Below, piece after piece: positions 1 to 64,000 of a stretch of 64,000 nt of DNA (position 1 is its first letter; every line of letters begins with the position of its first letter). Below the pieces are notes generated by a model, which saw only the letters and a program-made list of their open reading frames with translations, had not been told where the DNA came from and ran no database searches. The translations under genes and the position numbers were made by a program. The DNA comes from Pyropia yezoensis (Eukaryota > Rhodophyta > Bangiophyceae > Bangiales > Bangiaceae): NCBI GenBank assembly GCA_009829735.1, contig CM020619.1:33458283-33522282 (forward strand), given 5' to 3'.

Positions 1-2
1 GT

Positions 3-1667
3 CGAGCTGATGATCGACTGGAGTGTGGTAACCTTCGCGCCCTTGGAGCATGACGTTGCATTGGACCTCCCCCACACCACCCCTTCTGGCGCAGCATCCT
101 CCAGCGCAATGGCAAGCTGCACGGCGGACCGCATGTGCCCCCCGGAGCAGTAGCTCATCCCCGTAGCCGTCGCTTTGACAGCCCGACTGATGGCCTTGAT
201 CCGCTTGGGAAGGTTCTCGTTGTCCTCCTGCACCGCCGTGCGCTCCGTGATGAAGCAATTGACCATCTTGGCGGCCGCCGGTCCTGGGACTGACAAGTAC
301 CGGTTGCACAGAGCAAGCATGACCAGAGAGTCCACAAAGAGAGGGATGAATGCCATGGGTGGGAGAAAAAGGTCCCCCGACGGCTCGACGCGCCTCCCAC
401 ACAAAGTCGAGCACCGGTTCGCCACGTGGGACGAGAGGAAGGAGCAGATGACGTTTCCGCCAGCGGCCTGGGTGACGGCGCATGCAGCAGACAGCAGGAG
501 CGTTGTAGGAGAGTGCAGCGCGTCCTCCGCCTCCACCATCACCTCCTCCTTCGCCTGTGCCTTCACCTTCGACTTTTTCTTGGCAAGCTCCTGCTCAAGG
601 ACGTGCTCGATCAGTCGTCTCGCGCTCGGGTTGGCGCCGTCGTCCGCCTTGCCGACCTCATCCACCAGCAGCACAGGCACAGCCGGCGACTTGTCGCGAC
701 AGCTGCCACTCGACAGCACCTCCACGGCTTCCCGCTCAAGGCCCGTACACGTCAGGAGCTGGGCACGCATCATGTAGCAGACAGCGGCAACAAACAGGCG
801 GAAGTGCCGTGCCACACCGTCCGATACGAGGTCGGCCCGGTGCATAAACACGATGCGCAAGTGCGCCAGGACTTGGATGGGGAAACCGTAGGTGGTCACA
901 ATGTCGGCGTCCGTCACATGCAAGGTCCAGTGGTTGTTGAATGACAAGCCAAAGGGAGACCGGGTGCGAGCAAAAGCCGCCTCGTCCTCATCGCCCTTGC
1001 GGTTGACAAATGCCCGGCGGAGCAGCGTGGCTACCCGCTCCAGCAAAACCGTCTTTCCGCTGCCGACAGACGCCGTGAGCCCCACCATGGGGAAGCGAGC
1101 GTCGATAGAAGACTTGTCCTTGCAACCGCCCTTGACCGTCGTCCCGCCGCCACCTAAGACCGCCTCGAGCGGAATCCGCTTGATGGCAGATGGGTCAGCC
1201 ACCTCTTTGAGCTTACTGATAATGTCCCTGACCACCTGGCGATTGTCGATGATCACGTTTGGTCGTCCAGGGTGCGTTGCAAAGGTGTTCGTCCACAATG
1301 GGGCTCGCGACGATCTCACAGGGCCAACAGCTCCGACGAGCTCGGAGAAGGAAGAGCAGGCCAAACACGCGTCGACCAGATGCGGAGGGAGCCCGTCCGT
1401 CGTGAGCTCCTTCAATGTCGACGGGTCCACTGGTCGCTTCGGGCATGACGTCGACGCGCCCACCGGCCACTTGCGGCGCGGAGCGGACGCACCCACCGGC
1501 CGCACTGGGCCACCCTGGCAGAGTTGACCAGTCCTGGCGTCGGGAGAGCCCTTCGACGCACACGTCGGCGCAGCCCGACCACCACTAGTAAACGCACCAG
1601 CCCCGGTCCTGCTGCCAGCATCAGCGCGCAAAATTCGGTGACGCACTGTCACTTGGCCGCCGTGGGG
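3..1667 (-). CDS. P-loop ATPase, Crinkler/RHS-like (partial, runs off left edge)
   Basis: An unbroken minus-strand frame of about 555 codons runs from an in-frame stop at 1668-1670 to the left edge, with no stop at the edge, so the gene continues outside. A Walker A motif (ASVGSGKT) lies at about 1054-1078 and a Walker B-like PVLLVDEVGKAD at about 640-685. A further block, CSFLSSHVANR, lies near 420-450 and could be a sensor region. A Lys-rich linker (about 540-600) separates Walker B from that block. The only Met near the P-loop is too close to it, so the start is probably in another exon; sequence above about 1460 is Pro/Gly-rich and may be intron or untranslated. Similar single-domain P-loop ATPases occur in Crinkler (CRN) and retrotransposon-hot-spot (RHS) proteins of oomycetes, fungi and protists, often joined to a nuclease. 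That link rests on general layout only. ATPase confidence is high, family confidence low. Confidence 0.7.
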
Positions 1668-2126
1668 TCAGTCCCTCCTCCCAAACAGGTCACCGCAAAA
1701 AGCCAGGCGCGGGGTCGACTGCACGACAGCGCGGGGCCGGCAAGCCGACAAGGCACGTGGCACGCTTCTGGGTGAAGATGGTAAAGGGGCTCGAAGTGCC
1801 CGAAAGGTTGGCACAAACGCAGCCATGCGAGCGTTGGCGGTGACAAGCGATACGGCACCAAACAAGAGAGCTCCGAGGACGCTCGGACTCGTGCAAGAGT
1901 AGGGAGGCCGCACCAGACGTCGTCACAGGAAGTGACAATAGGATTACTCGCTGGACAAGCCTGCACACTCAAAACCCCGCAAACTACCGGATTCTCGTCC
2001 ATGGATCGTCCGCAAGATGCGCACGCCGGGAAACACCGATTGTTGTCCGATGCTTTACGCACTAAAACTTTAGGTGTTCGCGCAAAAGCCGCCAGGTTAG
2101 CGCATTGGCGTGCAGCTCACGAGGCA

Positions 2127-2179
2127 TGTATGGTGCTTTTCCCAAAAATGGCCACATCGGTGTGCAACGCAACCTTTGA
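2127..2179 (+). repeat. Left arm of 53-bp inverted repeat
   Basis: About 53 bp centred on tttcccaaaaatggccacat recurs in reverse complement at 2815-2867 with only a few changes. The two arms enclose about 635 bp with no coding signal. This could be the ends of a short non-autonomous foldback/MITE-like element or two inverted copies of a dispersed repeat. I see no clear target-site duplication. Confidence 0.6.
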
Positions 2180-2814
2180 CGGGTCCTCGACACCGCCCCT
2201 GGATGGCCTTCCAGGCGTGTCACACGTCCGCCGGACTTTCGCGTAGCTCCATTGTGTTGGTAAGTAGTGCTAGTTGTGGGGGTCACGTGCTCGGCGATGG
2301 CCAGATCGCGGGCTTCCGGGGACCACTGCGCAAACCGTGTCCCGGGTTGCGATGGACCGGTAAAATGGGCGAGGTGGTTCCAGTCCGGTTTGCTAATGCA
2401 GAGCCCGGGTTGTTAACTATGTGGCCTCACGACTCCCCCAGGCCTTCATGGTTATTGGCTGCTTGACTCTCAGAGGCGGACCGAGGTCGATCCGTGAAAC
2501 CAGGCCGGGTCTTCCAGTGCGGGTTGCGGCCTGCGAGTGCTGGTTGCGGGCGCTTCCGGCAACATGAGAAAACGTGTCGACCATACGATTGGTCAATGCA
2601 GTCACGAGGCTGGTCTTGCAACGTGTGCTGATTTGATTGCTCAGCGTGCGTGGGCAGATGGCTCACTTGACGTGCCCAACCGTCACCTTCTCTGGAGCTC
2701 CGTGCATCACAGTCCGTGGCCGGTGCGATCTGCGCGCTCTATGCCCTGCCATTGGCTGCACATATTGTGGACCAGTCCCGCGATCAAGTGGGCCAGAAAC
2801 TGTTGCTGTTTGCA

Positions 2815-2867
2815 TCAAAGGTTGCGTTCCCACACCGATGTGGCCATTTTTGGGAAAAGCACCATAG
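2815..2867 (-). repeat. Right arm of 53-bp inverted repeat
   Basis: Reverse-complement partner of 2127-2179; the shared core reads atgtggccatttttgggaaa on the plus strand here. Similarity stops abruptly on both sides. Confidence 0.6.
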
Positions 2868-2983
2868 ACTCCAGGGCACGCGGGACTCAACAGACCACAC
2901 GAGCCATCAACACGGTGATAGAGTACTTATCATTGCTCGATGAGGTTCGATATTGGCGGGCCGCGCCGCAGCGCAGCTGATCC

Positions 2984-3530
2984 GTGGACTCGCCCGGCTG
3001 GCTGCGGGCAGATGGGCGGTCGCTGGCTGCGGGCGGGTGGACGGTCGCTGGCTGCGGGCGGGCGGACGGTCGCTGGCTGCGCGTTCGTTCACGCTGGGCG
3101 GCGTGGGGCGGCGTGGGGCTCCATTGCCGAGTGGTCGCTGGCCGCGGCGGGTCTCGCCGCGGCTGGATGCCGTGGAGCAGGCTGCCGGTAGCCGCATCCG
3201 GGTGATCGCTGGTCGCAGCGGGGCTGGCCGTGGCTGTCTCTGGCTGCGCGCTCGCCCACGCTGGGTGGCGTGGGGCTGGCGGACGCTGACCGTCGCCGGG
3301 TGGTCGCTGGCCGCGGCGGGTACGGCCGTGCCTGAGGCTGGCTGCGCACTCGCCCACGCTGGGTGGCGTGGGGCTGGGTGGCGTGGGGCTGGCGGTCGCT
3401 GACCGTCGCCTGGTGGTCGCTGGCCGCGGCGAAGACGGTCGTGGCTGGTTGCCGTGGAGCTCGCCGTCGGTACCCGCAGCTAGGTGGTTGCCCGCCGCGG
3501 CCGGCACTCACTCAGCGTGACCGGGTGGTC
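2984..3530. repeat. GC-rich minisatellite block (25-bp and ~97-bp units)
   Basis: At 3017, 3042 and 3067 the word cggtcgctggctgcgggcgg restarts with a 25-bp period. From about 3077 to 3445 a longer unit of roughly 95-100 bp repeats about three times, each containing cgcccacgctgggtggcgtg or a variant and then gtggtcgctggccgcggcg. Long frames on both strands here are a by-product of repeat composition, so I do not call a gene. Confidence 0.75.
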
Positions 3531-4180
3531 GCAGGCTACGCTGCATGCTCGACGCGGGGCCCACCGACCTTCGGTGGCGCCGCAACGGCGCTACAGACGC
3601 CGCCGCCACCGCCGTCGCCGCCGACGACGATGACGATGACGACGACGGAGGGCGTCGCCGCCGCCAGGAGCAGCCGACCCGCCGACGAGGCCCACCGCAA
3701 GAAAGGGCAAGCGCCACAGCAGGCACTGCCTCACGCAGCAGCGCCGCCGCCGCTCCTGACGCCGCCACACCGCCAACCGCGGCGGCACCACCGTGCCGCG
3801 GGGGGGCCGCAGTGACGGTGACCCCGCTGGCCGGCAGCGGCCCCCGTCCCTCCCCGCGGGGCCGGGACGCTGGGGGCCGCCACTGCCGCTGGCCGTGGCG
3901 GCCGTTGCCGCGGCGGCCGACCGCGTCCCGCCCCGCCGCGGACGAGGTGGTGGCGGCGCCGCGGCTGCCCACGGCGGCAGCAGCGGCGGCGGCGGCGGTG
4001 GCAGCGGCAGCCACGGCAGCAGGAGGGCGGCACGCGGCACCGGGCACGGCGCATCGGCTCCGACGCAGCCACCACAGCAGGCACGGTAGGCGCGGCAAGC
4101 ACCGCCGCGGGCAGGCGCCGCCACTGCAACGAGAACAGCGACGGCGGCGGCGGGGGCGGCGGCGACAGCAGCAGAGTCGC

Positions 4181-4306
4181 GGCGGCGACAGCAGCTGCGA
4201 CGGCGGCGACAAAAGCTGCGACGGCGGCGACAGGAGCTGCGGCGGCGGCGACAAGAGTTGCGGCGGCGGCGACAGGAGCTGCGGCGGCGGCGACAGCGTC
4301 TGCGGC
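4181..4306 (+). repeat. Six tandem 21-bp units
   Basis: Six consecutive 21-bp units built on ggcggcgacaagagctgcgg. Read on the plus strand they give a heptapeptide repeat of the form G-G-D-x-S-C-(D/G); on the minus strand they give L-S-P-P-(P/S)-Q-L. The unit length is a multiple of three, but so is the background triplet repeat, so this does not prove coding. Confidence 0.7.
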
Positions 4307-5004
4307 ATCCACCAAGGCCGCGAGCACCGCCACGACCGCAGCGGCGACGTCATCTGTCGCCGCCGCGGGTGGCTACGCCGGCCGCGTCGGTGGGGCCGCC
4401 ACGGCCGCCGCCGCGACGGCCGCTGCCGCCGCCGCCGCCGCCGCCACCATGGCCGCCGCAGCGCAGCGCGACACGGCGGACGCGCCCACCCCCAAGCCCA
4501 GCCAACCAGACGACAGGACACGCAGGAGGGGGCGCCCGCCCTCCAGGGCACCGGCGGCGGCGTTCTCCCCGCCCCAGCCCGCGCGGACCGCACTCGCCGC
4601 AGCCACACCGCACCCCACCGGCGCTCGACCGCGGCGGCGGACGACGCCCGCCTCGTCCCCCCCTCCCCCCCCCCTCCGCCCCCCCCCTCGTGCCCCCCCC
4701 CCCAAGCAGCCGAGGGAGTAGTCCCGGCGGATTCCCACCCCCATCGCCGCCGCCGCCACCACCGATACAGCCGTCGCGATATAGGGCCCCCCTCCGCGTC
4801 CGCGGCCGGGGGCACCAGCTCGGCCACCCGAGCCAGCGCGAGCAGCGGCGGCGGCCACGCGCCGCCGTCGCTGCTCCCAACGCCACCCCCACCACCGCCA
4901 CCCCCACCTCCACTACCACCGCCACCGCATCCGCCGCAGCCACCGCCGGCGGCGTAGGGGGTAGCACCCGGCGGCGGCAGCAGCAGCGATAACCAACGGC
5001 GGGT

Positions 5005-5410
5005 GGTGGTGGCGTGGCGGGCGGCCGGTGGTGACGTGGCGGGCGGCCGCTGGAGACGTCGCGGCGCCCATGTGTGCCGACGCGACGGGGGCCAGCGCCG
5101 CGGCGGCGGGGGTGGTGGTGGTGGCGGTGGCGGCGGCGGTGGCGGCGGCAGCGGCGACAGGAACGACGAAAGCGGCCGGGGCAGCGGCGGCGGCAGCGGC
5201 AGGTGGTGGTCGCGTGGCGGGCGGCCGCCAGAGACGTGGCTGCGCCCATGTGCGCCCACGCGACGGCGACCGCCGCCGCGGCCGCCGCTGTCGGCAGCGG
5301 GAGCGACAGCCGCCGCGGCGGCGGGGGTGGTGGTGCCGGGGGCGGCAGCGGCGGCGGCCGGAACGACGAAAGTGGCAGGGGCAGCGGCGGCGGCAGCGGC
5401 GGCGGTGGCG
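5005..5410. repeat. Imperfect ~195-bp tandem duplication in GC desert
   Basis: Two consecutive copies, each beginning with cgtggcgggcggccgc, then a gcgcccatgtg segment and a GC-triplet tail ending near ggaacgacgaaag. The first starts near 5010 and the second near 5205. The copies differ by scattered substitutions and triplet-number changes. Confidence 0.6.
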
Positions 5411-6575
5411 ATGGCGGCGAGGACAGGGGGCGGGCAGACGACCGCGGCTGTGACGGCCGGCAGGGCCACGACCGCGACGGCCGACGCGACGGCGGTGGTA
5501 GCGGCAAAGACGCCGAGCGCGCCTGCCGGGGAGAGCGCCATCAGGCGGTAGGGGGTTTGGATGGCACGAGGATCCCGGGGCAACACGGACGGAAGGCTGG
5601 GGAAAGTGGGGGGTGGGCAGAGGGGTAAGGCGGAGGGGGGAGCACCGCCAAGGCCCGCAGGCGTGCCCCGTGACGGCGGGTGGGGCTCCGCTGTCGGGAC
5701 AGCTGGCCTCGCCACTGCCGGGGCAAGCCCGACTGCCTCAAATTGTGGAACTGCGCGTCAGAAACATCCTCGCCGGCCTCTTCAAGTCCTTCCTGCAACT
5801 TTTTATTGCACCCGACTCTCAGGAGGCCCCTCGTGAGCGACGCTCCCCAATTGCCCGGGCTCTGTCATTGGCTGTCGCGGCACGCCCACAGGGCCCAATT
5901 CGGTAATGCAGTCGTGTTCTACCGTGCGTTGTGTACAGACCGACGATCGCTGACCGACTCCCCCCTGGATCGAGCGATCCAGGCAGCTTCTGGCAAGCAC
6001 CCTGTTCACCGCTGTCTTCAGCAGATTGAATTCCACGAAGTATGGATTTGTCCACACATTACACGGAGGGAGTGGGACCACTGGGCAGTTGTGTGGGCCA
6101 GTGTACGGCTGGACAAGCGCCCTCGAAGGGTGGTCCACGGCAGGACGAGCGCCCACGGAGGGTGTTCCAACGACTGTCAGAATCGACGACACGCCCACAG
6201 CTCCCCGCCACCACGCTGCCCGCCCCTCCCTAATCCCGCCGTCCCTTTCTCGTCGGCTGGTCTCCTTTTTCGTTCTCATCCCGCTCACGCTCTGCGTTCT
6301 CACATGGCACCCGCTTTACCTCGTCCACCCCGCAGCAGGAGAGCATCACCAGAGACACCTATGCCCCCTGTGCCTGGATCGGGCGCGACCGCTGCTCATC
6401 GGAGAGGTGCTGATGCACCGGCGGCGCGGCCGTTGCGGCCGCCGGCAGCCGGCGCGGCCTGCGTGCACCCTCCTTCGCCGTTGACGCCACGTCGCCGACA
6501 CCGATCGCGTTCACGGCGTCGACCCCGTAAGCGGCGAGCCTCGGAGGGGGAGAGTTCAGCCGGCTGATCTGGGGC

Positions 6576-8142
6576 ATGGGCGACATTGAGTCGCTGATGG
6601 AGCTCATGAAGAGCACGGACGCGCTGCGGACGAAGTACCTGAAGAACAACCAGTTCAACCTGTTGAACTCCATCACGGTGGATTTCGCGTCCTCCCCCAA
6701 CGCGGCGTTAGCTCCCAAGACGTACTCAACCACGCAGATCAAGAACAAGACGCGGTCGCTGGAGAAGTGCTGGCGAAGGGTGCACAAGGAGGTGCAAGCC
6801 CTGCGCAACACTGCTGACGCAGCGGACGTGGAGCACAAGAAAGGTAAGCCTCCAACTTCCGTTTTATTTCCATGTTCTCTCTTGTATCTATTGACGTTCT
6901 GGGCCGCTCCAATTGAGAGAGCTTTGGCTGACCAGTCACTATCCTTTTTCTTCTGTTTATCTCCCACAGCCGACTTTCCATTTTATGAGCTTGGGGCGTC
7001 CCTCTGGGTTGCCAGTGACTCCGTACAGAAGGGCGCTGTGCGAGAGCACGGCACCCCGGGACGCGCCGCGGAGGGAGCACAGCCCGCGCTGCCATGTGCG
7101 ACGCCCCCCCCGCCGCAGGACGAGCGGCAGGACAAGCGGGAGGATGACACGAGCGGCTCCGAGGCCGAGAGCGACCCTCATCCTCGCCAGTCTCTGGCGG
7201 AGGTGTACTCTATCAGACCTGGAGGAGGGCCACCGCACGTCGGAGGCGATAAAGCGCCATTTGCGCCGTGAAGTTGCATCCCGACGCGCGTCAAGTGGGA
7301 GCAGAGGCCTCTCCCCGGCTGGTCGGACTGCCATTCGGACAGGAGACGATCATCGCCACCGTTCTGCGTCGCGCCGGCGCTGCGGCAGGAGCTCGAGTGC
7401 GTCCAGCTCGTCGGGGAGCCGACGTCCGAAAGAGCCACGCCGCGGGCACGCCCGCAAGGGTTTTCACGCCGGCCCCGGCCGCGGGGGGAGCTCTGCTGCG
7501 GCATCCCGGAGCGCCCCCGTCGCTCCCGTGCTCGCCGCCTGCGAGAGTGCGGCGCCACTCGCAAGTGCGGCTGCCGAGGCGGCGGCGGCGGCTGTGCACG
7601 CGGCCCGGTAGGTGGCTTCAGTCGGGGCTTTGAAAAGCAAAGAGACGGGGGGGCCAAAGGCCGGGAGTGTCGCCGAGTCGCTCGCGCGACTGAGGGCCCA
7701 GCGGGACAACGAGGCGTGGGAGAAGGAGAGCGTTCGCATGGTGACGGGGCTCGCAACCAAGGTGGACCAGGAGGGCCGGCTGAGGCTTGTCCAGGCGAAG
7801 GCTGCCCTTGACCAGATGCGCGCCGAGAAGGAGCAGCGGGACCGCGAGCAGGCGAGACGTCTAAAGTCTGACGAGAGTATGCTGGGCATGATGGTGCAAA
7901 TGCGGTCCGCAGGCATTACAAGGCAGGACTTTTTAGCGGGCAAGGCGGCTTATATGGACGACTATTCACGGACGGGCTGTGTCCTGGCTTCCACGAGCAG
8001 CCGCGCACCCTCTGCAGAAGAGGCGGAGGAGGATGCCATGGAGATGAGTGTACTCGCTCCCCCTCCCGCCCCTGCTGGGTCTGGCGCTGCTGGACCGAGC
8101 GTTGCACCCGCCCGTGAAGACATCCCGGACCACCGCCTTTGA
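6576..8142 (+). pseudogene. Harbinger SANT/Myb-like partner gene, degenerate
   Basis: Exon 1 starts at ATG 6576 and encodes a helical region; the block TTQIKNKTRSLEKCWRRVHK looks like the recognition part of a SANT/Myb-like domain. A typical intron (gtaagc...cccacag) spans 6844-6969; it is 126 bp, in frame and stop-free. Exon 2 reads an acidic Ser/Glu stretch up to about 7205. The frame then moves by one to a Ser/Arg-rich stretch, and an in-frame TAG sits at 7609-7611. Beyond it the same frame runs to 8142 with a strong coiled coil (about 7770-7880, QAKAALDQMRAEKEQRDREQ). Similar two-part proteins accompany Harbinger transposases and bring them to DNA. The frame change plus the stop suggest decay, unless a small intron is missed. 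The open frame extends upstream to 6531, so an earlier exon is possible. Confidence 0.5.
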
Positions 8143-8299
8143 AGTGGTTTTTAGGCGGACAGCGTAGGCCAGGATGCGAGGGTCGCGCCTGTGTTGTACA
8201 CCTCTTCTTTTGAAGGATCCCGTTTTTGCACTTCACTTTCGTCATGGCTACGCGCACGACCATATACCCACCCAACAGACGGCCGACAAAAATCCAAAG

Positions 8300-9125
8300 C
8301 GGACTGCACAGCACATTCAACGCACCAGCACACAGACGCCCACAGACGCCTCCAACATCACGTGCTGCACCCACCGCACCTCACTCTCCCCCCCGCCCCT
8401 GTCCGCCGGATGCGCAGTCCACGTACGGCGAACCTGGCAAGAACTCGCCAATAGGAGAGACACAAAACAGATGCCGTCGACGCACCAACGCTAACGCACA
8501 GGCGACAAAATAATGAAGGCGCCGCCGACCCCGCACCGCCAGCACGGAACCCGGCAGAACGTCACAGAGGCGACGAAGAGCACGTACTGCACCCGCTACA
8601 CTTTCCCCCCACCCTCCCCGTGGCCGCCGCTTGGGTGGGCAACGCGGGCGGTACGAGGCTGCTTCACGCCAAAACGGGAGAACAACAAAACGCTGCGGGC
8701 GGGGCGCCACCGTGCACCAGCAGGCGACAAGAAGATGGCGCTTCCAGCCCCACACCGTGTACATGCCGCCAGGCAGACGGCCGCAGACGCAGCCAAGAGC
8801 ACGTAAAACACCAGCCGCACAATCCCTTCCCCACTCTCCCAAATACCGCTTGGGCGGGCCAGGCGGGCGACACAAGGCAGGTATACGCCAAAAACGGGAT
8901 TCCACGACACACCGGCGGGCGGGGCGTCGCTACGCACGTTCGCGCGAGAAGCTGGTGACGCCGGCGGCGGCGCGCCGGCCACTACATGAGCAGCCCCAAC
9001 CACGCGCCGCACCCACTCCTCGGTCCCTTCGCCCCCCCCCCCTCGGCCATCGTCTTGGCCGGCCACGCGCGCGGCCCCAGACACGCACACGCCAAAAACA
9101 TGAGGGCGGCAGAAATCAGATCCGG
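8300..9125. repeat. Degenerate ~219-bp tandem repeats
   Basis: Four or so diverged units of about 200-220 bp, recognisable by the recurring words cacgccaaaa (about 8667, 8885 and 9088) and aggcgacaa...atg. Two neighbouring units on the minus strand both translate to an F-W-R...R-x-P-x-P-P-K-R block 73 codons apart, so the unit is near 219 bp. They lie between the two genes of the transposon and may be internal binding-site arrays or simply a satellite. Confidence 0.55.
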
Positions 9126-9149
9126 CACAAGCGTCGCGCCGCCCGCGCG

Positions 9150-9705
9150 CGCGCAATGGGCGGGTGATCCACACGCTGGCCATTGCCGGCGAGGACGGGG
9201 GCTCCATTTCCATGCCGTCCGCCGCCTCGGCGGCGGCGGCAACGGACCCCGCCGCCGACCCACCGCCGCCTGCTCCCCTCCCCCCTCCCCCCCCCGCCGG
9301 CGCGTCGACGCCAATCACAGTGGGATCCCGGCGGAGCTCTGCCCGGACCGCCGCCGCCGACACTCGCCGCGGGAGCAGCCGCCCCACCCCGTCTGCCGCC
9401 CCCGCCGCCGCCGCGTCGCCGCCCTCCACCGCCCACGGCCCCCCCCATGGCGCGTCGGCGAGCGGCCCCGCCGACCCCGCCGTCGCTTCCGCCGCCGCAG
9501 CACCGGCGGCGGCGGCGGTTGCGGCTTCCACCGCCCGTGCCGCCCGCAGCGCCGCCTTTGCCTCGCCCGCGGCCCCAATCGGGGCGGCGGCGGCGGCGCG
9601 GAAGAAGCGGGCGTGGCTTGCCCGCGCGTCTGGAAAGGCGACCACCTCCCGCAGGTGCGGGCGGAGCCCCGCCGACACCCGCGCGACGCCGCGGGCAGCC
9701 GCGGG
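9150..9705 (-). CDS. Possible Ala-rich hypothetical protein (internal exon)
   Basis: A minus frame is open from 9705 (just after a TAG that could be part of a splice acceptor) to about 9150. It encodes a helical Ala/Arg-rich segment (LRPHLREVVAFPDARASHAR) and then low-complexity Ala/Gly sequence ending in an acidic Met/Pro stretch. There is no ATG start, so it would be an internal exon. It lies inside the Harbinger-like element. The open frame could also be a composition effect. Confidence 0.25.
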
Positions 9706-10016
9706 CTACCTTGTGTCTGGCGCGGGAAAGACGGAGGGCACCGTGCCCGCTGAGCCTAACGAGCGGCGCGGTGCACGAGCTGGGGGCTAGGTTGCAAGGG
9801 GGCAAGCTGGATTGACGATGTGGCAGGCGGGAGAGAAAATCGAGCCGCCATGCAAGACAAGTGGAAATGACGTGCTGCGCTTCGTGACAGCTGGCCGTTG
9901 CTCAAAAAGATAAATAGCCGATGCAGCCGGGAGGTACGAAAAAACAAAGAATAAGAGCGCCAGTTGGATACGCGCATAAAAAAGAACAAAACCCATCTGC
10001 AATTTATTTTTGCATT

Positions 10017-11219
10017 TCAAGTTGCGCAACTTTCGTGATGGGCGACCCACAGCGCACCAACAAGATTGTCGCGCAGGCGGATAGCGCGGCGGTACGACTC
10101 GTTCACGCCTACGTCAGGGTGCACATAATGCGCTCCCTCCGCCAAGGCGTCTACAGTGTGTCCCCAGTTGTCCTTCTTCGCCAGCATAAAGTTGTGCAAC
10201 AGCACGCAGGCATCCACAATCTCGGGGACCAGCTCCGTCTCAGACGAAACAGTGCCTTGCAGGATGCGCCAGCGGCCCTTCAGCAGCCCAAAAGCGCACT
10301 CGGCCACCGCGCGCGTGGATGAGAGGCAATGGTTAAAAAATCGCCTTTTTTCGTTCAGCTGGTTTCGTGGAAAAAGCTTCAGGGGCCACTCTCCCAACGC
10401 GAAGCCGCCATCGGCGAGGATGACAGCGCCAGGGAAGAGGACGCGAGAGCCTAGGGACGACTGCCGGTCGTACCAGCTGGTCTCCTTAAAGGCACGCGAG
10501 TCCGCGAGGGAGCCTCGTAGGCCAGAGCGCGTCCCAATGAACCGTTTCTGCGCGTCCACCATCGCCAGCAGCATGACCCGGTAAAAGCACTTCCGTGTGT
10601 TGAAGCCAAGCTTGTAGGCGGCCGGCGGGCTGTTGATGCGGATGAGCGTGCCATTAGTGACCCCTACAACCCCCGCAATTCGCGCCCCGAAGTGGACGAC
10701 AAAGTCAGACGCAGCAGCCGCCTGCTCGGTTTCCGTAGACGGAAAGTGCAACCCTGGCAATCCATTATTCAAAGCTGCAAACAGCGCACAGAGGATGCCC
10801 GAGAAGGTCGCCTCCGCCACGTCAGCGATGTGACACATAACCTGCTGCTCCCCCCCGTGCGCAAGCCAGTAGAGCAGCAGGAGGAGGCGGATGCGGGGGC
10901 GGACGGTGGAGTACCGCCCCACAACACCGTCGCCAGGGCGCCGCAGGTGTGGCCGGACCTTGTCGTAGAGGGCCGCAAAGGTGACCTTGTGCATGCGCAT
11001 CCTGCGCTTGAACGCCGTGCTTGAGCGCCGCAGCCACCGCTCCCACATGCGGCTGTTGTCGCGCCGGAAGACCCTCCGCCTGCCCCCGTCCTCGTCCCCC
11101 ACCAGAGCAACGGTGACGTCCAGCAGCCACGACGAGGCGTCTTCCTCAGCGGAGGTGGAGGCGTCGTCCCCCCAGGCCACCGGGTAGACGCCCTTGTACT
11201 CGTCCCCGTTGAGCGACAT
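10017..11219 (-). CDS. PIF/Harbinger DDE transposase with first Asp replaced by Asn
   Basis: A 400-residue DDE_Tnp_4 (HARBI1-like) transposase with no stop or frameshift. An N-terminal helical region (about 55-150) precedes the RNase H-like core. The triad positions are residue 189 (in GVTNGTLIRI, where the family has D-G-T), D270 (ILADGGF) and E307 (AECAFGLLKGRWRIL), with spacings of 81 and 37. The codon for 189 is AAT (10653-10655), one G-to-A change from GAT. The start chosen is ATG 11219. The frame stays open to 11363 but would include a poly-Pro run made by a poly(G) tract. A catalytic Asp loss should abolish cleavage; the intact frame suggests either a recent mutation or a retained binding role. 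Confidence 0.85.
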   Translation of the reverse strand: MSLNGDEYKGVYPVAWGDDASTSAEEDASSWLLDVTVALVGDEDGGRRRVFRRDNSRMWERWLRRSSTAFKRRMRMHKVTFAALYDKVRPHLRRPGDGVVGRYSTVRPRIRLLLLLYWLAHGGEQQVMCHIADVAEATFSGILCALFAALNNGLPGLHFPSTETEQAAAASDFVVHFGARIAGVVGVTNGTLIRINSPPAAYKLGFNTRKCFYRVMLLAMVDAQKRFIGTRSGLRGSLADSRAFKETSWYDRQSSLGSRVLFPGAVILADGGFALGEWPLKLFPRNQLNEKRRFFNHCLSSTRAVAECAFGLLKGRWRILQGTVSSETELVPEIVDACVLLHNFMLAKKDNWGHTVDALAEGAHYVHPDVGVNESYRRAIRLRDNLVGALWVAHHESCAT

Positions 11220-11245
11220 CACAGACGCCGGCGAGAAGCCCAGGT

Positions 11246-11273
11246 GGGGGGGGGGGGGGGGGGGGGGGGGGGG
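11246..11273 (+). repeat. 28-nt poly(G) run
   Basis: Twenty-eight uninterrupted G just upstream of the transposase start codon (poly-C on the transposase strand). It could fold as a G-quadruplex, and its length is hard to sequence reliably. Confidence 0.9.
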
Positions 11274-11735
11274 AGAAAGTGCCCCGGGCGGGGAACGGGG
11301 AGGGGGAAAGAACCAAACGCGCCGGTGACACGCCGAAGGGGGGGGGCGAAGGAGCCGGGCCAAGTGCGCCCGGGGGGTGGAGGAGGGGGCAGTCCGAGCG
11401 CGGCGCTGGAGGTGGGGGTGGCGGGGGAGGGCGGCTGAGGGGCAGAGCGCTTCAAACGCGCGGGCGTGGTGGAGCCAGTGCGCTGTCGGCGCAGCCTTGC
11501 GGTCAGCTCACGTGAGGCGAGTCACGTCGTCTGTTCGATCTGAAGTAAAACTTGTTGCCACTTGCCGTAAATTCACAGGACCCGATCGATCAAGATGGGA
11601 ACTGAACTCCGCCATCGACCAAAGACCACCGCTTCCCGCACAGCGTGGTCACTGACGTGTGGTCACGGCACCCCTTAAGGGGCTAAAGTCGCACATCACA
11701 GCACAAACCACAGTACACGACACGCATTACCGAAT

Positions 11736-13229
11736 CTGTCCCAAGACCGAATCGCGTGACGTCTCAGGACCGACTCCGGTCTAATACACGGCGTTTCCAA
11801 GTCCTTCATCGATTGGAGAAGGGGATACTGAAACACCGCGCTCTTTAGGATGTCCGCGGACACGGAGTTTCCTCCACGATTTCAGCTCGCTGTCGATCTT
11901 ACGGACGACAGACCACCGGACAAAAGCGGGGACTCCCCGGTGCACGCCACGCCACTTTTCGGTCGGCCCTCGTGTCTGGGAAACGGCCACAGGCCAGCAT
12001 GTGGGGCGATCCTGCGAGTCTCTGGAGACTCTACTGCTGATCCCGGTCAGAGACAACCAATATGGAGCCGAGCTGCACACAGTCGCGGGAGCACTGCCCG
12101 TAAGAGCATAGCCAACGACGTTGTCCCTAACGTCGCCAATTCTAAAACGAATCTGCGATGTGTGTGCGTGTGACTGGCCCGCCCCGACAGAGCGGGCCTC
12201 CCCCCATCTTCCCTCTGAATCGGCAAAGGAGTTGCGGGGTAAGCCCAGTAGCACGCAGATTGGTGCGGTTTGGGCAATGCGGTGCTCTGGGAACGCCAAG
12301 TGACGTCCTTCGCAGTGCCCAGACACGTTCACACAACACATTGTGTTGTGTCCGGCTCCAGCGGAAGTACACGATCTCACTCCAGACAGGGACGCGGTCG
12401 AGCCGGAATGAGCGCGATCGAGCTTCTGAAATCGCTGCCTCGAAGGCTACAGCGCTGGTTTTGAGGCGACCGCTCGTCGATGATGAGGAATCGTGGAGAC
12501 ACGTGACTGCCCCTACGCTCAAATTTCTCTCAAACTTTCTCGGTCGTCTTGCCGCATGCTTTCACAGAGCCCGACCAGTGCAAGCCTGAATCTCCGATGA
12601 GGGGGAGATGGGGGGGGAGATACTCGACACGTCATTCGTGGCGTACAGTCCCAAGCCATGGAATCGTGTGAGTGTTACGACGTAACCGCCTCGGCCCATC
12701 GGCGGCCCAACATACATGGCACGGCGGGAAGGCACGATGACCTGGGGGTCGTGTGAATGGGTGCGAGGGGATGAGGATGTGATCGACGCCAGACGCCCTC
12801 TTGTGTTCAGGGGGTACAGAGAGCTGTACGGCTGTGAGAGATGAGGATGGGGCCACTCTGGACGACCTCTGCAAGGGAGCCGCGGCCCTTCGGGATAAGG
12901 TCTTGCAGAGGCGTCCGGCGTGGCTGGCGACCGTCGAGGGTTGGATGGGGACGCAAGAAATCGGGGCCTCTCCGTCGAGGCTCGTGTGGCTGAACGTGTG
13001 CATGTGGGGGGGACTTGCCATGGCCACGGGATCGCAACCTTTGCCACTGGGCGTACAAACATGAGCGCTCGTGAGCGACCGGCATGTCGGGTGAGCTGTG
13101 GGAAAGAAAAGAGAGGCGTCCCCGCTCTGGGGACGGGTGCGGCCGCATACCACCGAGCCGTCGTCTTTCGCGGCAGTCTCTCTCGGACGGGGTGCTTCCC
13201 CAGGCGGTTTGGAAAAGCTGCGGTGTTCG
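11736..13229. other. No recognisable gene
   Basis: Only short unsupported frames on both strands. A perfect 10-bp inverted repeat (ACACAACACA, one base, then its complement) lies at 12331-12351. The block ends where a truncated retroelement begins near 13230. Confidence 0.5.
12331..12351. repeat. Perfect 21-bp palindrome
   Basis: ACACAACACA-T-TGTGTTGTGT: two perfect 10-bp arms around a single T. No gene is nearby, and it may be chance or a cruciform-forming site. Confidence 0.6.
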
Positions 13230-13276
13230 TAGCTGGTAGCAACAAGTGGCCCTGTTAATCGACCAGGGGTTCCTCC

Positions 13277-14857
13277 TCACCCGTGGGTGCGTACACGGTC
13301 GCAACCAGTACTGATGCGTCCTTTTGTTCCACCTTCTCTTGCCCCGGTACTGAGGTAAGACTGAGGTTGCTCCCTTTCCCCTTGGGCTTCGGGGCTAAGG
13401 CGCACTTTGGGTGAAGCACCCTTGGCGTCCCCTAGCGACTTGCACATGTGCATCAGTCGACTGAAATTCGTCCGGGCCGAACTGGCTCCCCGTGCGGATA
13501 TTCGCACGTAGTTGGGTACTCCTGCGAGCAGGATGGCCCGTAGTTCCCCTTCTCCGAGAAGCTTTCCCAGCTCGTATTCGAGCTCTGGGATCCGGCGTCC
13601 GAACATCTCTTCATCCTCCCAGGACTGGGTGGTGGCGGTGCGAAGGGCCCGGAAGTGGTCCTGGCCCTTGTCCTCACTGAGATAGCTGCTCAGCAGCTCC
13701 TTGAGATTCCCACGGTAGTCCACCGCGGTAGCTGCGACCCTCATTCCCAAGATCGGAGATGCCTGGTGGAGGACGCCTCGTACCCGTTCATCAAAGAAGA
13801 ACGGGAGGATCTCCAGGGCCAACCCCTTGATACCAAGTGCCTTGTCTGCGGCTGCCTCGAAGCTGGTAAAGAAGCCAATGAATGCCAACGGACGTCCCTT
13901 AGGCCCTCCGAGCATGGGGACTCCCTTCATCGGGGTCTGCATGGATCGGATGGCCCGATGCAAGGTGTTACGCATCGATTACGATACGAGAGTAGTACGG
14001 TCCTTCAACCGGTAACGCTCCGGAGTCAGTACCGACCGGAAGACTTCGCTGAACATCTCCGTATCAGCGTCTTGGGTATCCAGTCGCTTTGCCAGTTGGT
14101 GAGTGAACTCATCGGACACCATCCGCTTCAATAAGCTCGCAGTAGCCTTCGCAGACTTGGCCTGTACGAGTAATGCTGCTAATTCCGGCCTAGGCGCCTC
14201 GGCTTCCCGCGTCGCTCGGCTTTCTCCGTCGTGGGGGTACTGGGACAGGGTACCCCCACCCTTAAATAGCAGACTTTGCTCCAACATAAGTATCTGCCGG
14301 GCCGTATCCACGGAGTCCGCTCCGGGTACTCCGAGCGTAGCGCTCCGTGTGACTCCGTTCCAACTCGGCTGGCGAGTCGGATCCATAACTTGCCCTATCC
14401 AAGGGATGTTCGGGAGTCACTGCGCCGGGGTCCGCCCCGGTAGACCTCGAGAGTAGTCCGGCCGGTTCAAACCGTACCAGTGTGGGAGGAATACGACGGG
14501 GTACCGTCGTGTGGCATGTTGACATCAGCACTGCCATTGCGTCCTCCGTACGTTCTTGACGAGTGTGGAGTCCGGAAAACCGAGCCTCGATACGGGCCAA
14601 TGATCCCATCAGGGAATCCCCTGGTGAAGGCGGCGGCGGAGTGAGTTCCGCCGAAGACAGTTGAGGCGGGCCTCCGCCCCCTGCCTTCCGAGCCGCACCG
14701 AACGTCGATTGGGCACCGGAGAGCATTGGCGTCTCAATGTTGTCGATCGGGTTACCGATCCCAGTTCCCGTAGTCACCGCCGGGGTCGGCGTCGACCCCG
14801 ATCCGGAATCTCGAGCGTTCCCCGTCTCTTGGGTAGATATAGTCACCATCATTCAAC
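13277..14857 (-). pseudogene. gag pseudogene (A family)
   Basis: It reads as gag of the intact element at 19398 in three pieces: 14852 to about 14262 (N-terminal Ser/Thr/Pro-rich part), about 14386 to 13979, and 13975 to 13277 (capsid-like helical core with a KELLSSYLSEDKGQDH-type block). The pieces need frame changes between them. The codon matching the start Met of the intact copy reads ATA. The zinc-knuckle end is missing because the element is truncated. No function is expected. Confidence 0.8.
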
Positions 14858-15047
14858 CGACGTAGCGGTCACCTAAAAGAAGAGATAGAGGGGGTGGGAA
14901 GGGGGACCTACCGATCGATCACAATCAAACATAACCACTCAACACATACAGCCAGATCGCAACACCACGAGCACAAGAAAAGGACCGACGCCCTATTCGT
15001 GTGCCAGGGCCGATGACGGCGTCCCCACTAGGGTGCCTGAAATCCGG

Positions 15048-15064
15048 CCCCTGCTGCTCCACCA
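15048..15064 (-). other. Primer-binding site, A-family fragment
   Basis: Reads TGGTGGAGCAGCAGGGG on the minus strand, directly inside the LTR edge. It is the same sequence as in every other retroelement in this window. Confidence 0.75.
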
Positions 15065-15065
15065 A

Positions 15066-15426
15066 TGTAGCGCGATTGGGAACCGTTACACGTCCGCTCT
15101 CAGGGAAGACTCACCAGAGGGGATCGGCGCCAACGTCACCGGGAGGCAAGGTTGCTGTCCTTGGAGCGCATGCCACGGCACCAATATATAAGCCTAAATA
15201 GGAGGGGTTTGTTGTTCTAACATGGCCGGCGGTGGATTTGCCGCCCGCCCCCTCGTGATAAACCCTCGGAGACACCACTAACTACCCCCCACCCTAAGAT
15301 GCAAGTCCCTCTGGTCATACGTGACTCACAGGTACAGTGACCAATACGAACTCCCTACTTGACAGCTAAGGATGAGAAGCAGCTCCCCTAACTAAGGGTC
15401 GCAATATGGTCGTCCATCATGCTACA
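15066..15426 (-). repeat. LTR (A family, diverged)
   Basis: 361 bp with TG...CA ends on the minus strand. It aligns along its length with the LTRs at 18810 and 29196 but is clearly more diverged (visually about 15-20%), so it is an old copy. Confidence 0.8.
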
Positions 15427-16035
15427 CTTGGTCTCCGGCGCTTGGAGCGCAAACTCAAGTTGAGCTAAGGTCACCAAGAAGGGACCTCGCCTGATGTCCT
15501 TTTCCATCCGCACGTCAACGTGTTGAACGTGCGAGTTCGACGTCGGAAGGTAGGGCCGGGGAATTTCCGTTGCGGCCCAAGTCAAGGTCGGCATGTCAAC
15601 GGGGCCCTCGGTGGCACCCCCATTCTCGAGCATGTTCTTGCACCGCTGCACGTCTTCGACCTCCCCCTCGTCGAGGAAGGCGAAGAGGTCCGTCTTGAGC
15701 CCCGCTGGGAAGCCGATCCGCCGGGGAAACTTTTCCCGTCGGCGCGCGTATACACGCCTCATCGACGACCCAACTCGGGCGTAACACTTTGAAGCCGAAC
15801 AGTCCACGAATCGCGGCCAGGGCGGGAAACACAACATACCCAGGTTCTTTCTTGAGCTGATGAGGCCTACCTCCGGGGAAGAGCCTACTGCCGACTCGTC
15901 GTCGGGCAGCGCAGGCATCCAATCCTCCGGAGCAACCACGGAGCTCCCGCTGGAAGTTCCGGCGGGCGCTAGAACGCGGGGCGTATCCTCCATACGGTCG
16001 TCGAGGGAATCTGGCTCCAAACCGTGATTCACCAT
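15427..16035 (-). pseudogene. Antisense ORF protein, truncated copy
   Basis: It starts at ATG 16035 in the same CC-ATG-G setting as the intact copies at 48096 and 32777. Shared blocks are S-L-D-(E/D)-R-M-E-D-T near the start, R-(R/V)-G-F-P, and the very conserved DVRMEKD(F/I)RRGP(Y/F)LVT segment followed by AQLEF. Between these it has diverged strongly, so it represents another subfamily. Homology ends at 15427, where the A-family LTR begins. Confidence 0.7.
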
Positions 16036-16391
16036 GGCTCCCTCTCAGTCAGGGGGAGGCAGCTCGGTTACTGCTGCCCGAGGCCCGCCTCTAGTTCAGG
16101 GGGACTTGGATCGGGGAAAGACAGGGGGCCTCCCCAGGTTGGGGTGGCTGAGGGTACGAGAAAGGGGAAGAGTTGGTGTGGATGCCGGTGAGCTTGGTGG
16201 TAATGTGCGCTAAGGTGAGTGCAAGCTGCCAAGTGGGCAATCTTGAGGAGGATAGGGGCGGTCGACGTGACCGCCTCCACGTCAGCGTGAAGTGCCGGGG
16301 GACATCGAGTCGCGCCCCTGGCGAGTGCGACACGCGCTCTTATACCCCCTCATAGGGCCGACCGGGTCGGTCGGAACTGAGAAGAGGGGAG

Positions 16392-16861
16392 TGTGCCAGA
16401 ACTGGCCCCCACGCAGGGGACAGGGCGCGCCACACGGGGTAGGGGGACAGCTGGTCTGACCCGTTTCTCCCTTTGCATTTTGATCCCGAAATTGCCGAAG
16501 TCAGGGATACTTTGTTTGACAGTGAATCCAACATGGATTTGAGGGTCTTCTGCATTTTATCGTCTTGAATTTTCGTGTGGCCCGGTGGGCAGGTGCTGGG
16601 GTGGGAGATTCTGAGTGGCGAGATTCTGAGGGGACCCTGGAGGGATACGGGGAGGGACAGCAGGGCTTGGCCTCGCTTCCCCGGCCCGACCAAGAAACTG
16701 TTGGACCACACACCTTTTTCTTGTTTCGCCGTGGGGGCATTGCCCCACAACAGAGATGGCGTGTGTGCGACTTGCACTTCTTCCGGCTCCCCCAACACGG
16801 GAGGCCGCCCTTGTGCACCACCCCAACTTGGGTGCTGTGTGTGCGAGTGGTTTTTGCCACA
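16392..16861 (+). repeat. LTR (B/C family, subfamily F)
   Basis: 470 bp, TGTG...CACA. The last 275 bp or so closely match the left LTR of element B. The first 195 bp differ from those of B and C, so the two halves of this LTR type evolve separately. Confidence 0.75.
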
Positions 16862-17129
16862 CGCACGACGTGGGTGCGGCGGAAGGGCACCCACTACGGC
16901 TTCACACCACACCTTCCTCATTCTGTGCCAATGGCGGGATCTGATCATGGTCTCGAGTGTGGTTTTGCACGGTACCGTGGAGGTACTCAAGTCGGTAGAG
17001 CCCCGCGGCCGCCATATGCGACGCCTCCGGCACCACCCTCTTCAAGAGGCGCAGGGACTTCGCGTGGCCGGCGTCCACTGTCGGCGCTACAGGCAGGGGA
17101 GTGCGCTGCTCATCAGCTGATAGGGGGAG

Positions 17130-18295
17130 GACGACGCAACGCGCAAAAAACCATCGTCCAGCTGGGCAAGCGCAGCGCCCCTGATTGTCGCCCGGACGAG
17201 GCTGTCGGGAGGATACCTCACGTCGCTCGCGGCCAACCTGCTGAAGACGGCCGTAGTGTCGCTCTGCGGGGCGACGTATCGCCGGCCGGCACGCGTGCAT
17301 GGGAGGGCCGCAGCGGGGCTGCGGCGAGCGTGTTGGCGCGAGGGGCCGCCGGCAGCGCCAATAGCGGCCGTGTTGGGCGGCCCTCAGGTGGATCGGTGCA
17401 GCGGGCCTCAGCCTCCTCGGGTGGGCGATCCTCCAGACATTCTGGTGGGCCATCCTCAGGAGTCACTTGTGGGCCGCCCTTGCGTCGCTCTTGTGGGCCG
17501 TCATGGGGAGGCTCTGATAGGCCGTCCTCAGGAAGCTCTGGAGTGCTGTCTTCGGGGGGCTCTGGTAAACTGTCCTCGAGAGGCTCTGGTGGAGCGTCCT
17601 CGGGAGGATCTGGTGCCGGGCCGGCCGCGCCCGGCGATGAACCCGTGCATCCTTTGCGCATCCCGACGTCGAATGAGGTCAATGACATGCAGAAGCGCTA
17701 CGTGGAGTGCCTCAAGCGCCTGATTGCGCGCTTGAAGCGGCCGGGCTACAATTAGCTGACGATAAACAAGCTCGGTTTTATTGAGCACTACTTCGTGAGG
17801 GAGGCCTCGGGGATCACGCAACAAGAAATGACAGCGGCCATGCGGCAGCAGTACAACGCCACGCAAAAGACGCGGGGCCCGGTCAAGCACGAAATGCTCT
17901 TCCCCCAAGGCCACCGGTACGGGTAAGGACAATTCGCGCAAGGCGCCCGACAGCGACGAGTCGAAGGCGGCAGCAGCGCCGTCGAGCAAGGGTCAGCTGT
18001 ACGAGCACGGCCAGCGCTCTACACCGTGACGGACCTGATGTCCAAGACCACGTGAAACCTGGAGAGCCCCCTGCTCGGGCTCGTGTTTGACGCCTGGGAA
18101 GAGTTGGAATACTGGACGTATCCCGAGGAGGACACAAACATGGACCACGGCGTGTACGGCCCGAAGCACGGCTCCAAGGACGATGGGTGGACCGAAGCCG
18201 CCAGTGCCCACTACTGGCTGAAGGGGCGCGGATGTACGAAGTCACACGCCTGCCGCATGGACCTCTTGGCGGCTGCGCGGGTGCTGCGCATCTAA
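17130..18295 (+). pseudogene. Broken gene of unknown family
   Basis: A plus-strand frame reads a Ser/Gly-rich repeat (about 17500-17625), then a helical segment (NEVNDMQKRYVECLKRLIAR) and, after an in-frame TAG at 17753-17755, the coherent LTINKLGFIEHYFVREASG and a Met/Gln-rich helix. Near 17925 the sense shifts frame to a Lys/Ser/Asp-rich linker, then returns for TVTDLMSKTT, an in-frame TGA (18053-18055) and a Trp/Tyr/Asp-rich end (FDAWEELEYWTYPEED). Two stops plus two frame changes mark it as dead. I do not recognise the family; a transposon partner protein is a guess. The 5' limit is uncertain. Confidence 0.45.
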
Positions 18296-18373
18296 GTCGG
18301 TCTCCATGCTATCGGCTCGTACCGGACCTACCGTGCCGTCCACGTCGTCGCTCTGACCATGGCCCAAATGAGA

Positions 18374-18804
18374 TTATTTTAGACAGCGGTACGTTGTGTG
18401 GGTGTTGATCGCGGGTTGTGAAGCTAACGGGGCGCTTTTTGTGTGGCGGGTGGTCTGCATGTAGCTTTTTGCCTGCACGTGCCAAGGGTCAAGGCGCTGA
18501 CTTGCCCCGCGGCTTATGTTCTTCCCGCTTCTGCTTTGCTTCATGCCCCTGCTCTCGACGGGTCTTGGCTTTGTTCTTACTGGGTCTGGGCATTGCTCTG
18601 CATGGTTCTGTTTGTTGCTCTCGAAGGGTCTCGTCCTTGCTCTTCTTTGGCTCTGCAGATCCGCTCGAGGCTCTTGATCCGCACGGTCGGCCTCAACTCC
18701 CCACGTGGTATCCTCAATTCGCAAACCCTGTCGTACCGCGCGACGTTGGTCGAGGAGTTTCATGTCGTCGTCGAGCAGGCCAGCCACCCTGCCTGTGTCT
18801 GGGC
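18374..18804 (-). other. Possible coding remnant split by element A
   Basis: A minus frame with a hydrophilic Arg/Asp/Glu-rich translation (GLLDDDMKLLDQRRAVRQG and following) ends at 18374 and is cut at its N-terminal side by the insertion at 18810. The sequence on the other side of element A (29563 on) soon meets a stop in the matching frame, so no complete gene can be traced. Weak. Confidence 0.25.
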
Positions 18805-18809
18805 GCGCT
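18805..18809. repeat. Target-site duplication of element A (left)
   Basis: GCGCT; the identical five bases follow the 3' LTR at 29558-29562. Confidence 0.9.
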
Positions 18810-19172
18810 TGTAGCAATATGGTTAGCCGTATTGTAACCCTAATATTAGGGGGGCTACTTCCAACCCTTAACTTTCAATTTGATAGTTCGTACTGGTCAC
18901 GGTATCTATAAGTTACGTATGACCAGAGGGACTTGCATCTTGGGGTGGAGGGTAGTTAGTAGTGTCTCCGAGGGTTTATAACGTGGGGGCCGGCGGCGAA
19001 TCCACCGCCGGCCAAGGTAGAACAACAAACCCCTCCCATCTGGGCTCCCATCTTGGTCCCGTGGCTTGCGCTCCAAGGACAGCAACCTTGGCCTCCCAAT
19101 GACGTTGGTGCCGATCCCCCTTGGTGAGTGTTCCCTGAGAGTGGACGTGCGACGGATCCCTATTGTGCTACA
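18810..19172 (+). repeat. 5' LTR of element A
   Basis: 363 bp, TGTAGC...GCTACA. A TATA-like ctataag lies near 18906 and could be the U3 promoter. It matches the 3' LTR at 29196-29557 at about 97%. Confidence 0.95.
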
Positions 19173-19173
19173 T

Positions 19174-19190
19174 TGGTGGAGCAGCAGGGG
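19174..19190 (+). other. Primer-binding site of element A
   Basis: TGGTGGAGCAGCAGGGG begins two bases after the LTR. By the usual rule it pairs with the 3' end of a tRNA that ends ...CTGCTCCACCA. I cannot name the tRNA without the tRNA set of this genome. Confidence 0.8.
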
Positions 19191-19397
19191 ACGGGTTTCC
19201 GTCACCCTTGTGGTGACGCCGTCTTCGGCCCTGGCACACGGATAGGGATCCGGTCCTTTTCTTGTACTCGTGGTGTTGCGACCTGATCGATTGTGTTGAG
19301 TTTTTACCTTTGTCTGTGATCCACTGTTACTCTCCCCAATCTACCCCCTCGCTCTCTTATTCGTGGTGATTGTTACGTCGGTTGACTGATTGTGACT

Positions 19398-21581
19398 ATG
19401 TCTACCCAAGAGACGGGGAACGTTCAAGATGACGGATCGGCGTCGACGCCGACCCCGGAGGTGACTACGGGAACCGAGATCTGGAACCCGATCGACAACA
19501 TTGAGACGCCAATGCTTTCCGGTGCCGAATCGACGTTTGGCACGGCTCGGACGGCAGGAGGCGGGGGTCCGCCGCAACTGTCGTCGACCGACCTCACTCC
19601 GCCGCCGCCTTCACCAGGGGATTCCCTGATGGCATCAATCGCCCGCATCGAGGTCCGGTTTTCCGGACTCGACGCTCGCCAGGAGCGGACGGAGGACGCA
19701 ATGGCAGTGTTGATGTCAACACGCCACACGACGGGACCCCGTCGTGTTCCTCCCACACCGGTACGGTTCGAACCGGCCGGACTACTTTCGAAGTCCACCA
19801 GGGTCAACCCCGGTGTTGCTACTCCTGGACAACCCCCGGACACAATGGGGTATGGATCCGACTCGTCGGCAGAGTTGGAACGGAGCCATACGGAGCGATA
19901 CGCTCGGAGCACCCGAAGCGGACTCCGCGGACACGACCCGGCGGATACTTACGCCGGTGGAGAGTCGGTTGTTGGCGGAGGGGGTACCCTCTCACAGTAT
20001 CCCCACGACAAAGGTGGCCAGGCAACTCGGGTTCCCGAAGTGCCGATGCCTGAAGTACCATCTTCGGTGGTGGAAGCTATGACCGCGCAGGTAACTGCGA
20101 GCCTACTGAAGCGGATGGAGTCCGATGAGTTTGCTCATCAACTGGCTAAGCGACTGGATATCCAGGACGCTGACACGGAGATCGTCAACGAAGTCTTCAG
20201 GTCGGTACTGACTCCCGAGCGTTATCGTTTGGAGGACCGATCTACCACCGTATCGGAATCGATGCGTAATACGTCGCACCGAGCGATCCGCTCTATGCAG
20301 ACCCTTATGAAGGGAGTCTCTATGTTCGGAGGGCCGAACGGACGCCCGTTGGCAGTCATCGGCTTCTTGACTAGCTTCAAGGCAGCCGCGGACAAGGCCC
20401 TCGTTAACGAGGGGCTGGCCCTGGAGATCTTCCCTTTCGTTGTTGATGAACGGGTGCGAGGCATTCTTCGCCAGGCATCCCCGATGCCGGGAATGAGGGT
20501 CGCGGCCACCCCCATGAATTTCCGTGGGATTCTCAAGGAGCTGCTGAGCAGTTACCTCAGTGAGGACAAGGGCCAGGACCACTACCGGGCCCTGCGCACT
20601 GCCACCGCCCAGAGCTGGGAGGATGAGGAGATGTTCGGACGACGGATTCAAGAGCTCGACTACGAGTTGGGGAAGCTCCTCGGAGAAGGGGAACTACGGG
20701 CCACCCTGTTCGCAGGAGTACCCAGCTACGTGCGGATATCCGCACGGGGAGCCAACACGGCACGGACGAACTTCAGTCGACTGATGCATATGTGCAAGTC
20801 CCTAGGGGACGCCTACCGAGTTCTACACCCGGAGTGTGCTCTGGCCTTAAAGCCCAAGGGTGAGGGGAGCAAGCTCAATCTTACCCCGGTACCGAGGCAA
20901 GAGAAGGTGGAACGTAAGGCCGCACCAGTACTGGTGGCGACCGAACATACCCCTACGGGCGAGGATGAACCTCTAGTTGACCAACAGGGCCACCTGTTGC
21001 TACCGGCGACGCCGGTGATTGATGAGCACGGTACGGTAGCGTACATCGCCCCGGCTGGGACCCAGTTCCAGGTCAACGAGGGAGCGGGACGGCGCGTCCC
21101 GTATTTGCGGACAACGGGGTATGCCCCGGTTACGGGTAACCCCCACCAGCCCCTGCCTACATGGGCAGTACGTACGGAGGCACCTCCGCAGATTGCGGGC
21201 CGACCCAACCGGTTGGGGGAGTCCATGTTCCGGTTGACCCAAGGACCCAAGGCCTACCAGGGAGCAGGCACTCGGGCGCCCGAGGGAGGCAACCGCAGCT
21301 ACGGGGCTACCCCGATGCGAACTCAAGGAGGGACCGGCACGTCCGGATGTATGTTGTGTGGGGATCCCCAGCACTGGGTGTCTTCCTGCCCACTCATCCC
21401 CGAGGAGTCTCGGCGGGCAGCGGCGCAACGCAAGGCATCCACCGGGGGGTATCCCGCCAGAGCACCCGGAACCGCACCGGGTAGGCAGCCAGCTCCAGGT
21501 GGAGTACTGGCTGTCGAGGAGGCACCTCCTCAGCCGGATGTCCCGGCGGACAGCACCCTACCAAGGGCGGGAAACGAGTAA
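19398..21581 (+). CDS. gag: Gag polyprotein, element A
   Basis: 727 codons from ATG 19398. An N-terminal Ser/Thr/Pro-rich part (1-240) precedes a helical capsid-like core (about 250-470, including LTSFKAAADKALVNEGLALE) and a basic C-terminal part with one CCHC zinc knuckle (C-M-L-C-G-D-P-Q-H-W-V-S-S-C, about 21349-21390), the nucleocapsid RNA-binding motif. The frame is intact and ends with TAA eight bases before the pol ATG, in a different frame. It should form the virus-like particle that packages element RNA. Confidence 0.9.
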   Translation: MSTQETGNVQDDGSASTPTPEVTTGTEIWNPIDNIETPMLSGAESTFGTARTAGGGGPPQLSSTDLTPPPPSPGDSLMASIARIEVRFSGLDARQERTEDAMAVLMSTRHTTGPRRVPPTPVRFEPAGLLSKSTRVNPGVATPGQPPDTMGYGSDSSAELERSHTERYARSTRSGLRGHDPADTYAGGESVVGGGGTLSQYPHDKGGQATRVPEVPMPEVPSSVVEAMTAQVTASLLKRMESDEFAHQLAKRLDIQDADTEIVNEVFRSVLTPERYRLEDRSTTVSESMRNTSHRAIRSMQTLMKGVSMFGGPNGRPLAVIGFLTSFKAAADKALVNEGLALEIFPFVVDERVRGILRQASPMPGMRVAATPMNFRGILKELLSSYLSEDKGQDHYRALRTATAQSWEDEEMFGRRIQELDYELGKLLGEGELRATLFAGVPSYVRISARGANTARTNFSRLMHMCKSLGDAYRVLHPECALALKPKGEGSKLNLTPVPRQEKVERKAAPVLVATEHTPTGEDEPLVDQQGHLLLPATPVIDEHGTVAYIAPAGTQFQVNEGAGRRVPYLRTTGYAPVTGNPHQPLPTWAVRTEAPPQIAGRPNRLGESMFRLTQGPKAYQGAGTRAPEGGNRSYGATPMRTQGGTGTSGCMLCGDPQHWVSSCPLIPEESRRAAAQRKASTGGYPARAPGTAPGRQPAPGGVLAVEEAPPQPDVPADSTLPRAGNE

Positions 21582-21589
21582 GAGGAAGG

Positions 21590-24500
21590 ATGACCGGGGG
21601 GCGCTGGGGTAACCCAAGCAGGCCACCCCGGAGTACCGCGGGGAAAGCCCCACGGAGAGCGCGGTTGAGCCGACGCCGCATCAACCCCCGGGTACACCTT
21701 CCGGCCCCGACGACACGGCGTCAGGGGATTGATGACCAACGACCAAGGTTGGGAGGAGAGGACGGGAAGCCCTGTCACATGGAACCAGACAAGGGCCCTG
21801 TTCAGGATGCCCGAGCTACACCGGATATCGGTGTAGGCCACGTGCTGTTTACCTTGGAGAACTTCAAGGTATCAGCCACACTGGGGGTTGACCCCCAGTC
21901 GACACGATCGTACAACCCTGTACTGGATATAGGGGCTGGACCCAACCTTATCCGGAAGGATACCCTCCCGGACAAGTGGCTTCCGCGAGTCAGAGTGACT
22001 CGGGGACCCACCATCAAGGACGCGAATGGTCGCCTCATTCGTACGACCGCAGCGATGTCGCTGCGGGTTACCATCGGGGAACTCACCACGGAAGTCGACT
22101 TCCTGGTGTGTGAGACCCTATCGGTGCCCTGCATACTGGGGTGCACCTTCATCAACGTTCACGTTGATGCAATCCGGCCAGGCCGGAGGACCGTCGAGCT
22201 TCAAGAAGCCGACGGGACGAAGCGAGGACACACGGCTATCGTCAGGGACCTGATGCTACAAGAGAGCCACGTTAACGTGGCTGAGGTGTACGCAAGTGTC
22301 GAGCCGAAGACACTTCGGTTGGCCAAGCGAACTCGCTTTGAGCCGTTGTCGGAGACAGTCCTCCCGGTTAACTGTGACCTCGCAGGCATCTGCAGAGTCA
22401 AGTCCAACCTGCGGACGTACAAGCGCCATGGGTTGACCATGGCCAACGGTCTCATAGACCTCCCATCAGGAGGGTCGTCCCTCCTAGTGATGGCGAACTA
22501 TCGCCGTAAGGCAGTCACCCTCCCGAAGGGAACTATCCTCGGGATTGCCGAGCTCTACGAAGGAGATGTCCTTACCCCTGACAAGGAAGGTCAAGTGGAC
22601 CCACTTGAGGTGCTGGCGGTCGCCGAGACCACCGAGCGACAGCAACCCGATGACGGGAAGCCTAGTCGACCATCATTACCGGCGGATATTCAGCCGAAGG
22701 ACCAAGAAGCATTGAAGGCACTGGCCGATGCTGACCTCGAACACCTTCCCCCTTCGGTAGCCGAAGGGGTACGACGGATGCTAAGAAAGCATGACGTCAT
22801 GTGGACAGGCGGGGCCTTGGGTACCATTGGGGCAACCCAACATCGTATAGACCTGGTACCAGGTGCACGACCCGCCCGGTCACAACCGCACCGAGCGGGA
22901 CCTATGCAACGAGAGATCGTTGATGGAGAAGTGAAGAGGATGAGCGAAGCGAAGGTGATACGACCTTCGATGTCGGAGTGGGGTGCCCCAGTCGTTATCG
23001 TACCGAAGAAGGATCAAACCCCTCGGTTTTGCACCGATTATCGACGCCTCAACTTGGTTACCAAGAAGGACTCATACCCTTTACCAAGGATGGATGAATG
23101 CATCGACTCCCTGGGGGAAGCTACGGTGTTTACCACCATCGACTGCAATGCCGGATACTGGCAGATCCCGGTGGCGGACGAGGATATCCCCAAGACGGCA
23201 TTCGTCTGTCACAGTGGAGTGTACGAGTTCCAAAGGATGCCCTTCGGATTGTCCAACGCCCCCGCTACATTCCAGCGGGCTATCGACATTATACTGTCGG
23301 GGGTGAAGTGGCGTAACTGCCTAGTGTACCTCGATGACGTCATCCTCTTCTCGCGTAACATGGATGACCATGTGCAACATGTTGACGAGGTACTCACCCT
23401 CTTGCGTAACGCCGGGGTAACCCTGCGTCTGAAGAAGTGCGCCTTCTTCCAACAGACGGTCGAGTACCTGGGCCACCAGATAACCCCTGGTAAACTAGGG
23501 GTACTCAAAGCCAATACCCGGGCACTCCGGGATGCCCGGTTCCCTAACACCCAGACACAGCTCAAGAGCTTCCTGGGAATGTGCAATGTATACCGACGGT
23601 TCGTCAAGGACTTCGCTCGGATAGCTAAACCGTTAACGGTTCTTACGAGCAGCACCCTGCCCAAGGTACTCCAACCCCCTTCGCCTAGCGAAGAGGAGGC
23701 ATTCGAGTCGCTGAAGCGAGCCCTACTATCCCTACCCGTCCTTGCGTTACCGCACCGACGGGGTACCTTCGTCATCGATGTCGATGCATGCGATACACAA
23801 GTGGGATGCACCCTGCTACAGGGGGAGACGTTGATCGGTACCGATAACGTTATCCCGGACCTACGTCCGGTAGGATACTTCAGCCGGACACTCAACCCGG
23901 CTGAGCGTAACTCCAGTGCCACCGAGCGTGAATGCCTCGGAGTTATATGGGCAGTGCAACTGCTCCGTCCATACCTGGAGGGCTCCAGGTTCATCGTGAG
24001 GTCCGACCACGAACCCCTACGATGGCTCCTCAACCTTGGTGACAAGGATTCCGATAGCCATGGGAGGCTAGCCCGATGAAGGCTAAAAATGGCCGAGCAC
24101 GACTACTGTACCGTGTATAAGGCTGGGTTAACCCACCATCTCGGAGACGCATTGTCTCGACTCGACACCCCGAGCGGGGATACCCGCCCGGTGGACGAGG
24201 ACATCCCGGTGGTACCGGTCTGCATGGTGGGTAACGCTACCCAAGGTATGGTCGACCATACCATGGCACACCGAGCATGCCCACTAACCCTCGCGGACTT
24301 CCGCGAGGCACAAGCCAATGACGACGACTGTAGACGCCATCGCGCTAACCCCCTGGCCGGTACGGCCGGCATCTTCTCCGAGAACGAAGACGGACTCATA
24401 TACCGGCGGGCACCCGCCGATGGACGACATCAAGTCGTGGTTCCCGTGTCCTTACGGCAAGCCGCCATGGAACGAGAACACGAGAACCCCACAGCCGGAC

Positions 24501-25756
24501 ACCCGGGGGGTTCACGTACGTTCGCAGCAATGCGAAGGTTCTTCTACTGGCCAGCAATGGCCGTCGACGTGGTCGACCACGTAAGGGGATGCCACCCCTG
24601 TGCGCGTAACCGCATGAGTCTACATAGGCAGGCGTCTGCCATGAAGCTATTCCCACCCGATGGGCCCAACGAGCAAGTCGCTATCGACATACTCGGGCCA
24701 CTTCCGGTAACGGAAGAAGGGAACAGGTACATCCTGGTCATGTCTGACCGATTCACCAAGCTGTCACGAGCGGCAGCCATCCCGAATGATACGGCATACA
24801 CCATCACGAACGCAGTGGTTGACCACTGGATCAGTGCCTTCGGAGTCATGAAGCAACTCCTCTCCGACAACGGAGCAAACCTTACGTCAGCATTCTGCAC
24901 TAAGGTCCTGGGCATGTTCGGTATCGAACCACGTCGGGCATCCGACTACCACCCGCAAACCAACGGGCAGGTGGAGCGGTTCAACCGCACCATCGTCAAG
25001 ATGCTACAGTGCTACGTGGCAGAGCACACGAACACTTGGGACAGGCTTCTGTCCGTACTCACCCTGGCATACAATGCCAGGCCGCATCGGAGCACGAACA
25101 TCGCTCCGCTGGAGTGGGTCATGCCACTAGGCGTCAGTAACCTGACGCTGCCACCAGGCAGGTGCACTCGGTATGATACACCGAAAGGCCGACCGGCCGA
25201 AAGTATCCACCTAGCTTGGTTGGCCAAGCTATCGTGGATGATTCCTAAGCTCAAGGGTGCCCTTGACAGAACACAACTTCGATATAAGAAGAACTTTGAC
25301 ACCCGGCTACGGGTGCGCAACGCAACCCTGGTAACAGGTGACTTGGTCTATATCAGACACCAGAAGTTCCGAGGGAACAAGCTTATGCAACCGGTCAAGG
25401 GACCGTACCAGATCCTCCACAGAGATGACCACTCTGTTATCTTACACTCCGATACGGAGATTCAACGCATCAGCATGAATGATGTCACACCTGCTCCGAT
25501 GCCGGAACAGCCTCAGCCGGTACCGGCTGGGTTGCTACATGAAGCTCTTACAACCCACCGGTCAGATGACCCGGTGGGACCGGATGGGATTCCATACCAA
25601 GTAGAGAGCGTGGTCGGACACACCGACCCGGACCTACCAGGACCCTGGTACGTCGAGGTTATGTGGGTCGGATACGACTCATCCACCTGGGAACAGGCGG
25701 CAAATATACCCCGCCAACTCCTCATGCCTTACATGAGGCGACGACGCCTACTGTAA
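21590..25756 (+). pseudogene. pol: Pol polyprotein of element A, one nonsense codon
   Basis: 1388 codons read straight through except TGA at 24077-24079 (codon 830), where the surrounding GRLAR-x-RLKMAEHDY block normally has Trp. Domains: protease with VLDIGAGPNLI (D113; the family usually has D-T/S-G, here D-I-G); RT with LVYLDDVILFS near residue 580; RNase H with VIDVDA, ERECLGV and RSDHEPL; integrase with an H-H-C-C zinc site (GHPGG...CHPCARNR) and D-D-E (AIDILGPLP, LSDNGANL, QTNGQVERFNR); and a chromodomain-like tail (YVEVMWVGYDSSTWEQA). Reversing one transition would open the whole frame, so decay is recent or the codon is read through. Pol starts eight bases after the gag stop. Confidence 0.9.
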
Positions 25757-25832
25757 CAACCCAACCGACACCGACTTCGGCTGTTGGGGGGTGAGGCTTA
25801 TACCTACTAAGTAGGGTGTGACATGGTTACGG

Positions 25833-25928
25833 CAGACTTAGGTTTCTAAGTCAAATCAGACTTAAGTTTCTAAGTCGAACCAAGCTTAGGCAACGAAGTA
25901 GAGTCAAGCTTAGGTAACTAAGTAAAAC
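25833..25928. repeat. Four 24-bp tandem repeats between pol and antisense gene
   Basis: Four consecutive units starting cagactta or caagctta, each containing a (t/g)ctaagt-like end. The interval is markedly AT-rich against the rest of the element. A perfect hairpin TTCGAT-AAT-ATCGAA follows at 25968-25982. This sits where two convergent transcripts would end. Confidence 0.75.
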
Positions 25929-25999
25929 CTGAACCTTAATAAGTTAACTTAAAGGTAAAGGCTAACTTCGATAATATCGAAGTAACTAGGGGGCTTACA

Positions 26000-26055
26000 C
26001 GGGAGGATGACCTCCCCTAGCCAAGACACAAAGTGAGGGAGGATGACCTCCCCAA
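26000..26055. repeat. Paired ggaggatgacctcccc hairpins
   Basis: The 16-bp word ggaggatgacctcccc, itself a stem-loop (GGAGG...CCTCC), occurs twice about 37 bp apart downstream of the antisense gene end. It may act in 3'-end formation of the convergent transcripts. Confidence 0.5.
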
Positions 26056-26234
26056 GCATGAACCAACCGGAAGAAGTTGGGCGGGAGGCAAGGCACCACT
26101 GAGCCAGAAGGGGTACTCCCCAGGGCAGCAAACAGGGGCAAGCAATGCCCCCAAAGGGGATGAGTTGATACTCACTACTACCCGGCCACCATAAGGGTCA
26201 CCGGGGCCCTCTCCCGCACTAACAATAGCGCTCC

Positions 26235-28604
26235 TCAGTGGGTAGACCCACTGCCCCAGGGAGGCCACTCACGCGTAAGCGCGTATACCTCCGTGCTCCA
26301 CCGGTCGGCAATCTCACGACGGTCAATCACCCGAGTTACCTCGGTGCATAGCTGGACGAGGGTGCTGCGGCCAGCCTCCACGTCCTCCAGAGCTTTCTGG
26401 AGGCGGTCCAGCACGCCACCGAAGCAACGCGCTGACCCAACTAGCGCAGCACCTGGGGGGATATCCCCCCAGCTAACAGAGAGACCCTCCCGCATTGCGC
26501 GGGCAACAAGGGCGTCAACGTCCTCATACCAGAGACGGGGACCCCCGTCTTGTATGACAGGGGCGGGAGCGGACACTGGCGCAGCCAGAGGAGCCAGAGG
26601 AGCCGACACGGCTACCACCGGAGCCGGTGGCACCTGATACGAGGCTCGGTAGGACCCTACCGAAGGGGCTCCACCGTAACCCCGGCGGGGCTCCGCCCGA
26701 CGACGGGACACCTCACGCTCCCCACCCGCAGAGCCCCACTCTCGGGGACGACGGCCAACCGCCGCCGGTATCGGGTTACCGAACCACGGGGCAAGGACCT
26801 GAAGAGGGTCATGGATAACCATGGGAATACCCAGGTCAGGAACGGCCTCGGTGGACGCCCACTCATGGCAACTAGGCTCACCCGGCTGAGTACGCCGGAT
26901 ACGCAACGAGTGACGAGGCAAGGGGGTAGCCCCAGCCTGCGGGTCCCGGTACGGGGGAAGGGCCAACACCCCAGCCCAGTTCACGGCATCGTGAACAGCC
27001 AGCAGAGCCTCGAACTCCCGGGCCAACCCGGTCTTGGCAGCTATCAGGTCCACGCCCAACTGCGCGATGTGCCGACGGACACCCGTCGGAAGATGAAACA
27101 GGCGCCCCTGCCGGCGGACGGACAGCAAGAAGGAGGACGCCTGCCCGAGGGTAACCTCAAGGGTGAAGGTACCCTGCAACGGGTGGACCGGCCGGGAGGC
27201 CAACACACTCCCGAAGTATCGGAGACAGGAGCCGGTGTCAAACTGGAAAGCAGGGGCGGGTTCCCACCCCTCCTGCCATAGCGGCGGGCGCACGGGAGTG
27301 TATACCGGCGCACGACCGTTGCCGGTCTGCAACGCACACGTTATATCCGTGCGAAACGCATCCGCCATGACACCATGGTTACGTCGCCAGCTCGACGCCG
27401 ACTTCAACCCCGCCATAGGCGGGTAGGGAGCCGTCAACGACAGATACGTGGATACCCCCGGGTAGTAATCAAAGTCGGGATACCGACCGGTACTGCCCAC
27501 CGTCTCCCCAAATGCAACCGGCTCCGCCGCCGCCGCAATCCCCCGAGCACTAGCCGGGTAGTCAATCTCCCGCGGCAACGCGGGAGCAATCAGGTCGCAT
27601 ACCCCGAAGGCGGGGTCGAGGTAGACCTCACCCCGTCCCACCCGAGTACGCCAGAGCTGCGCATGCCGGTCGTCCGGCTGACTCAGGATCCAATGGTGTT
27701 CCACTCGCACCGCGTTCGGCTGGTTGACCAGCCGCACCAACTCCCGCTCCCAACTCGGGTCCACCTTGACGCGCCGGGAGGACTCTCCACGGGGATGGGG
27801 CAGGTGGAAGTCCACCCGCATCCGCCCATCGGACTCCATTGACTCTTGCACAGTCAGGCCTCGAACCCGAGCCACCAAGTCGAACATCGACATGGCGGGT
27901 TGACCCGCCGCCACGGCGACGCCGCCACCCAACGGGGCAACCCGGGCAGGACCAGGAAGAATAGGGGGCGCCGGGGGATGCCCCACCGGAAGAGGGGCCG
28001 GCGCCGGAGTCGCACGCGGCCGAGGAGGAAGAAGAAGGGCGGGCGCCCGCCCGGAGTAACTACCGGAGTCCACTGCCATCGGTGTAGACCCACCTTGAGC
28101 ACTAGACGCCCGCGGCACCGCGGGCAGAGCATCGCCGCCACCCGGACCCGACGTGGGTACCACGGGGGCAGCACGGGTAGACCCGCTACCCGCCGCAGCG
28201 GACACACCAACCGGGCGGGCACCCGCGCCGTCTTGACCCGCCGTCCCGGTCGGGGTGCCACCATAACCGCCCGACACGCCGGCGACGCCGTCTTGAGGTA
28301 GAGCCACGCCGGTACCGGCGACAGAAGCCATCCGGGCCGCCGGAGGAGAAGCGGTAGAAGCCACCGCTGCACGCGGTTGTCCGCCACCCGACGGAGCCGT
28401 CGTGCCGCTACACACGGACGACAACCCGCCCGGCGCGCCGTCCGGGGCCACACGAACGGTCACCCGGTCGTCCTCGTCCTCCGACGAGCTCGCTAGGAAG
28501 CACTCGGCGGCGGTGGCGGAGACGGGAACGTCGTCCACCATCACCTCTTCCCCCTCTTCAGGCAGGAGGTCGTCCTCGCCCCCGGGTACCTGGGGGTCCG
28601 ACAT
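26235..28604 (-). CDS. Antisense accessory protein of element A (789 aa)
   Basis: A fully open frame on the strand opposite to gag-pol, from ATG 28604 to 26235, lying between pol and the 3' LTR. Residues 1-240 are acidic, then Ala/Gly/Pro-rich. Residues 240-560 look like a folded domain with Trp/Tyr/His-rich blocks: FDYYPGVSTYLSL (378-390), WRRNHGVMADAFRTD (406-420), FGSV (464-467), RRQGRLFHLP (497-506) and LLAVHDAVNW (534-543). The last three match the antisense protein of elements B and C in order and spacing. The C-terminal part is helical (about 690-780). No catalytic motif is recognised. A 789-codon frame free of stops in a young element argues for selection. Its promoter would lie in 28605-29195 or be antisense activity of the 3' LTR. 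Function unknown. Confidence 0.8.
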   Translation of the reverse strand: MSDPQVPGGEDDLLPEEGEEVMVDDVPVSATAAECFLASSSEDEDDRVTVRVAPDGAPGGLSSVCSGTTAPSGGGQPRAAVASTASPPAARMASVAGTGVALPQDGVAGVSGGYGGTPTGTAGQDGAGARPVGVSAAAGSGSTRAAPVVPTSGPGGGDALPAVPRASSAQGGSTPMAVDSGSYSGRAPALLLPPRPRATPAPAPLPVGHPPAPPILPGPARVAPLGGGVAVAAGQPAMSMFDLVARVRGLTVQESMESDGRMRVDFHLPHPRGESSRRVKVDPSWERELVRLVNQPNAVRVEHHWILSQPDDRHAQLWRTRVGRGEVYLDPAFGVCDLIAPALPREIDYPASARGIAAAAEPVAFGETVGSTGRYPDFDYYPGVSTYLSLTAPYPPMAGLKSASSWRRNHGVMADAFRTDITCALQTGNGRAPVYTPVRPPLWQEGWEPAPAFQFDTGSCLRYFGSVLASRPVHPLQGTFTLEVTLGQASSFLLSVRRQGRLFHLPTGVRRHIAQLGVDLIAAKTGLAREFEALLAVHDAVNWAGVLALPPYRDPQAGATPLPRHSLRIRRTQPGEPSCHEWASTEAVPDLGIPMVIHDPLQVLAPWFGNPIPAAVGRRPREWGSAGGEREVSRRRAEPRRGYGGAPSVGSYRASYQVPPAPVVAVSAPLAPLAAPVSAPAPVIQDGGPRLWYEDVDALVARAMREGLSVSWGDIPPGAALVGSARCFGGVLDRLQKALEDVEAGRSTLVQLCTEVTRVIDRREIADRWSTEVYALTREWPPWGSGSTH

Positions 28605-29183
28605 GGTGCAACCGGGGTGGCAGGGGCGCCCCTTGCAGAATAGCCGAGGCCGGCTCGACCCGGTACGAGGAACGCTCGCGCGGACGAGCCAGGGAAGCGC
28701 GGGCGCCCGCGCTTATGACCACAAACGGCCACGAGAAGCGCCTCAGGCGCGCGGGTCGACCCGCGCCCCACGAGGCTACGAACGGGCTCCACCCAGGCAC
28801 CTGGGCGGGCCGGGGCCACACCCCCGTACGGGGCAACCAAGAGGGGTTCACCCCGAAACCGCCCCCGCGAAAAGCGGGAGCGGCCGCCCCCATTCACTCG
28901 GTAACACGAGAGGGGCTCCCCTACCACCAGACACCTGGTGGCGGATCCGCTTGCACCACCCCTCGGAAAGGGGGGTCGTGAATAGAACCCGCATCGGGAA
29001 TTTAACGGTCCGGAAAACGGATCGTGTGTGTACCACACAAAGGGGGGCACCCCCCTCAGACAACCTCGAAAAGGGGTGTCTGTCGCGACGGGGCGCAAAG
29101 CCCCACCCGACTGGTAAACGGTCACGCGACCCACTTACATTCGGTAACCCAAATGCAACTCGACCCGAGGACGGGCCGAATCT

Positions 29184-29193
29184 AAGGGGGGGA
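29184..29193 (+). other. Polypurine tract of element A
   Basis: AAGGGGGGGA two bases before the 3' LTR, the expected plus-strand primer site. Confidence 0.7.
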
Positions 29194-29195
29194 TA

Positions 29196-29557
29196 TGTAG
29201 CAATATGGTTGGCCGTATTGTAGCCCTAATATTAGGGGGGCTACTTCTAATCCTTAACTTTAATTTGATAGTTCGTACTGGTCACGGTATCTATAAGTAA
29301 CGTATGACCAGAGGGACTTGCATCTTGGGGTGGAGGGTAGTTAGTAGTGTCTCCGAGGGTTTATAACGTGGGGGCCGGCGGCGAATCCACCGCCGGCCAA
29401 GGTAGAACAACAAACCCCTCCCATCTGGGCTCCCATCTTGGTCCCGTGGCTTGCGCTCCAAGGACAGCAACCTTGGCCTCCCGGTGACGTTGGTGCCGAT
29501 CCCCCTTGGTAAGTGTTCCCTGAGAGTGGACGTGCGACGGATCCCTATTGTGCTACA
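29196..29557 (+). repeat. 3' LTR of element A
   Basis: 362 bp with TGTAGC...GCTACA ends, paired with 18810-19172. Confidence 0.95.
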
Positions 29558-29562
29558 GCGCT
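29558..29562. repeat. Target-site duplication of element A (right)
   Basis: GCGCT, identical to 18805-18809. Confidence 0.9.
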
Positions 29563-30759
29563 ATTTCGACCTAGACTTGGGCACCCCAGGCGTAGACACA
29601 CTTAATTAGCGGCGGGGTCAAAACTGAGAGCGACCCCGCGTCGTCAGTGACAGAAGACGCAGTCTAAAGGTGTATCTCATGCAATAAGGCCGATGAGCAA
29701 CACCAATCTTTGCGCCAGCAAAAGTGTATGAAGACTTCATCAGCGAGAGGCGTCCGTCAAACCAAAAGAAAGAGCATCTCAAAGGCATCACGTTTGGCGC
29801 ACACTGCCTTTTCTTTTTTGATGTGTTCTCCGTCCTGGAGGGCGACATCATGACGTCGACTGGAGCGTTCTGCACCAATATTTCTGCCCATTCGTGGCTG
29901 CCGGGCTTCTGGGTATCAGACTCGCAACGTGGCGAGGTTGCCAAAAAGGTACGATAGACATGCACGAAGGCTGGAACCAGTTGCTGGATGAGAAGAACAG
30001 CTCGTACGTCCTTCAACGGACCTCCCCGCATGCTGAAGCGCCGTTCGTTGCGTGATCCGATACGAGTAAGATTTCATGAAATTGCATTGATGGGGGCCAC
30101 CTTTGACTGCACGTCCCCCTCAGGGCGCACTGAGGGCGTCCCTGAGTGCTGACAGAACGTTGATCCGCATAAAATATTTTTCAACTCAAAGTTTGGGCGT
30201 ACGCTTACGAGAGCTCCAGCATGTGCGCTTCACCGGCCTGCCATTGGACCCTGTACATCGAGCTCGGCATCACTCTCGCTCGGCTTTTTCATACTGCCAC
30301 CACGGGAGGGTCATCCTGACGCCGTGTGCCAAGTCTTAGGCCCATCCGAGAACCTGTCGTTGCCGCAAAGCAACAGTACCACGCGCCTAATAGCATGAGT
30401 CATGCGTGGAGTGATGTCGAGTCTGCAGCCACGTATGGAAGAATACGTGAATTTTCCGTCTTACGCGCACAGGGGCCTTGAAAGCCGTTTTCTTGAAAGA
30501 GAAATTTCCTGACCATTTCAGCTCGAGACCAGCCACGTGGGACCCGCTGCGCCGTCCGATTCGCAGATGCCCAACTTGCTGTTCCTCGAAGGCTGTTCAG
30601 CCGGCTGGGGTCATCGCCAGCAACGCGGCGGCGTCTATCTCAAATTGTTAACCCTCACTCCCACCTTCATCATCCCTCGTTTTCCACCTCATCCCTCGCG
30701 CTACAGGTGCCCTTCTACAATCCCTGCGCCTTCCTCCCACCACCCATTGATCACTCGCC
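29563..30759. other. No confident gene; upstream of the hAT gene
   Basis: Short frames on both strands (for example 29724-29957 plus and 29618-30031 minus) have no recognisable domain. The last part, 30640-30759, is pyrimidine-rich and may be the 5' leader or promoter of the hAT transposase. I looked for hAT terminal repeats here and found no convincing pair. Confidence 0.4.
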
Positions 30760-31968
30760 ATGCCTCCTGACGCGAGCGCGGTGCCCTCGACCGAGAGCCG
30801 CACGGGGTCATGGCTGTACATGGATGTCGATTCCGACACGGGCCGCATGCACTGCCGGCCGACAGGTGCCAGTGGCACAACTCCGCCTTCAAGACCCGCG
30901 CGAGAGAGCATCTCACTGGCTGCACGGCTGACGAACGGACGCCCCCGAAGATGATGGGTGTCATTGCCACGACTTTGAGCGCTCTCGGCGCCCCCCTACC
31001 AGCTACCACGAAGCAGATGCACGAGTGGCGGTTGCTTTGGGTGGAGGCGATGTGCGATTCGGTCCTACCACTGAGCTTCTTTGAGGCGGCTCAGTGGCTG
31101 GTGGCGATAGGAGCGGTGAGCTCTGGACGATTTACCGGGCCAGGCTATCGCTGCGTGCTGGCTTCCACGTACGTCCCACTTGTGGCAGCCAAGTCGGACA
31201 TGCGGACAGCGGCGCGGACCCGGGAGGCGGACTCTTCAGCTGTTTCTTTGGATGGTGCAGCTGTCAACCATCAAGGTGGGAAAAGCTTTGTAAACTACTC
31301 GCCACTGGCGCTGTTGTATGCCACCACCCGATTGGGCGCCGTGTCCCCTACAAGTGACAACCTATTGTCGGCACTCAAGAGCTTTTCTTCAGAGCCCATC
31401 ATGTCAGCGGCGCGAGTTGCCGCCAGTGCGGCGGGGGCTGAGGCGGCGGCGCCTGTGCCGCGCTGGCGACGATTCCTGGAGCAGCGGACTCCAGCAGTCG
31501 TGAGGAACTCGCCGAGTTCTATGGTGCCTATGCGGAGCAGCAGTGTCAGTGACGGTACCTTCGCTTTTGAGTACGGCTGCGCTGCCCACGCCGGAAGTCT
31601 CGTCATCCAGGACACTGCCAAGCTCCTGCCGTTCCATTCGGCACTGCGCAGCTCTCTGTGCGCAACTGTGCTCGTTTTGCGCCGTGGATGCCCACGCACG
31701 TTGCATGTAGACACGGTGGCGCGATCGTTGCAGCTGGGGCGGCGACGTGTGCGGGGCTTGCAGGCGTACAGCCGGACGCGGTGAGTGAGGGAAGCCTGCA
31801 CGATCGCTGCGATGAAGGAAAACCTTCTCGCGATGCGCCACACCCTCTTCGCCAACATTTCGCCCCAAACCCGTTTGACAGGCCTGACTGCGTCACGGAG
31901 GCGCTGGAGGCCCAAAGCCGTGCGGCCGTTGGCATGTCTAGCCCTTTTTCGACGACGTTGGCGGCCGT
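30760..31968 (+). pseudogene. BED/hAT transposase pseudogene, N-terminal part
   Basis: It starts at ATG 30760 (cgccATG). A BED-type zinc finger can be read (Trp-Leu-Tyr..., MHC, then CQWHNSAFK and HLTGC) only by shifting frame near 30855-30870. The core follows: WRLLWVEAMCDSVLP; a DDE-like start (SAVSLDGAAVN); and the hAT hallmark YGCAAHAGSLVIQDTAK near 31572-31620. An in-frame TGA (31782-31784) follows LQAYSRTR, a further frame change lies between about 31850 and 31900, and element B then interrupts at 31968. BED-hAT transposases cut and paste DNA with 8-bp target duplications. The gene resumes at 50742. Confidence 0.75.
31964..31968. repeat. Target-site duplication of element B (left)
   Basis: GCCGT; repeated exactly at 50737-50741. 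Confidence 0.9.
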
Positions 31969-32438
31969 TGTGGCAAAAACCACTCGCACACACAGCACCC
32001 AAGTTGGGGTGGTGCACAAGGGCGGCCTCCCGTGTCGGGGGAGCCGGAAGAAGTGCAAGTCGCACACACGCCATCTCTGTTGTGGGGCAATGCCCCCACG
32101 GCGAAACAAGAAAAAGGTGTGTGGTCCAACAGTTTCTTGGTCGGACCGGGAAAGCGAGGCCAAGCCCTGCTCTCCCTCCCCGAATCCCTCCAGGGTCCTC
32201 TCAGAATCTCACCACTCAGAATCTCCCACCCCAGCACCTGCCCACCGGGCCACACGAAAATTCAAGACGATAAAATGCAGAAAACCCTCAAATCCAGGTT
32301 GGATTTACTACTAAGCTAACTATCCCAAACTTAGGGAATATGGACCCAAATGCAGGGGGAGGAACGGATCAGGCTAGTGGCCTGCCGCCCCTTGCATGGC
32401 ACGCGTTGCCCCCCTACCTGGGGGCCAATACTGCCACA
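31969..32438 (-). repeat. 3' LTR of element B
   Basis: 470 bp. The right-hand 195 bp (U3 side in element orientation) match the right LTR almost perfectly. The left 275 bp differ at about 35 positions by eye and instead resemble the LTR at 16392-16861. Confidence 0.9.
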
Positions 32439-32450
32439 CTCCCCTCTCCT
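32439..32450 (-). other. Polypurine tract of element B
   Basis: AGGAGAGGGGAG on the minus strand, abutting the 3' LTR; the same tract precedes the 3' LTR of element C. Confidence 0.75.
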
Positions 32451-32776
32451 CAGTTCCGACCGACCCGGTCGGCCCTGTGAGGGGGTGCGTAAACGCACGT
32501 CTCGGCGTTGGGGGCGCGACTTGCTGTCCCCCCTCGAGTACGTAACGCGGATGTGGAGGCGGTCACGTTGACCGCCCCTCTCCTCAAGCTTGCCCACTCG
32601 GCAGCTTGCTGTCCCCGGTTCTCACTTCACCATCACCACCACCTCCCCTTCACCTTCCCCTGAGCCGCCCCACGCTGGGGAGGCCACCCGTCTACCCACG
32701 ATCCGAGTCCCCCTCAACTCGAGGCGGGTCTCGTGCCGCTGTATCCAGGGCGTCTCTCCCCAACTTGGGGAGAGCC

Positions 32777-34720
32777 ATGGCGACCCCGGGGGTGGAGACG
32801 GACTCCCTCGATGAACGTATGGAGGACACCTCCTACGGTGCGGCGCCCGCCGAGACTTCCGGCGGGGGCTCCGCGGTTACTCGGGTAGATGGGACTCCCG
32901 CGTCACCCGGCTTTGGGTTGACGGCGGGATCTCCCACAGAGGCGGGACACGTTGTCCCGCGTGAGGCCTTGGGGCGGTGGTTTTACCCCGCTTGGCCTCT
33001 GTATGAGGAGGGGTTGACTGTTCTTCGCTGTGGCCGACTTGGCCCAGCGATGGGTCGGGTATGGGACTGCCTACGGGAGAAGTGTCCCCGTAGGGTCGGG
33101 TTCCCTACCGGCTTCAGGACGGACCAGTTTGCCTTCCTGGACGATGAGAAGGTCGAGCACGTTCAGCGGGCCAAGGCCATGGTGGACCGCGGGGGAACTA
33201 TCCCGGGTCCCGGCGACTTGCCGACCTTCACGTGGGACGCTGTGGCAACTCGCCCACCGTACCTCCACGAGGCCGATCCGCACACTCATCACTTTGATGT
33301 GCGGATGGAGAAAGACTTCCGGCGAGGTCCCTACTTGGTGACCTCGGCTCAACTTGAGTTTCCTCAACAGTCTGCTGCCAGTAAGGAGCAGTACTATCCG
33401 AAGAAGCCCGAGTGGTGGCCTCAAGTTGAGGTCCCCTACGGGTTCCCGGCGTTGTTGCCACGGTTGCTTGACCACTTCGGCTCCGTCATGTTGACGGCTG
33501 CCCCTGATCACCTGGTGTGGGCCATGTTGGCCACCCAGTGGCTCCTCGAGGTCATGTCGACCTGGGTGTCCTGTGTTCAGCGGCGGGGGATGCTCTGGCA
33601 TCTCCCCCTCCGGCTCCTCCAAGGTTTGGAACAGCTCACCCCTCAGCTATTTGCTGAGGGGTGCTCATCAGGACAACTCACTCTACTTGAGGAGATGCTC
33701 CGGCTCCATAAGTTTATCGAGTGGGAGAGCATTGAGCACAAGTTGCGCCGCCCCACTCGTGGGCCCAAGGACGATGGCGCACTTCGCCAGTTCGTGTGGG
33801 TCGCTCGTGAACTTCACGACGGCCGTGTGGTCCTACAAGAGGGGTTGGGCATCGGGGACTACCCGTATGCCCCGGGGGTGGATCGCCACACTGCGCCACC
33901 CCCGGACAAGCCCATAGTTATGGCCGTGCCTTCTCATGATGACCACATGACTCAACCCACTGCAGGGGCCCCAAGTAGAAGTCGCAGCTACACCCGGGCA
34001 CCGCCACCTCGGCGTGCTCCTCCACCTCCTCCTGTCCCCAACCAGCCGCACAGGGACATCACGATTAGCGTAGCCGTTGAGTCGTCCACCCCGGTGTCCC
34101 CCAACTTGGGGGCCACCCTCCTGACGGTATACCCCAAGTTGGTGTTACCGGCCACGCCTCTGACCTCAGAGATGATGATCACCACGTTGGTGCGCACCAT
34201 TTCCTGGTTGGCCGCGTCGACCGCAACCCTGCAGAGTTCCGAGACTCCTCAACTTGAGGAGCGCGTTCGTACTGCAGTGGCGACCGCGAGTTGCGAGTCG
34301 GTGGCGGAGTTTATGACGGCCGAGTTGGCTCGCATTGGGGCTATTATGCCCCAGTCAGCCCCACTTGGGCGTGGCAAACGTCGTGCGAGCCGGGCATACT
34401 CGCCTCCTCGCCGTCGTCGCCGACGCTCCCGGCGCTCTCCCTCCGTATCGGAAGACGAGTTGTCTTACTCCGTCTCGGAGTCCTCCACTCCGTCAGAGTC
34501 GGAGTCGGTCCGGCGTCTGCGTCGTCAACTTGCGCGCAAGACTAAGCAGAAGGGCCGCCGCGGTCGTCGCCACTTGCGCGACCGTGAGGGGCGCGACGGT
34601 TCCGACTTGGAGCCGCCGGCCCCGCCGACTGGTGGGAAGCGTTATCGCCGTGAGTCTCACCGCTCTCCTCCACGTGAGGGCGAGGGCCGTGGGGTTGGAG
34701 AGTCTAGCATGCATGCCTAG
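32777..34720 (+). CDS. Antisense accessory protein of element B (647 aa)
   Basis: Open frame opposite to pol, from ATG 32777 (CCATGG setting, conserved in C and in the fragment at 16035) to TAG 34720. The N-terminal 60 residues are acidic (SLDERMEDTS). A probable folded domain (65-330) holds FDVRMEKDFRRGPYLVTSAQ (173-192), FGSV (234-237), RRGMLWHLP (269-277) and LRLHKFIEW (308-316). A Pro-rich linker follows, and residues 534-647 are Arg/Ser-rich with RS-like runs, suggesting RNA or DNA binding or nuclear location. Most of the gene is near-identical to the C copy, but the first 130 residues or so carry many differences. The gene ends 111 bp from the end of pol, convergent with it. No known family is recognised. 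Confidence 0.8.
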   Translation: MATPGVETDSLDERMEDTSYGAAPAETSGGGSAVTRVDGTPASPGFGLTAGSPTEAGHVVPREALGRWFYPAWPLYEEGLTVLRCGRLGPAMGRVWDCLREKCPRRVGFPTGFRTDQFAFLDDEKVEHVQRAKAMVDRGGTIPGPGDLPTFTWDAVATRPPYLHEADPHTHHFDVRMEKDFRRGPYLVTSAQLEFPQQSAASKEQYYPKKPEWWPQVEVPYGFPALLPRLLDHFGSVMLTAAPDHLVWAMLATQWLLEVMSTWVSCVQRRGMLWHLPLRLLQGLEQLTPQLFAEGCSSGQLTLLEEMLRLHKFIEWESIEHKLRRPTRGPKDDGALRQFVWVARELHDGRVVLQEGLGIGDYPYAPGVDRHTAPPPDKPIVMAVPSHDDHMTQPTAGAPSRSRSYTRAPPPRRAPPPPPVPNQPHRDITISVAVESSTPVSPNLGATLLTVYPKLVLPATPLTSEMMITTLVRTISWLAASTATLQSSETPQLEERVRTAVATASCESVAEFMTAELARIGAIMPQSAPLGRGKRRASRAYSPPRRRRRRSRRSPSVSEDELSYSVSESSTPSESESVRRLRRQLARKTKQKGRRGRRHLRDREGRDGSDLEPPAPPTGGKRYRRESHRSPPREGEGRGVGESSMHA

Positions 34721-34831
34721 TTGGCAGCTGCCTTTGTTGTGAGAGTGTGAGGGTTAGGGCTGTAGTTAAAAGCCACTCTGCGTACCACTTCGACTTGAAG
34801 CACTCTCTTGGCACTGTTACTCGGCCTTCCC

Positions 34832-37800
34832 TCACGTTGAGGGAGGGCTGTTAGGGTCAATCTCATTCCGGGCACAGTACGCCCGGACCTTCTCAGCGGG
34901 AAGGTCCTCCACATACTCCCACGTATCATCCTTGGCTTTGTAGCCAAACCAACGCACCCTCAACATGAGGCGGTCAGTGTCTTCATCCCAGCCGTGGTCG
35001 ATGAACTTATCGAACACGCACTCCTGCGGGCCCTGTTTGGCCGCAGGCAGCCAGGGGAGGCGCCACGCTTCCAGCGCACGCGCCCAAGCTGGGTCCCCTG
35101 CAGGCGGTGGTGCAACTTTGACCACGTCCTGTCCGTTCACTGTGCGGACCCCATCGTCACTTTCGATGGTGAAGCGCCGCCCATCAGTATGAAGGACCTG
35201 GTACGGCCCCTTCGTCTGGAATACCAACTTACCCCCAGTTGAAGTGTGTGAGTGAACCAGTACCCAGTCACCCTGCTCGAGGACGTGCTTGGCGTTGCGC
35301 ACCTTTTTGTCAAAGGTACGCTTGTAGCGCTTTTGTGCTTTGTCCATCTCAGCCCTGACTTTAGGGATGAGGTTTTCAAGCCTAGCAGCGAACTCCGCCT
35401 TACTCTCAGTAGGAGTAGGCGTACTGCCACCATCCTCCCTAGATGGGAGCGGCCGCCGCACGGCTATAGACCGCACGCGGCGGGAGGTCACAAAAGCGAG
35501 GGGTACTTCCATGGTAGATGAGTGAACCTGCGAATTGTAGGCAGTGGCAAGAATAGAAATGTATTGGTCCCACGTTTTCACGTGCTCACTCACATAGTGG
35601 CGCAGCTGCCGAACAACAGTTTTGTTGAAGCGCTCCACCTGCCCATTAGTTTGTGGGTGGTAGGGGGTGGCATAGTTTGCCCTCACCCCCAACATATCCA
35701 GCACTCCCTGAAACAGTACAGACGCAAATTGCGGTCCATTGTCCGATAGTGTACTATCCGGAATGCCATACGCGGCAACCCAGTGATCTAGGAAGGCTGA
35801 TACGACCGACATGGCCGTGATCTCTGCTAGTGGGATCGCTCGCGTAAGTTTCGTGAAGCGGTCACAGATGACCAGGAGGTACTGGTTGCCCTCCTCGGTC
35901 ACTGGCAGTGGCCCAAGGATGTCCATCGCCAACGCGGCGAAGGGCTCCTTGGCCGGGAACAATAGCATAGCCGTAGTAGGCCGCCGATCCATCAGACGGT
36001 TCTGCGCACAACTTGTGCAGGCAGCCACCCAACTGTAGATGTCCACCACCATGGACGGCCAGTAGTACCTGGTCCTCAGGGTCTGGTACAGTTTGCTAGA
36101 CCCCAGGTGTCCACCTGTGGGAGCGTTATGCTCCCTCTCAAGGATGCTGTCCTTGAGGGATGCTGGGACGACAAGTTGTTCGGTCCCCTGGAATACCCCC
36201 CTCCTCATGAGGAGGCCATCGTCTCCCAGAAAGAGACGCGTCTCTACCACTGTATCCAGTGTATCCCTCTGCGACTTGCAGAAGGGATCCTCGGCCTGGG
36301 CCTTCACCACCTCGTCCAGGGACAGGGGCAAGTACTTCTTGTTCCCTGGCGCCTCGGGGTTAAACGCCTGACCCGAGCGCGTGACTACCCCCACGATAGG
36401 GATGTCCTCATCGACTGGGTTAGTGTCCAGCCCCTCGGTAGGTACCCGAGAAAGGCCGTCGGCAAGAGCATGTTGCCTGCCAGGTCGGTACTCAATATCA
36501 AAGTTGAAGGGTGCCAGTTGCACCCTCCACTGGTTGAGACGAGTGTTCGTACAATCCGTCTTGAAGATGAACTGCAACGCGCGGTGGTCACAGCGGATGA
36601 GGAACTTCTCACCCTCCAGGTAGTGACGAAGTGACGTCACCGCCCACACCACTGCGAGTCCTTCCAACTCGGTGACTCCGTAGTTCTTCTCGGCCGAGTT
36701 CAGCCCCTTACTAAAGTATCCCACCGGCAAGTACTCCTTGTCCGGCTGCTGCTCAAGCAACACAGAACCAAGTTGGTCGTAGCTAGCGTCCACATCCAGG
36801 ATGTAGTGGCCTCCCAACCTGGGAATAGCCAAGATGGGGGGCTTCAGCAGAAGGTCCCGAAGAGTCTCAAAGGATTCCTGCTCCACCCGACTTGGGGGAG
36901 GCAGGTTCTTCGGTAGCGTTGAGCTCACTAGCTCATTCAACGGCTTCGCCACCTTGGCGAAGCCCTTGGTGAAACGTCGGTACACGTTACACATCCCGAG
37001 GAAGCTCCTCATCTGGGTCTAGGTCCGGGGATACTGAGCCTTACGAATGGCCCTCAAGTTCTTCTCGTTAACACTGAGACGCCCCGGATGGACAACATGT
37101 CCCAAGTACTCCACCTCTTGAGTGAAGAGGTGGCAGTTACTCGCCTTCAGTGACACACCGGCGTCAGCAAGTAGCTTGAACACCTGGCACAGATGGCCAA
37201 TGTGTTCCTCCGGACTTCGGGAGAACACAATGATATCGTCTAGGTACACGAGACAGATCTGCCACCGTACTGCGGCCAGAATCATGTCCATAGCGCGCTG
37301 GAAAGTTGCCGGCGCGTTACACAGACCAAACGGTAGACGCTTGCACTGGTAGGTACCACAGTGACAGGTCAAGGTAGTTTTATGCCTGTCCTCCGGGGCA
37401 ATGGTAATTTGCCAGTACCCCGCGATACAGTCCAGGGTAGAGAACACGTTTGCCTCCCCCAGAGAGTCCAGACAGTCGTCCATTCTAGGTAGGGGATAAC
37501 TGTCCTTCACCATGCTCTCGTTTAGCTTACGGTAGTCGATACAGAACCGGGGGGTCCCATCAACTTTGGGGACGAAAACCACCGGACTCGCCCACTCGGC
37601 ATTGCTGGCCTCGATCACATCAAAGGCCTCCATACGAGCGACTTGCTCCTTGACGAGGGCCCTAGAACGAGGTCCTCCCCTATACGGTTGTTGGCGTATA
37701 GGGGGTGCACCGGGCTTCAACTCGATCCGGTGTTGGGTGGCTCTCATGAGTCCCAATTGACCATCCCACAACTTGTGATATTCGTCGAAGAGGTGTTCAA

Positions 37801-38815
37801 CTTGAACCCTCAACCTGGGTGGAACACCCTCCATGTTCACATGGGGCCGAGGAGAGGCGGCCGACTTGGCTTGGTGCTTCTCCTTTCCGGGCTTCGGATC
37901 GCTACTTGCGCCCGCGTTGAGGGTGACCGCTACTACTGGTCCCTCGTGTTGGTCGATATACCCGAACTTGGCTCCCGACTTGAAGTACTTGGGCGATGAG
38001 CTCAGGTTCATCACCTGGATCCTCCACGGGTCTCCGGCTTTGGATTCCATCGTGCCAAGGGCAACATGCACTTGGTGCTTGCGAGCAAGACGGGGGTGAG
38101 GGTGCACCAACCCGTTCCCCGTATAATCCGTTGCAACGTCAACGTGCGCCACCGAGTTGGGGGGCAACGTGACTTTACGGGCTAAACGCAGGGTAGCAGT
38201 AAACCTTTCTCTCACAGAGCAAACAGGCTTCGACTGTAAGACTGTCACAGGAGCCACGGACTTTCCCTTGCCAAGGATGGGGATGGTTTCCCCATTCATC
38301 AACTTGACCCAATACTCAGGGCCACAAATCAAAGGCACTTGTGCAACGACATAAGGGGTACCCAGAAGTAGGGGTACCGATATATTCTCAACCACACCAT
38401 AGGTCACGTCGACCTCATGGGTCCCCAACCTAGTTGGTAGGGTCACGGCACCAACGATGGGAAGTACCCCACCATTGATATCGATCAGATGGTCAGCTTT
38501 AGTCCTCCAGCGTTGGAGCTTCACCTCCTTTGGTAATAGCGACTTGCGTATCAAGGAGGCTCCTGACCCGGTATCAAGTACGATACGGGCACAGCAAGCA
38601 CGGCCGGGGGCATGTTGCACCCGTCCAGCCACCTGGAAGTTCTCACCCGTCAGCACCGCGATGACCCGACGTGGGTTTACGTTCTTGGGGAGTCCTACCC
38701 GAGGTGGGCGGACTCCCTTAGGTCGCCGCAGTATCCGGCACGGTTGGTTCGTCCTCTTGGCCCACTTGGCCGAGGCTGCCGTTGTGAGCTTCGGACGGCC
38801 AGCTCCAACGGTCAT
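34832..38815 (-). pseudogene. pol: Pol polyprotein of element B with in-frame UAG
   Basis: It reads from ATG 38815 (overlapping the gag stop as ATGA) to 34832, 1327 codons, open except TAG at 37019-37021. Protease VLDTGSGASLI (D81), RT with LVYLDDIIVFS, the UAG directly after the RT thumb in QYPRT-x-TQMRSFLGM, RNase H (LDVDASY, ELEGLAV, RCDHRAL), integrase (H-H-C-C; AMDILGPLP, LSDNGPQF, QTNGQVERFNK) and a chromodomain-like tail (VRWFGYKAKDDTWEYVE). Element A has Gln at the UAG position. Element C has the identical UAG, so it predates the split of B and C. It may be dead, or the stop may be read through to make RNase H-integrase. Confidence 0.9.
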
Positions 38816-39523
38816 TCGTTTCCCGCCGACTTGGCGTCCGAATCTGAGGGCGGGGGGGAAGACGACGAGTCCGAGGACGACGTGTCCGCCTCCTCCGCCG
38901 AGGGTGTGGCGACCGCGACGACCGGTCGAGACCCACCCTCGCGGCGTGAACGCACGTTGTTCGTAGCCGACTTTTTACTCGCATTCCTAACAAGTTGTTG
39001 GATGCGTTTACTCAACATGGGGCAATCATATGCCCAGTGTCCATCGGAGTTGCAGTTCCAACACCCATTGTCTGCTTTCGGAGGGGTCTTCCCGACTGGG
39101 GAGGACGAAGAGGTACCCTGGGAAGTTCCCACGGCAGCTACCACCCTCTCCTTTCGGATTCGGCGCGCCTGCCTCAGCTCTCTGGCCTGGCGCGCCTCCT
39201 CCCGTTCCTTGGCCAACTCGGCCTGACGCTCCTGGCGTTGTTCCTCCCGCAACTTGCGGTAGGCCTCACCTCTGCGGTAGGCGAACCTAGCCAACTCGGC
39301 CAGGGTCGCCCGGGCAGTGTTATGCTCCCGGGTCTCCATCCGGACTGACCAATGGAGTCCCTCCACAAACCGACTCTTCACCACAGCTTGTGGATAAAGA
39401 AGCCCGCAAAGATTGGTGAGCTTACGAACCCGCTCCGCAAAGGACAACTCGTCCTCCGCCTCTTCCTGATGGGCTTGCGTAAACTCCTCGACTTGAGAAG
39501 CCAACGCCGCTTCATCAACCATG
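38812..39523 (-). pseudogene. gag: gag of element B, C-terminal part
   Basis: The C-terminal 237 codons: helical segment (DEAALASQVEEFTQAHQEEA), a long Arg/Glu-rich coiled coil (about 39160-39290), a CCHC knuckle (C-W-N-C-N-S-D-G-H-W-A-Y-D-C) and a Ser-rich acidic end. The stop TGA overlaps the pol ATG (ATGA). The N-terminal part lies 9.4 kb away at 48905-50147, separated by element C. Confidence 0.9.
39519..39523. repeat. Target-site duplication of element C (left)
   Basis: CCATG, repeated at 48905-48909; it derives from the gag codon for Met in LLRAMVDEA of element B. Confidence 0.9.
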
Positions 39524-39992
39524 TGTGGCAGTATTGACCCCTACGTAGGGGGGCAACACGTGCCATGCAAGGGGCGGCAGGCCACTAGCCTGATCCGTTC
39601 CTCCCCCTGCATTTGGGTCCATATTCCCTAAGTTTGGGATAGTTAGCTTAGTAGTAAATCCAACCTGGATTTGAGGGTTTTCTGCATTTATCGTCTTGAA
39701 TGTTCGTGTGGCCCGGTGGGCAGGTGCTGGGGTGGGAGATTCGGAGTGGCGAGATTCTGAGGGGACCCTGGGGGGATAAGGGGAGGGACAGCGGGGCTTG
39801 GCCCTGCGTCCCCGTCCCGACCAAGAAACTGTTGGACCACACACCATCCTCTTGTTTGTCCGTGGGGGGTTTGCCCCACAACAGGGACAGAGTGTGTGCG
39901 ACTTGCACTTCTTCCGGTTCCCCCGACACGGGAGGCAGCCCTAGCACACCGTCCCAACTTGGGTGCCGTGTGTGCTAGTGGTTTTTGCCACA
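39524..39992 (+). repeat. 5' LTR of element C
   Basis: 469 bp, TGTGGC...GCCACA, about 99% identical by eye to 48435-48904. Confidence 0.95.
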
Positions 39993-39994
39993 TT

Positions 39995-40011
39995 TGGTGG
40001 AGCAGCAGGGG
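39995..40011 (+). other. Primer-binding site of element C
   Basis: TGGTGGAGCAGCAGGGG two bases after the LTR, identical to that of element A although the LTRs are unrelated in sequence. Confidence 0.8.
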
Positions 40012-40111
40012 ACAGAGGTAAACTTTACCTCCGGGTGCACCCGGGTGTAGGGGGCCCTCTGTCTCAGAGGAACGGTGGTCTTGGACCGTGTCTTACGGAC
40101 CGTCAGCTAAC

Positions 40112-42061
40112 ATGGCTAGCTCGGACCCCCCGTCGTCCGAGGAGTACACGGGTGACGCACGTACTTCAGTGCCTTTGAATACTGGTGAGACACAGGTGGG
40201 CTTACCTGGGGTCGCAGAGGGACTGGAGGTCCCTCAAGCCAGCAGGACCGGAAGTACGGGCGGGCAACAGGCCACCCCGACTCAGTCGGGAGTTCACTCA
40301 GGTGACACTTCTGATGTGGGTGGGCCGAAGTCTGGCCACCGTGTGGTAAGCTCAACGGAAACGTCCCAAGGGGTGAGGACTGTCCCCGCGGGCTCCACTC
40401 GGGTTGGAGCCAACTTTGGCTTGGAGTCGTCGCCAACTAGGCTTTCGGAGGACGGTGGACCTCCGTTGGTCGGCGATGGGCTCGCGCCCATGCCCCCGGT
40501 TGAGACCCCTGAGGAACGTGGTCACCCCTCAGGTGGACTCCCGGAGGCGGACCGAGACTCAACTGGAGTCGTCAATCCACTCCTCGCGGAAACTGTCCGT
40601 TGGGAGGCGACCAATGTGTTGCGGCAGACTTTGCCGGACCTGGTGGTCACGATGACGAATACTATTCTGAATCAGATTGTGGCGAGTTTGCCAGATGGCC
40701 TTAATGTCCAAACCGGATTGGGGCTTTCGAGCCCGCAGGCGCAGGGGGAATCCCTCCTCACGCCTATATCAGGTCGCCCCGAACAGGGGGCGTCACCTGT
40801 GACTCCCAACGAGGGAGCCACACCATACTCGGTGGGGCGTACGCCCTTCACGCGGGAGTCCCATCCCCCGGAAACGCCGGCGGCTACACCAAGCGCGCCG
40901 CGCCGGACTACAGGCACTGAGAGTGAACTTACCCCAGTGCCACAGCGGCTGTTCCCTCAACGTGAGGTGCCGCCCAAGATCCAGGTAGCCAACCCGGTCT
41001 ACCAGAGGATCTTTGATTGTGAGACCTACGCCCTCCACAACAAGTCGGTGGCGTATGGTCCTGACCAGGCCCGAGCCATGAGCCGTGCCAAGAAGAATGC
41101 ACTTCATTCTTTTGGGCACAAAGCGGAGTGGGATGGAACTCCCCCCCTCCGTGTCTTTGAGTTCCTACGTCGTTTCACAAAAGCCTGTGACGACAATGCC
41201 ATAAGTGAAGGCATGGCTTTTTACATGCTACAGGAGTTCACGAAGGGCGACCTACGGACAGAACTTATGTCCGTCATGCCCAGCTACTCAAGTGGAGGCG
41301 CTGGGGAGGTGACGTCCTACTTGGAGCTCGTCAACTGGTTGTTGAGAGCCATGGTTGATGAGGCAGCGTTGGCTTCTCAAGTCGAGGAGTTTACGCAAGC
41401 CCATCAGGAAGAGGCGGAGGACGAGTTGTCCTTTGCGGAGCGAGTCCGTAAGCTCACCAATCTTTGCGGGTTTCTTCATCCACAAGCTGTGGTGAAGAGT
41501 CGGTTTGTGGAGGGACTCCATTGGTCAGTCCGGATGGAGACCCGGGAGCATAACACTGCCCGGGCGACCCTGGCCGAGTTGGCTAGGTTCGCCTACCGCA
41601 GAGGTGAGGCCTACCGCAAGTTGCGGGAGGAACAACGCCAGGAGCGTCAGGCCGAGTTGGCCAAGGAACGGGAGGAGGCGCGCCAGGCCAGAGAGCTGAG
41701 GCAGGCGCGCCGAATCCGAAAGGAGAGGGTGGTAGCTGCCGTGGGAACTTCCCAGGGTATCCCTTCGTCTTCCCCAGTTGGGAAGACCCCTCCGGGAGCA
41801 GACCATCGGTGTTGGAACTGCAACTCCGATGGTCACTGGGCATATGATTGCCCCAAGTTGAGTAAACGCATCCAACAACTTGTTAGGAATGCGAGTAAAA
41901 AGTCGGCTACGAACAACGTGCGTTCACGCCGCGAGGGTGGGTCTCGACCGGTCGTCGCGGTCGCCACACCCTCGGCGGAGGAGGCGGACACGTCGTCCTC
42001 GGACTCGTCGTCTTCCCCCCCGCCCTCAGATTCGGACGCCAAGTCGGCGGGAAACGAATGA
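40112..42061 (+). CDS. gag: Gag polyprotein, element C
   Basis: 649 codons from ATG 40112 (MASSDPPSSEEY). Pro/Ser/Thr-rich N-terminal third, a capsid-like helical core (about 300-470, including YGPDQARAMSRAKKNALHSF and FLRRFTKACDDNAISEGM), a highly charged coiled coil (about 490-560), one CCHC knuckle (CWNCNSDGHWAYDC) and a Ser/Asp tail. It is intact. The stop TGA (42059-42061) overlaps the pol ATG (42058-42060), a layout known from elements that couple the two reading frames by termination-reinitiation. Confidence 0.92.
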   Translation: MASSDPPSSEEYTGDARTSVPLNTGETQVGLPGVAEGLEVPQASRTGSTGGQQATPTQSGVHSGDTSDVGGPKSGHRVVSSTETSQGVRTVPAGSTRVGANFGLESSPTRLSEDGGPPLVGDGLAPMPPVETPEERGHPSGGLPEADRDSTGVVNPLLAETVRWEATNVLRQTLPDLVVTMTNTILNQIVASLPDGLNVQTGLGLSSPQAQGESLLTPISGRPEQGASPVTPNEGATPYSVGRTPFTRESHPPETPAATPSAPRRTTGTESELTPVPQRLFPQREVPPKIQVANPVYQRIFDCETYALHNKSVAYGPDQARAMSRAKKNALHSFGHKAEWDGTPPLRVFEFLRRFTKACDDNAISEGMAFYMLQEFTKGDLRTELMSVMPSYSSGGAGEVTSYLELVNWLLRAMVDEAALASQVEEFTQAHQEEAEDELSFAERVRKLTNLCGFLHPQAVVKSRFVEGLHWSVRMETREHNTARATLAELARFAYRRGEAYRKLREEQRQERQAELAKEREEARQARELRQARRIRKERVVAAVGTSQGIPSSSPVGKTPPGADHRCWNCNSDGHWAYDCPKLSKRIQQLVRNASKKSATNNVRSRREGGSRPVVAVATPSAEEADTSSSDSSSSPPPSDSDAKSAGNE

Positions 42062-45000
42062 CCGTTGGAGCTGGCCGTCCGAAGCTCACAACGGCAGCCT
42101 CGGCCAAGTGGGCCAAGAGGACGAACCAACCGTGCCGGATACTGCGGCGACCTAAGGGAGTCCGCCCACCTCGGGTAGGACTCCCCAAGAACGTAAACCC
42201 ACGTCGGGTCATCGCGGTGCTGACGGGTGAGAACTTCCAGGTGGCTGGACGGGTGCAACATGCCCCCGGCCGTGCTTGCTGTGCCCGTATCGTACTTGAT
42301 ACCGGGTCAGGAGCCTCCTTGATACGCAAGTCGCTATTACCAAAGGAGGTGAAGCTCCAACGCTGGAGGACTAAAGCTGACCATCTGATCGATATCAATG
42401 GTGGGGTACTTCCCATCGTTGGTGCCGTGACCCTACCAACTAGGTTGGGGACCCATGAGGTCGACGTGACCTATGGTGTGGTTGAGAATATATCGGTACC
42501 CCTACTTCTGGGTACCCCTTATGTCGTTGCACAAGTGCCTTTGATTTGTGGCCCTGAGTATTGGGTCAAGTTGATGAATGGGGAAACCATCCCCATCCTT
42601 GGCAAGGGAAAGTCCGTGGCTCCTGTGACAGTCTTACAGTCGAAGCCTGTTTGCTCTGTGAGAGAAAGGTTTACTGCTACCCTGCGTTTAGCCCGTAAAG
42701 TCACGTTGCCCCCCAACTCGGTGGCGCACGTTGACGTTGCAACGGATTATACGGGGAACGGGTTGGTGCACCCTCACCCCCGTCTTGCTCGCAAGCACCA
42801 AGTGCATGTTGCCCTTGGCACGATGGAATCCAAAGCCGGAGTCCCGTGGAGGATCCAGGTGATGAACCTGAGCTCATCGCCCAAGTACTTCAAGTCGGGA
42901 GCCAAGTTCGGGTATATCGACCAACACGAGGGACCAGTAGTAGCGGTCACCCTCAACGCGGGCGCAAGTAGCGATCCGAAGCCCGGAAAGGAGAAGCACC
43001 AAGCCAAGTCGGCCGCCTCTCCTCGGCCCCATGTGAACATGGAGGGTGTTCCACCCAGGTTGAGGGTTCAAGTTGAACACCTCTTCGACGAATATCACAA
43101 GTTGTGGGATGGTCAATTGGGACTCATGAGAGCCACCCAACACCGGATCGAGTTGAAGCCCGGTGCACCCCCTGTACGCCAACAACCGTATAGGGGAGGA
43201 CCCCGTTCAAGGGCCCTCGTTAAGGAGCAAGTTGCTCGCATGGAGGCCCTCGATGTGATCGAGGCCAGCAACGCCGAGTGGGCGAGTCCGGTGGTTATCG
43301 TCCCCAAAGTTGATGGGACCCCCCGGTTTTGTATCGACTACCGTAAGCTCAACGAGAGCACGGTGAAGGACAGTTATCCCCTACCTAGAATGGACGACTG
43401 TCTGGACTCTCTGGGGGAGGCAAACGTGTTCTCTACCCTGGACTGTATCGCGGGGTACTGGCAAATTACCATTGCCCCGGAGGACAGGCATAAAACTACC
43501 TTGACCTGTCACTGTGGTACCTACCAGTGCAAGCGTCTACCGTTTGGTCTGTGTAACGCGCCGGCAACTTTCCAGCGCGCTATGGACATGATTCTGGCCG
43601 GAGTACGGTGGCAGGTCTGTCTCGTGTACCTAGACGATATCATTGTGTTCTCCCGAAGTCCGGAGGAACACATTGGCCATCTGTGCCAGGTGTTCAAGCT
43701 ACTTGCTGACGCCGGTGTGTCACTGAAGGCGAGTAACTGCCACCTCTTCACTCAAGAGGTGGAGTACTTGGGACATGTTGTCCATCCGGGGCGTCTCAGT
43801 GTTAACGAGAAGAACTTGAGGGCCATTCGTAAGGCTCAGTATCCCCGGACCTAGACCCAGATGAGGAGCTTCCCCGGGATGTGTAACGTGTACCGACGTT
43901 TCACCAAGGGCTTCGCCAAGGTGGCGAAGCCGTTGAATGAGCTAGTGAGCTCAACGCTACCGAAGAACCTGCCTCCCCCAAGTCGGGTGGAGCAGGAATC
44001 CTTTGAGACTCTTCGGGACCTTCTGCTGAAGCCCCCCATCTTGGCTATTCCCAGGTTGGGAGGCCACTACATCCTGGATGTGGACGCTAGCTACGACCAA
44101 CTTGGTTCTGTGTTGCTTGAGCAGCAGCCGGACAAGGAGTACTTGCCGGTGGGATACTTTAGTAAGGGGCTGAACTCGGCCGAGAAGAACTACGGAGTCA
44201 CCGAGTTGGAAGGACTCGCAGTGGTGTGGGCGGTGACGTCACTTCGTCACTACCTGGAGGGTGAGAAGTTCCTCATCCGCTGTGACCACCGCGCGTTGCA
44301 GTTCATCTTTAAGACGGACTGTACGAACACTCGTCTCAATCGGTGGAGGGTGCGACTGGCACCCTTCAACTTTGACATTGAATACCGACCTGGCAGGCAA
44401 CATGCCCTTGCCGACGGCCTCTCTCGGGTACCTACCGAGGGGCTGGACACTAACCCAGTCGACGAGGACATCCCCATCGTGGGGGTAGTCACGCGCTCGG
44501 GTCAGGCGTTGAACCCCAAGGCGCCAGGGAACAAGAAGTACTTGCCCCTGTCCCTGGACGAGGTGGTGAAGGCCCAGGCCGAGGATCCCTTCTGCAAGTC
44601 GCAGAGGGATACACTGGATACAGTGGTAGAGACGCGTTTCTTTCTGGGAGACGACGGCCTCCTCATGAGGAGGGGGGTATTCCAGGGGACCGAACAACTT
44701 GTCGTCCCAGCATCCCTCAAGAACAGTATCCTTGAGAGGGAGCACAACGCTCCCACGGGTGGACACCTGGGGTCTAGTACACTTTACCAGACCCTGAGGA
44801 CCAGGTACTACTGGCCGTCCATGGTGGTGGACATCTACAGTTGGGTGGCTGCCTGCACAAGTTGTGCACAGAATCGTCCGATGGAACGGCGGCCTACTAC
44901 GGCTATGCTATTGTTCCCGGCCAAGGAGCCCTTCGCCGCGTTGGCGATGGACATCCTTGGGCCACTGCCAGTGACCGAGGAGGGCAACCAGTACCTCCTG

Positions 45001-46041
45001 GTCATCTGTGACCGCTTCACGAAACTTACGCGAGCGATCCCACTAGCAGAGATCACGGCCATGTCGGTCGTATCAGCCTTCCTAGATCACTGGGTTGCCG
45101 CGTATGGCATTCCGGATAGTACACTATCGGACAATGGACCGCAATTTGCGTCTGTACTGTTTCAGGGAGTGCTGGATATGTTGGGGGTGAGGGCAAACTA
45201 TGCCACCCCCTACCACCCACAAACTAATGGGCAGGTGGAGCGCTTCAACAAAACTGTTGTTCGGCAGCTGCGCCACTATGTGAGTGAGCACGTGAAAACG
45301 TGGGACCAGTACATTTCTATTCTTACCACTGCCTACAATTCGCAGGTTCACTCATCTACAGGGGAAGTACCCCTCGCTTTTGTGACCTCCCGTCGCGTGC
45401 GGTCTATTGCCGTGCGGCGGTCGCTCCCAACTAGGGAGGATGGTGGCAGTACGCCTACTCCTACTGAGAGTAAGGCGGAGTTCGCCGCTAGGCTTGAAAA
45501 CCTCATCCCTAAAGTCAGGGCTGAGATGGACAAAGCACAAAAGCGCTACAAGCGTACCTTTGACAAAAAGGTGCGCAATGCTAAACATGTCCCCGAGCAG
45601 GGTGACTGGGTGCTGGTACACTCGCACACCCCAACTGGGGGTAAGCTGTTATTCCAGACGAAGGGACCGTACCAGGTCCTTCGTACTGATGGGCGGCGCT
45701 TCACCATCGAAAGTGACGATGGGGTCCGCACAGTGAACGGACAGGACGTGGTCAAAGTTGCACCACCGCCTGCAGGCGACCCAGCTTGGGCGCGTGCTTT
45801 GGAAGCGTGGCGCCTCCCCTCACTGCCTGCGGCCAAACAGGGCCCGCAGGAGTACGTGTTCGATAAGTTCATCGACCACGGCTGGGATGAAGACACTGAC
45901 CGCCTCATGTTGAGGGTGCGTTGGTTTGGCTACAAAGCCAAGGATGATACGTGGGAGTATGTGGAGGACCTTCCCGCTGAGAAGGTCCGGGCGTACTGTG
46001 CCCGGAATGAGATTGACCCTAACAGCCCTCCCTCAACGTGA
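42058..46041 (+). pseudogene. pol: Pol polyprotein of element C with in-frame UAG
   Basis: 1327 codons, open except TAG at 43852-43854 (codon 599). Protease D81 (VLDTGSGASLI), RT with FCIDYRKLNEST and LVYLDDIIVFS, then the stop exactly between RT and RNase H, RNase H, integrase with zinc site and D-D-E, and a chromodomain-like end (about 46041 minus 60 codons; VRWFGYKAKDDTWEYV). Because C is young and B carries the same codon, the parent of C already had it and was still mobilised, either by readthrough or by enzymes supplied in trans. I type it as a pseudogene only because of that stop. Confidence 0.9.
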
Positions 46042-46152
46042 GGGAAGGCCGAGCAACAGTGCCAAGAGAGTGCTTCAAGTCGAAGTGGTACGCAGAGTGG
46101 CTTTTAACTACAGCCCTAACCCTCACACTCTCACAACAAAGGCAGCTACCAA

Positions 46153-48096
46153 CTAGGCACGCATGCTAGACTCTCCAACCCCACGGCCCTCGCCCTCACG
46201 TGGAGGAGAGCGGTGAGACTCACGGCGATAACGCTTCCCACCAGTCGGCGGGGCCGGCGGCTCCAAGTCGGAACCGTCGCGCCCCTCACGGTCGCGCAAG
46301 TGGCGACGACCGCGGCGGCCCTTCTGCTTAGTCTTGCGCGCAAGTTGACGACGCAGACGCCGGACCGACTCCGACTCTGACGGAGTGGAGGACTCCGAGA
46401 CGGAGTAAGACAACTCGTCTTCCGATACGGAGGGAGAGCGCCGGGAGCGTCGGCGACGACGGCGAGGAGGCGAGTATGCCCGGCTCGCACGACGTTTGCC
46501 ACGCCCAAGTGGGGCTGGCTGGGGCATAATAGCCCCAATGCGAGCCAACTCGGCTGTCATAAACTCCGCCACCGACTCGCAACTCGCGGTCGCCACTGCA
46601 GTACGAACGCGCTCCTCAAGTTGAGGAGTCTCGGAACTCTGTAGGGTTGCGGTCGACGCGGCCAACCAGGAAATGGTGCGCACCAACGTGGTGATCATCA
46701 TCTTTGAGGTCAGGGGCGTGGGCGGCAACACCAATTTGGGGTATACCGTCAGGAGGGTGGCCCCCAAGTTGGGGGACACCGGGGTGGACGACTCAACGGC
46801 TACGCTAATCGTGATGTCCCTGTGCGGCTGGTTGGGGACAGGAGGAGGTGGAGGAGCACGCCGAGGTGGCGGTGCCCGGGTGTAGCTGCGACTTCTACTT
46901 GGGGCCCCTGCAGTGGGTTGAGTCATGTGGTCATCATGAGAAGGCACGGCCATAACTATGGGCTTGTCCGGGGGTGGCGCAGTGTGGCGATCCACCCCCG
47001 GGGCATACGGGTAGTCCCCGATGCCCAACCCCTCTTGTAGGACCACACGGCCGTCGTGAAGTTCACGAGCGACCCACACGAACTGGCGAAGTGCGCCATC
47101 GTCCTTGGGCCCACGAGTGGGGCGGCGCAACTTGTGCTCAATGCTCTCCCACTCGATAAACTTATGGAGCCGGAGCATCTCCTCAAGTAGAGTGAGTTGT
47201 CCTGATGAGCACCCCTCAGCAAATAGCTGAGGGGTGAGCTGTTCCAAACCTTGGAGGAGCCGGAGGGGGAGATGCCAGAGCATCCCCCGCCGCTGAACAC
47301 AGGACACCCAGGTCGACATGACCTCGAGGAGCCACTGGGTGGCCAACATGGCCCACACCAGGTGATCAGGGGCAGCCGTCAACATGACGGAGCCGAAGTG
47401 GTCAAGCAACCGTGGCAACAACGCCGGGAACCCGTAGGGGACCTCAACTTGAGGCCACCACTCGGGCTTCTTCGGATAGTACTGCTCCTTACTGGCAGCA
47501 GACTGTTGAGGAAACTCAAGTTGAGCCGAGGTCACCAAGTAGGGACCTCGCCGGAAGTCTTTCTCCATCCGCACATCAAAGTGATGAGTGTGCGGATCGG
47601 CCTCGTGGAGGTACGGTGGGCGAGTTGCCACAGCGTCCCACGTGAAGGTCGGCAAGTCGCCGGGACCCGGGATAGTTCCCCCGCGGTCCACCATGGCCTT
47701 GGCACGCTGAACGTCCTCAACCTCCTCATCGTCCAGGAAGGCAAACTGGTCCGTCCTGGAGCCGGCAGGGAACCCGACCCTACGGGGACACTTCTCCCGT
47801 AGGCGGTCCCATACCCGGCCCATCGCTGCGCAAAGTCGGCCACAGCGAAGAACAGTCAACCCCTCCTCATAAAGAGGCCAAGCGGGGTAAAACCACCGCC
47901 CCAAGGCCTCACGCGGGACAACGTGTCCCGCCTCCGGGGGAGACCCCGCCGTCATCCCAAAGCCGGGTGACGCGGGAGTCCCAACCCCCGGAGCGATCGC
48001 GGAGCCCCCGCCGGAAGTCCCGGCGGGTGCTGCCCCGTAGGAGGTGTCCTCCATGCGCTCGTCAAGAGAGTCCGTCTCCACTCCCGGAGTCGCCAT
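46153..48096 (-). CDS. Antisense accessory protein of element C (647 aa)
   Basis: From ATG 48096 to 46153, intact and the same length as the B copy. It has the same blocks: SLDERMEDTS near the N-terminus, FDVRMEKDFRRGPYLVTSAQ, FGSV, RRGMLWHLP, LRLHKFIEW, a Pro-rich linker, and an Arg/Ser-rich end with SPPRRRRRRSRRSPSVSEDE and a second basic stretch. It lies 111 bp beyond the end of pol, on the opposite strand, with 338 bp between its start and the 3' LTR that could hold a promoter. Antisense ORFs at this site are described for some plant Ty3/gypsy elements such as Grande, but I cannot say whether this protein is related. Function unknown; the basic tail suggests nucleic-acid binding. Confidence 0.8.
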   Translation of the reverse strand: MATPGVETDSLDERMEDTSYGAAPAGTSGGGSAIAPGVGTPASPGFGMTAGSPPEAGHVVPREALGRWFYPAWPLYEEGLTVLRCGRLCAAMGRVWDRLREKCPRRVGFPAGSRTDQFAFLDDEEVEDVQRAKAMVDRGGTIPGPGDLPTFTWDAVATRPPYLHEADPHTHHFDVRMEKDFRRGPYLVTSAQLEFPQQSAASKEQYYPKKPEWWPQVEVPYGFPALLPRLLDHFGSVMLTAAPDHLVWAMLATQWLLEVMSTWVSCVQRRGMLWHLPLRLLQGLEQLTPQLFAEGCSSGQLTLLEEMLRLHKFIEWESIEHKLRRPTRGPKDDGALRQFVWVARELHDGRVVLQEGLGIGDYPYAPGVDRHTAPPPDKPIVMAVPSHDDHMTQPTAGAPSRSRSYTRAPPPRRAPPPPPVPNQPHRDITISVAVESSTPVSPNLGATLLTVYPKLVLPPTPLTSKMMITTLVRTISWLAASTATLQSSETPQLEERVRTAVATASCESVAEFMTAELARIGAIMPQPAPLGRGKRRASRAYSPPRRRRRRSRRSPSVSEDELSYSVSESSTPSESESVRRLRRQLARKTKQKGRRGRRHLRDREGRDGSDLEPPAPPTGGKRYRRESHRSPPREGEGRGVGESSMRA

Positions 48097-48422
48097 GGCT
48101 CTCCCCAAGTTGGGGAGAGACGCTCTGGCTATCGCAGCACGAGACCCGCCTCGAGTTGAGGGGGACTCGGATCGTGGGTAGACGGGTGGCCTCCCCAGCG
48201 TGGGGCGGCTCAGGGGAAGGTGAAGGGGAGGTGGTGGTGATGGTGAAGTGAGAACCGGGGACAGCAAGCTGCCGAGTGGGCAAGCTTGAGGAGAGGCGCG
48301 GTCAACGTGACCGCCTCCACATCCGCGTTACGTACTCGAGGGGGGACAGCAAGTCGCGCCCCCAACGCCGAGACGTGCGTTTACGCACCCCCTCACAGGG
48401 CCGACCGGGTCGGTCGGAACTG

Positions 48423-48434
48423 AGGAGAGGGGAG
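48423..48434 (+). other. Polypurine tract of element C
   Basis: AGGAGAGGGGAG immediately before the 3' LTR. Confidence 0.75.
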
Positions 48435-48904
48435 TGTGGCAGTATTGACCCCCAGGTAGGGGGGCAACACGTGCCATGCAAGGGGCGGCAGGCCACTAGC
48501 CTGATCCGTTCCTCCCCCTGCATTTGGGTCCATATTCCCTAAGTTTGGGATAGTTAGCTTAGTAGTAAATCCAACCTGGATTTGAGGGTTTTCTGCATTT
48601 TATCGTCTTGAATTTTCGTGTGGCCCGGTGGGCAGGTGCTGGGGTGGGAGATTCGGAGTGGCGAGATTCTGAGGGGACCCTGGGGGGATAAGGGGAGGGA
48701 CAGCGGGGCTTGGCCCTGCGTCCCCGTCCCGACCAAGAAACTGTTGGACCACACACCATCCTCTTGTTTGTCCGTGGGGGGTTTGCCCCACAACAGGGAC
48801 AGAGTGTGTGCGACTTGCACTTCTTCCGGTTCCCCCGACACGGGAGGCAGCCCTAGCACACCGTCCCAACTTGGGTGCCGTGTGTGCTAGTGGTGTTTGC
48901 CACA
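48435..48904 (+). repeat. 3' LTR of element C
   Basis: 470 bp, paired with 39524-39992. Confidence 0.95.
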
Positions 48905-48909
48905 CCATG
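48905..48909. repeat. Target-site duplication of element C (right)
   Basis: CCATG, matching 39519-39523. Confidence 0.9.
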
Positions 48910-50147
48910 GCTCTCAACAACCAGTTGACGAGCTCCTAATAGGACGTCACCTCACCAGCGCCTCCACTTGATGAGCTGGGCATGTCGGACATACGTTCTG
49001 TCCGCAGGTCGTCCTTCGTAAACTCCTGAAGCATATAGAAAGCCATGCCTTCACTTATGGCATTGTCGTCACAGGCTTTCGTGAAACGACGTAGAAACTC
49101 AAAGACACGGAGGGGGGGAGTTCCATCCCACTCCGCTTTGTGCCCAAAAGAGTGAAGTGCATTCTTCTTGGCACGGCTCATGGCTCGGGCCTGGTCAGGA
49201 CCATACGCCACCGACTTGTTGTGGAGGGCGTAGGTCTCACAATCAAAGATCCTCTGGTAGACCGGGTTGGCTACCTGGATCTTGGGCGGCACCTCACGTT
49301 GAGGGAACAGCCGCTGTGGCACTGGGGTAAGTTCACTCTCAGTGCCTGTAGTCCGGCGCGGCGCGCTTGGTGTAGCCGCCGGCGTTTCCGGGGGATGGGA
49401 CTCCCGCGTGAAGGGCGTACGCCCCACCGAGTATGGTGTGGCTCCCTCGTTGGGAGTCACAGGTGACGCCCCCTGTTCGGGGCGACCTGATATAGGCGTG
49501 AGGAGGGATTCCCCCTGCGCCTGCGGGCTCGAAAGCCCCAATCCGGTTTGGACATTAAGGCCATCTGGCAAACTCGCCACAATCTGATTCAGAATAGTAT
49601 TCGTCATCGTGACCACCAGGTCCGGCAAAGTCTGCCGCAACACATTGGTCGCCTCCCAACGGACAGTTTCCGCGAGGAGTGGATTGTCGACTCCAGTTGA
49701 GTCTCGGTCCGCCTCCGGGAGTCCACCTGAGGGGTGACCACGTTCCTCAGGGGTCTCAACCGGGGGCATGGGCGCGAGCCCATCGCCGACCAACGGAGGT
49801 CCACCGTCCTCCGAAAGCCTAGTTGGCGACGACTCCAAGCCAAAGTTGGCTCCAACCCGAGTGGAGCCCGCGGGGACAGTCCTCACCCCTTGGGACGTTT
49901 CCGTTGAGCTTACCACACGGTGGCCAGACTTCGGCCCACCCACATCAGAAGTGTCACCTGAGTGAACTCCCGACTGAGTCGGGGTGGCCTGTTGCCCGCC
50001 CGTACTTCCGGTCCTGCTGGCTTGAGGGACCTCCAGTCCCTCTGCGACCCCAGGTAAGCCCACCTGTGTCTCACCAGTATTCAAAGGCACTGAAGTACGT
50101 GCGTCACCCGTGTACTCCCCGGACGACGGGGGGTCCGAACTAGCCAT
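48905..50147 (-). pseudogene. gag: gag of element B, N-terminal part
   Basis: It starts at ATG 50147 (MASSDPPSSGEY) and tracks element C gag closely. An in-frame TAG at 48936-48938 replaces the Leu codon after GEVTSY, and a few substitutions precede it (for example ERMSDMPSS where C has ELMSVMPSY). The frame is then cut by element C at the CCATG site. B gag was therefore dead by both a stop and an insertion. Confidence 0.88.
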
Positions 50148-50247
50148 GTTGGCTAACGGTCCGTAAGACACGGTCCAAGACCACCGTTCCTCTGAGACAG
50201 AGGGCCCCCTACACCCGGGTGCACCCGAAGGTAAAGTTTACCTCTGT

Positions 50248-50264
50248 CCCCTGCTGCTCCACCA
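50248..50264 (-). other. Primer-binding site of element B
   Basis: Minus strand TGGTGGAGCAGCAGGGG, two bases inside the 5' LTR. Confidence 0.8.
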
Positions 50265-50266
50265 AA

Positions 50267-50736
50267 TGTGGCAAAAACCACTCGCACACGCGACACCCAA
50301 GTTGGGGCGGTGTACAAGGGCTGCCTCCCGTGTTGGGGGAACCGGAAGAAGTGCAAGTCGCACACACTCTGTCCCTGTTGTGGGGCAAACCCCCCACGGA
50401 CAAACAAGAGGATGGTGTGTGGTCCAACAGTTTCTTGGTCGGGACGGGGACGCAGGGCCAAGCCCCGCTGTCCCTCCCCTTATCCCCCCAGGGTCCCCTC
50501 AGAATCTCGCCACTCCGAATCTCCCACCCCAGCACCTGCCCACCGGGCCACACGAAAATTCAAGACGATAAAATGCAGAAAACCCTCAAATCCAGGTTGG
50601 ATTTACTACTAAGCTAACTATCCCAAACTTAGGGAATATGGACCCAAATGCAGGGGGAGGAACGGATCAGGCTAGTGGCCTGCCGCCCCTTGCATGGCAC
50701 GTGTTGCCCCCCTACCTGGGGGTCAATACTGCCACA
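50267..50736 (-). repeat. 5' LTR of element B
   Basis: 470 bp; closer to the LTRs of element C than to its own partner at 31969-32438. Confidence 0.93.
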
Positions 50737-50741
50737 GCCGT
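50737..50741. repeat. Target-site duplication of element B (right)
   Basis: GCCGT, matching 31964-31968. Confidence 0.9.
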
Positions 50742-51862
50742 CGTCGATCTGCTTGAGGCCGATGCTGCACCACTGTCATCTTGCGCTGGGCCATTCGCGG
50801 CCCTACGTTCTTCGTTAGACACGCACTTCCTCAACCTACCTCCGACTACTCGAGCGGGGCTGTAGCGAAGTTTGACGGCACGGCACGCCGCATTCTCTGA
50901 TCCCATTGTAGCCCTGGCTTTTGACCTCGACGGATTCGGGGGCCCCGCCAGAGGTCGGCTGGCTAGTCTGGTTTGGAACGGGCGGGAGGTAGCGGCGGTG
51001 GATACAGTCAGTACTAGGCAATGTCACGGCCTATGGCATGGCTGACACAACTGTATACCTTGCCCACCCCATTGTTATTTTTGGCAACGATCGACGTTTG
51101 TTGCAGTGTGGAGGCCTTTGTAAGGCCATGATCGCCGATCGATCGTGACTGAGTATTGTCACGGACGTGACAATATCCAGTAAGGCAATACCCAATACAT
51201 ATTTTACACTGCCAGAGGTGCGGGACGCGGCCATTGCTTCCCTGGCGGACGGGGATGCCGCCCGGGCTGCCCAGATGCAAGCTGAGCTGAGCGAGCTTCT
51301 GGCCTTCTCTGGTCAGCGATCGCGGGCGGAGAGCAGGCGGCGCCTGCACCCCAGGAGCTTGTGGCACTTGTACGGCAAGCGTTTTGTGCTTTGGCACCCC
51401 ATTTGCCTGCGTCCGTTTTCATATCCCGCGTCGGCGGCATGTGGGGAGCGGGCGTTCAAGCGCCTTCATCAGGTGCGCAGCACGCGGCGCAATTGCCTGT
51501 CCCCTGGCCTTTTGGACCAGTTGTCGCGAATCGCTTTTAACAACGCTCAGCTGCGTTGTCCGGACCCAGTGACAGCCTTTTCGCGTTCGGCGACGAAGGT
51601 CAAGTTGTTCTGTTTCTTTTTGCCTTTGGATGAGCCCAACGAAGGGGGGGGGGGTGGGATCGGTGACGCCGAGGGGGGGGGTCTGGCGGTTCCGGAGGGG
51701 GCGGGGGGGCAGGGTGCGGCAGGTGGGGCCATTCTAAACGCAGGAGCCCCAGCGTTGGCAGTGGATGGTAGTGGGTTGGATGCCTGGGGCGACGAGGAGG
51801 ACGTCCCCCCCGACAATGACCCAGCTGATGTGGATGCCATCTTTGCGCAGCTATTGCTATGA
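50742..51862 (+). pseudogene. BED/hAT transposase pseudogene, C-terminal part
   Basis: It continues the gene broken at 31968. The joined reading passes smoothly into a VDLLEADAAPLSS block, then meets TAG at 50863-50865 and further stops near 51040-51170. From about 51219 the frame is clean again and gives the hAT dimerisation region: LWHLYGKRFVLWHPICLRPF, then YPASAACGERAFKRLHQV and RRNCLSPGLLDQLSRIAFN, matching the usual hAT C-terminal order. The tail after 51640 is Gly-rich and acidic. The stop-rich interval could include an intron. Confidence 0.75.
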
Positions 51863-54491
51863 GCAATAGACACGGCCACCAACACCTGTCGCTTTTGATG
51901 AGAAAACATAAAGGGCACCAACATACGCGCCAGGTGCTGTTTCCCAACTAGAGCTTGAATATGGAGCGTGCTCGCACTGCGTGCAGAAAAGGCTTTATGG
52001 CTCGTCTCTCACCCATGTACGTACGGGGTTACCTGAGGGAACAGTGGCAAAGCGGAGCACTTCGCGTCCCCACAATCGTGGCCGATAGACCCACAGTCAG
52101 CGTACTCTCCCACTGCACAGTTCTGACTCCCAGCACCGGGGCAGGCATCCAGGTAAAAGCCCATCCTGGCCAGGAGGCAGGGATGGGGCAGCGGCGGACG
52201 CCCGTCCTATACCTGCCGCACACCCCTCGGCCCTCGGCCCGGTGCGCCAGTACAGCGTGTGTCGGCGCTACGTCCTGTGCGTCCTGCCACCACCAGGCAC
52301 CTCCGCTGACCTCCAGAGTACCCCCCTCCAACCTCCTGCCCCGACCAGGGCACCGCCCCTTGGTCGCACCCCACGGCGGCACCCGCAGCCGTAGCGGCGG
52401 TCAAGCCGGCCGTGGTGCCCGGACAAGCAGGTTATGACTGCTCCACAGCTGTTGCACCCATTCCTCAGTATGCAACAGCTCCACATTTACCCCAGACTCT
52501 ACCGTATTCCCCCTCCCCCCCCCAGAGCAGCGTCCCTAACATTGGGACCAGATGCGGTGGCGGCGGCTCGACGGGCCGCGCGGCCTGGCCGCACTGGCCC
52601 GCGCTGCACCGCACCCTGTCCAACCACTCCCCGCTGTGTGCCTGGACCTCGTCGGCCAGCACCACCTTGGTCGGCAGCATCAGCTCCAGCATGGTCCCAT
52701 CCCCCATCTTCGCCTTGACCTCTTCCAGCATGACCGCCCCTGCCGCCTTGAACACCACCATCACGTCGTCCATTCGCGCCTTTTCCACCTTGACCAGCCC
52801 CTCCACAGCCAACATACACACCCTCCGACCCCATTGCCGCGTCCGCGGAGGGGAGGGCACACCAAAGGAAGCATCACGCCTTGACGGGCAGCCGCTGCCA
52901 CGGGCGCAGGCGCTGGCGCAGCCGACGAGGTCAGCAGGCCGGCGGGGAGGGGGGGGAGGGAAGCGGGCCCGGTGGAGAGGGGAAGCGAGGAGGTCAGAAG
53001 GGGGGGGGGGGGAAAGCGAGGGGGTCCCGCGGAATCAGGGCCCCTTTCGGGGGAGGCAAAAAACCCCTTGACACCGCGAGCGGCCAGAAAGGCGGGCGGG
53101 GGTGAGGCGAGCCTGCCCGCAGCGGTCCCCACGGCGGGCGGCACACACGCAGCCGTCCAGGCGACCGGGGGCGAAAAGGAGGGGGAAGGGACTGCGCACG
53201 ACAGCAACGAAGACGCGCAGAGACAACGAGCCGGGGTGAAGCAGTGAGCGCCAACTCTTTACAGTGTTGCTGTCTTCGACGGACGACTTCTGACAGTGAA
53301 TGGGCTTAACGACGATACCGTAATTTCCTTGCATCGCCATGTTTCCCGTGAAAGGAGGACATCACAACGTCAGTGCCACCCCCGCAACGGGAAGTGCATT
53401 GCAATATTTTCATTGGCGTGGAAGTCAGCACTTTCCAGGGTACATGATCTTGACTCAATTCCTCCCAGCCAAGACACGAACTACGATAAGTTTGAGCAAA
53501 AGAGTTACATTGCATCTTGCGCTGCCCTTTCTCTTTCCGGCCTTCTCCGACTGAGTTGCCCCGTCCTTTGGTTGGCCAGCCGGCGGCCATTGGACTGCTG
53601 ACACTGGCGGCGCTGTGTTCGAGCTCGTCGCTGCAATGGAGCACCCGGCCGGTGGCAGTCGACGCAAAATCCCGAGCCTCTTTAGAAATGCCACCCGTCA
53701 GGCGGCGGCCGACGCAGCGGCCTCCGCCGTCGCTGCCGCCGCCGTCACCCCCCCTAGCAGCGCAAGCCGAGAAACGGCGACGAGCGCCTTGGTCTTGGCC
53801 GAGAGCCGTTGCCCCCACGGCGGTTATGGTTGCAGGCGGGGCGGCAGAGAGACTGGAGGAGGAAAGCCGACGCCGCCCTCGCGTTGAAGGCAATAAATTC
53901 TTCTTTTAGCTGTTGAGGACTTCACGCGCTCGAGCGCCCAGGGTACGGTTGCACTTGCCACGTGGAGCTCCTAGGTCCCCACGGGGCTTCAGACCCCGAT
54001 GCGGCAATAATTGGGGTTGCGGGCTCTGTCGCAGTTGCCAAGAACAGGAAAGTTGGGGCCGCGACCCAATTCGTTGTTTACGGTCTCTATGAGAGGGGGT
54101 CGTCTGACTCGACCACTCATATGTTAGCACGTTGCATCGAAACCCATGATGTAATGCTAAGGCCAGCTCAGACCCAGAAGAGCCGGCTTACCTCGCCGTG
54201 CTCAGGGCCCGTACTGCAGCGTTGGTGGGGGGTCGATTCGGATTCGGATTCGGGCTGGCGAATACGGTAGATTCGCCCGTACTCTGGAAGCGTTCCACCC
54301 GAAAGACACTTGCAATGAGAACACGTGGCGACCAGTTGACCACGTGTGACCGTACATGACAGAACTGGCACGGTCTCTTGACCTGGTCTTGCAATGGGTG
54401 GAGAGGTGTCCACGCACACGGCCGTAGACAAGCATCAGGCTTCGCCCGGGGAAGTGCGCTCTTGGAAGGTGCGGTTTTGAGGACATGTCAC
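51863..54491. other. Mostly unassigned; downstream of hAT gene
   Basis: It contains a possible small minus-strand gene (annotated separately), G-rich runs at 52945-53010, and Ala/Arg-rich frames on both strands near 53600-53890 that cannot be assigned. No hAT right terminus was recognised. Confidence 0.4.
52465..52860 (-). CDS. Possible small hypothetical protein
   Basis: A minus frame encodes a coherent, non-repetitive stretch (VEKARMDDVMVVFKAAGAVM and then EEVKAKMGDGTMLELMLPTK), with normal amino-acid balance unlike the low-complexity frames around it, ending in a Gly-rich tail. An Ala/Pro-rich frame just upstream (down to about 52761 from 53207) could be an N-terminal or targeting exon in another frame. 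No family is recognised and the start is uncertain. Confidence 0.3.
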   Translation of the reverse strand: MPSPPRTRQWGRRVCMLAVEGLVKVEKARMDDVMVVFKAAGAVMLEEVKAKMGDGTMLELMLPTKVVLADEVQAHSGEWLDRVRCSAGQCGQAARPVEPPPPHLVPMLGTLLWGGEGEYGRVWGKCGAVAY

Positions 54492-54494
54492 CCC

Positions 54495-54506
54495 CGGTCT
54501 AAGACA
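54495..54506 (+). repeat. Terminal inverted repeat, Harbinger 2 left
   Basis: CGGTCTAAGACA preceded by CCC. A second copy of tgtctaagaca lies 70 bp inside. Confidence 0.6.
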
Positions 54507-54725
54507 AGCCACAACCGCGTGACGCTGAGAGTGTGGCGCCGCGGTACCTTTGCCACATCCGAAAAAGATGTCTAAGACATGTGGCGAAGTGGCACTGGAC
54601 TTCATGACAATTTCATATGTGACAGACTGAGATTCTTTTGAATGGCTGGGCTGTTCTCGACAGAGTGACGACCGCGCGCGTGGCCACTGCCGCCATCTCC
54701 TGCCGTCCCCAGACCGGTCTGCGAG

Positions 54726-55934
54726 GTGCGCGACTCCGCGTTCCACTCTACCACGGCTACCGCTGGCGACTCTGACGATCAGGTGTTCATGGTTAAGGTG
54801 CACCTGGCCGCCGGAATGGTCTTTGCGAATGGGGCTGGGGAGCGCTGCGAGGAGAGTAAGCGCAAGGGGCCTTTTGAGACCTTTTCTGCTGCGCGAAAGC
54901 GATACGGTACGGGTGTCACTCGCGCCATACGCATGTCCGAGCCGTGTTTTTGGCGTTTGGTTGAGAAGCCTAAACCTCTGCTCCCCTCCCACGGATTTTC
55001 CGCCAGTACGCGCGTGTGCTTGGCGTTGCGATTCTTCTCGGGGGAAATGTACGTCGACGTCGTTGGGAAACACCTTGTTTAAAAAGCTACCTTTTTTAAC
55101 TCGGTCTGGGATGTTACGGACGCGTTGCTGAAGGCGCCGGACCTGCAGATGCGGATGCCCCTTTGGGACGCGGCGTGACGGAGGCGCGCAGCTGCCGGTT
55201 TCCAAGCGCGCGGCAACAGCCCACTGTCCAACATCATCAGGGCTATGGACGGCATTGCCATCCGGCAGAAGCGACCTTCTGCGACAGAGGTGACGTGCAC
55301 CAAGGACTACTGGAACCGGAAGGGGTTTTTCGCCTTGAACGACCAGGCGGTATGCGACTCAAACTACGTTTTCACGTGGATGAGCTGTCGCACCCCGGGC
55401 TCTTCCCACGACTCTACGGAGCTGGCTGTAAGTGACCTTGGCCTCCTTCTATCCGACCGCCGCAACCCCCTGACGATGACCTTGATTGCGGATGGATTGT
55501 GCATCGCAGCGGATGAGGCCTATGCGGATAGCGAGGTGCTCACTGTTCCGTGGCCAGGTGGGGGGGGCGGGGATATGTGGCGGGACGGGTACAACTTCTA
55601 CCAGTCCTCGGCCAGAATCCATATTGAGCAGGCTTTCGGTCAACTTGTGTGGAGGTGGGGCATTTTGTGGCGACCGCTTCGTATGCCTTTTGCGAAAAGG
55701 CCGCTGGTTATCAAGGCAGCCTTTTTGCTCCATAACTTTTGCCGCGACAATGATGCCGTGCCGCTGGCAGCTCTTGTTGACGCGGCTGACGACCGAGCAA
55801 GAATGGACCTCAACGAAAGCAATGTGCCAGACGCCCCACGGACGCGGGCCGGGCAGGCGGGGTCGCGCCTGCGGCGCCGCATGACGGCTGCTGTTGAGAG
55901 CGCCGGCCGAGTGCGCCCCCCTGTGCACCGGTAG
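54726..55934 (+). pseudogene. Harbinger DDE transposase pseudogene
   Basis: One continuous frame from about 54726 to 55934 broken by TAA (55080-55082) and TGA (55176-55178). The translation follows the DDE_Tnp_4 family: a helical N-terminal part with CLALRFFSGEMYVDVVGKH, FNSVWDVTDALLKAPDL between the stops, then NIIRAMDGIAIRQK (first Asp), NDQAVCDSNYVFTW, SSHDS, AADEAYADSE (second Asp), NFYQSSARIHIEQAFGQL (Glu) and LHNFCRDND. The catalytic triad is intact in the sequence, so only the nonsense codons disable it. The true start is upstream of or near 54726; no good ATG is visible. It is not close to the transposase at 10017. Confidence 0.85.
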
Positions 55935-56191
55935 TAAGAGAGCGCTTGTGGCGACCAGGAGTGGGGGGACGTGGGGTGTTAACCGTGGGAGGAGACGTCA
56001 TGCGTTGGGCTTTAAGCGGCGGGAGAGGTGGAGGGATGGGGGAGGAATGCTCGCCGACGAGTGGGTTGTTGGTGGGGTGCGACAGGGGTCGCTCTACTGC
56101 AAGAGGCAGCAGAGCGACAATGTTGCGCACTCTAAAATTTCTACGTCCTCCTCACGCCTTGCTCTCATTTCCTCACCAGGGCAAGGAGTAC

Positions 56192-57409
56192 CTAACCCTG
56201 CTCATTGACGTCACTGTCACCCTCGCGCTCGCCCTCTGCCTCGCCATCCTCAGTCCGCTTGCGCTTGGGGCTGCAATCCTTAATGGCCTCGACTAGCTGG
56301 GCCTCCAGAGCCTTCGCGACTGCTTCCGAGCTACCCGCCGCACGGTTCGCTGCCAGGGCGCTGGTGAGCTCCTTCACCATCAGCGCAGCCGTGCGACGCG
56401 CGGATAAGTCGGCCATCGCTGCCGACGAGCGCGCAATGGACGCAAACGGGTTAGCGTTTGCTCGACTGGTGCGCTTGGCTGCCGTGTTGCGGTGCGTCGC
56501 AGTAGAAGGCGCCGGCGGCTGCTCGCCGTTGCCCGTGTTGCCCCCGCCCACTTCACCGCCAGGACAAGCAAACGACCTGCTCTCTGCCCCAGCCCCTCCA
56601 TCAAGCTCCTTGTTCACCAGCGTCAGGAGCATGTCACTGTCTTTGATCATGAAGTGCATGTAGTTCAGTACGAAATCTCCCTTGCTGTACTCGTTGAAGT
56701 CGGCACCGTTCTGCCCAGACTTGCAGTAGTTCTTGTTAACAAGGTGCATTCTCGTTGCAATCTGCGATGTAAAAAACGAAGAATCCTATCGTACAACCAC
56801 GCAACAAACAAGCAGAGCAGGGCAGCCAATCAGAAGGCACAGCGTGACAGAAGAATATCGTAGTTAGTTCCTGCTCAAATGGGTTGTACACCAGGAGCCT
56901 CCAGAACCACCCGTGACATCAATAAAACTGCTCCGTGACTTCACCAAGAAACGTACCTCTCGATACTTCGTCTGGCGCTTCGCACCATCGCGGACGTTAG
57001 CGTGGTTGTTGGGATCCAGGGTGAAGTTCTTGCAGCTGTCTGGCACAGTAAAATCATTATCAGAGTTACAGGCCTTGGCTACCTCCGACTCCCACACGTC
57101 CAACTTGTCCTCTCGCGCGTCCTTCTGCTGGCGCGTGAGCGGGCCTCGGCTGGCGGCAATGGCCTATGCCAGGGTCGGCAGGGCCATCACATGGAAGAGT
57201 CGCCCGAACTCATGCTTGTTGAACGGAGGTGCCTGCGCGCGGGCCGGGCTCGGCGCAGGGGTGGAGGAGATGGAGTCAGGGGCTCGAACGTGGTCGCTCA
57301 GCCGCTGCAGCAGCACAGCCTTCACACCATTGGACGACAGACCCGCCGACTTGCACGCGTCGCGTAGCCCTCGGACGGTAGTGGGCAACGTGGTTGCCTC
57401 CGCACCACC
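56192..57409 (-). pseudogene. SAP-domain partner gene of Harbinger 2 (one in-frame TAG)
   Basis: Two exons: 57409-56957 and 56761-56192, joined by a 195-bp phase-0 intron (GAG-gtacgt ... tcgcag). Exon 1 encodes a SAP motif (VRGLRDACKSAGLSSNGVK with KAVLLQRL following; DNA-binding helix-extension-helix) and, after an in-frame TAG at 57164-57166, a charged segment (REDKLDVWESEVAKACNSDN) with a Lys/Arg end. Exon 2 continues with IATRMHLVNKNYCKSGQNGA, a Tyr/Phe/Met-rich helical block and an Ala/Arg-rich tail ending in acidic residues. It is convergent with the transposase and is presumably the DNA-binding partner in this lineage, in place of the SANT-like protein of Harbinger 1. No ATG start was found; the open frame begins after TAG 57410-57412. 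Confidence 0.6.
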
Positions 57410-58610
57410 CTATTGGGGCGACCGGGCGGCCGCAGGCTGCGCCGTGGGAGCGACAGCCAAAGGGGGAGGTTGGGGGAGCGGGGCAGAAGCAGCTGCCAGG
57501 GGGAAAGGTGGGAAGGAGAGAGCGGAGCAGTGTCGGCGGTGGGGCGGCTCGGGAGGGAGGGGGGCGGGGAGGAGGGTGAAGTGATAGAATCCATAGGTGG
57601 GGCTGCAGGATAGGCGCTCCGTGAGGGTACACGCGCGGGCCGGATGATGAGGCGCCGATGGGGATAGGCGGTGTCAAAGTTCCTAGGAAGCGCGCTGGCA
57701 CAGACAGAGCTATGCACGCGGAAGAGAAGCGAATGAAGGTTGACGACAGAGAGAGCGGCTTATGTATCCAGATGGAACAACTTGCGGCACCCGGCGGCGC
57801 CCGCCGCCGCGCGCTCACGACCCGGGCCGAGTCAACCCTGGCCTCTCCCCAACACTTCCAGCCCCGCCCCTCGCCCTCGCCCTACCCCACGCCCGTTCGC
57901 CCCACTGATACCTCAACAAACCATCAGGCGTGAGCTCCCGCTCTCCCTCGAACGGACCTCCCGCCAGTAGGCCCCACCCCCACACAATTCACCTCCCCAC
58001 GCCTGGCTTGTCGTCGCGTTCCTGATGGCAGGGATAAACGAACACAGACGCGGAGCAGGGAAAAAGAGAAAAGCGCAACCCATCCGGTGGGGTGTCAGAC
58101 AGCGATCACACCCCTCCTCCCTCCCACCAGTCGCCACCACCACTCCCCCCCCCGCACTCATCGCCGCCCAGCTCCACCCTCTCGCGCCCCCTTCCCCCAT
58201 AGGTAGGCGGGAACACGTGCTGCAACACGTACATATCTGCGCGTCGGAGGTGGCGGGAGCGATCGGCAGGCAGCACGCCGAAGCTGCCCGAGCAAGGGGT
58301 GAGAAGCGGCCGCAGACCGAAGCGTCGAGGTGCGACGCAGGAGCGCGCGCGCTTTCGCGGTCGGCGGTCGGACGAGAAGGTTCAAACCAAGGCAGTCCCG
58401 GAGGCCAACGCAATTCCCATACCAAGTCAAGAGTCTGATATCCATAAGTGATGTGGCGCTGTGTGCGAGGTGAAACGCCACATGGCTTTGGCTCGAGCCA
58501 TGTGGCGGTACCGTCCGAGTTTATGGCACTGCAAGCACAAACATGTGGCCTCTGCAGCCAATGAGGGCATGCCACGGCGTGCCACAAACTCGGCGCCACA
58601 TCGTGTACCA

Positions 58611-58622
58611 TGTCTTAGACCG
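58611..58622 (-). repeat. Terminal inverted repeat, Harbinger 2 right
   Basis: TGTCTTAGACCG, the exact reverse complement of 54495-54506, followed by CCC. Confidence 0.6.
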
Positions 58623-58625
58623 CCC

Positions 58626-60557
58626 GTCAGCGCAGATCAACGAGCGTGGGACACGTTGTTATATAAGGCGCCGCGTGTCAGTCATCGTAGGGCGGCGCTG
58701 CGCAGCGGCAACCAGTGAGCTCCCTCCGCATATGTGCATATGATATCCGTCTGGCGGGTGAATCTGACCACGGCGGGTAAATCTGACCAGCCAGAGAATC
58801 ATGAGTTTCACAGTGTTTTACATTGGAACCCCCCGTGCACCCCCCTGCTCGACGTCTCCGTTCTATCATGTCATCGCCTACAACAAAGCAGGAAAAAAAT
58901 TTAGCAAGGCGGCAATCAGGTACGTCCCTTTACGAGACGCTCGTAGCGACACGGGAAGGACCCAAGTCCAAGTAGTCCCTACCAAATACAGTTCGGTTCT
59001 GACATGGAAATGCACTGTCAGCGGGAACACCACAGCTATGAGGCACATGCCGTGGCAACAACAGCTGCTGTTGCCTCCAGTAGGAATCCTTGAGCCATTT
59101 TCTGAGCAGTTTCTCGCCCCAGTACACTAGTCACACCTTCGTACACCCCCGGCTCCTCACGAAGAAGAGCATGCACGGGTTCAACTTCTTTCGAGTTCTC
59201 CTGGCCGCCAAGGAGACCTCCATGGACGGTCTGGTGGGACGACCACAGGGCAAAATTGAATGGATCTTTTCCTTTTCTGAGCTCACTGGCGTGACCGCGA
59301 TGTCCGAGAGGCTCGAGTTGCATCGTGTCGGTCTGGAGAAAGGCCATGTGGCGAATCGGGTGCAAGCAGCCAAGCTGCTGCGATGAGAGATGGCAGCATG
59401 TCCGCCGAGGTGGACGTGAACCGTGCTGCAACCGTGCTCAACGATTGGTGCTCTGGGCAACGCGACCAGAATGCCATCCATGCGGATCCATTCCTTTTTT
59501 TGTGGCCCCAGTGGCTGCGTTCATACACAATGGTCACTGCTCAGATTTACCCGCACCTCTTTTCTCGTCCGACAAAAAAAAGAAATACAACAACACATTC
59601 GTTCGTCAAGCGAAAAGAACGACGGAGTGCGAGAGACTCTTCCGAGCACGTACATACTGTTTTTTTACCGAAAGGTGCGTCAAATCCGTCTCTCTGGGGC
59701 CGAATGAGGGCGCTGGTCAGAATACCCGCCAGACGGATACTGGCTCACAGCATTAGAAGACAGCTCCGCCTCTGCCACTGGAGAGCTCTCGGGCAAAGGT
59801 TGTACGCACGCCCAGTTAAGAGGGCCTGTTTGCGGTCATCTGGCTTTGTGCCCCCGTGAAGCAGAGTGAAGCACCGACGAAAGAGACAAGAAAAAATGTG
59901 CATAAAGAATAGGAGCTTATAGCGCATCTTACGGTGTTTGGCACGGGTATTTAAGTTTCAGTCAGCCGGGCCTCAGGTGCCTGTTTGAGTCTCTCTTGTG
60001 CGGCCTTCCGCGTTCTCTCTGGGTGTTCCCGAGGTCTTTCAACCAGTCAGATGTGTGTCTTTTCACCCAGGAGACCGCTCTCAACTGGGCGTGTACAGTA
60101 CAGAGCCCGAGAGGAGCCATCTCCAGGCTCTTAGTGTGTTCTGTATTGTCCGTAAAAGTCTTGCACACGTATGAACTTGTATGTAAGTCTATCCGAACCG
60201 CGTTCGGATTCGGAAACCCGAGTTCCACCGTATTCGCCAAACGGTGAAGTGATTCGGGTGTAACGAAGCAAGCCTGCCGCACAGGCCGATTCACGGGCGC
60301 CTCAGAAATAGCGCAATCTTCAACCTCAATGTTGCCAAATACTGTGTCTCAGAAAGTAAATGGTGCTTACATTTCATACACGACTCGAAGCGGCGTCGTT
60401 CGTCCCTCCTCCGCAACGAACGGCAGCAGATGCGCAACGCAACGGGACTCAAAAACTGTGCATGCCCTCCCGCCCTCCGTAAACCATGGTCTTACTCCAC
60501 CCTTCCTGTACAGTTAGCCACTTCATCCCCTCCCCACCCCCTCCCCCCCCCTTCCCT
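58626..60557. other. No recognisable gene; downstream of the NADPH oxidase
   Basis: Composition is closer to average. Short frames at 59090-59386 and 59383-59859 (plus) and 59036-59431 (minus) show no known domain. A short direct repeat, cggcgggt(g/a)aatctgacca, occurs twice at about 58752-58792, a near-perfect 22-bp inverted repeat at 59053-59074, and a perfect ATCCGAAC-CGC-GTTCGGAT hairpin near 60188-60206. The region must also hold the 3' untranslated part of the oxidase gene. Confidence 0.5.
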
Positions 60558-63500
60558 TCAAAAGTTCTCTGCCCGAACCGTCAGCCGCACGTTGCGCCCG
60601 TACGCCCCCCCCCCACCCTCCCGGCGAGACTTGTGGCGGCTGGCGCGCATCGCCTCGCGCGCCGCCTCGCGGACGGCGTCGGTCATGGCAACGGGCCCGC
60701 ACACAAACACACCCACCGCCGACCCCGACCGGCTGTGGGCGACGAGCGTGGACAGGACCGCCTCCCAGGCGGGGCGCCCGTAATTGAGCGACAGCCGCCG
60801 CCCGAGTGCCACCGAGTCGAGGCTCCCTATGCTGCTCCGCCGCTCCCCGGACAGCCGCAGCTCCGTGTCGTCGTCGCCGTCGCCGCCGCGCGCCTTGGCA
60901 CCACCCGCGGTAGCCGGCTTGCGGGGCGTCACAGTGTCGCCCCCCGCCTCTACGTCCACCGACGCGCCCGGCTCTGAGCGAGCTTGCTGCTCCCAGTCGC
61001 ACGACGACGACTCCGAGCCGTCACCGTCCATGTCGGCCACCTCGGGTGCCACCTCCCGGGTGCCAAACCGGTGCAGCCGCACCGTGTCACCGATGGACGC
61101 CACCTCGGCCACCACCCACCCATCGTCCGCCACCGTCGGGGCCGTCCACAAAAAGTCGACCGCCCGCAGGCGGGCCACGTCGCCCGTCCGGGTGGGTGCC
61201 ACCAGCAGCTGCCGCTTGAGGAGGTGGGTGTGGCGCCACCCAAACGCCGCCACCGTTGCGGGCAGCAGCACCAGCGCGTAGAGGTAGCCGACAGGCGTCG
61301 ACCGGTCGTCGGCAACGCCGCCCAACGCCAGCGCCGGCAGCAGCACCCCAATGATCGACACGACCGTCAGCGCCACGTCGTCGGCGGCGGTGGCAAAGGA
61401 CAGGTCCTTAGCGGCGGCCGCGGCTTCGAGCACCACCGACCCCACCACGGGGGCAGCAAAGAGCGCCGCAAACACCAGGTCGGCAATGATCAGGCCGGTC
61501 GAGTCATAGGGCGTCAGCCCGGGGGAAGCCCCCATCGACACATGGTGAACTGTGGCGGCCAGGGACAGCAGCGCAATGCGCGCGAGGAGTACCCACATGG
61601 CCGCGTACGAGACGGTGACGCTACGGAGGAAGCGGGCCATCGACTCGTGGCGGGCGGCAAACGCGCCGAACGCATCGTCTTCCCGATCCCCGTCGGCATC
61701 GTCGTCGCTCGAGTCGGCACCGCCTTCATCATCAACCGCCCACTCGTCCGACGTGCGCGGGTGGGACTCGATGTCCGACGACAGGTCCGAGCAGCTCCCT
61801 CCGGGCAGGTCGGCAGCCTCGGTGGGCGCTTCTGTGATCACCTCGGTGAGAGCATCCGCGCCATTGGCGACGCCCTCGTACGCAAACGATCGGCCCAGGT
61901 GCGCGACCGTCGTGGCCCCAGGCGAGTGCACCCCCTCATTGGCGACCGCCTTTCCGTTTGCGGCAGCAGCCGTCGAAACTGACCGGCGGCTGCTTTCCGC
62001 CGTAGACGGGCGGCTAGCCACTGACTTGCGCCGCGGGTTGGCCGCGGCCGCCGCAGCGTCGGCGGCGCGCACCTCCTTGATAACCCGGTCCGCATCCTTG
62101 GCAACAGACAGGAAGGGCGTCACGCCCACACCGCCAGCAACGAGCAGCACCCGCGAGTATTGGCCCGTGTGCTGGGCGGGGGCGCCAAACGGCCCACGCA
62201 CGTGAATGTCCAGGTGCGTGGGCGGCGGGTTGTCCATCGAGCGGTCGCCCGACAGGTCGCCCGCAGCGGCGCGGACGTGGTCCACCAGCGCATTCGTCCA
62301 GTCACCCCCCGACTTGATGAAAAACACCATGTGCTCCTCATGCGGCGCCGACGCAATGGTGAACGGGTGCCACTGGGTGCGGCTCAGCGACGGGATACGG
62401 AGCTCCGCATACTGGCCAGGGGACCACGAGAAGACACGTGGCAGCGCGAGGCGTGCCACGCTCGGGGACACCATCCGCATCGCAAAGTGGTCGTCAGGCA
62501 GGAGGGACACTACCCCCCGGTGCGTCTGGAGGGTGCGGAGCCCGCGGTCCAGCACGTACAGGGCCACCGGCGCGGCAATCCACTTGTACGTGTAGAGGGC
62601 GCCCGCCAGCATGCCGTGGAAGATGAGGATCAGGAAGAAGACGGCGGCGGCGACCAGGTGCGTCTGGTAAAAGCGCTCAAAGTGCTTGCGCCGCACCGAC
62701 GGCAGCGACGTTACAATGATGGTAGTCATGATGGTGGCGAGCACAAATCCCGTCACAGCCGCCTGCGTCCAGCCGCCAAAGCCGGCGGCCCAGCCAATGC
62801 GCTGGTCCCCGGGGGTCAGACCTGCGATGAGGTGAAAAATGGCGTGAACAACCGCCGAGCCCGCAATGATGTACCCAACGGCCATGTGGGCGGCGGGCAT
62901 GGCCTGGTCAAAGGGCAGGAAGATGGACAGGGGGGTGCTCCTCAGCCAGGTGAGGAGCTTGCGGCACGCCAGGAGGAAGATGAGCTGCACGTTGAAGTTG
63001 AGCGTGAAGCCAAAGCCCCGTGCAATCCTGTGTTGCGAAAGACAGAAGGGGGCACGTCAAGAGCGAGTTGAAGCAACCAGTCACACAACACGCAACACGA
63101 GTGACGCAATGACAGGAGTTTCCGTGTCAGGCCGGCCATCCGTACAATATTGCGCACACACACCGGGCCATCACGGGAGTATCTGCCTGCAACTGCCACC
63201 GCAGCTGCCAACCCAGTCGAAGCCGCAATGCACCTTGCCCTCCACACCCGCGCTCGTCCGTCCATTCCCACACCCCCACCGTCGGCAAGTCATCACGAAG
63301 GGCATTCACTAAGCGAGCGTGGCCAAGCAAGGCACCGAAAAAAAAAAAAAAAGCTAAGCAAAGAAAAACGTACGCAATGGGCCATCGCTGCCAGACATCT
63401 TCCCCGTTGGGGCCGTGGCCAAAGTGAAACTCCTTGTACGCTCCAAACCACCACACCGCCGCACTGATGAGCACGTAAACGCCAATCACCAGGTGCGTGA

Positions 63501-63594
63501 GGCCGTTGGCAGAGATGGCCGCCTCAGCGTGCGCTAGTCCCTTGGCCCGCGCGTCCTGGGGCAGGCGCGGCAGGGACGACGCCCTCTTGCGCAT
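60558..63594 (-). CDS. NADPH oxidase (NOX/RBOH) with inserted membrane domain
   Basis: Two exons, 63594-63374 and 63027-60558, give 896 residues. The splice (CCCATTGC-gtacgt ... cgcaacacag-GATTGC) restores P-I-A-I-A-R-G without a break. It transfers electrons from NADPH through FAD and two haems to O2, making superoxide across a membrane. Visible: a first TM near 35-55; the bis-haem core with His121/His135 and His197/His211 (spacing 14 each); FAD motif HPFT (294-297); NADPH motif GGVGVTP (372-378); CGP near 850; and the canonical C-terminal ENF. About 300 residues are inserted between the two NADPH-binding parts: an acidic Ser/Asp linker and then roughly four hydrophobic helices. No EF-hands are seen, unlike plant RBOH. 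I recall red-algal oxidases with extra helices here. ATG 63594 is the first ATG in the open frame. Confidence 0.92.
63028..63373 (-). other. Intron of the NADPH oxidase gene
   Basis: 346 bp, gtacgt...cacag, phase 2. It carries a run of about 14 T (as A on the plus strand near 63338-63352) and is visibly less GC-rich than the exons. Confidence 0.85.
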
Positions 63595-64000
63595 GACCCC
63601 TGCTGATCGGGAGGGGGTGTTTGACAGCCGTCCGACCTGCGACGGTAGTGGAAAAGGAATGGGGACAAGGGGAGAAGAACGGGTTGTTGGTGGTGGGGCG
63701 AGCAAGGGAAAGAGGGGACGTTGGGGCGGGACAAGGAGGGGAGCAAGGCTTTGCCGCGGGCACCTTCAGCAGGAGCGAGTGGAGCGCCTCTGCCGGGCGG
63801 TGTGGGGGTCCTGGGGCACGTGCGGGGAACCAAACCCGTGCGTCGTCCCCCGACGTCTGAACGGCACGTGCCGCCCCTTTTTGTACCCGCCCGACCGGCG
63901 CGGCACTCAGTCGCACTCCGGGCAGGCGACTGGCGCTGCCGCGCGGCACGCGCCCCGCGGAAGTCTCCAGACTCGCCGGGAACGGGGGGCGCCGCGGGGG
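63595..64000. other. Upstream region of the NADPH oxidase gene
   Basis: The frame stays open for about 37 codons above the chosen ATG but without another ATG, so this is probably 5' leader and promoter. No TATA box or other element can be assigned with confidence. Confidence 0.4.

Follow-up and report, generated by a model that had tools for sequence, protein, structure and literature searches.

An antisense protein gene between pol and the 3' LTR of Ty3/gypsy elements in the red alga Pyropia yezoensis

The elements of the window and their antisense frames

The stretch of DNA analysed here (the window) is 64,000 nucleotides long and belongs to contig CM020619.1 of Pyropia yezoensis (assembly GCA_009829735.1, positions 33,458,283 to 33,522,282). 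It contains the Ty3/gypsy elements A, B and C, each with 5-bp target duplications, as well as fragment D and an inverted A-like fragment (Table 1). An antisense ORF lies between the integrase and the 3' LTR in A, B and C, and is truncated in D. The frames of A, B and C were found, with their lengths of 789 and 647 codons, where the first-pass annotation had placed them. The antisense ORF of D was also real, with the limits of Table 1 in place of the start at 15427 given for it earlier. The claim that every Ty3/gypsy element of the window carries such a frame holds for A, B, C and D; the A-like fragment is limited to a 5' end and is uninformative on this point. The CC-ATG-G start, described as conserved in three B-type copies, is present in B, C and D. 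The survival of the frame in B in spite of a broken gag had been offered as further evidence and is a weak argument, because gag of B was split by the young nested insertion C, and the intact frame of B therefore says little.

Table 1. Features of the window (positions are those of the window)
Feature	Position	Strand	Remarks
A-like fragment, inverted	13228-15409		5' end only; cuts D at about 15409
Fragment D	15388-16861		LTR and partial internal region; cut by inverted A-like piece
Fragment D, truncated antisense gene	15388-16035	-	215 codons
Fragment D, LTR	16456-16861	+	
Element A	18810-29557	+	LTRs 97.5% alike; target duplication GCGCT at 18805-18809 and 29558-29562
Element A, 5' LTR	18810-19172	+	
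Element A, gag-like ORF	19392-21581	+	729 aa; sub-threshold zinc-knuckle match only
Element A, RT-RNase H ORF	21590-24079	+	sub-threshold protease match
Element A, integrase ORF	24089-25756	+	sub-threshold chromodomain match at end
Exchange cassette (A vs A3)	26206-28682	.	two-breakpoint model; breakpoints 26195-26216 and 28679-28693
Element A, antisense accessory gene	26235-28604	-	789 codons
Element A, antisense leader and spacer	28605-29195	.	antisense ATG to 3' LTR
Element A, 3' LTR	29196-29557	+	97.5% to 5' LTR
Element B	31969-50736	-	target duplication GCCGT; LTRs 92.6% alike
Element B, 3' LTR	31969-32438	-	
Element B, antisense accessory gene	32777-34720	+	647 codons
Element B, pol ORFs	34832-38815	-	726 and 598 aa; domains inferred from 97.7% alignment to C
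Element B, 5' LTR	50267-50736	-	92.6% to 3' LTR
Element C	39524-48904	+	inside gag of B; target duplication CCATG (5 bp); LTRs 98.9% alike
Element C, LTRs	39524-39992 and 48434-48904	+	98.9% alike
Element C, pol ORFs	42058-46041	+	RT, then RNase H-integrase with sub-threshold chromodomain match
Element C, antisense accessory gene	46153-48096	-	647 codons; basic, RS-like C-terminus

Over the antisense stretches of A, B and C each of the other five frames is interrupted by 7-28 stops. The open run from stop to stop measures 825 codons in A and 704 in C, as against maxima of 502 and 449 codons in simulated sequences of matching composition (first-order Markov, 2000 simulations per region). The start could be located by a short string in 18 of 30 C-family loci examined (12 not located) and reads CC-ATG-G in all 18, and the antisense ATG is kept in 27 of 27 gap-free C-family loci. 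Among the best-scoring C-family matches 55 of 63 are free of stops, in a sample that was picked via the ORF itself and to which copies without the ORF are invisible. Of 20 A copies retrieved via a match of 301 bases, 12 keep at least 824 open codons; this sample likewise starts from the ORF and leaves copies without it out of sight.

Several features of the sequence around the frames were recorded. The LTR pair of B is 92.6% alike, yet over 7.5 kb B matches C at 97.7%, with patchy differences; the LTRs of B look mosaic, as they would after template switching. When the LTR of D is compared with the B LTR at 31969-32438, the last ~310 bases are 94-100% identical (50-base bins) and the start 75-78%, and an apparent breakpoint lies inside the LTR of D. 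Elements A (19173-19200) and C (39993-40020) have a common stretch right after the 5' LTR, from about TTGGTGG, which fits a candidate primer-binding site against the CCA end of a tRNA. The window also contains a ferric reductase / NADPH oxidase-like gene (60558-62990, minus strand) with a third-position GC of 0.85, compared with 0.63-0.74 in the element genes measured.

Selection on the antisense frame

Element A was compared with a copy (L086) of the diverged subfamily A3, to which the Pyropia vietnamensis protein P0008 had led as a query. The antisense core gave a dN of 0.198 and a dS of 0.766, with a dN/dS of 0.26 (NG86, 621 codons). A codon tree of 11 A/A3 copies, namely A of the window and 10 of at least 67 matches to P0008, gave an omega of 0.274 and a lnL of -5685.2, against -5808.5 at omega 1 (run with kappa fixed at 3). 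The corresponding tree of 23 C/D-type copies (B, C, D and 20 of at least 150 matches; 202 codons) gave an omega of 0.438 and a lnL of -6084.0, against -6161.3 at omega 1. An omega of 1 is worse by 123 lnL units in the former set and by 77 in the latter. The comparison of dN and dS between copies had been named beforehand as a test, and its outcome is clearly below 1. In the A/A3 alignment, blocks of at least 100 codons range from 0.13 to 0.33, and the N-terminal 153 codons are the least constrained part, with a dN/dS of 0.53. The protein is conserved like other element proteins: for A and A3 the omega of pol is 0.15, lower than the 0.26 of the antisense gene, and the C/D-type value is that of the tree.

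The five wrong frames of the 23 C/D-type sequences gave omega values of 0.53-2.16 and contain 55-129 stops. The sole one below 1 (sense +1, 0.527) has its third positions in common with the antisense frame and contains 117 stops. Over the 253 C/D-type pairs the pairwise dN/dS ranges from 0.17 to 1.00 with a median of 0.45. Fragment D and its five nearest relatives (5 of 22 comparisons) gave 0.66-0.89, as would follow from the decay of inserted copies, though this is weaker evidence. Polymorphism within the C family was scored in 27 gap-free copies out of 30 loci, which are best matches and hence biased to intact ones. In this set pN/pS is 0.085 for changes common to at least 4 of the 27 copies and 0.435 for singletons, and the three changes to stops are all singletons. 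The A-family set consisted of 17 of 20 loci (three dropped for gaps) and the window copy; pN/pS was 0.51 for singletons, 0.29 for changes in two or three copies and 0.54 for the 38 changes found in four or more of the 18 copies, in which constraint is not visible.

A chance or shadow frame is ruled out by the Markov simulation, the wrong-frame controls and the dN/dS values, and the antisense frame is almost certainly a selected protein-coding gene. Purifying selection has kept this gene on the element lineages. The view of the first-pass annotation that it encodes a real protein and is a standing component of the elements is borne out by the values of 0.26 (A vs A3), 0.274 (11 copies) and 0.438 (23 copies) and by homologs in Pyropia vietnamensis.

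Homologs and exchange of the antisense gene

The antisense proteins of A and C are 24% identical over 231 residues (BLASTP E 9e-10, single-pair comparison). Their alignment score of 120 stands against 35 +/- 5 for shuffles, none of 300 of which reached it, with a hhalign probability of 79; by alignment the two proteins are clearly homologous. A further family, F (L093), has RT, RNase H and integrase domains and a chromodomain of 37.7 bits, above the cut-off of 25.1; those of C (20.3 bits) and A (14.3 bits) are below it. The pol sequences of A, C and F are 36-44% identical in the parts compared. On the opposite strand F has a 608-codon frame, which begins 48 bp past the end of pol; the LTR of F was not located. 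Its product scored 103 against the C protein (shuffles 34 +/- 5, 0 of 300 reaching the score; hhalign probability 36) and is evidently a distant homolog of it in the same antisense place. The match between A and F is weak (score 70, shuffles 37 +/- 5, hhalign probability 5). The search with translated frames, which had been proposed, was extended beyond the window and found homologs in a second species. Five Pyropia vietnamensis proteins annotated as "hypothetical" are related to the A antisense protein with 44-60% identity: 46 and 44% over 77 and 64% of the A protein among 8000 scored candidates, and 54-60% over 51-99% of the core among the 7835 scored candidates of a further search. With the C protein as query a single sequence came up, at 94% identity. 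No Pfam family matched the A, C and D proteins up to E = 1, nor the A, C, A3 and P. vietnamensis proteins up to E = 10 (most matches above about 0.1 being filtered out). The best E values of a PDB sequence search, 2.2 and 0.46, are not meaningful.

Eight loci were picked by hand from at least 150 RT loci of the 107.5 Mb genome searched, and stretches of 2.5 kb were surveyed. As a general component of the elements the frame was upheld in part: one of the eight (L093, family F) has in its own element a homologous frame in antisense, and none was seen in the other seven, in stretches short enough to leave absence unproven. Three stretches reach neighbours, namely a C element (L090), an A-type gag on the other strand (L094) and an A-type element (L095). 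The homolog that appears sense-oriented in L095 belongs to this neighbouring A-type element of opposite direction, because an A-type LTR precedes it. No antisense homolog was found in the 2.5-kb stretches of L096 and L097, where absence is likewise unproven. L091 has a DDE transposase frame (DDE_Tnp_4, 1337-2500, minus strand) on the other strand and downstream of another RT family, which may be a captured gene or belong to a neighbour; the window has a DDE_Tnp_4 transposase at 10017-11363 (minus strand). L092 (1-720) has a Dam-type DNA adenine methyltransferase domain, downstream of an RT whose frame is 1673 aa long. Such domains are typical of DIRS-like elements.

Two diverged alleles of the antisense gene evidently share one backbone in family A. 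Between A and one A3 copy, identity is 93.6% in the integrase ORF, 92% from the antisense ATG to the LTR and 95% in the LTR, compared with 72% in the antisense core. A two-breakpoint model gains 285 lnL units, with 27% mismatch inside the block and 5.4% outside; identity is about 73% in the block and about 95% in flanks, pol and LTR, and from about 28700 on A and A3 are 92-99% alike by 100-base bins. In addition to the antisense gene the block takes in 29 bp past the stop and 78 bp ahead of the ATG. A second copy, typed as A3 by its match to the P0008 query, is 93.3% identical to A in pol, 93.9% in the LTR and 84% in the spacers. By coordinates, the at least 67 core matches include 16 of A3 type, 49 of A type and two unclassed, the type being read from where the match ends and the counts being lower bounds. 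An adjoining A3-type N-terminal match accompanies at least 14 of the 16 A3-type cores and at least 20 of the 49 A-type cores; the other 29, also a lower bound, show neither type of N-terminal match, and no A-type core was paired with the first 83 of at least 150 A-type N-terminal matches. The third haplotype, A4 (L095), has an N-terminus of A3 type, a core of A type and its own diverged patch near 28850, and is a recombinant within the antisense gene.

The antisense gene looks as if it had been exchanged as a cassette between subfamilies. If instead there had been no exchange and the mutation rate were only locally higher in the gene, the fit of the block to the gene within 29 and 78 bp would be explained, which random breakpoints would not predict. 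This reading is nevertheless very unlikely. The dS between A and A3 is 0.77 in the antisense gene and 0.11-0.20 in pol, so that faster protein change alone cannot explain the block, and the antisense leader and the LTR remain 92% and 95% identical. L095 combines the two types in one gene, and the cores of L079, L083 and L084, which have A3-type N-terminal matches, are 94.6-95.2% identical to that of A, so that the core is not fast-changing in itself. Under the exchange reading, the two alleles would have come together through template switching, with RNAs of diverged lineages packaged jointly, a route favoured as being in line with Onsen LTR elements of Arabidopsis, which are described as recombining pairwise at a high rate, like retroviruses, in the available text of PMC5668417. 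The position of both breakpoints near the gene ends may reflect selection for whole, unmixed alleles; mixed alleles can spread, as A4 shows. Gene-exact exchange was looked for in a second family, with D and B, and was not found: identity is about 50-86% in the antisense gene, 64-94% in the spacer and first LTR part and then 94-100%, and the switch lies within the LTR, near 16550, away from the antisense ATG.

Possible function and relation to known systems

The antisense proteins consist of a long conserved core and charged low-complexity tails. The N-terminus is acidic and serine-containing in A and A3 (net charge -15 in 50 residues of A). The C-terminus is basic and RS-like in C (+21 in 119 residues) and RS-like and mildly basic in F (+6 in 207 residues). 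Basic clusters are present in C and F, A has one short cluster and the P. vietnamensis protein none, and a nuclear signal shared among these four was not seen. The maximum 19-residue mean hydropathy across four proteins is 1.53, from which the antisense protein is predicted to be soluble. As candidate roles the first-pass annotation had named a regulator, an RNA-binding or nuclear-export factor and a silencing suppressor. Because of the makeup of the protein, its antisense place and the plant precedents, a nuclear accessory factor is most likely. The gene would be driven by an antisense promoter in the spacer that separates its ATG from the 3' LTR, and the protein would act in the nucleus, via the conserved core and the charged tails, on RNA or chromatin of the element itself. 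This action is modelled on proposals for plant antisense ORFs and on retroviral accessory factors; Grande GENE23 is described as nuclear and TRP28 as having DNA-binding predictions in the available parts of PMC7264820 and PMC11963269. The whole statement, an accessory protein gene of a Ty3/gypsy group in Pyropia that acts in the nucleus, is evenly balanced in our judgement, and the step to a nuclear regulator, drawn by analogy, is tentative.

A silencing suppressor, which would block small-RNA or chromatin silencing by the host and whose diverged alleles would record an arms race, is rather unlikely. It agrees with the two diverged alleles and the in-gene recombinant on one backbone, with a protein change faster than that of pol and with the weak constraint on the N-terminal part; against it, dN/dS nowhere exceeds 1 in the frame, neither in the A/A3 blocks nor among the C/D-type pairs (up to 1.00), and no described family was matched in Pfam. 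It is improbable that the antisense strand supplies a structural or trafficking protein (envelope-, movement- or particle-associated), even though the gene has a long conserved core and sits between pol and the 3' LTR, the site of env-like genes in other elements (PMC7264820, available text). The orientation is antisense, a strongly hydrophobic 19-residue stretch is lacking in all four proteins, and the A antisense protein has no BLASTP similarity to A gag (best E 2.1). An envelope protein was rejected on the hydropathy and on the strand, which is not that of pol, and a duplicate of gag on the BLASTP result, for that pair only. Non-coding antisense RNAs are known from other elements (PMC7264820, available text), and an antisense RNA could matter here in place of a protein, for example as dsRNA limiting the sense RNA, with the frame incidental. 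This is hardly credible and is strongly disfavoured by the codon data, since dN/dS is well below 1 in the antisense frame and the only other frame below 1 shares its third positions and is full of stops. Returning to the nuclear accessory factor and the exchanged alleles, it is a speculative and not very probable extension that the gene is a specificity locus, with two ancient alleles kept by selection and swapped as gene-exact cassettes, each matching something lineage- or host-specific (cognate RNA, silencing factor or mutual exclusion). If true, a retrotransposon accessory locus would behave like a self-recognition or arms-race locus.

HBZ of HTLV-1 is a bZIP protein whose promoter lies in the 3' LTR. 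The genes of HBZ and of related retroviral antisense proteins are found near the 3' LTR (PMC11963269, PMC7264820, available text) and resemble the present gene as antisense accessory genes in that place; similarity was compared via Pfam only and gave no match. Env-like ORFs differ in being sense-oriented, and the Pyropia proteins have the low hydropathy given above. Antisense additional ORFs between pol and the 3' LTR (aORF-3R) comprise maize Grande gene23, rice RIRE2, Silene Retand, bean PvRetro13 and fungal Boty; as far as the available text of PMC7264820 goes, they are present in most copies without clear outside homologs, and land plants and fungi have antisense ORFs in their LTR elements, none of them with an established function. 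The Pyropia antisense gene is of this aORF-3R kind of Ty3/gypsy elements: place and orientation agree in A, B and C, and pol side and orientation in F. It differs in that the host is a red alga (the comparison being by description, not sequence), in that the integrase of F has a chromodomain above the cut-off, those of A and C falling below it, and in that codon-level selection and a gene-exact exchange block were measured in Pyropia yezoensis. Retand likewise has a long region from pol to the LTR with antisense ORFs in nearly all members and a TRP28 domain, PF04195 (PMC11963269, available text); neither TRP28 nor another Pfam domain was found in the Pyropia proteins. As to the non-chromovirus trait of Retand, a chromodomain passes the cut-off in F and stays below it in C and A.

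Titles and abstract starts of the best-ranked literature matches contained no report of antisense ORFs in red-algal retrotransposons. The protein family, the red-algal host group and the gene-exact exchange block look new within the literature searched. With many copies, two alleles, an in-gene recombinant and a second species, the red-algal case shows that the protein itself is kept by selection, and the exchange block makes the antisense gene a separable module and a natural experiment for its function. Onsen elements also recombine pairwise, as members of one family in a burst (PMC5668417, available text), whereas the Pyropia exchange concerns a one-gene module with 27% internal mismatch on a 95% backbone.
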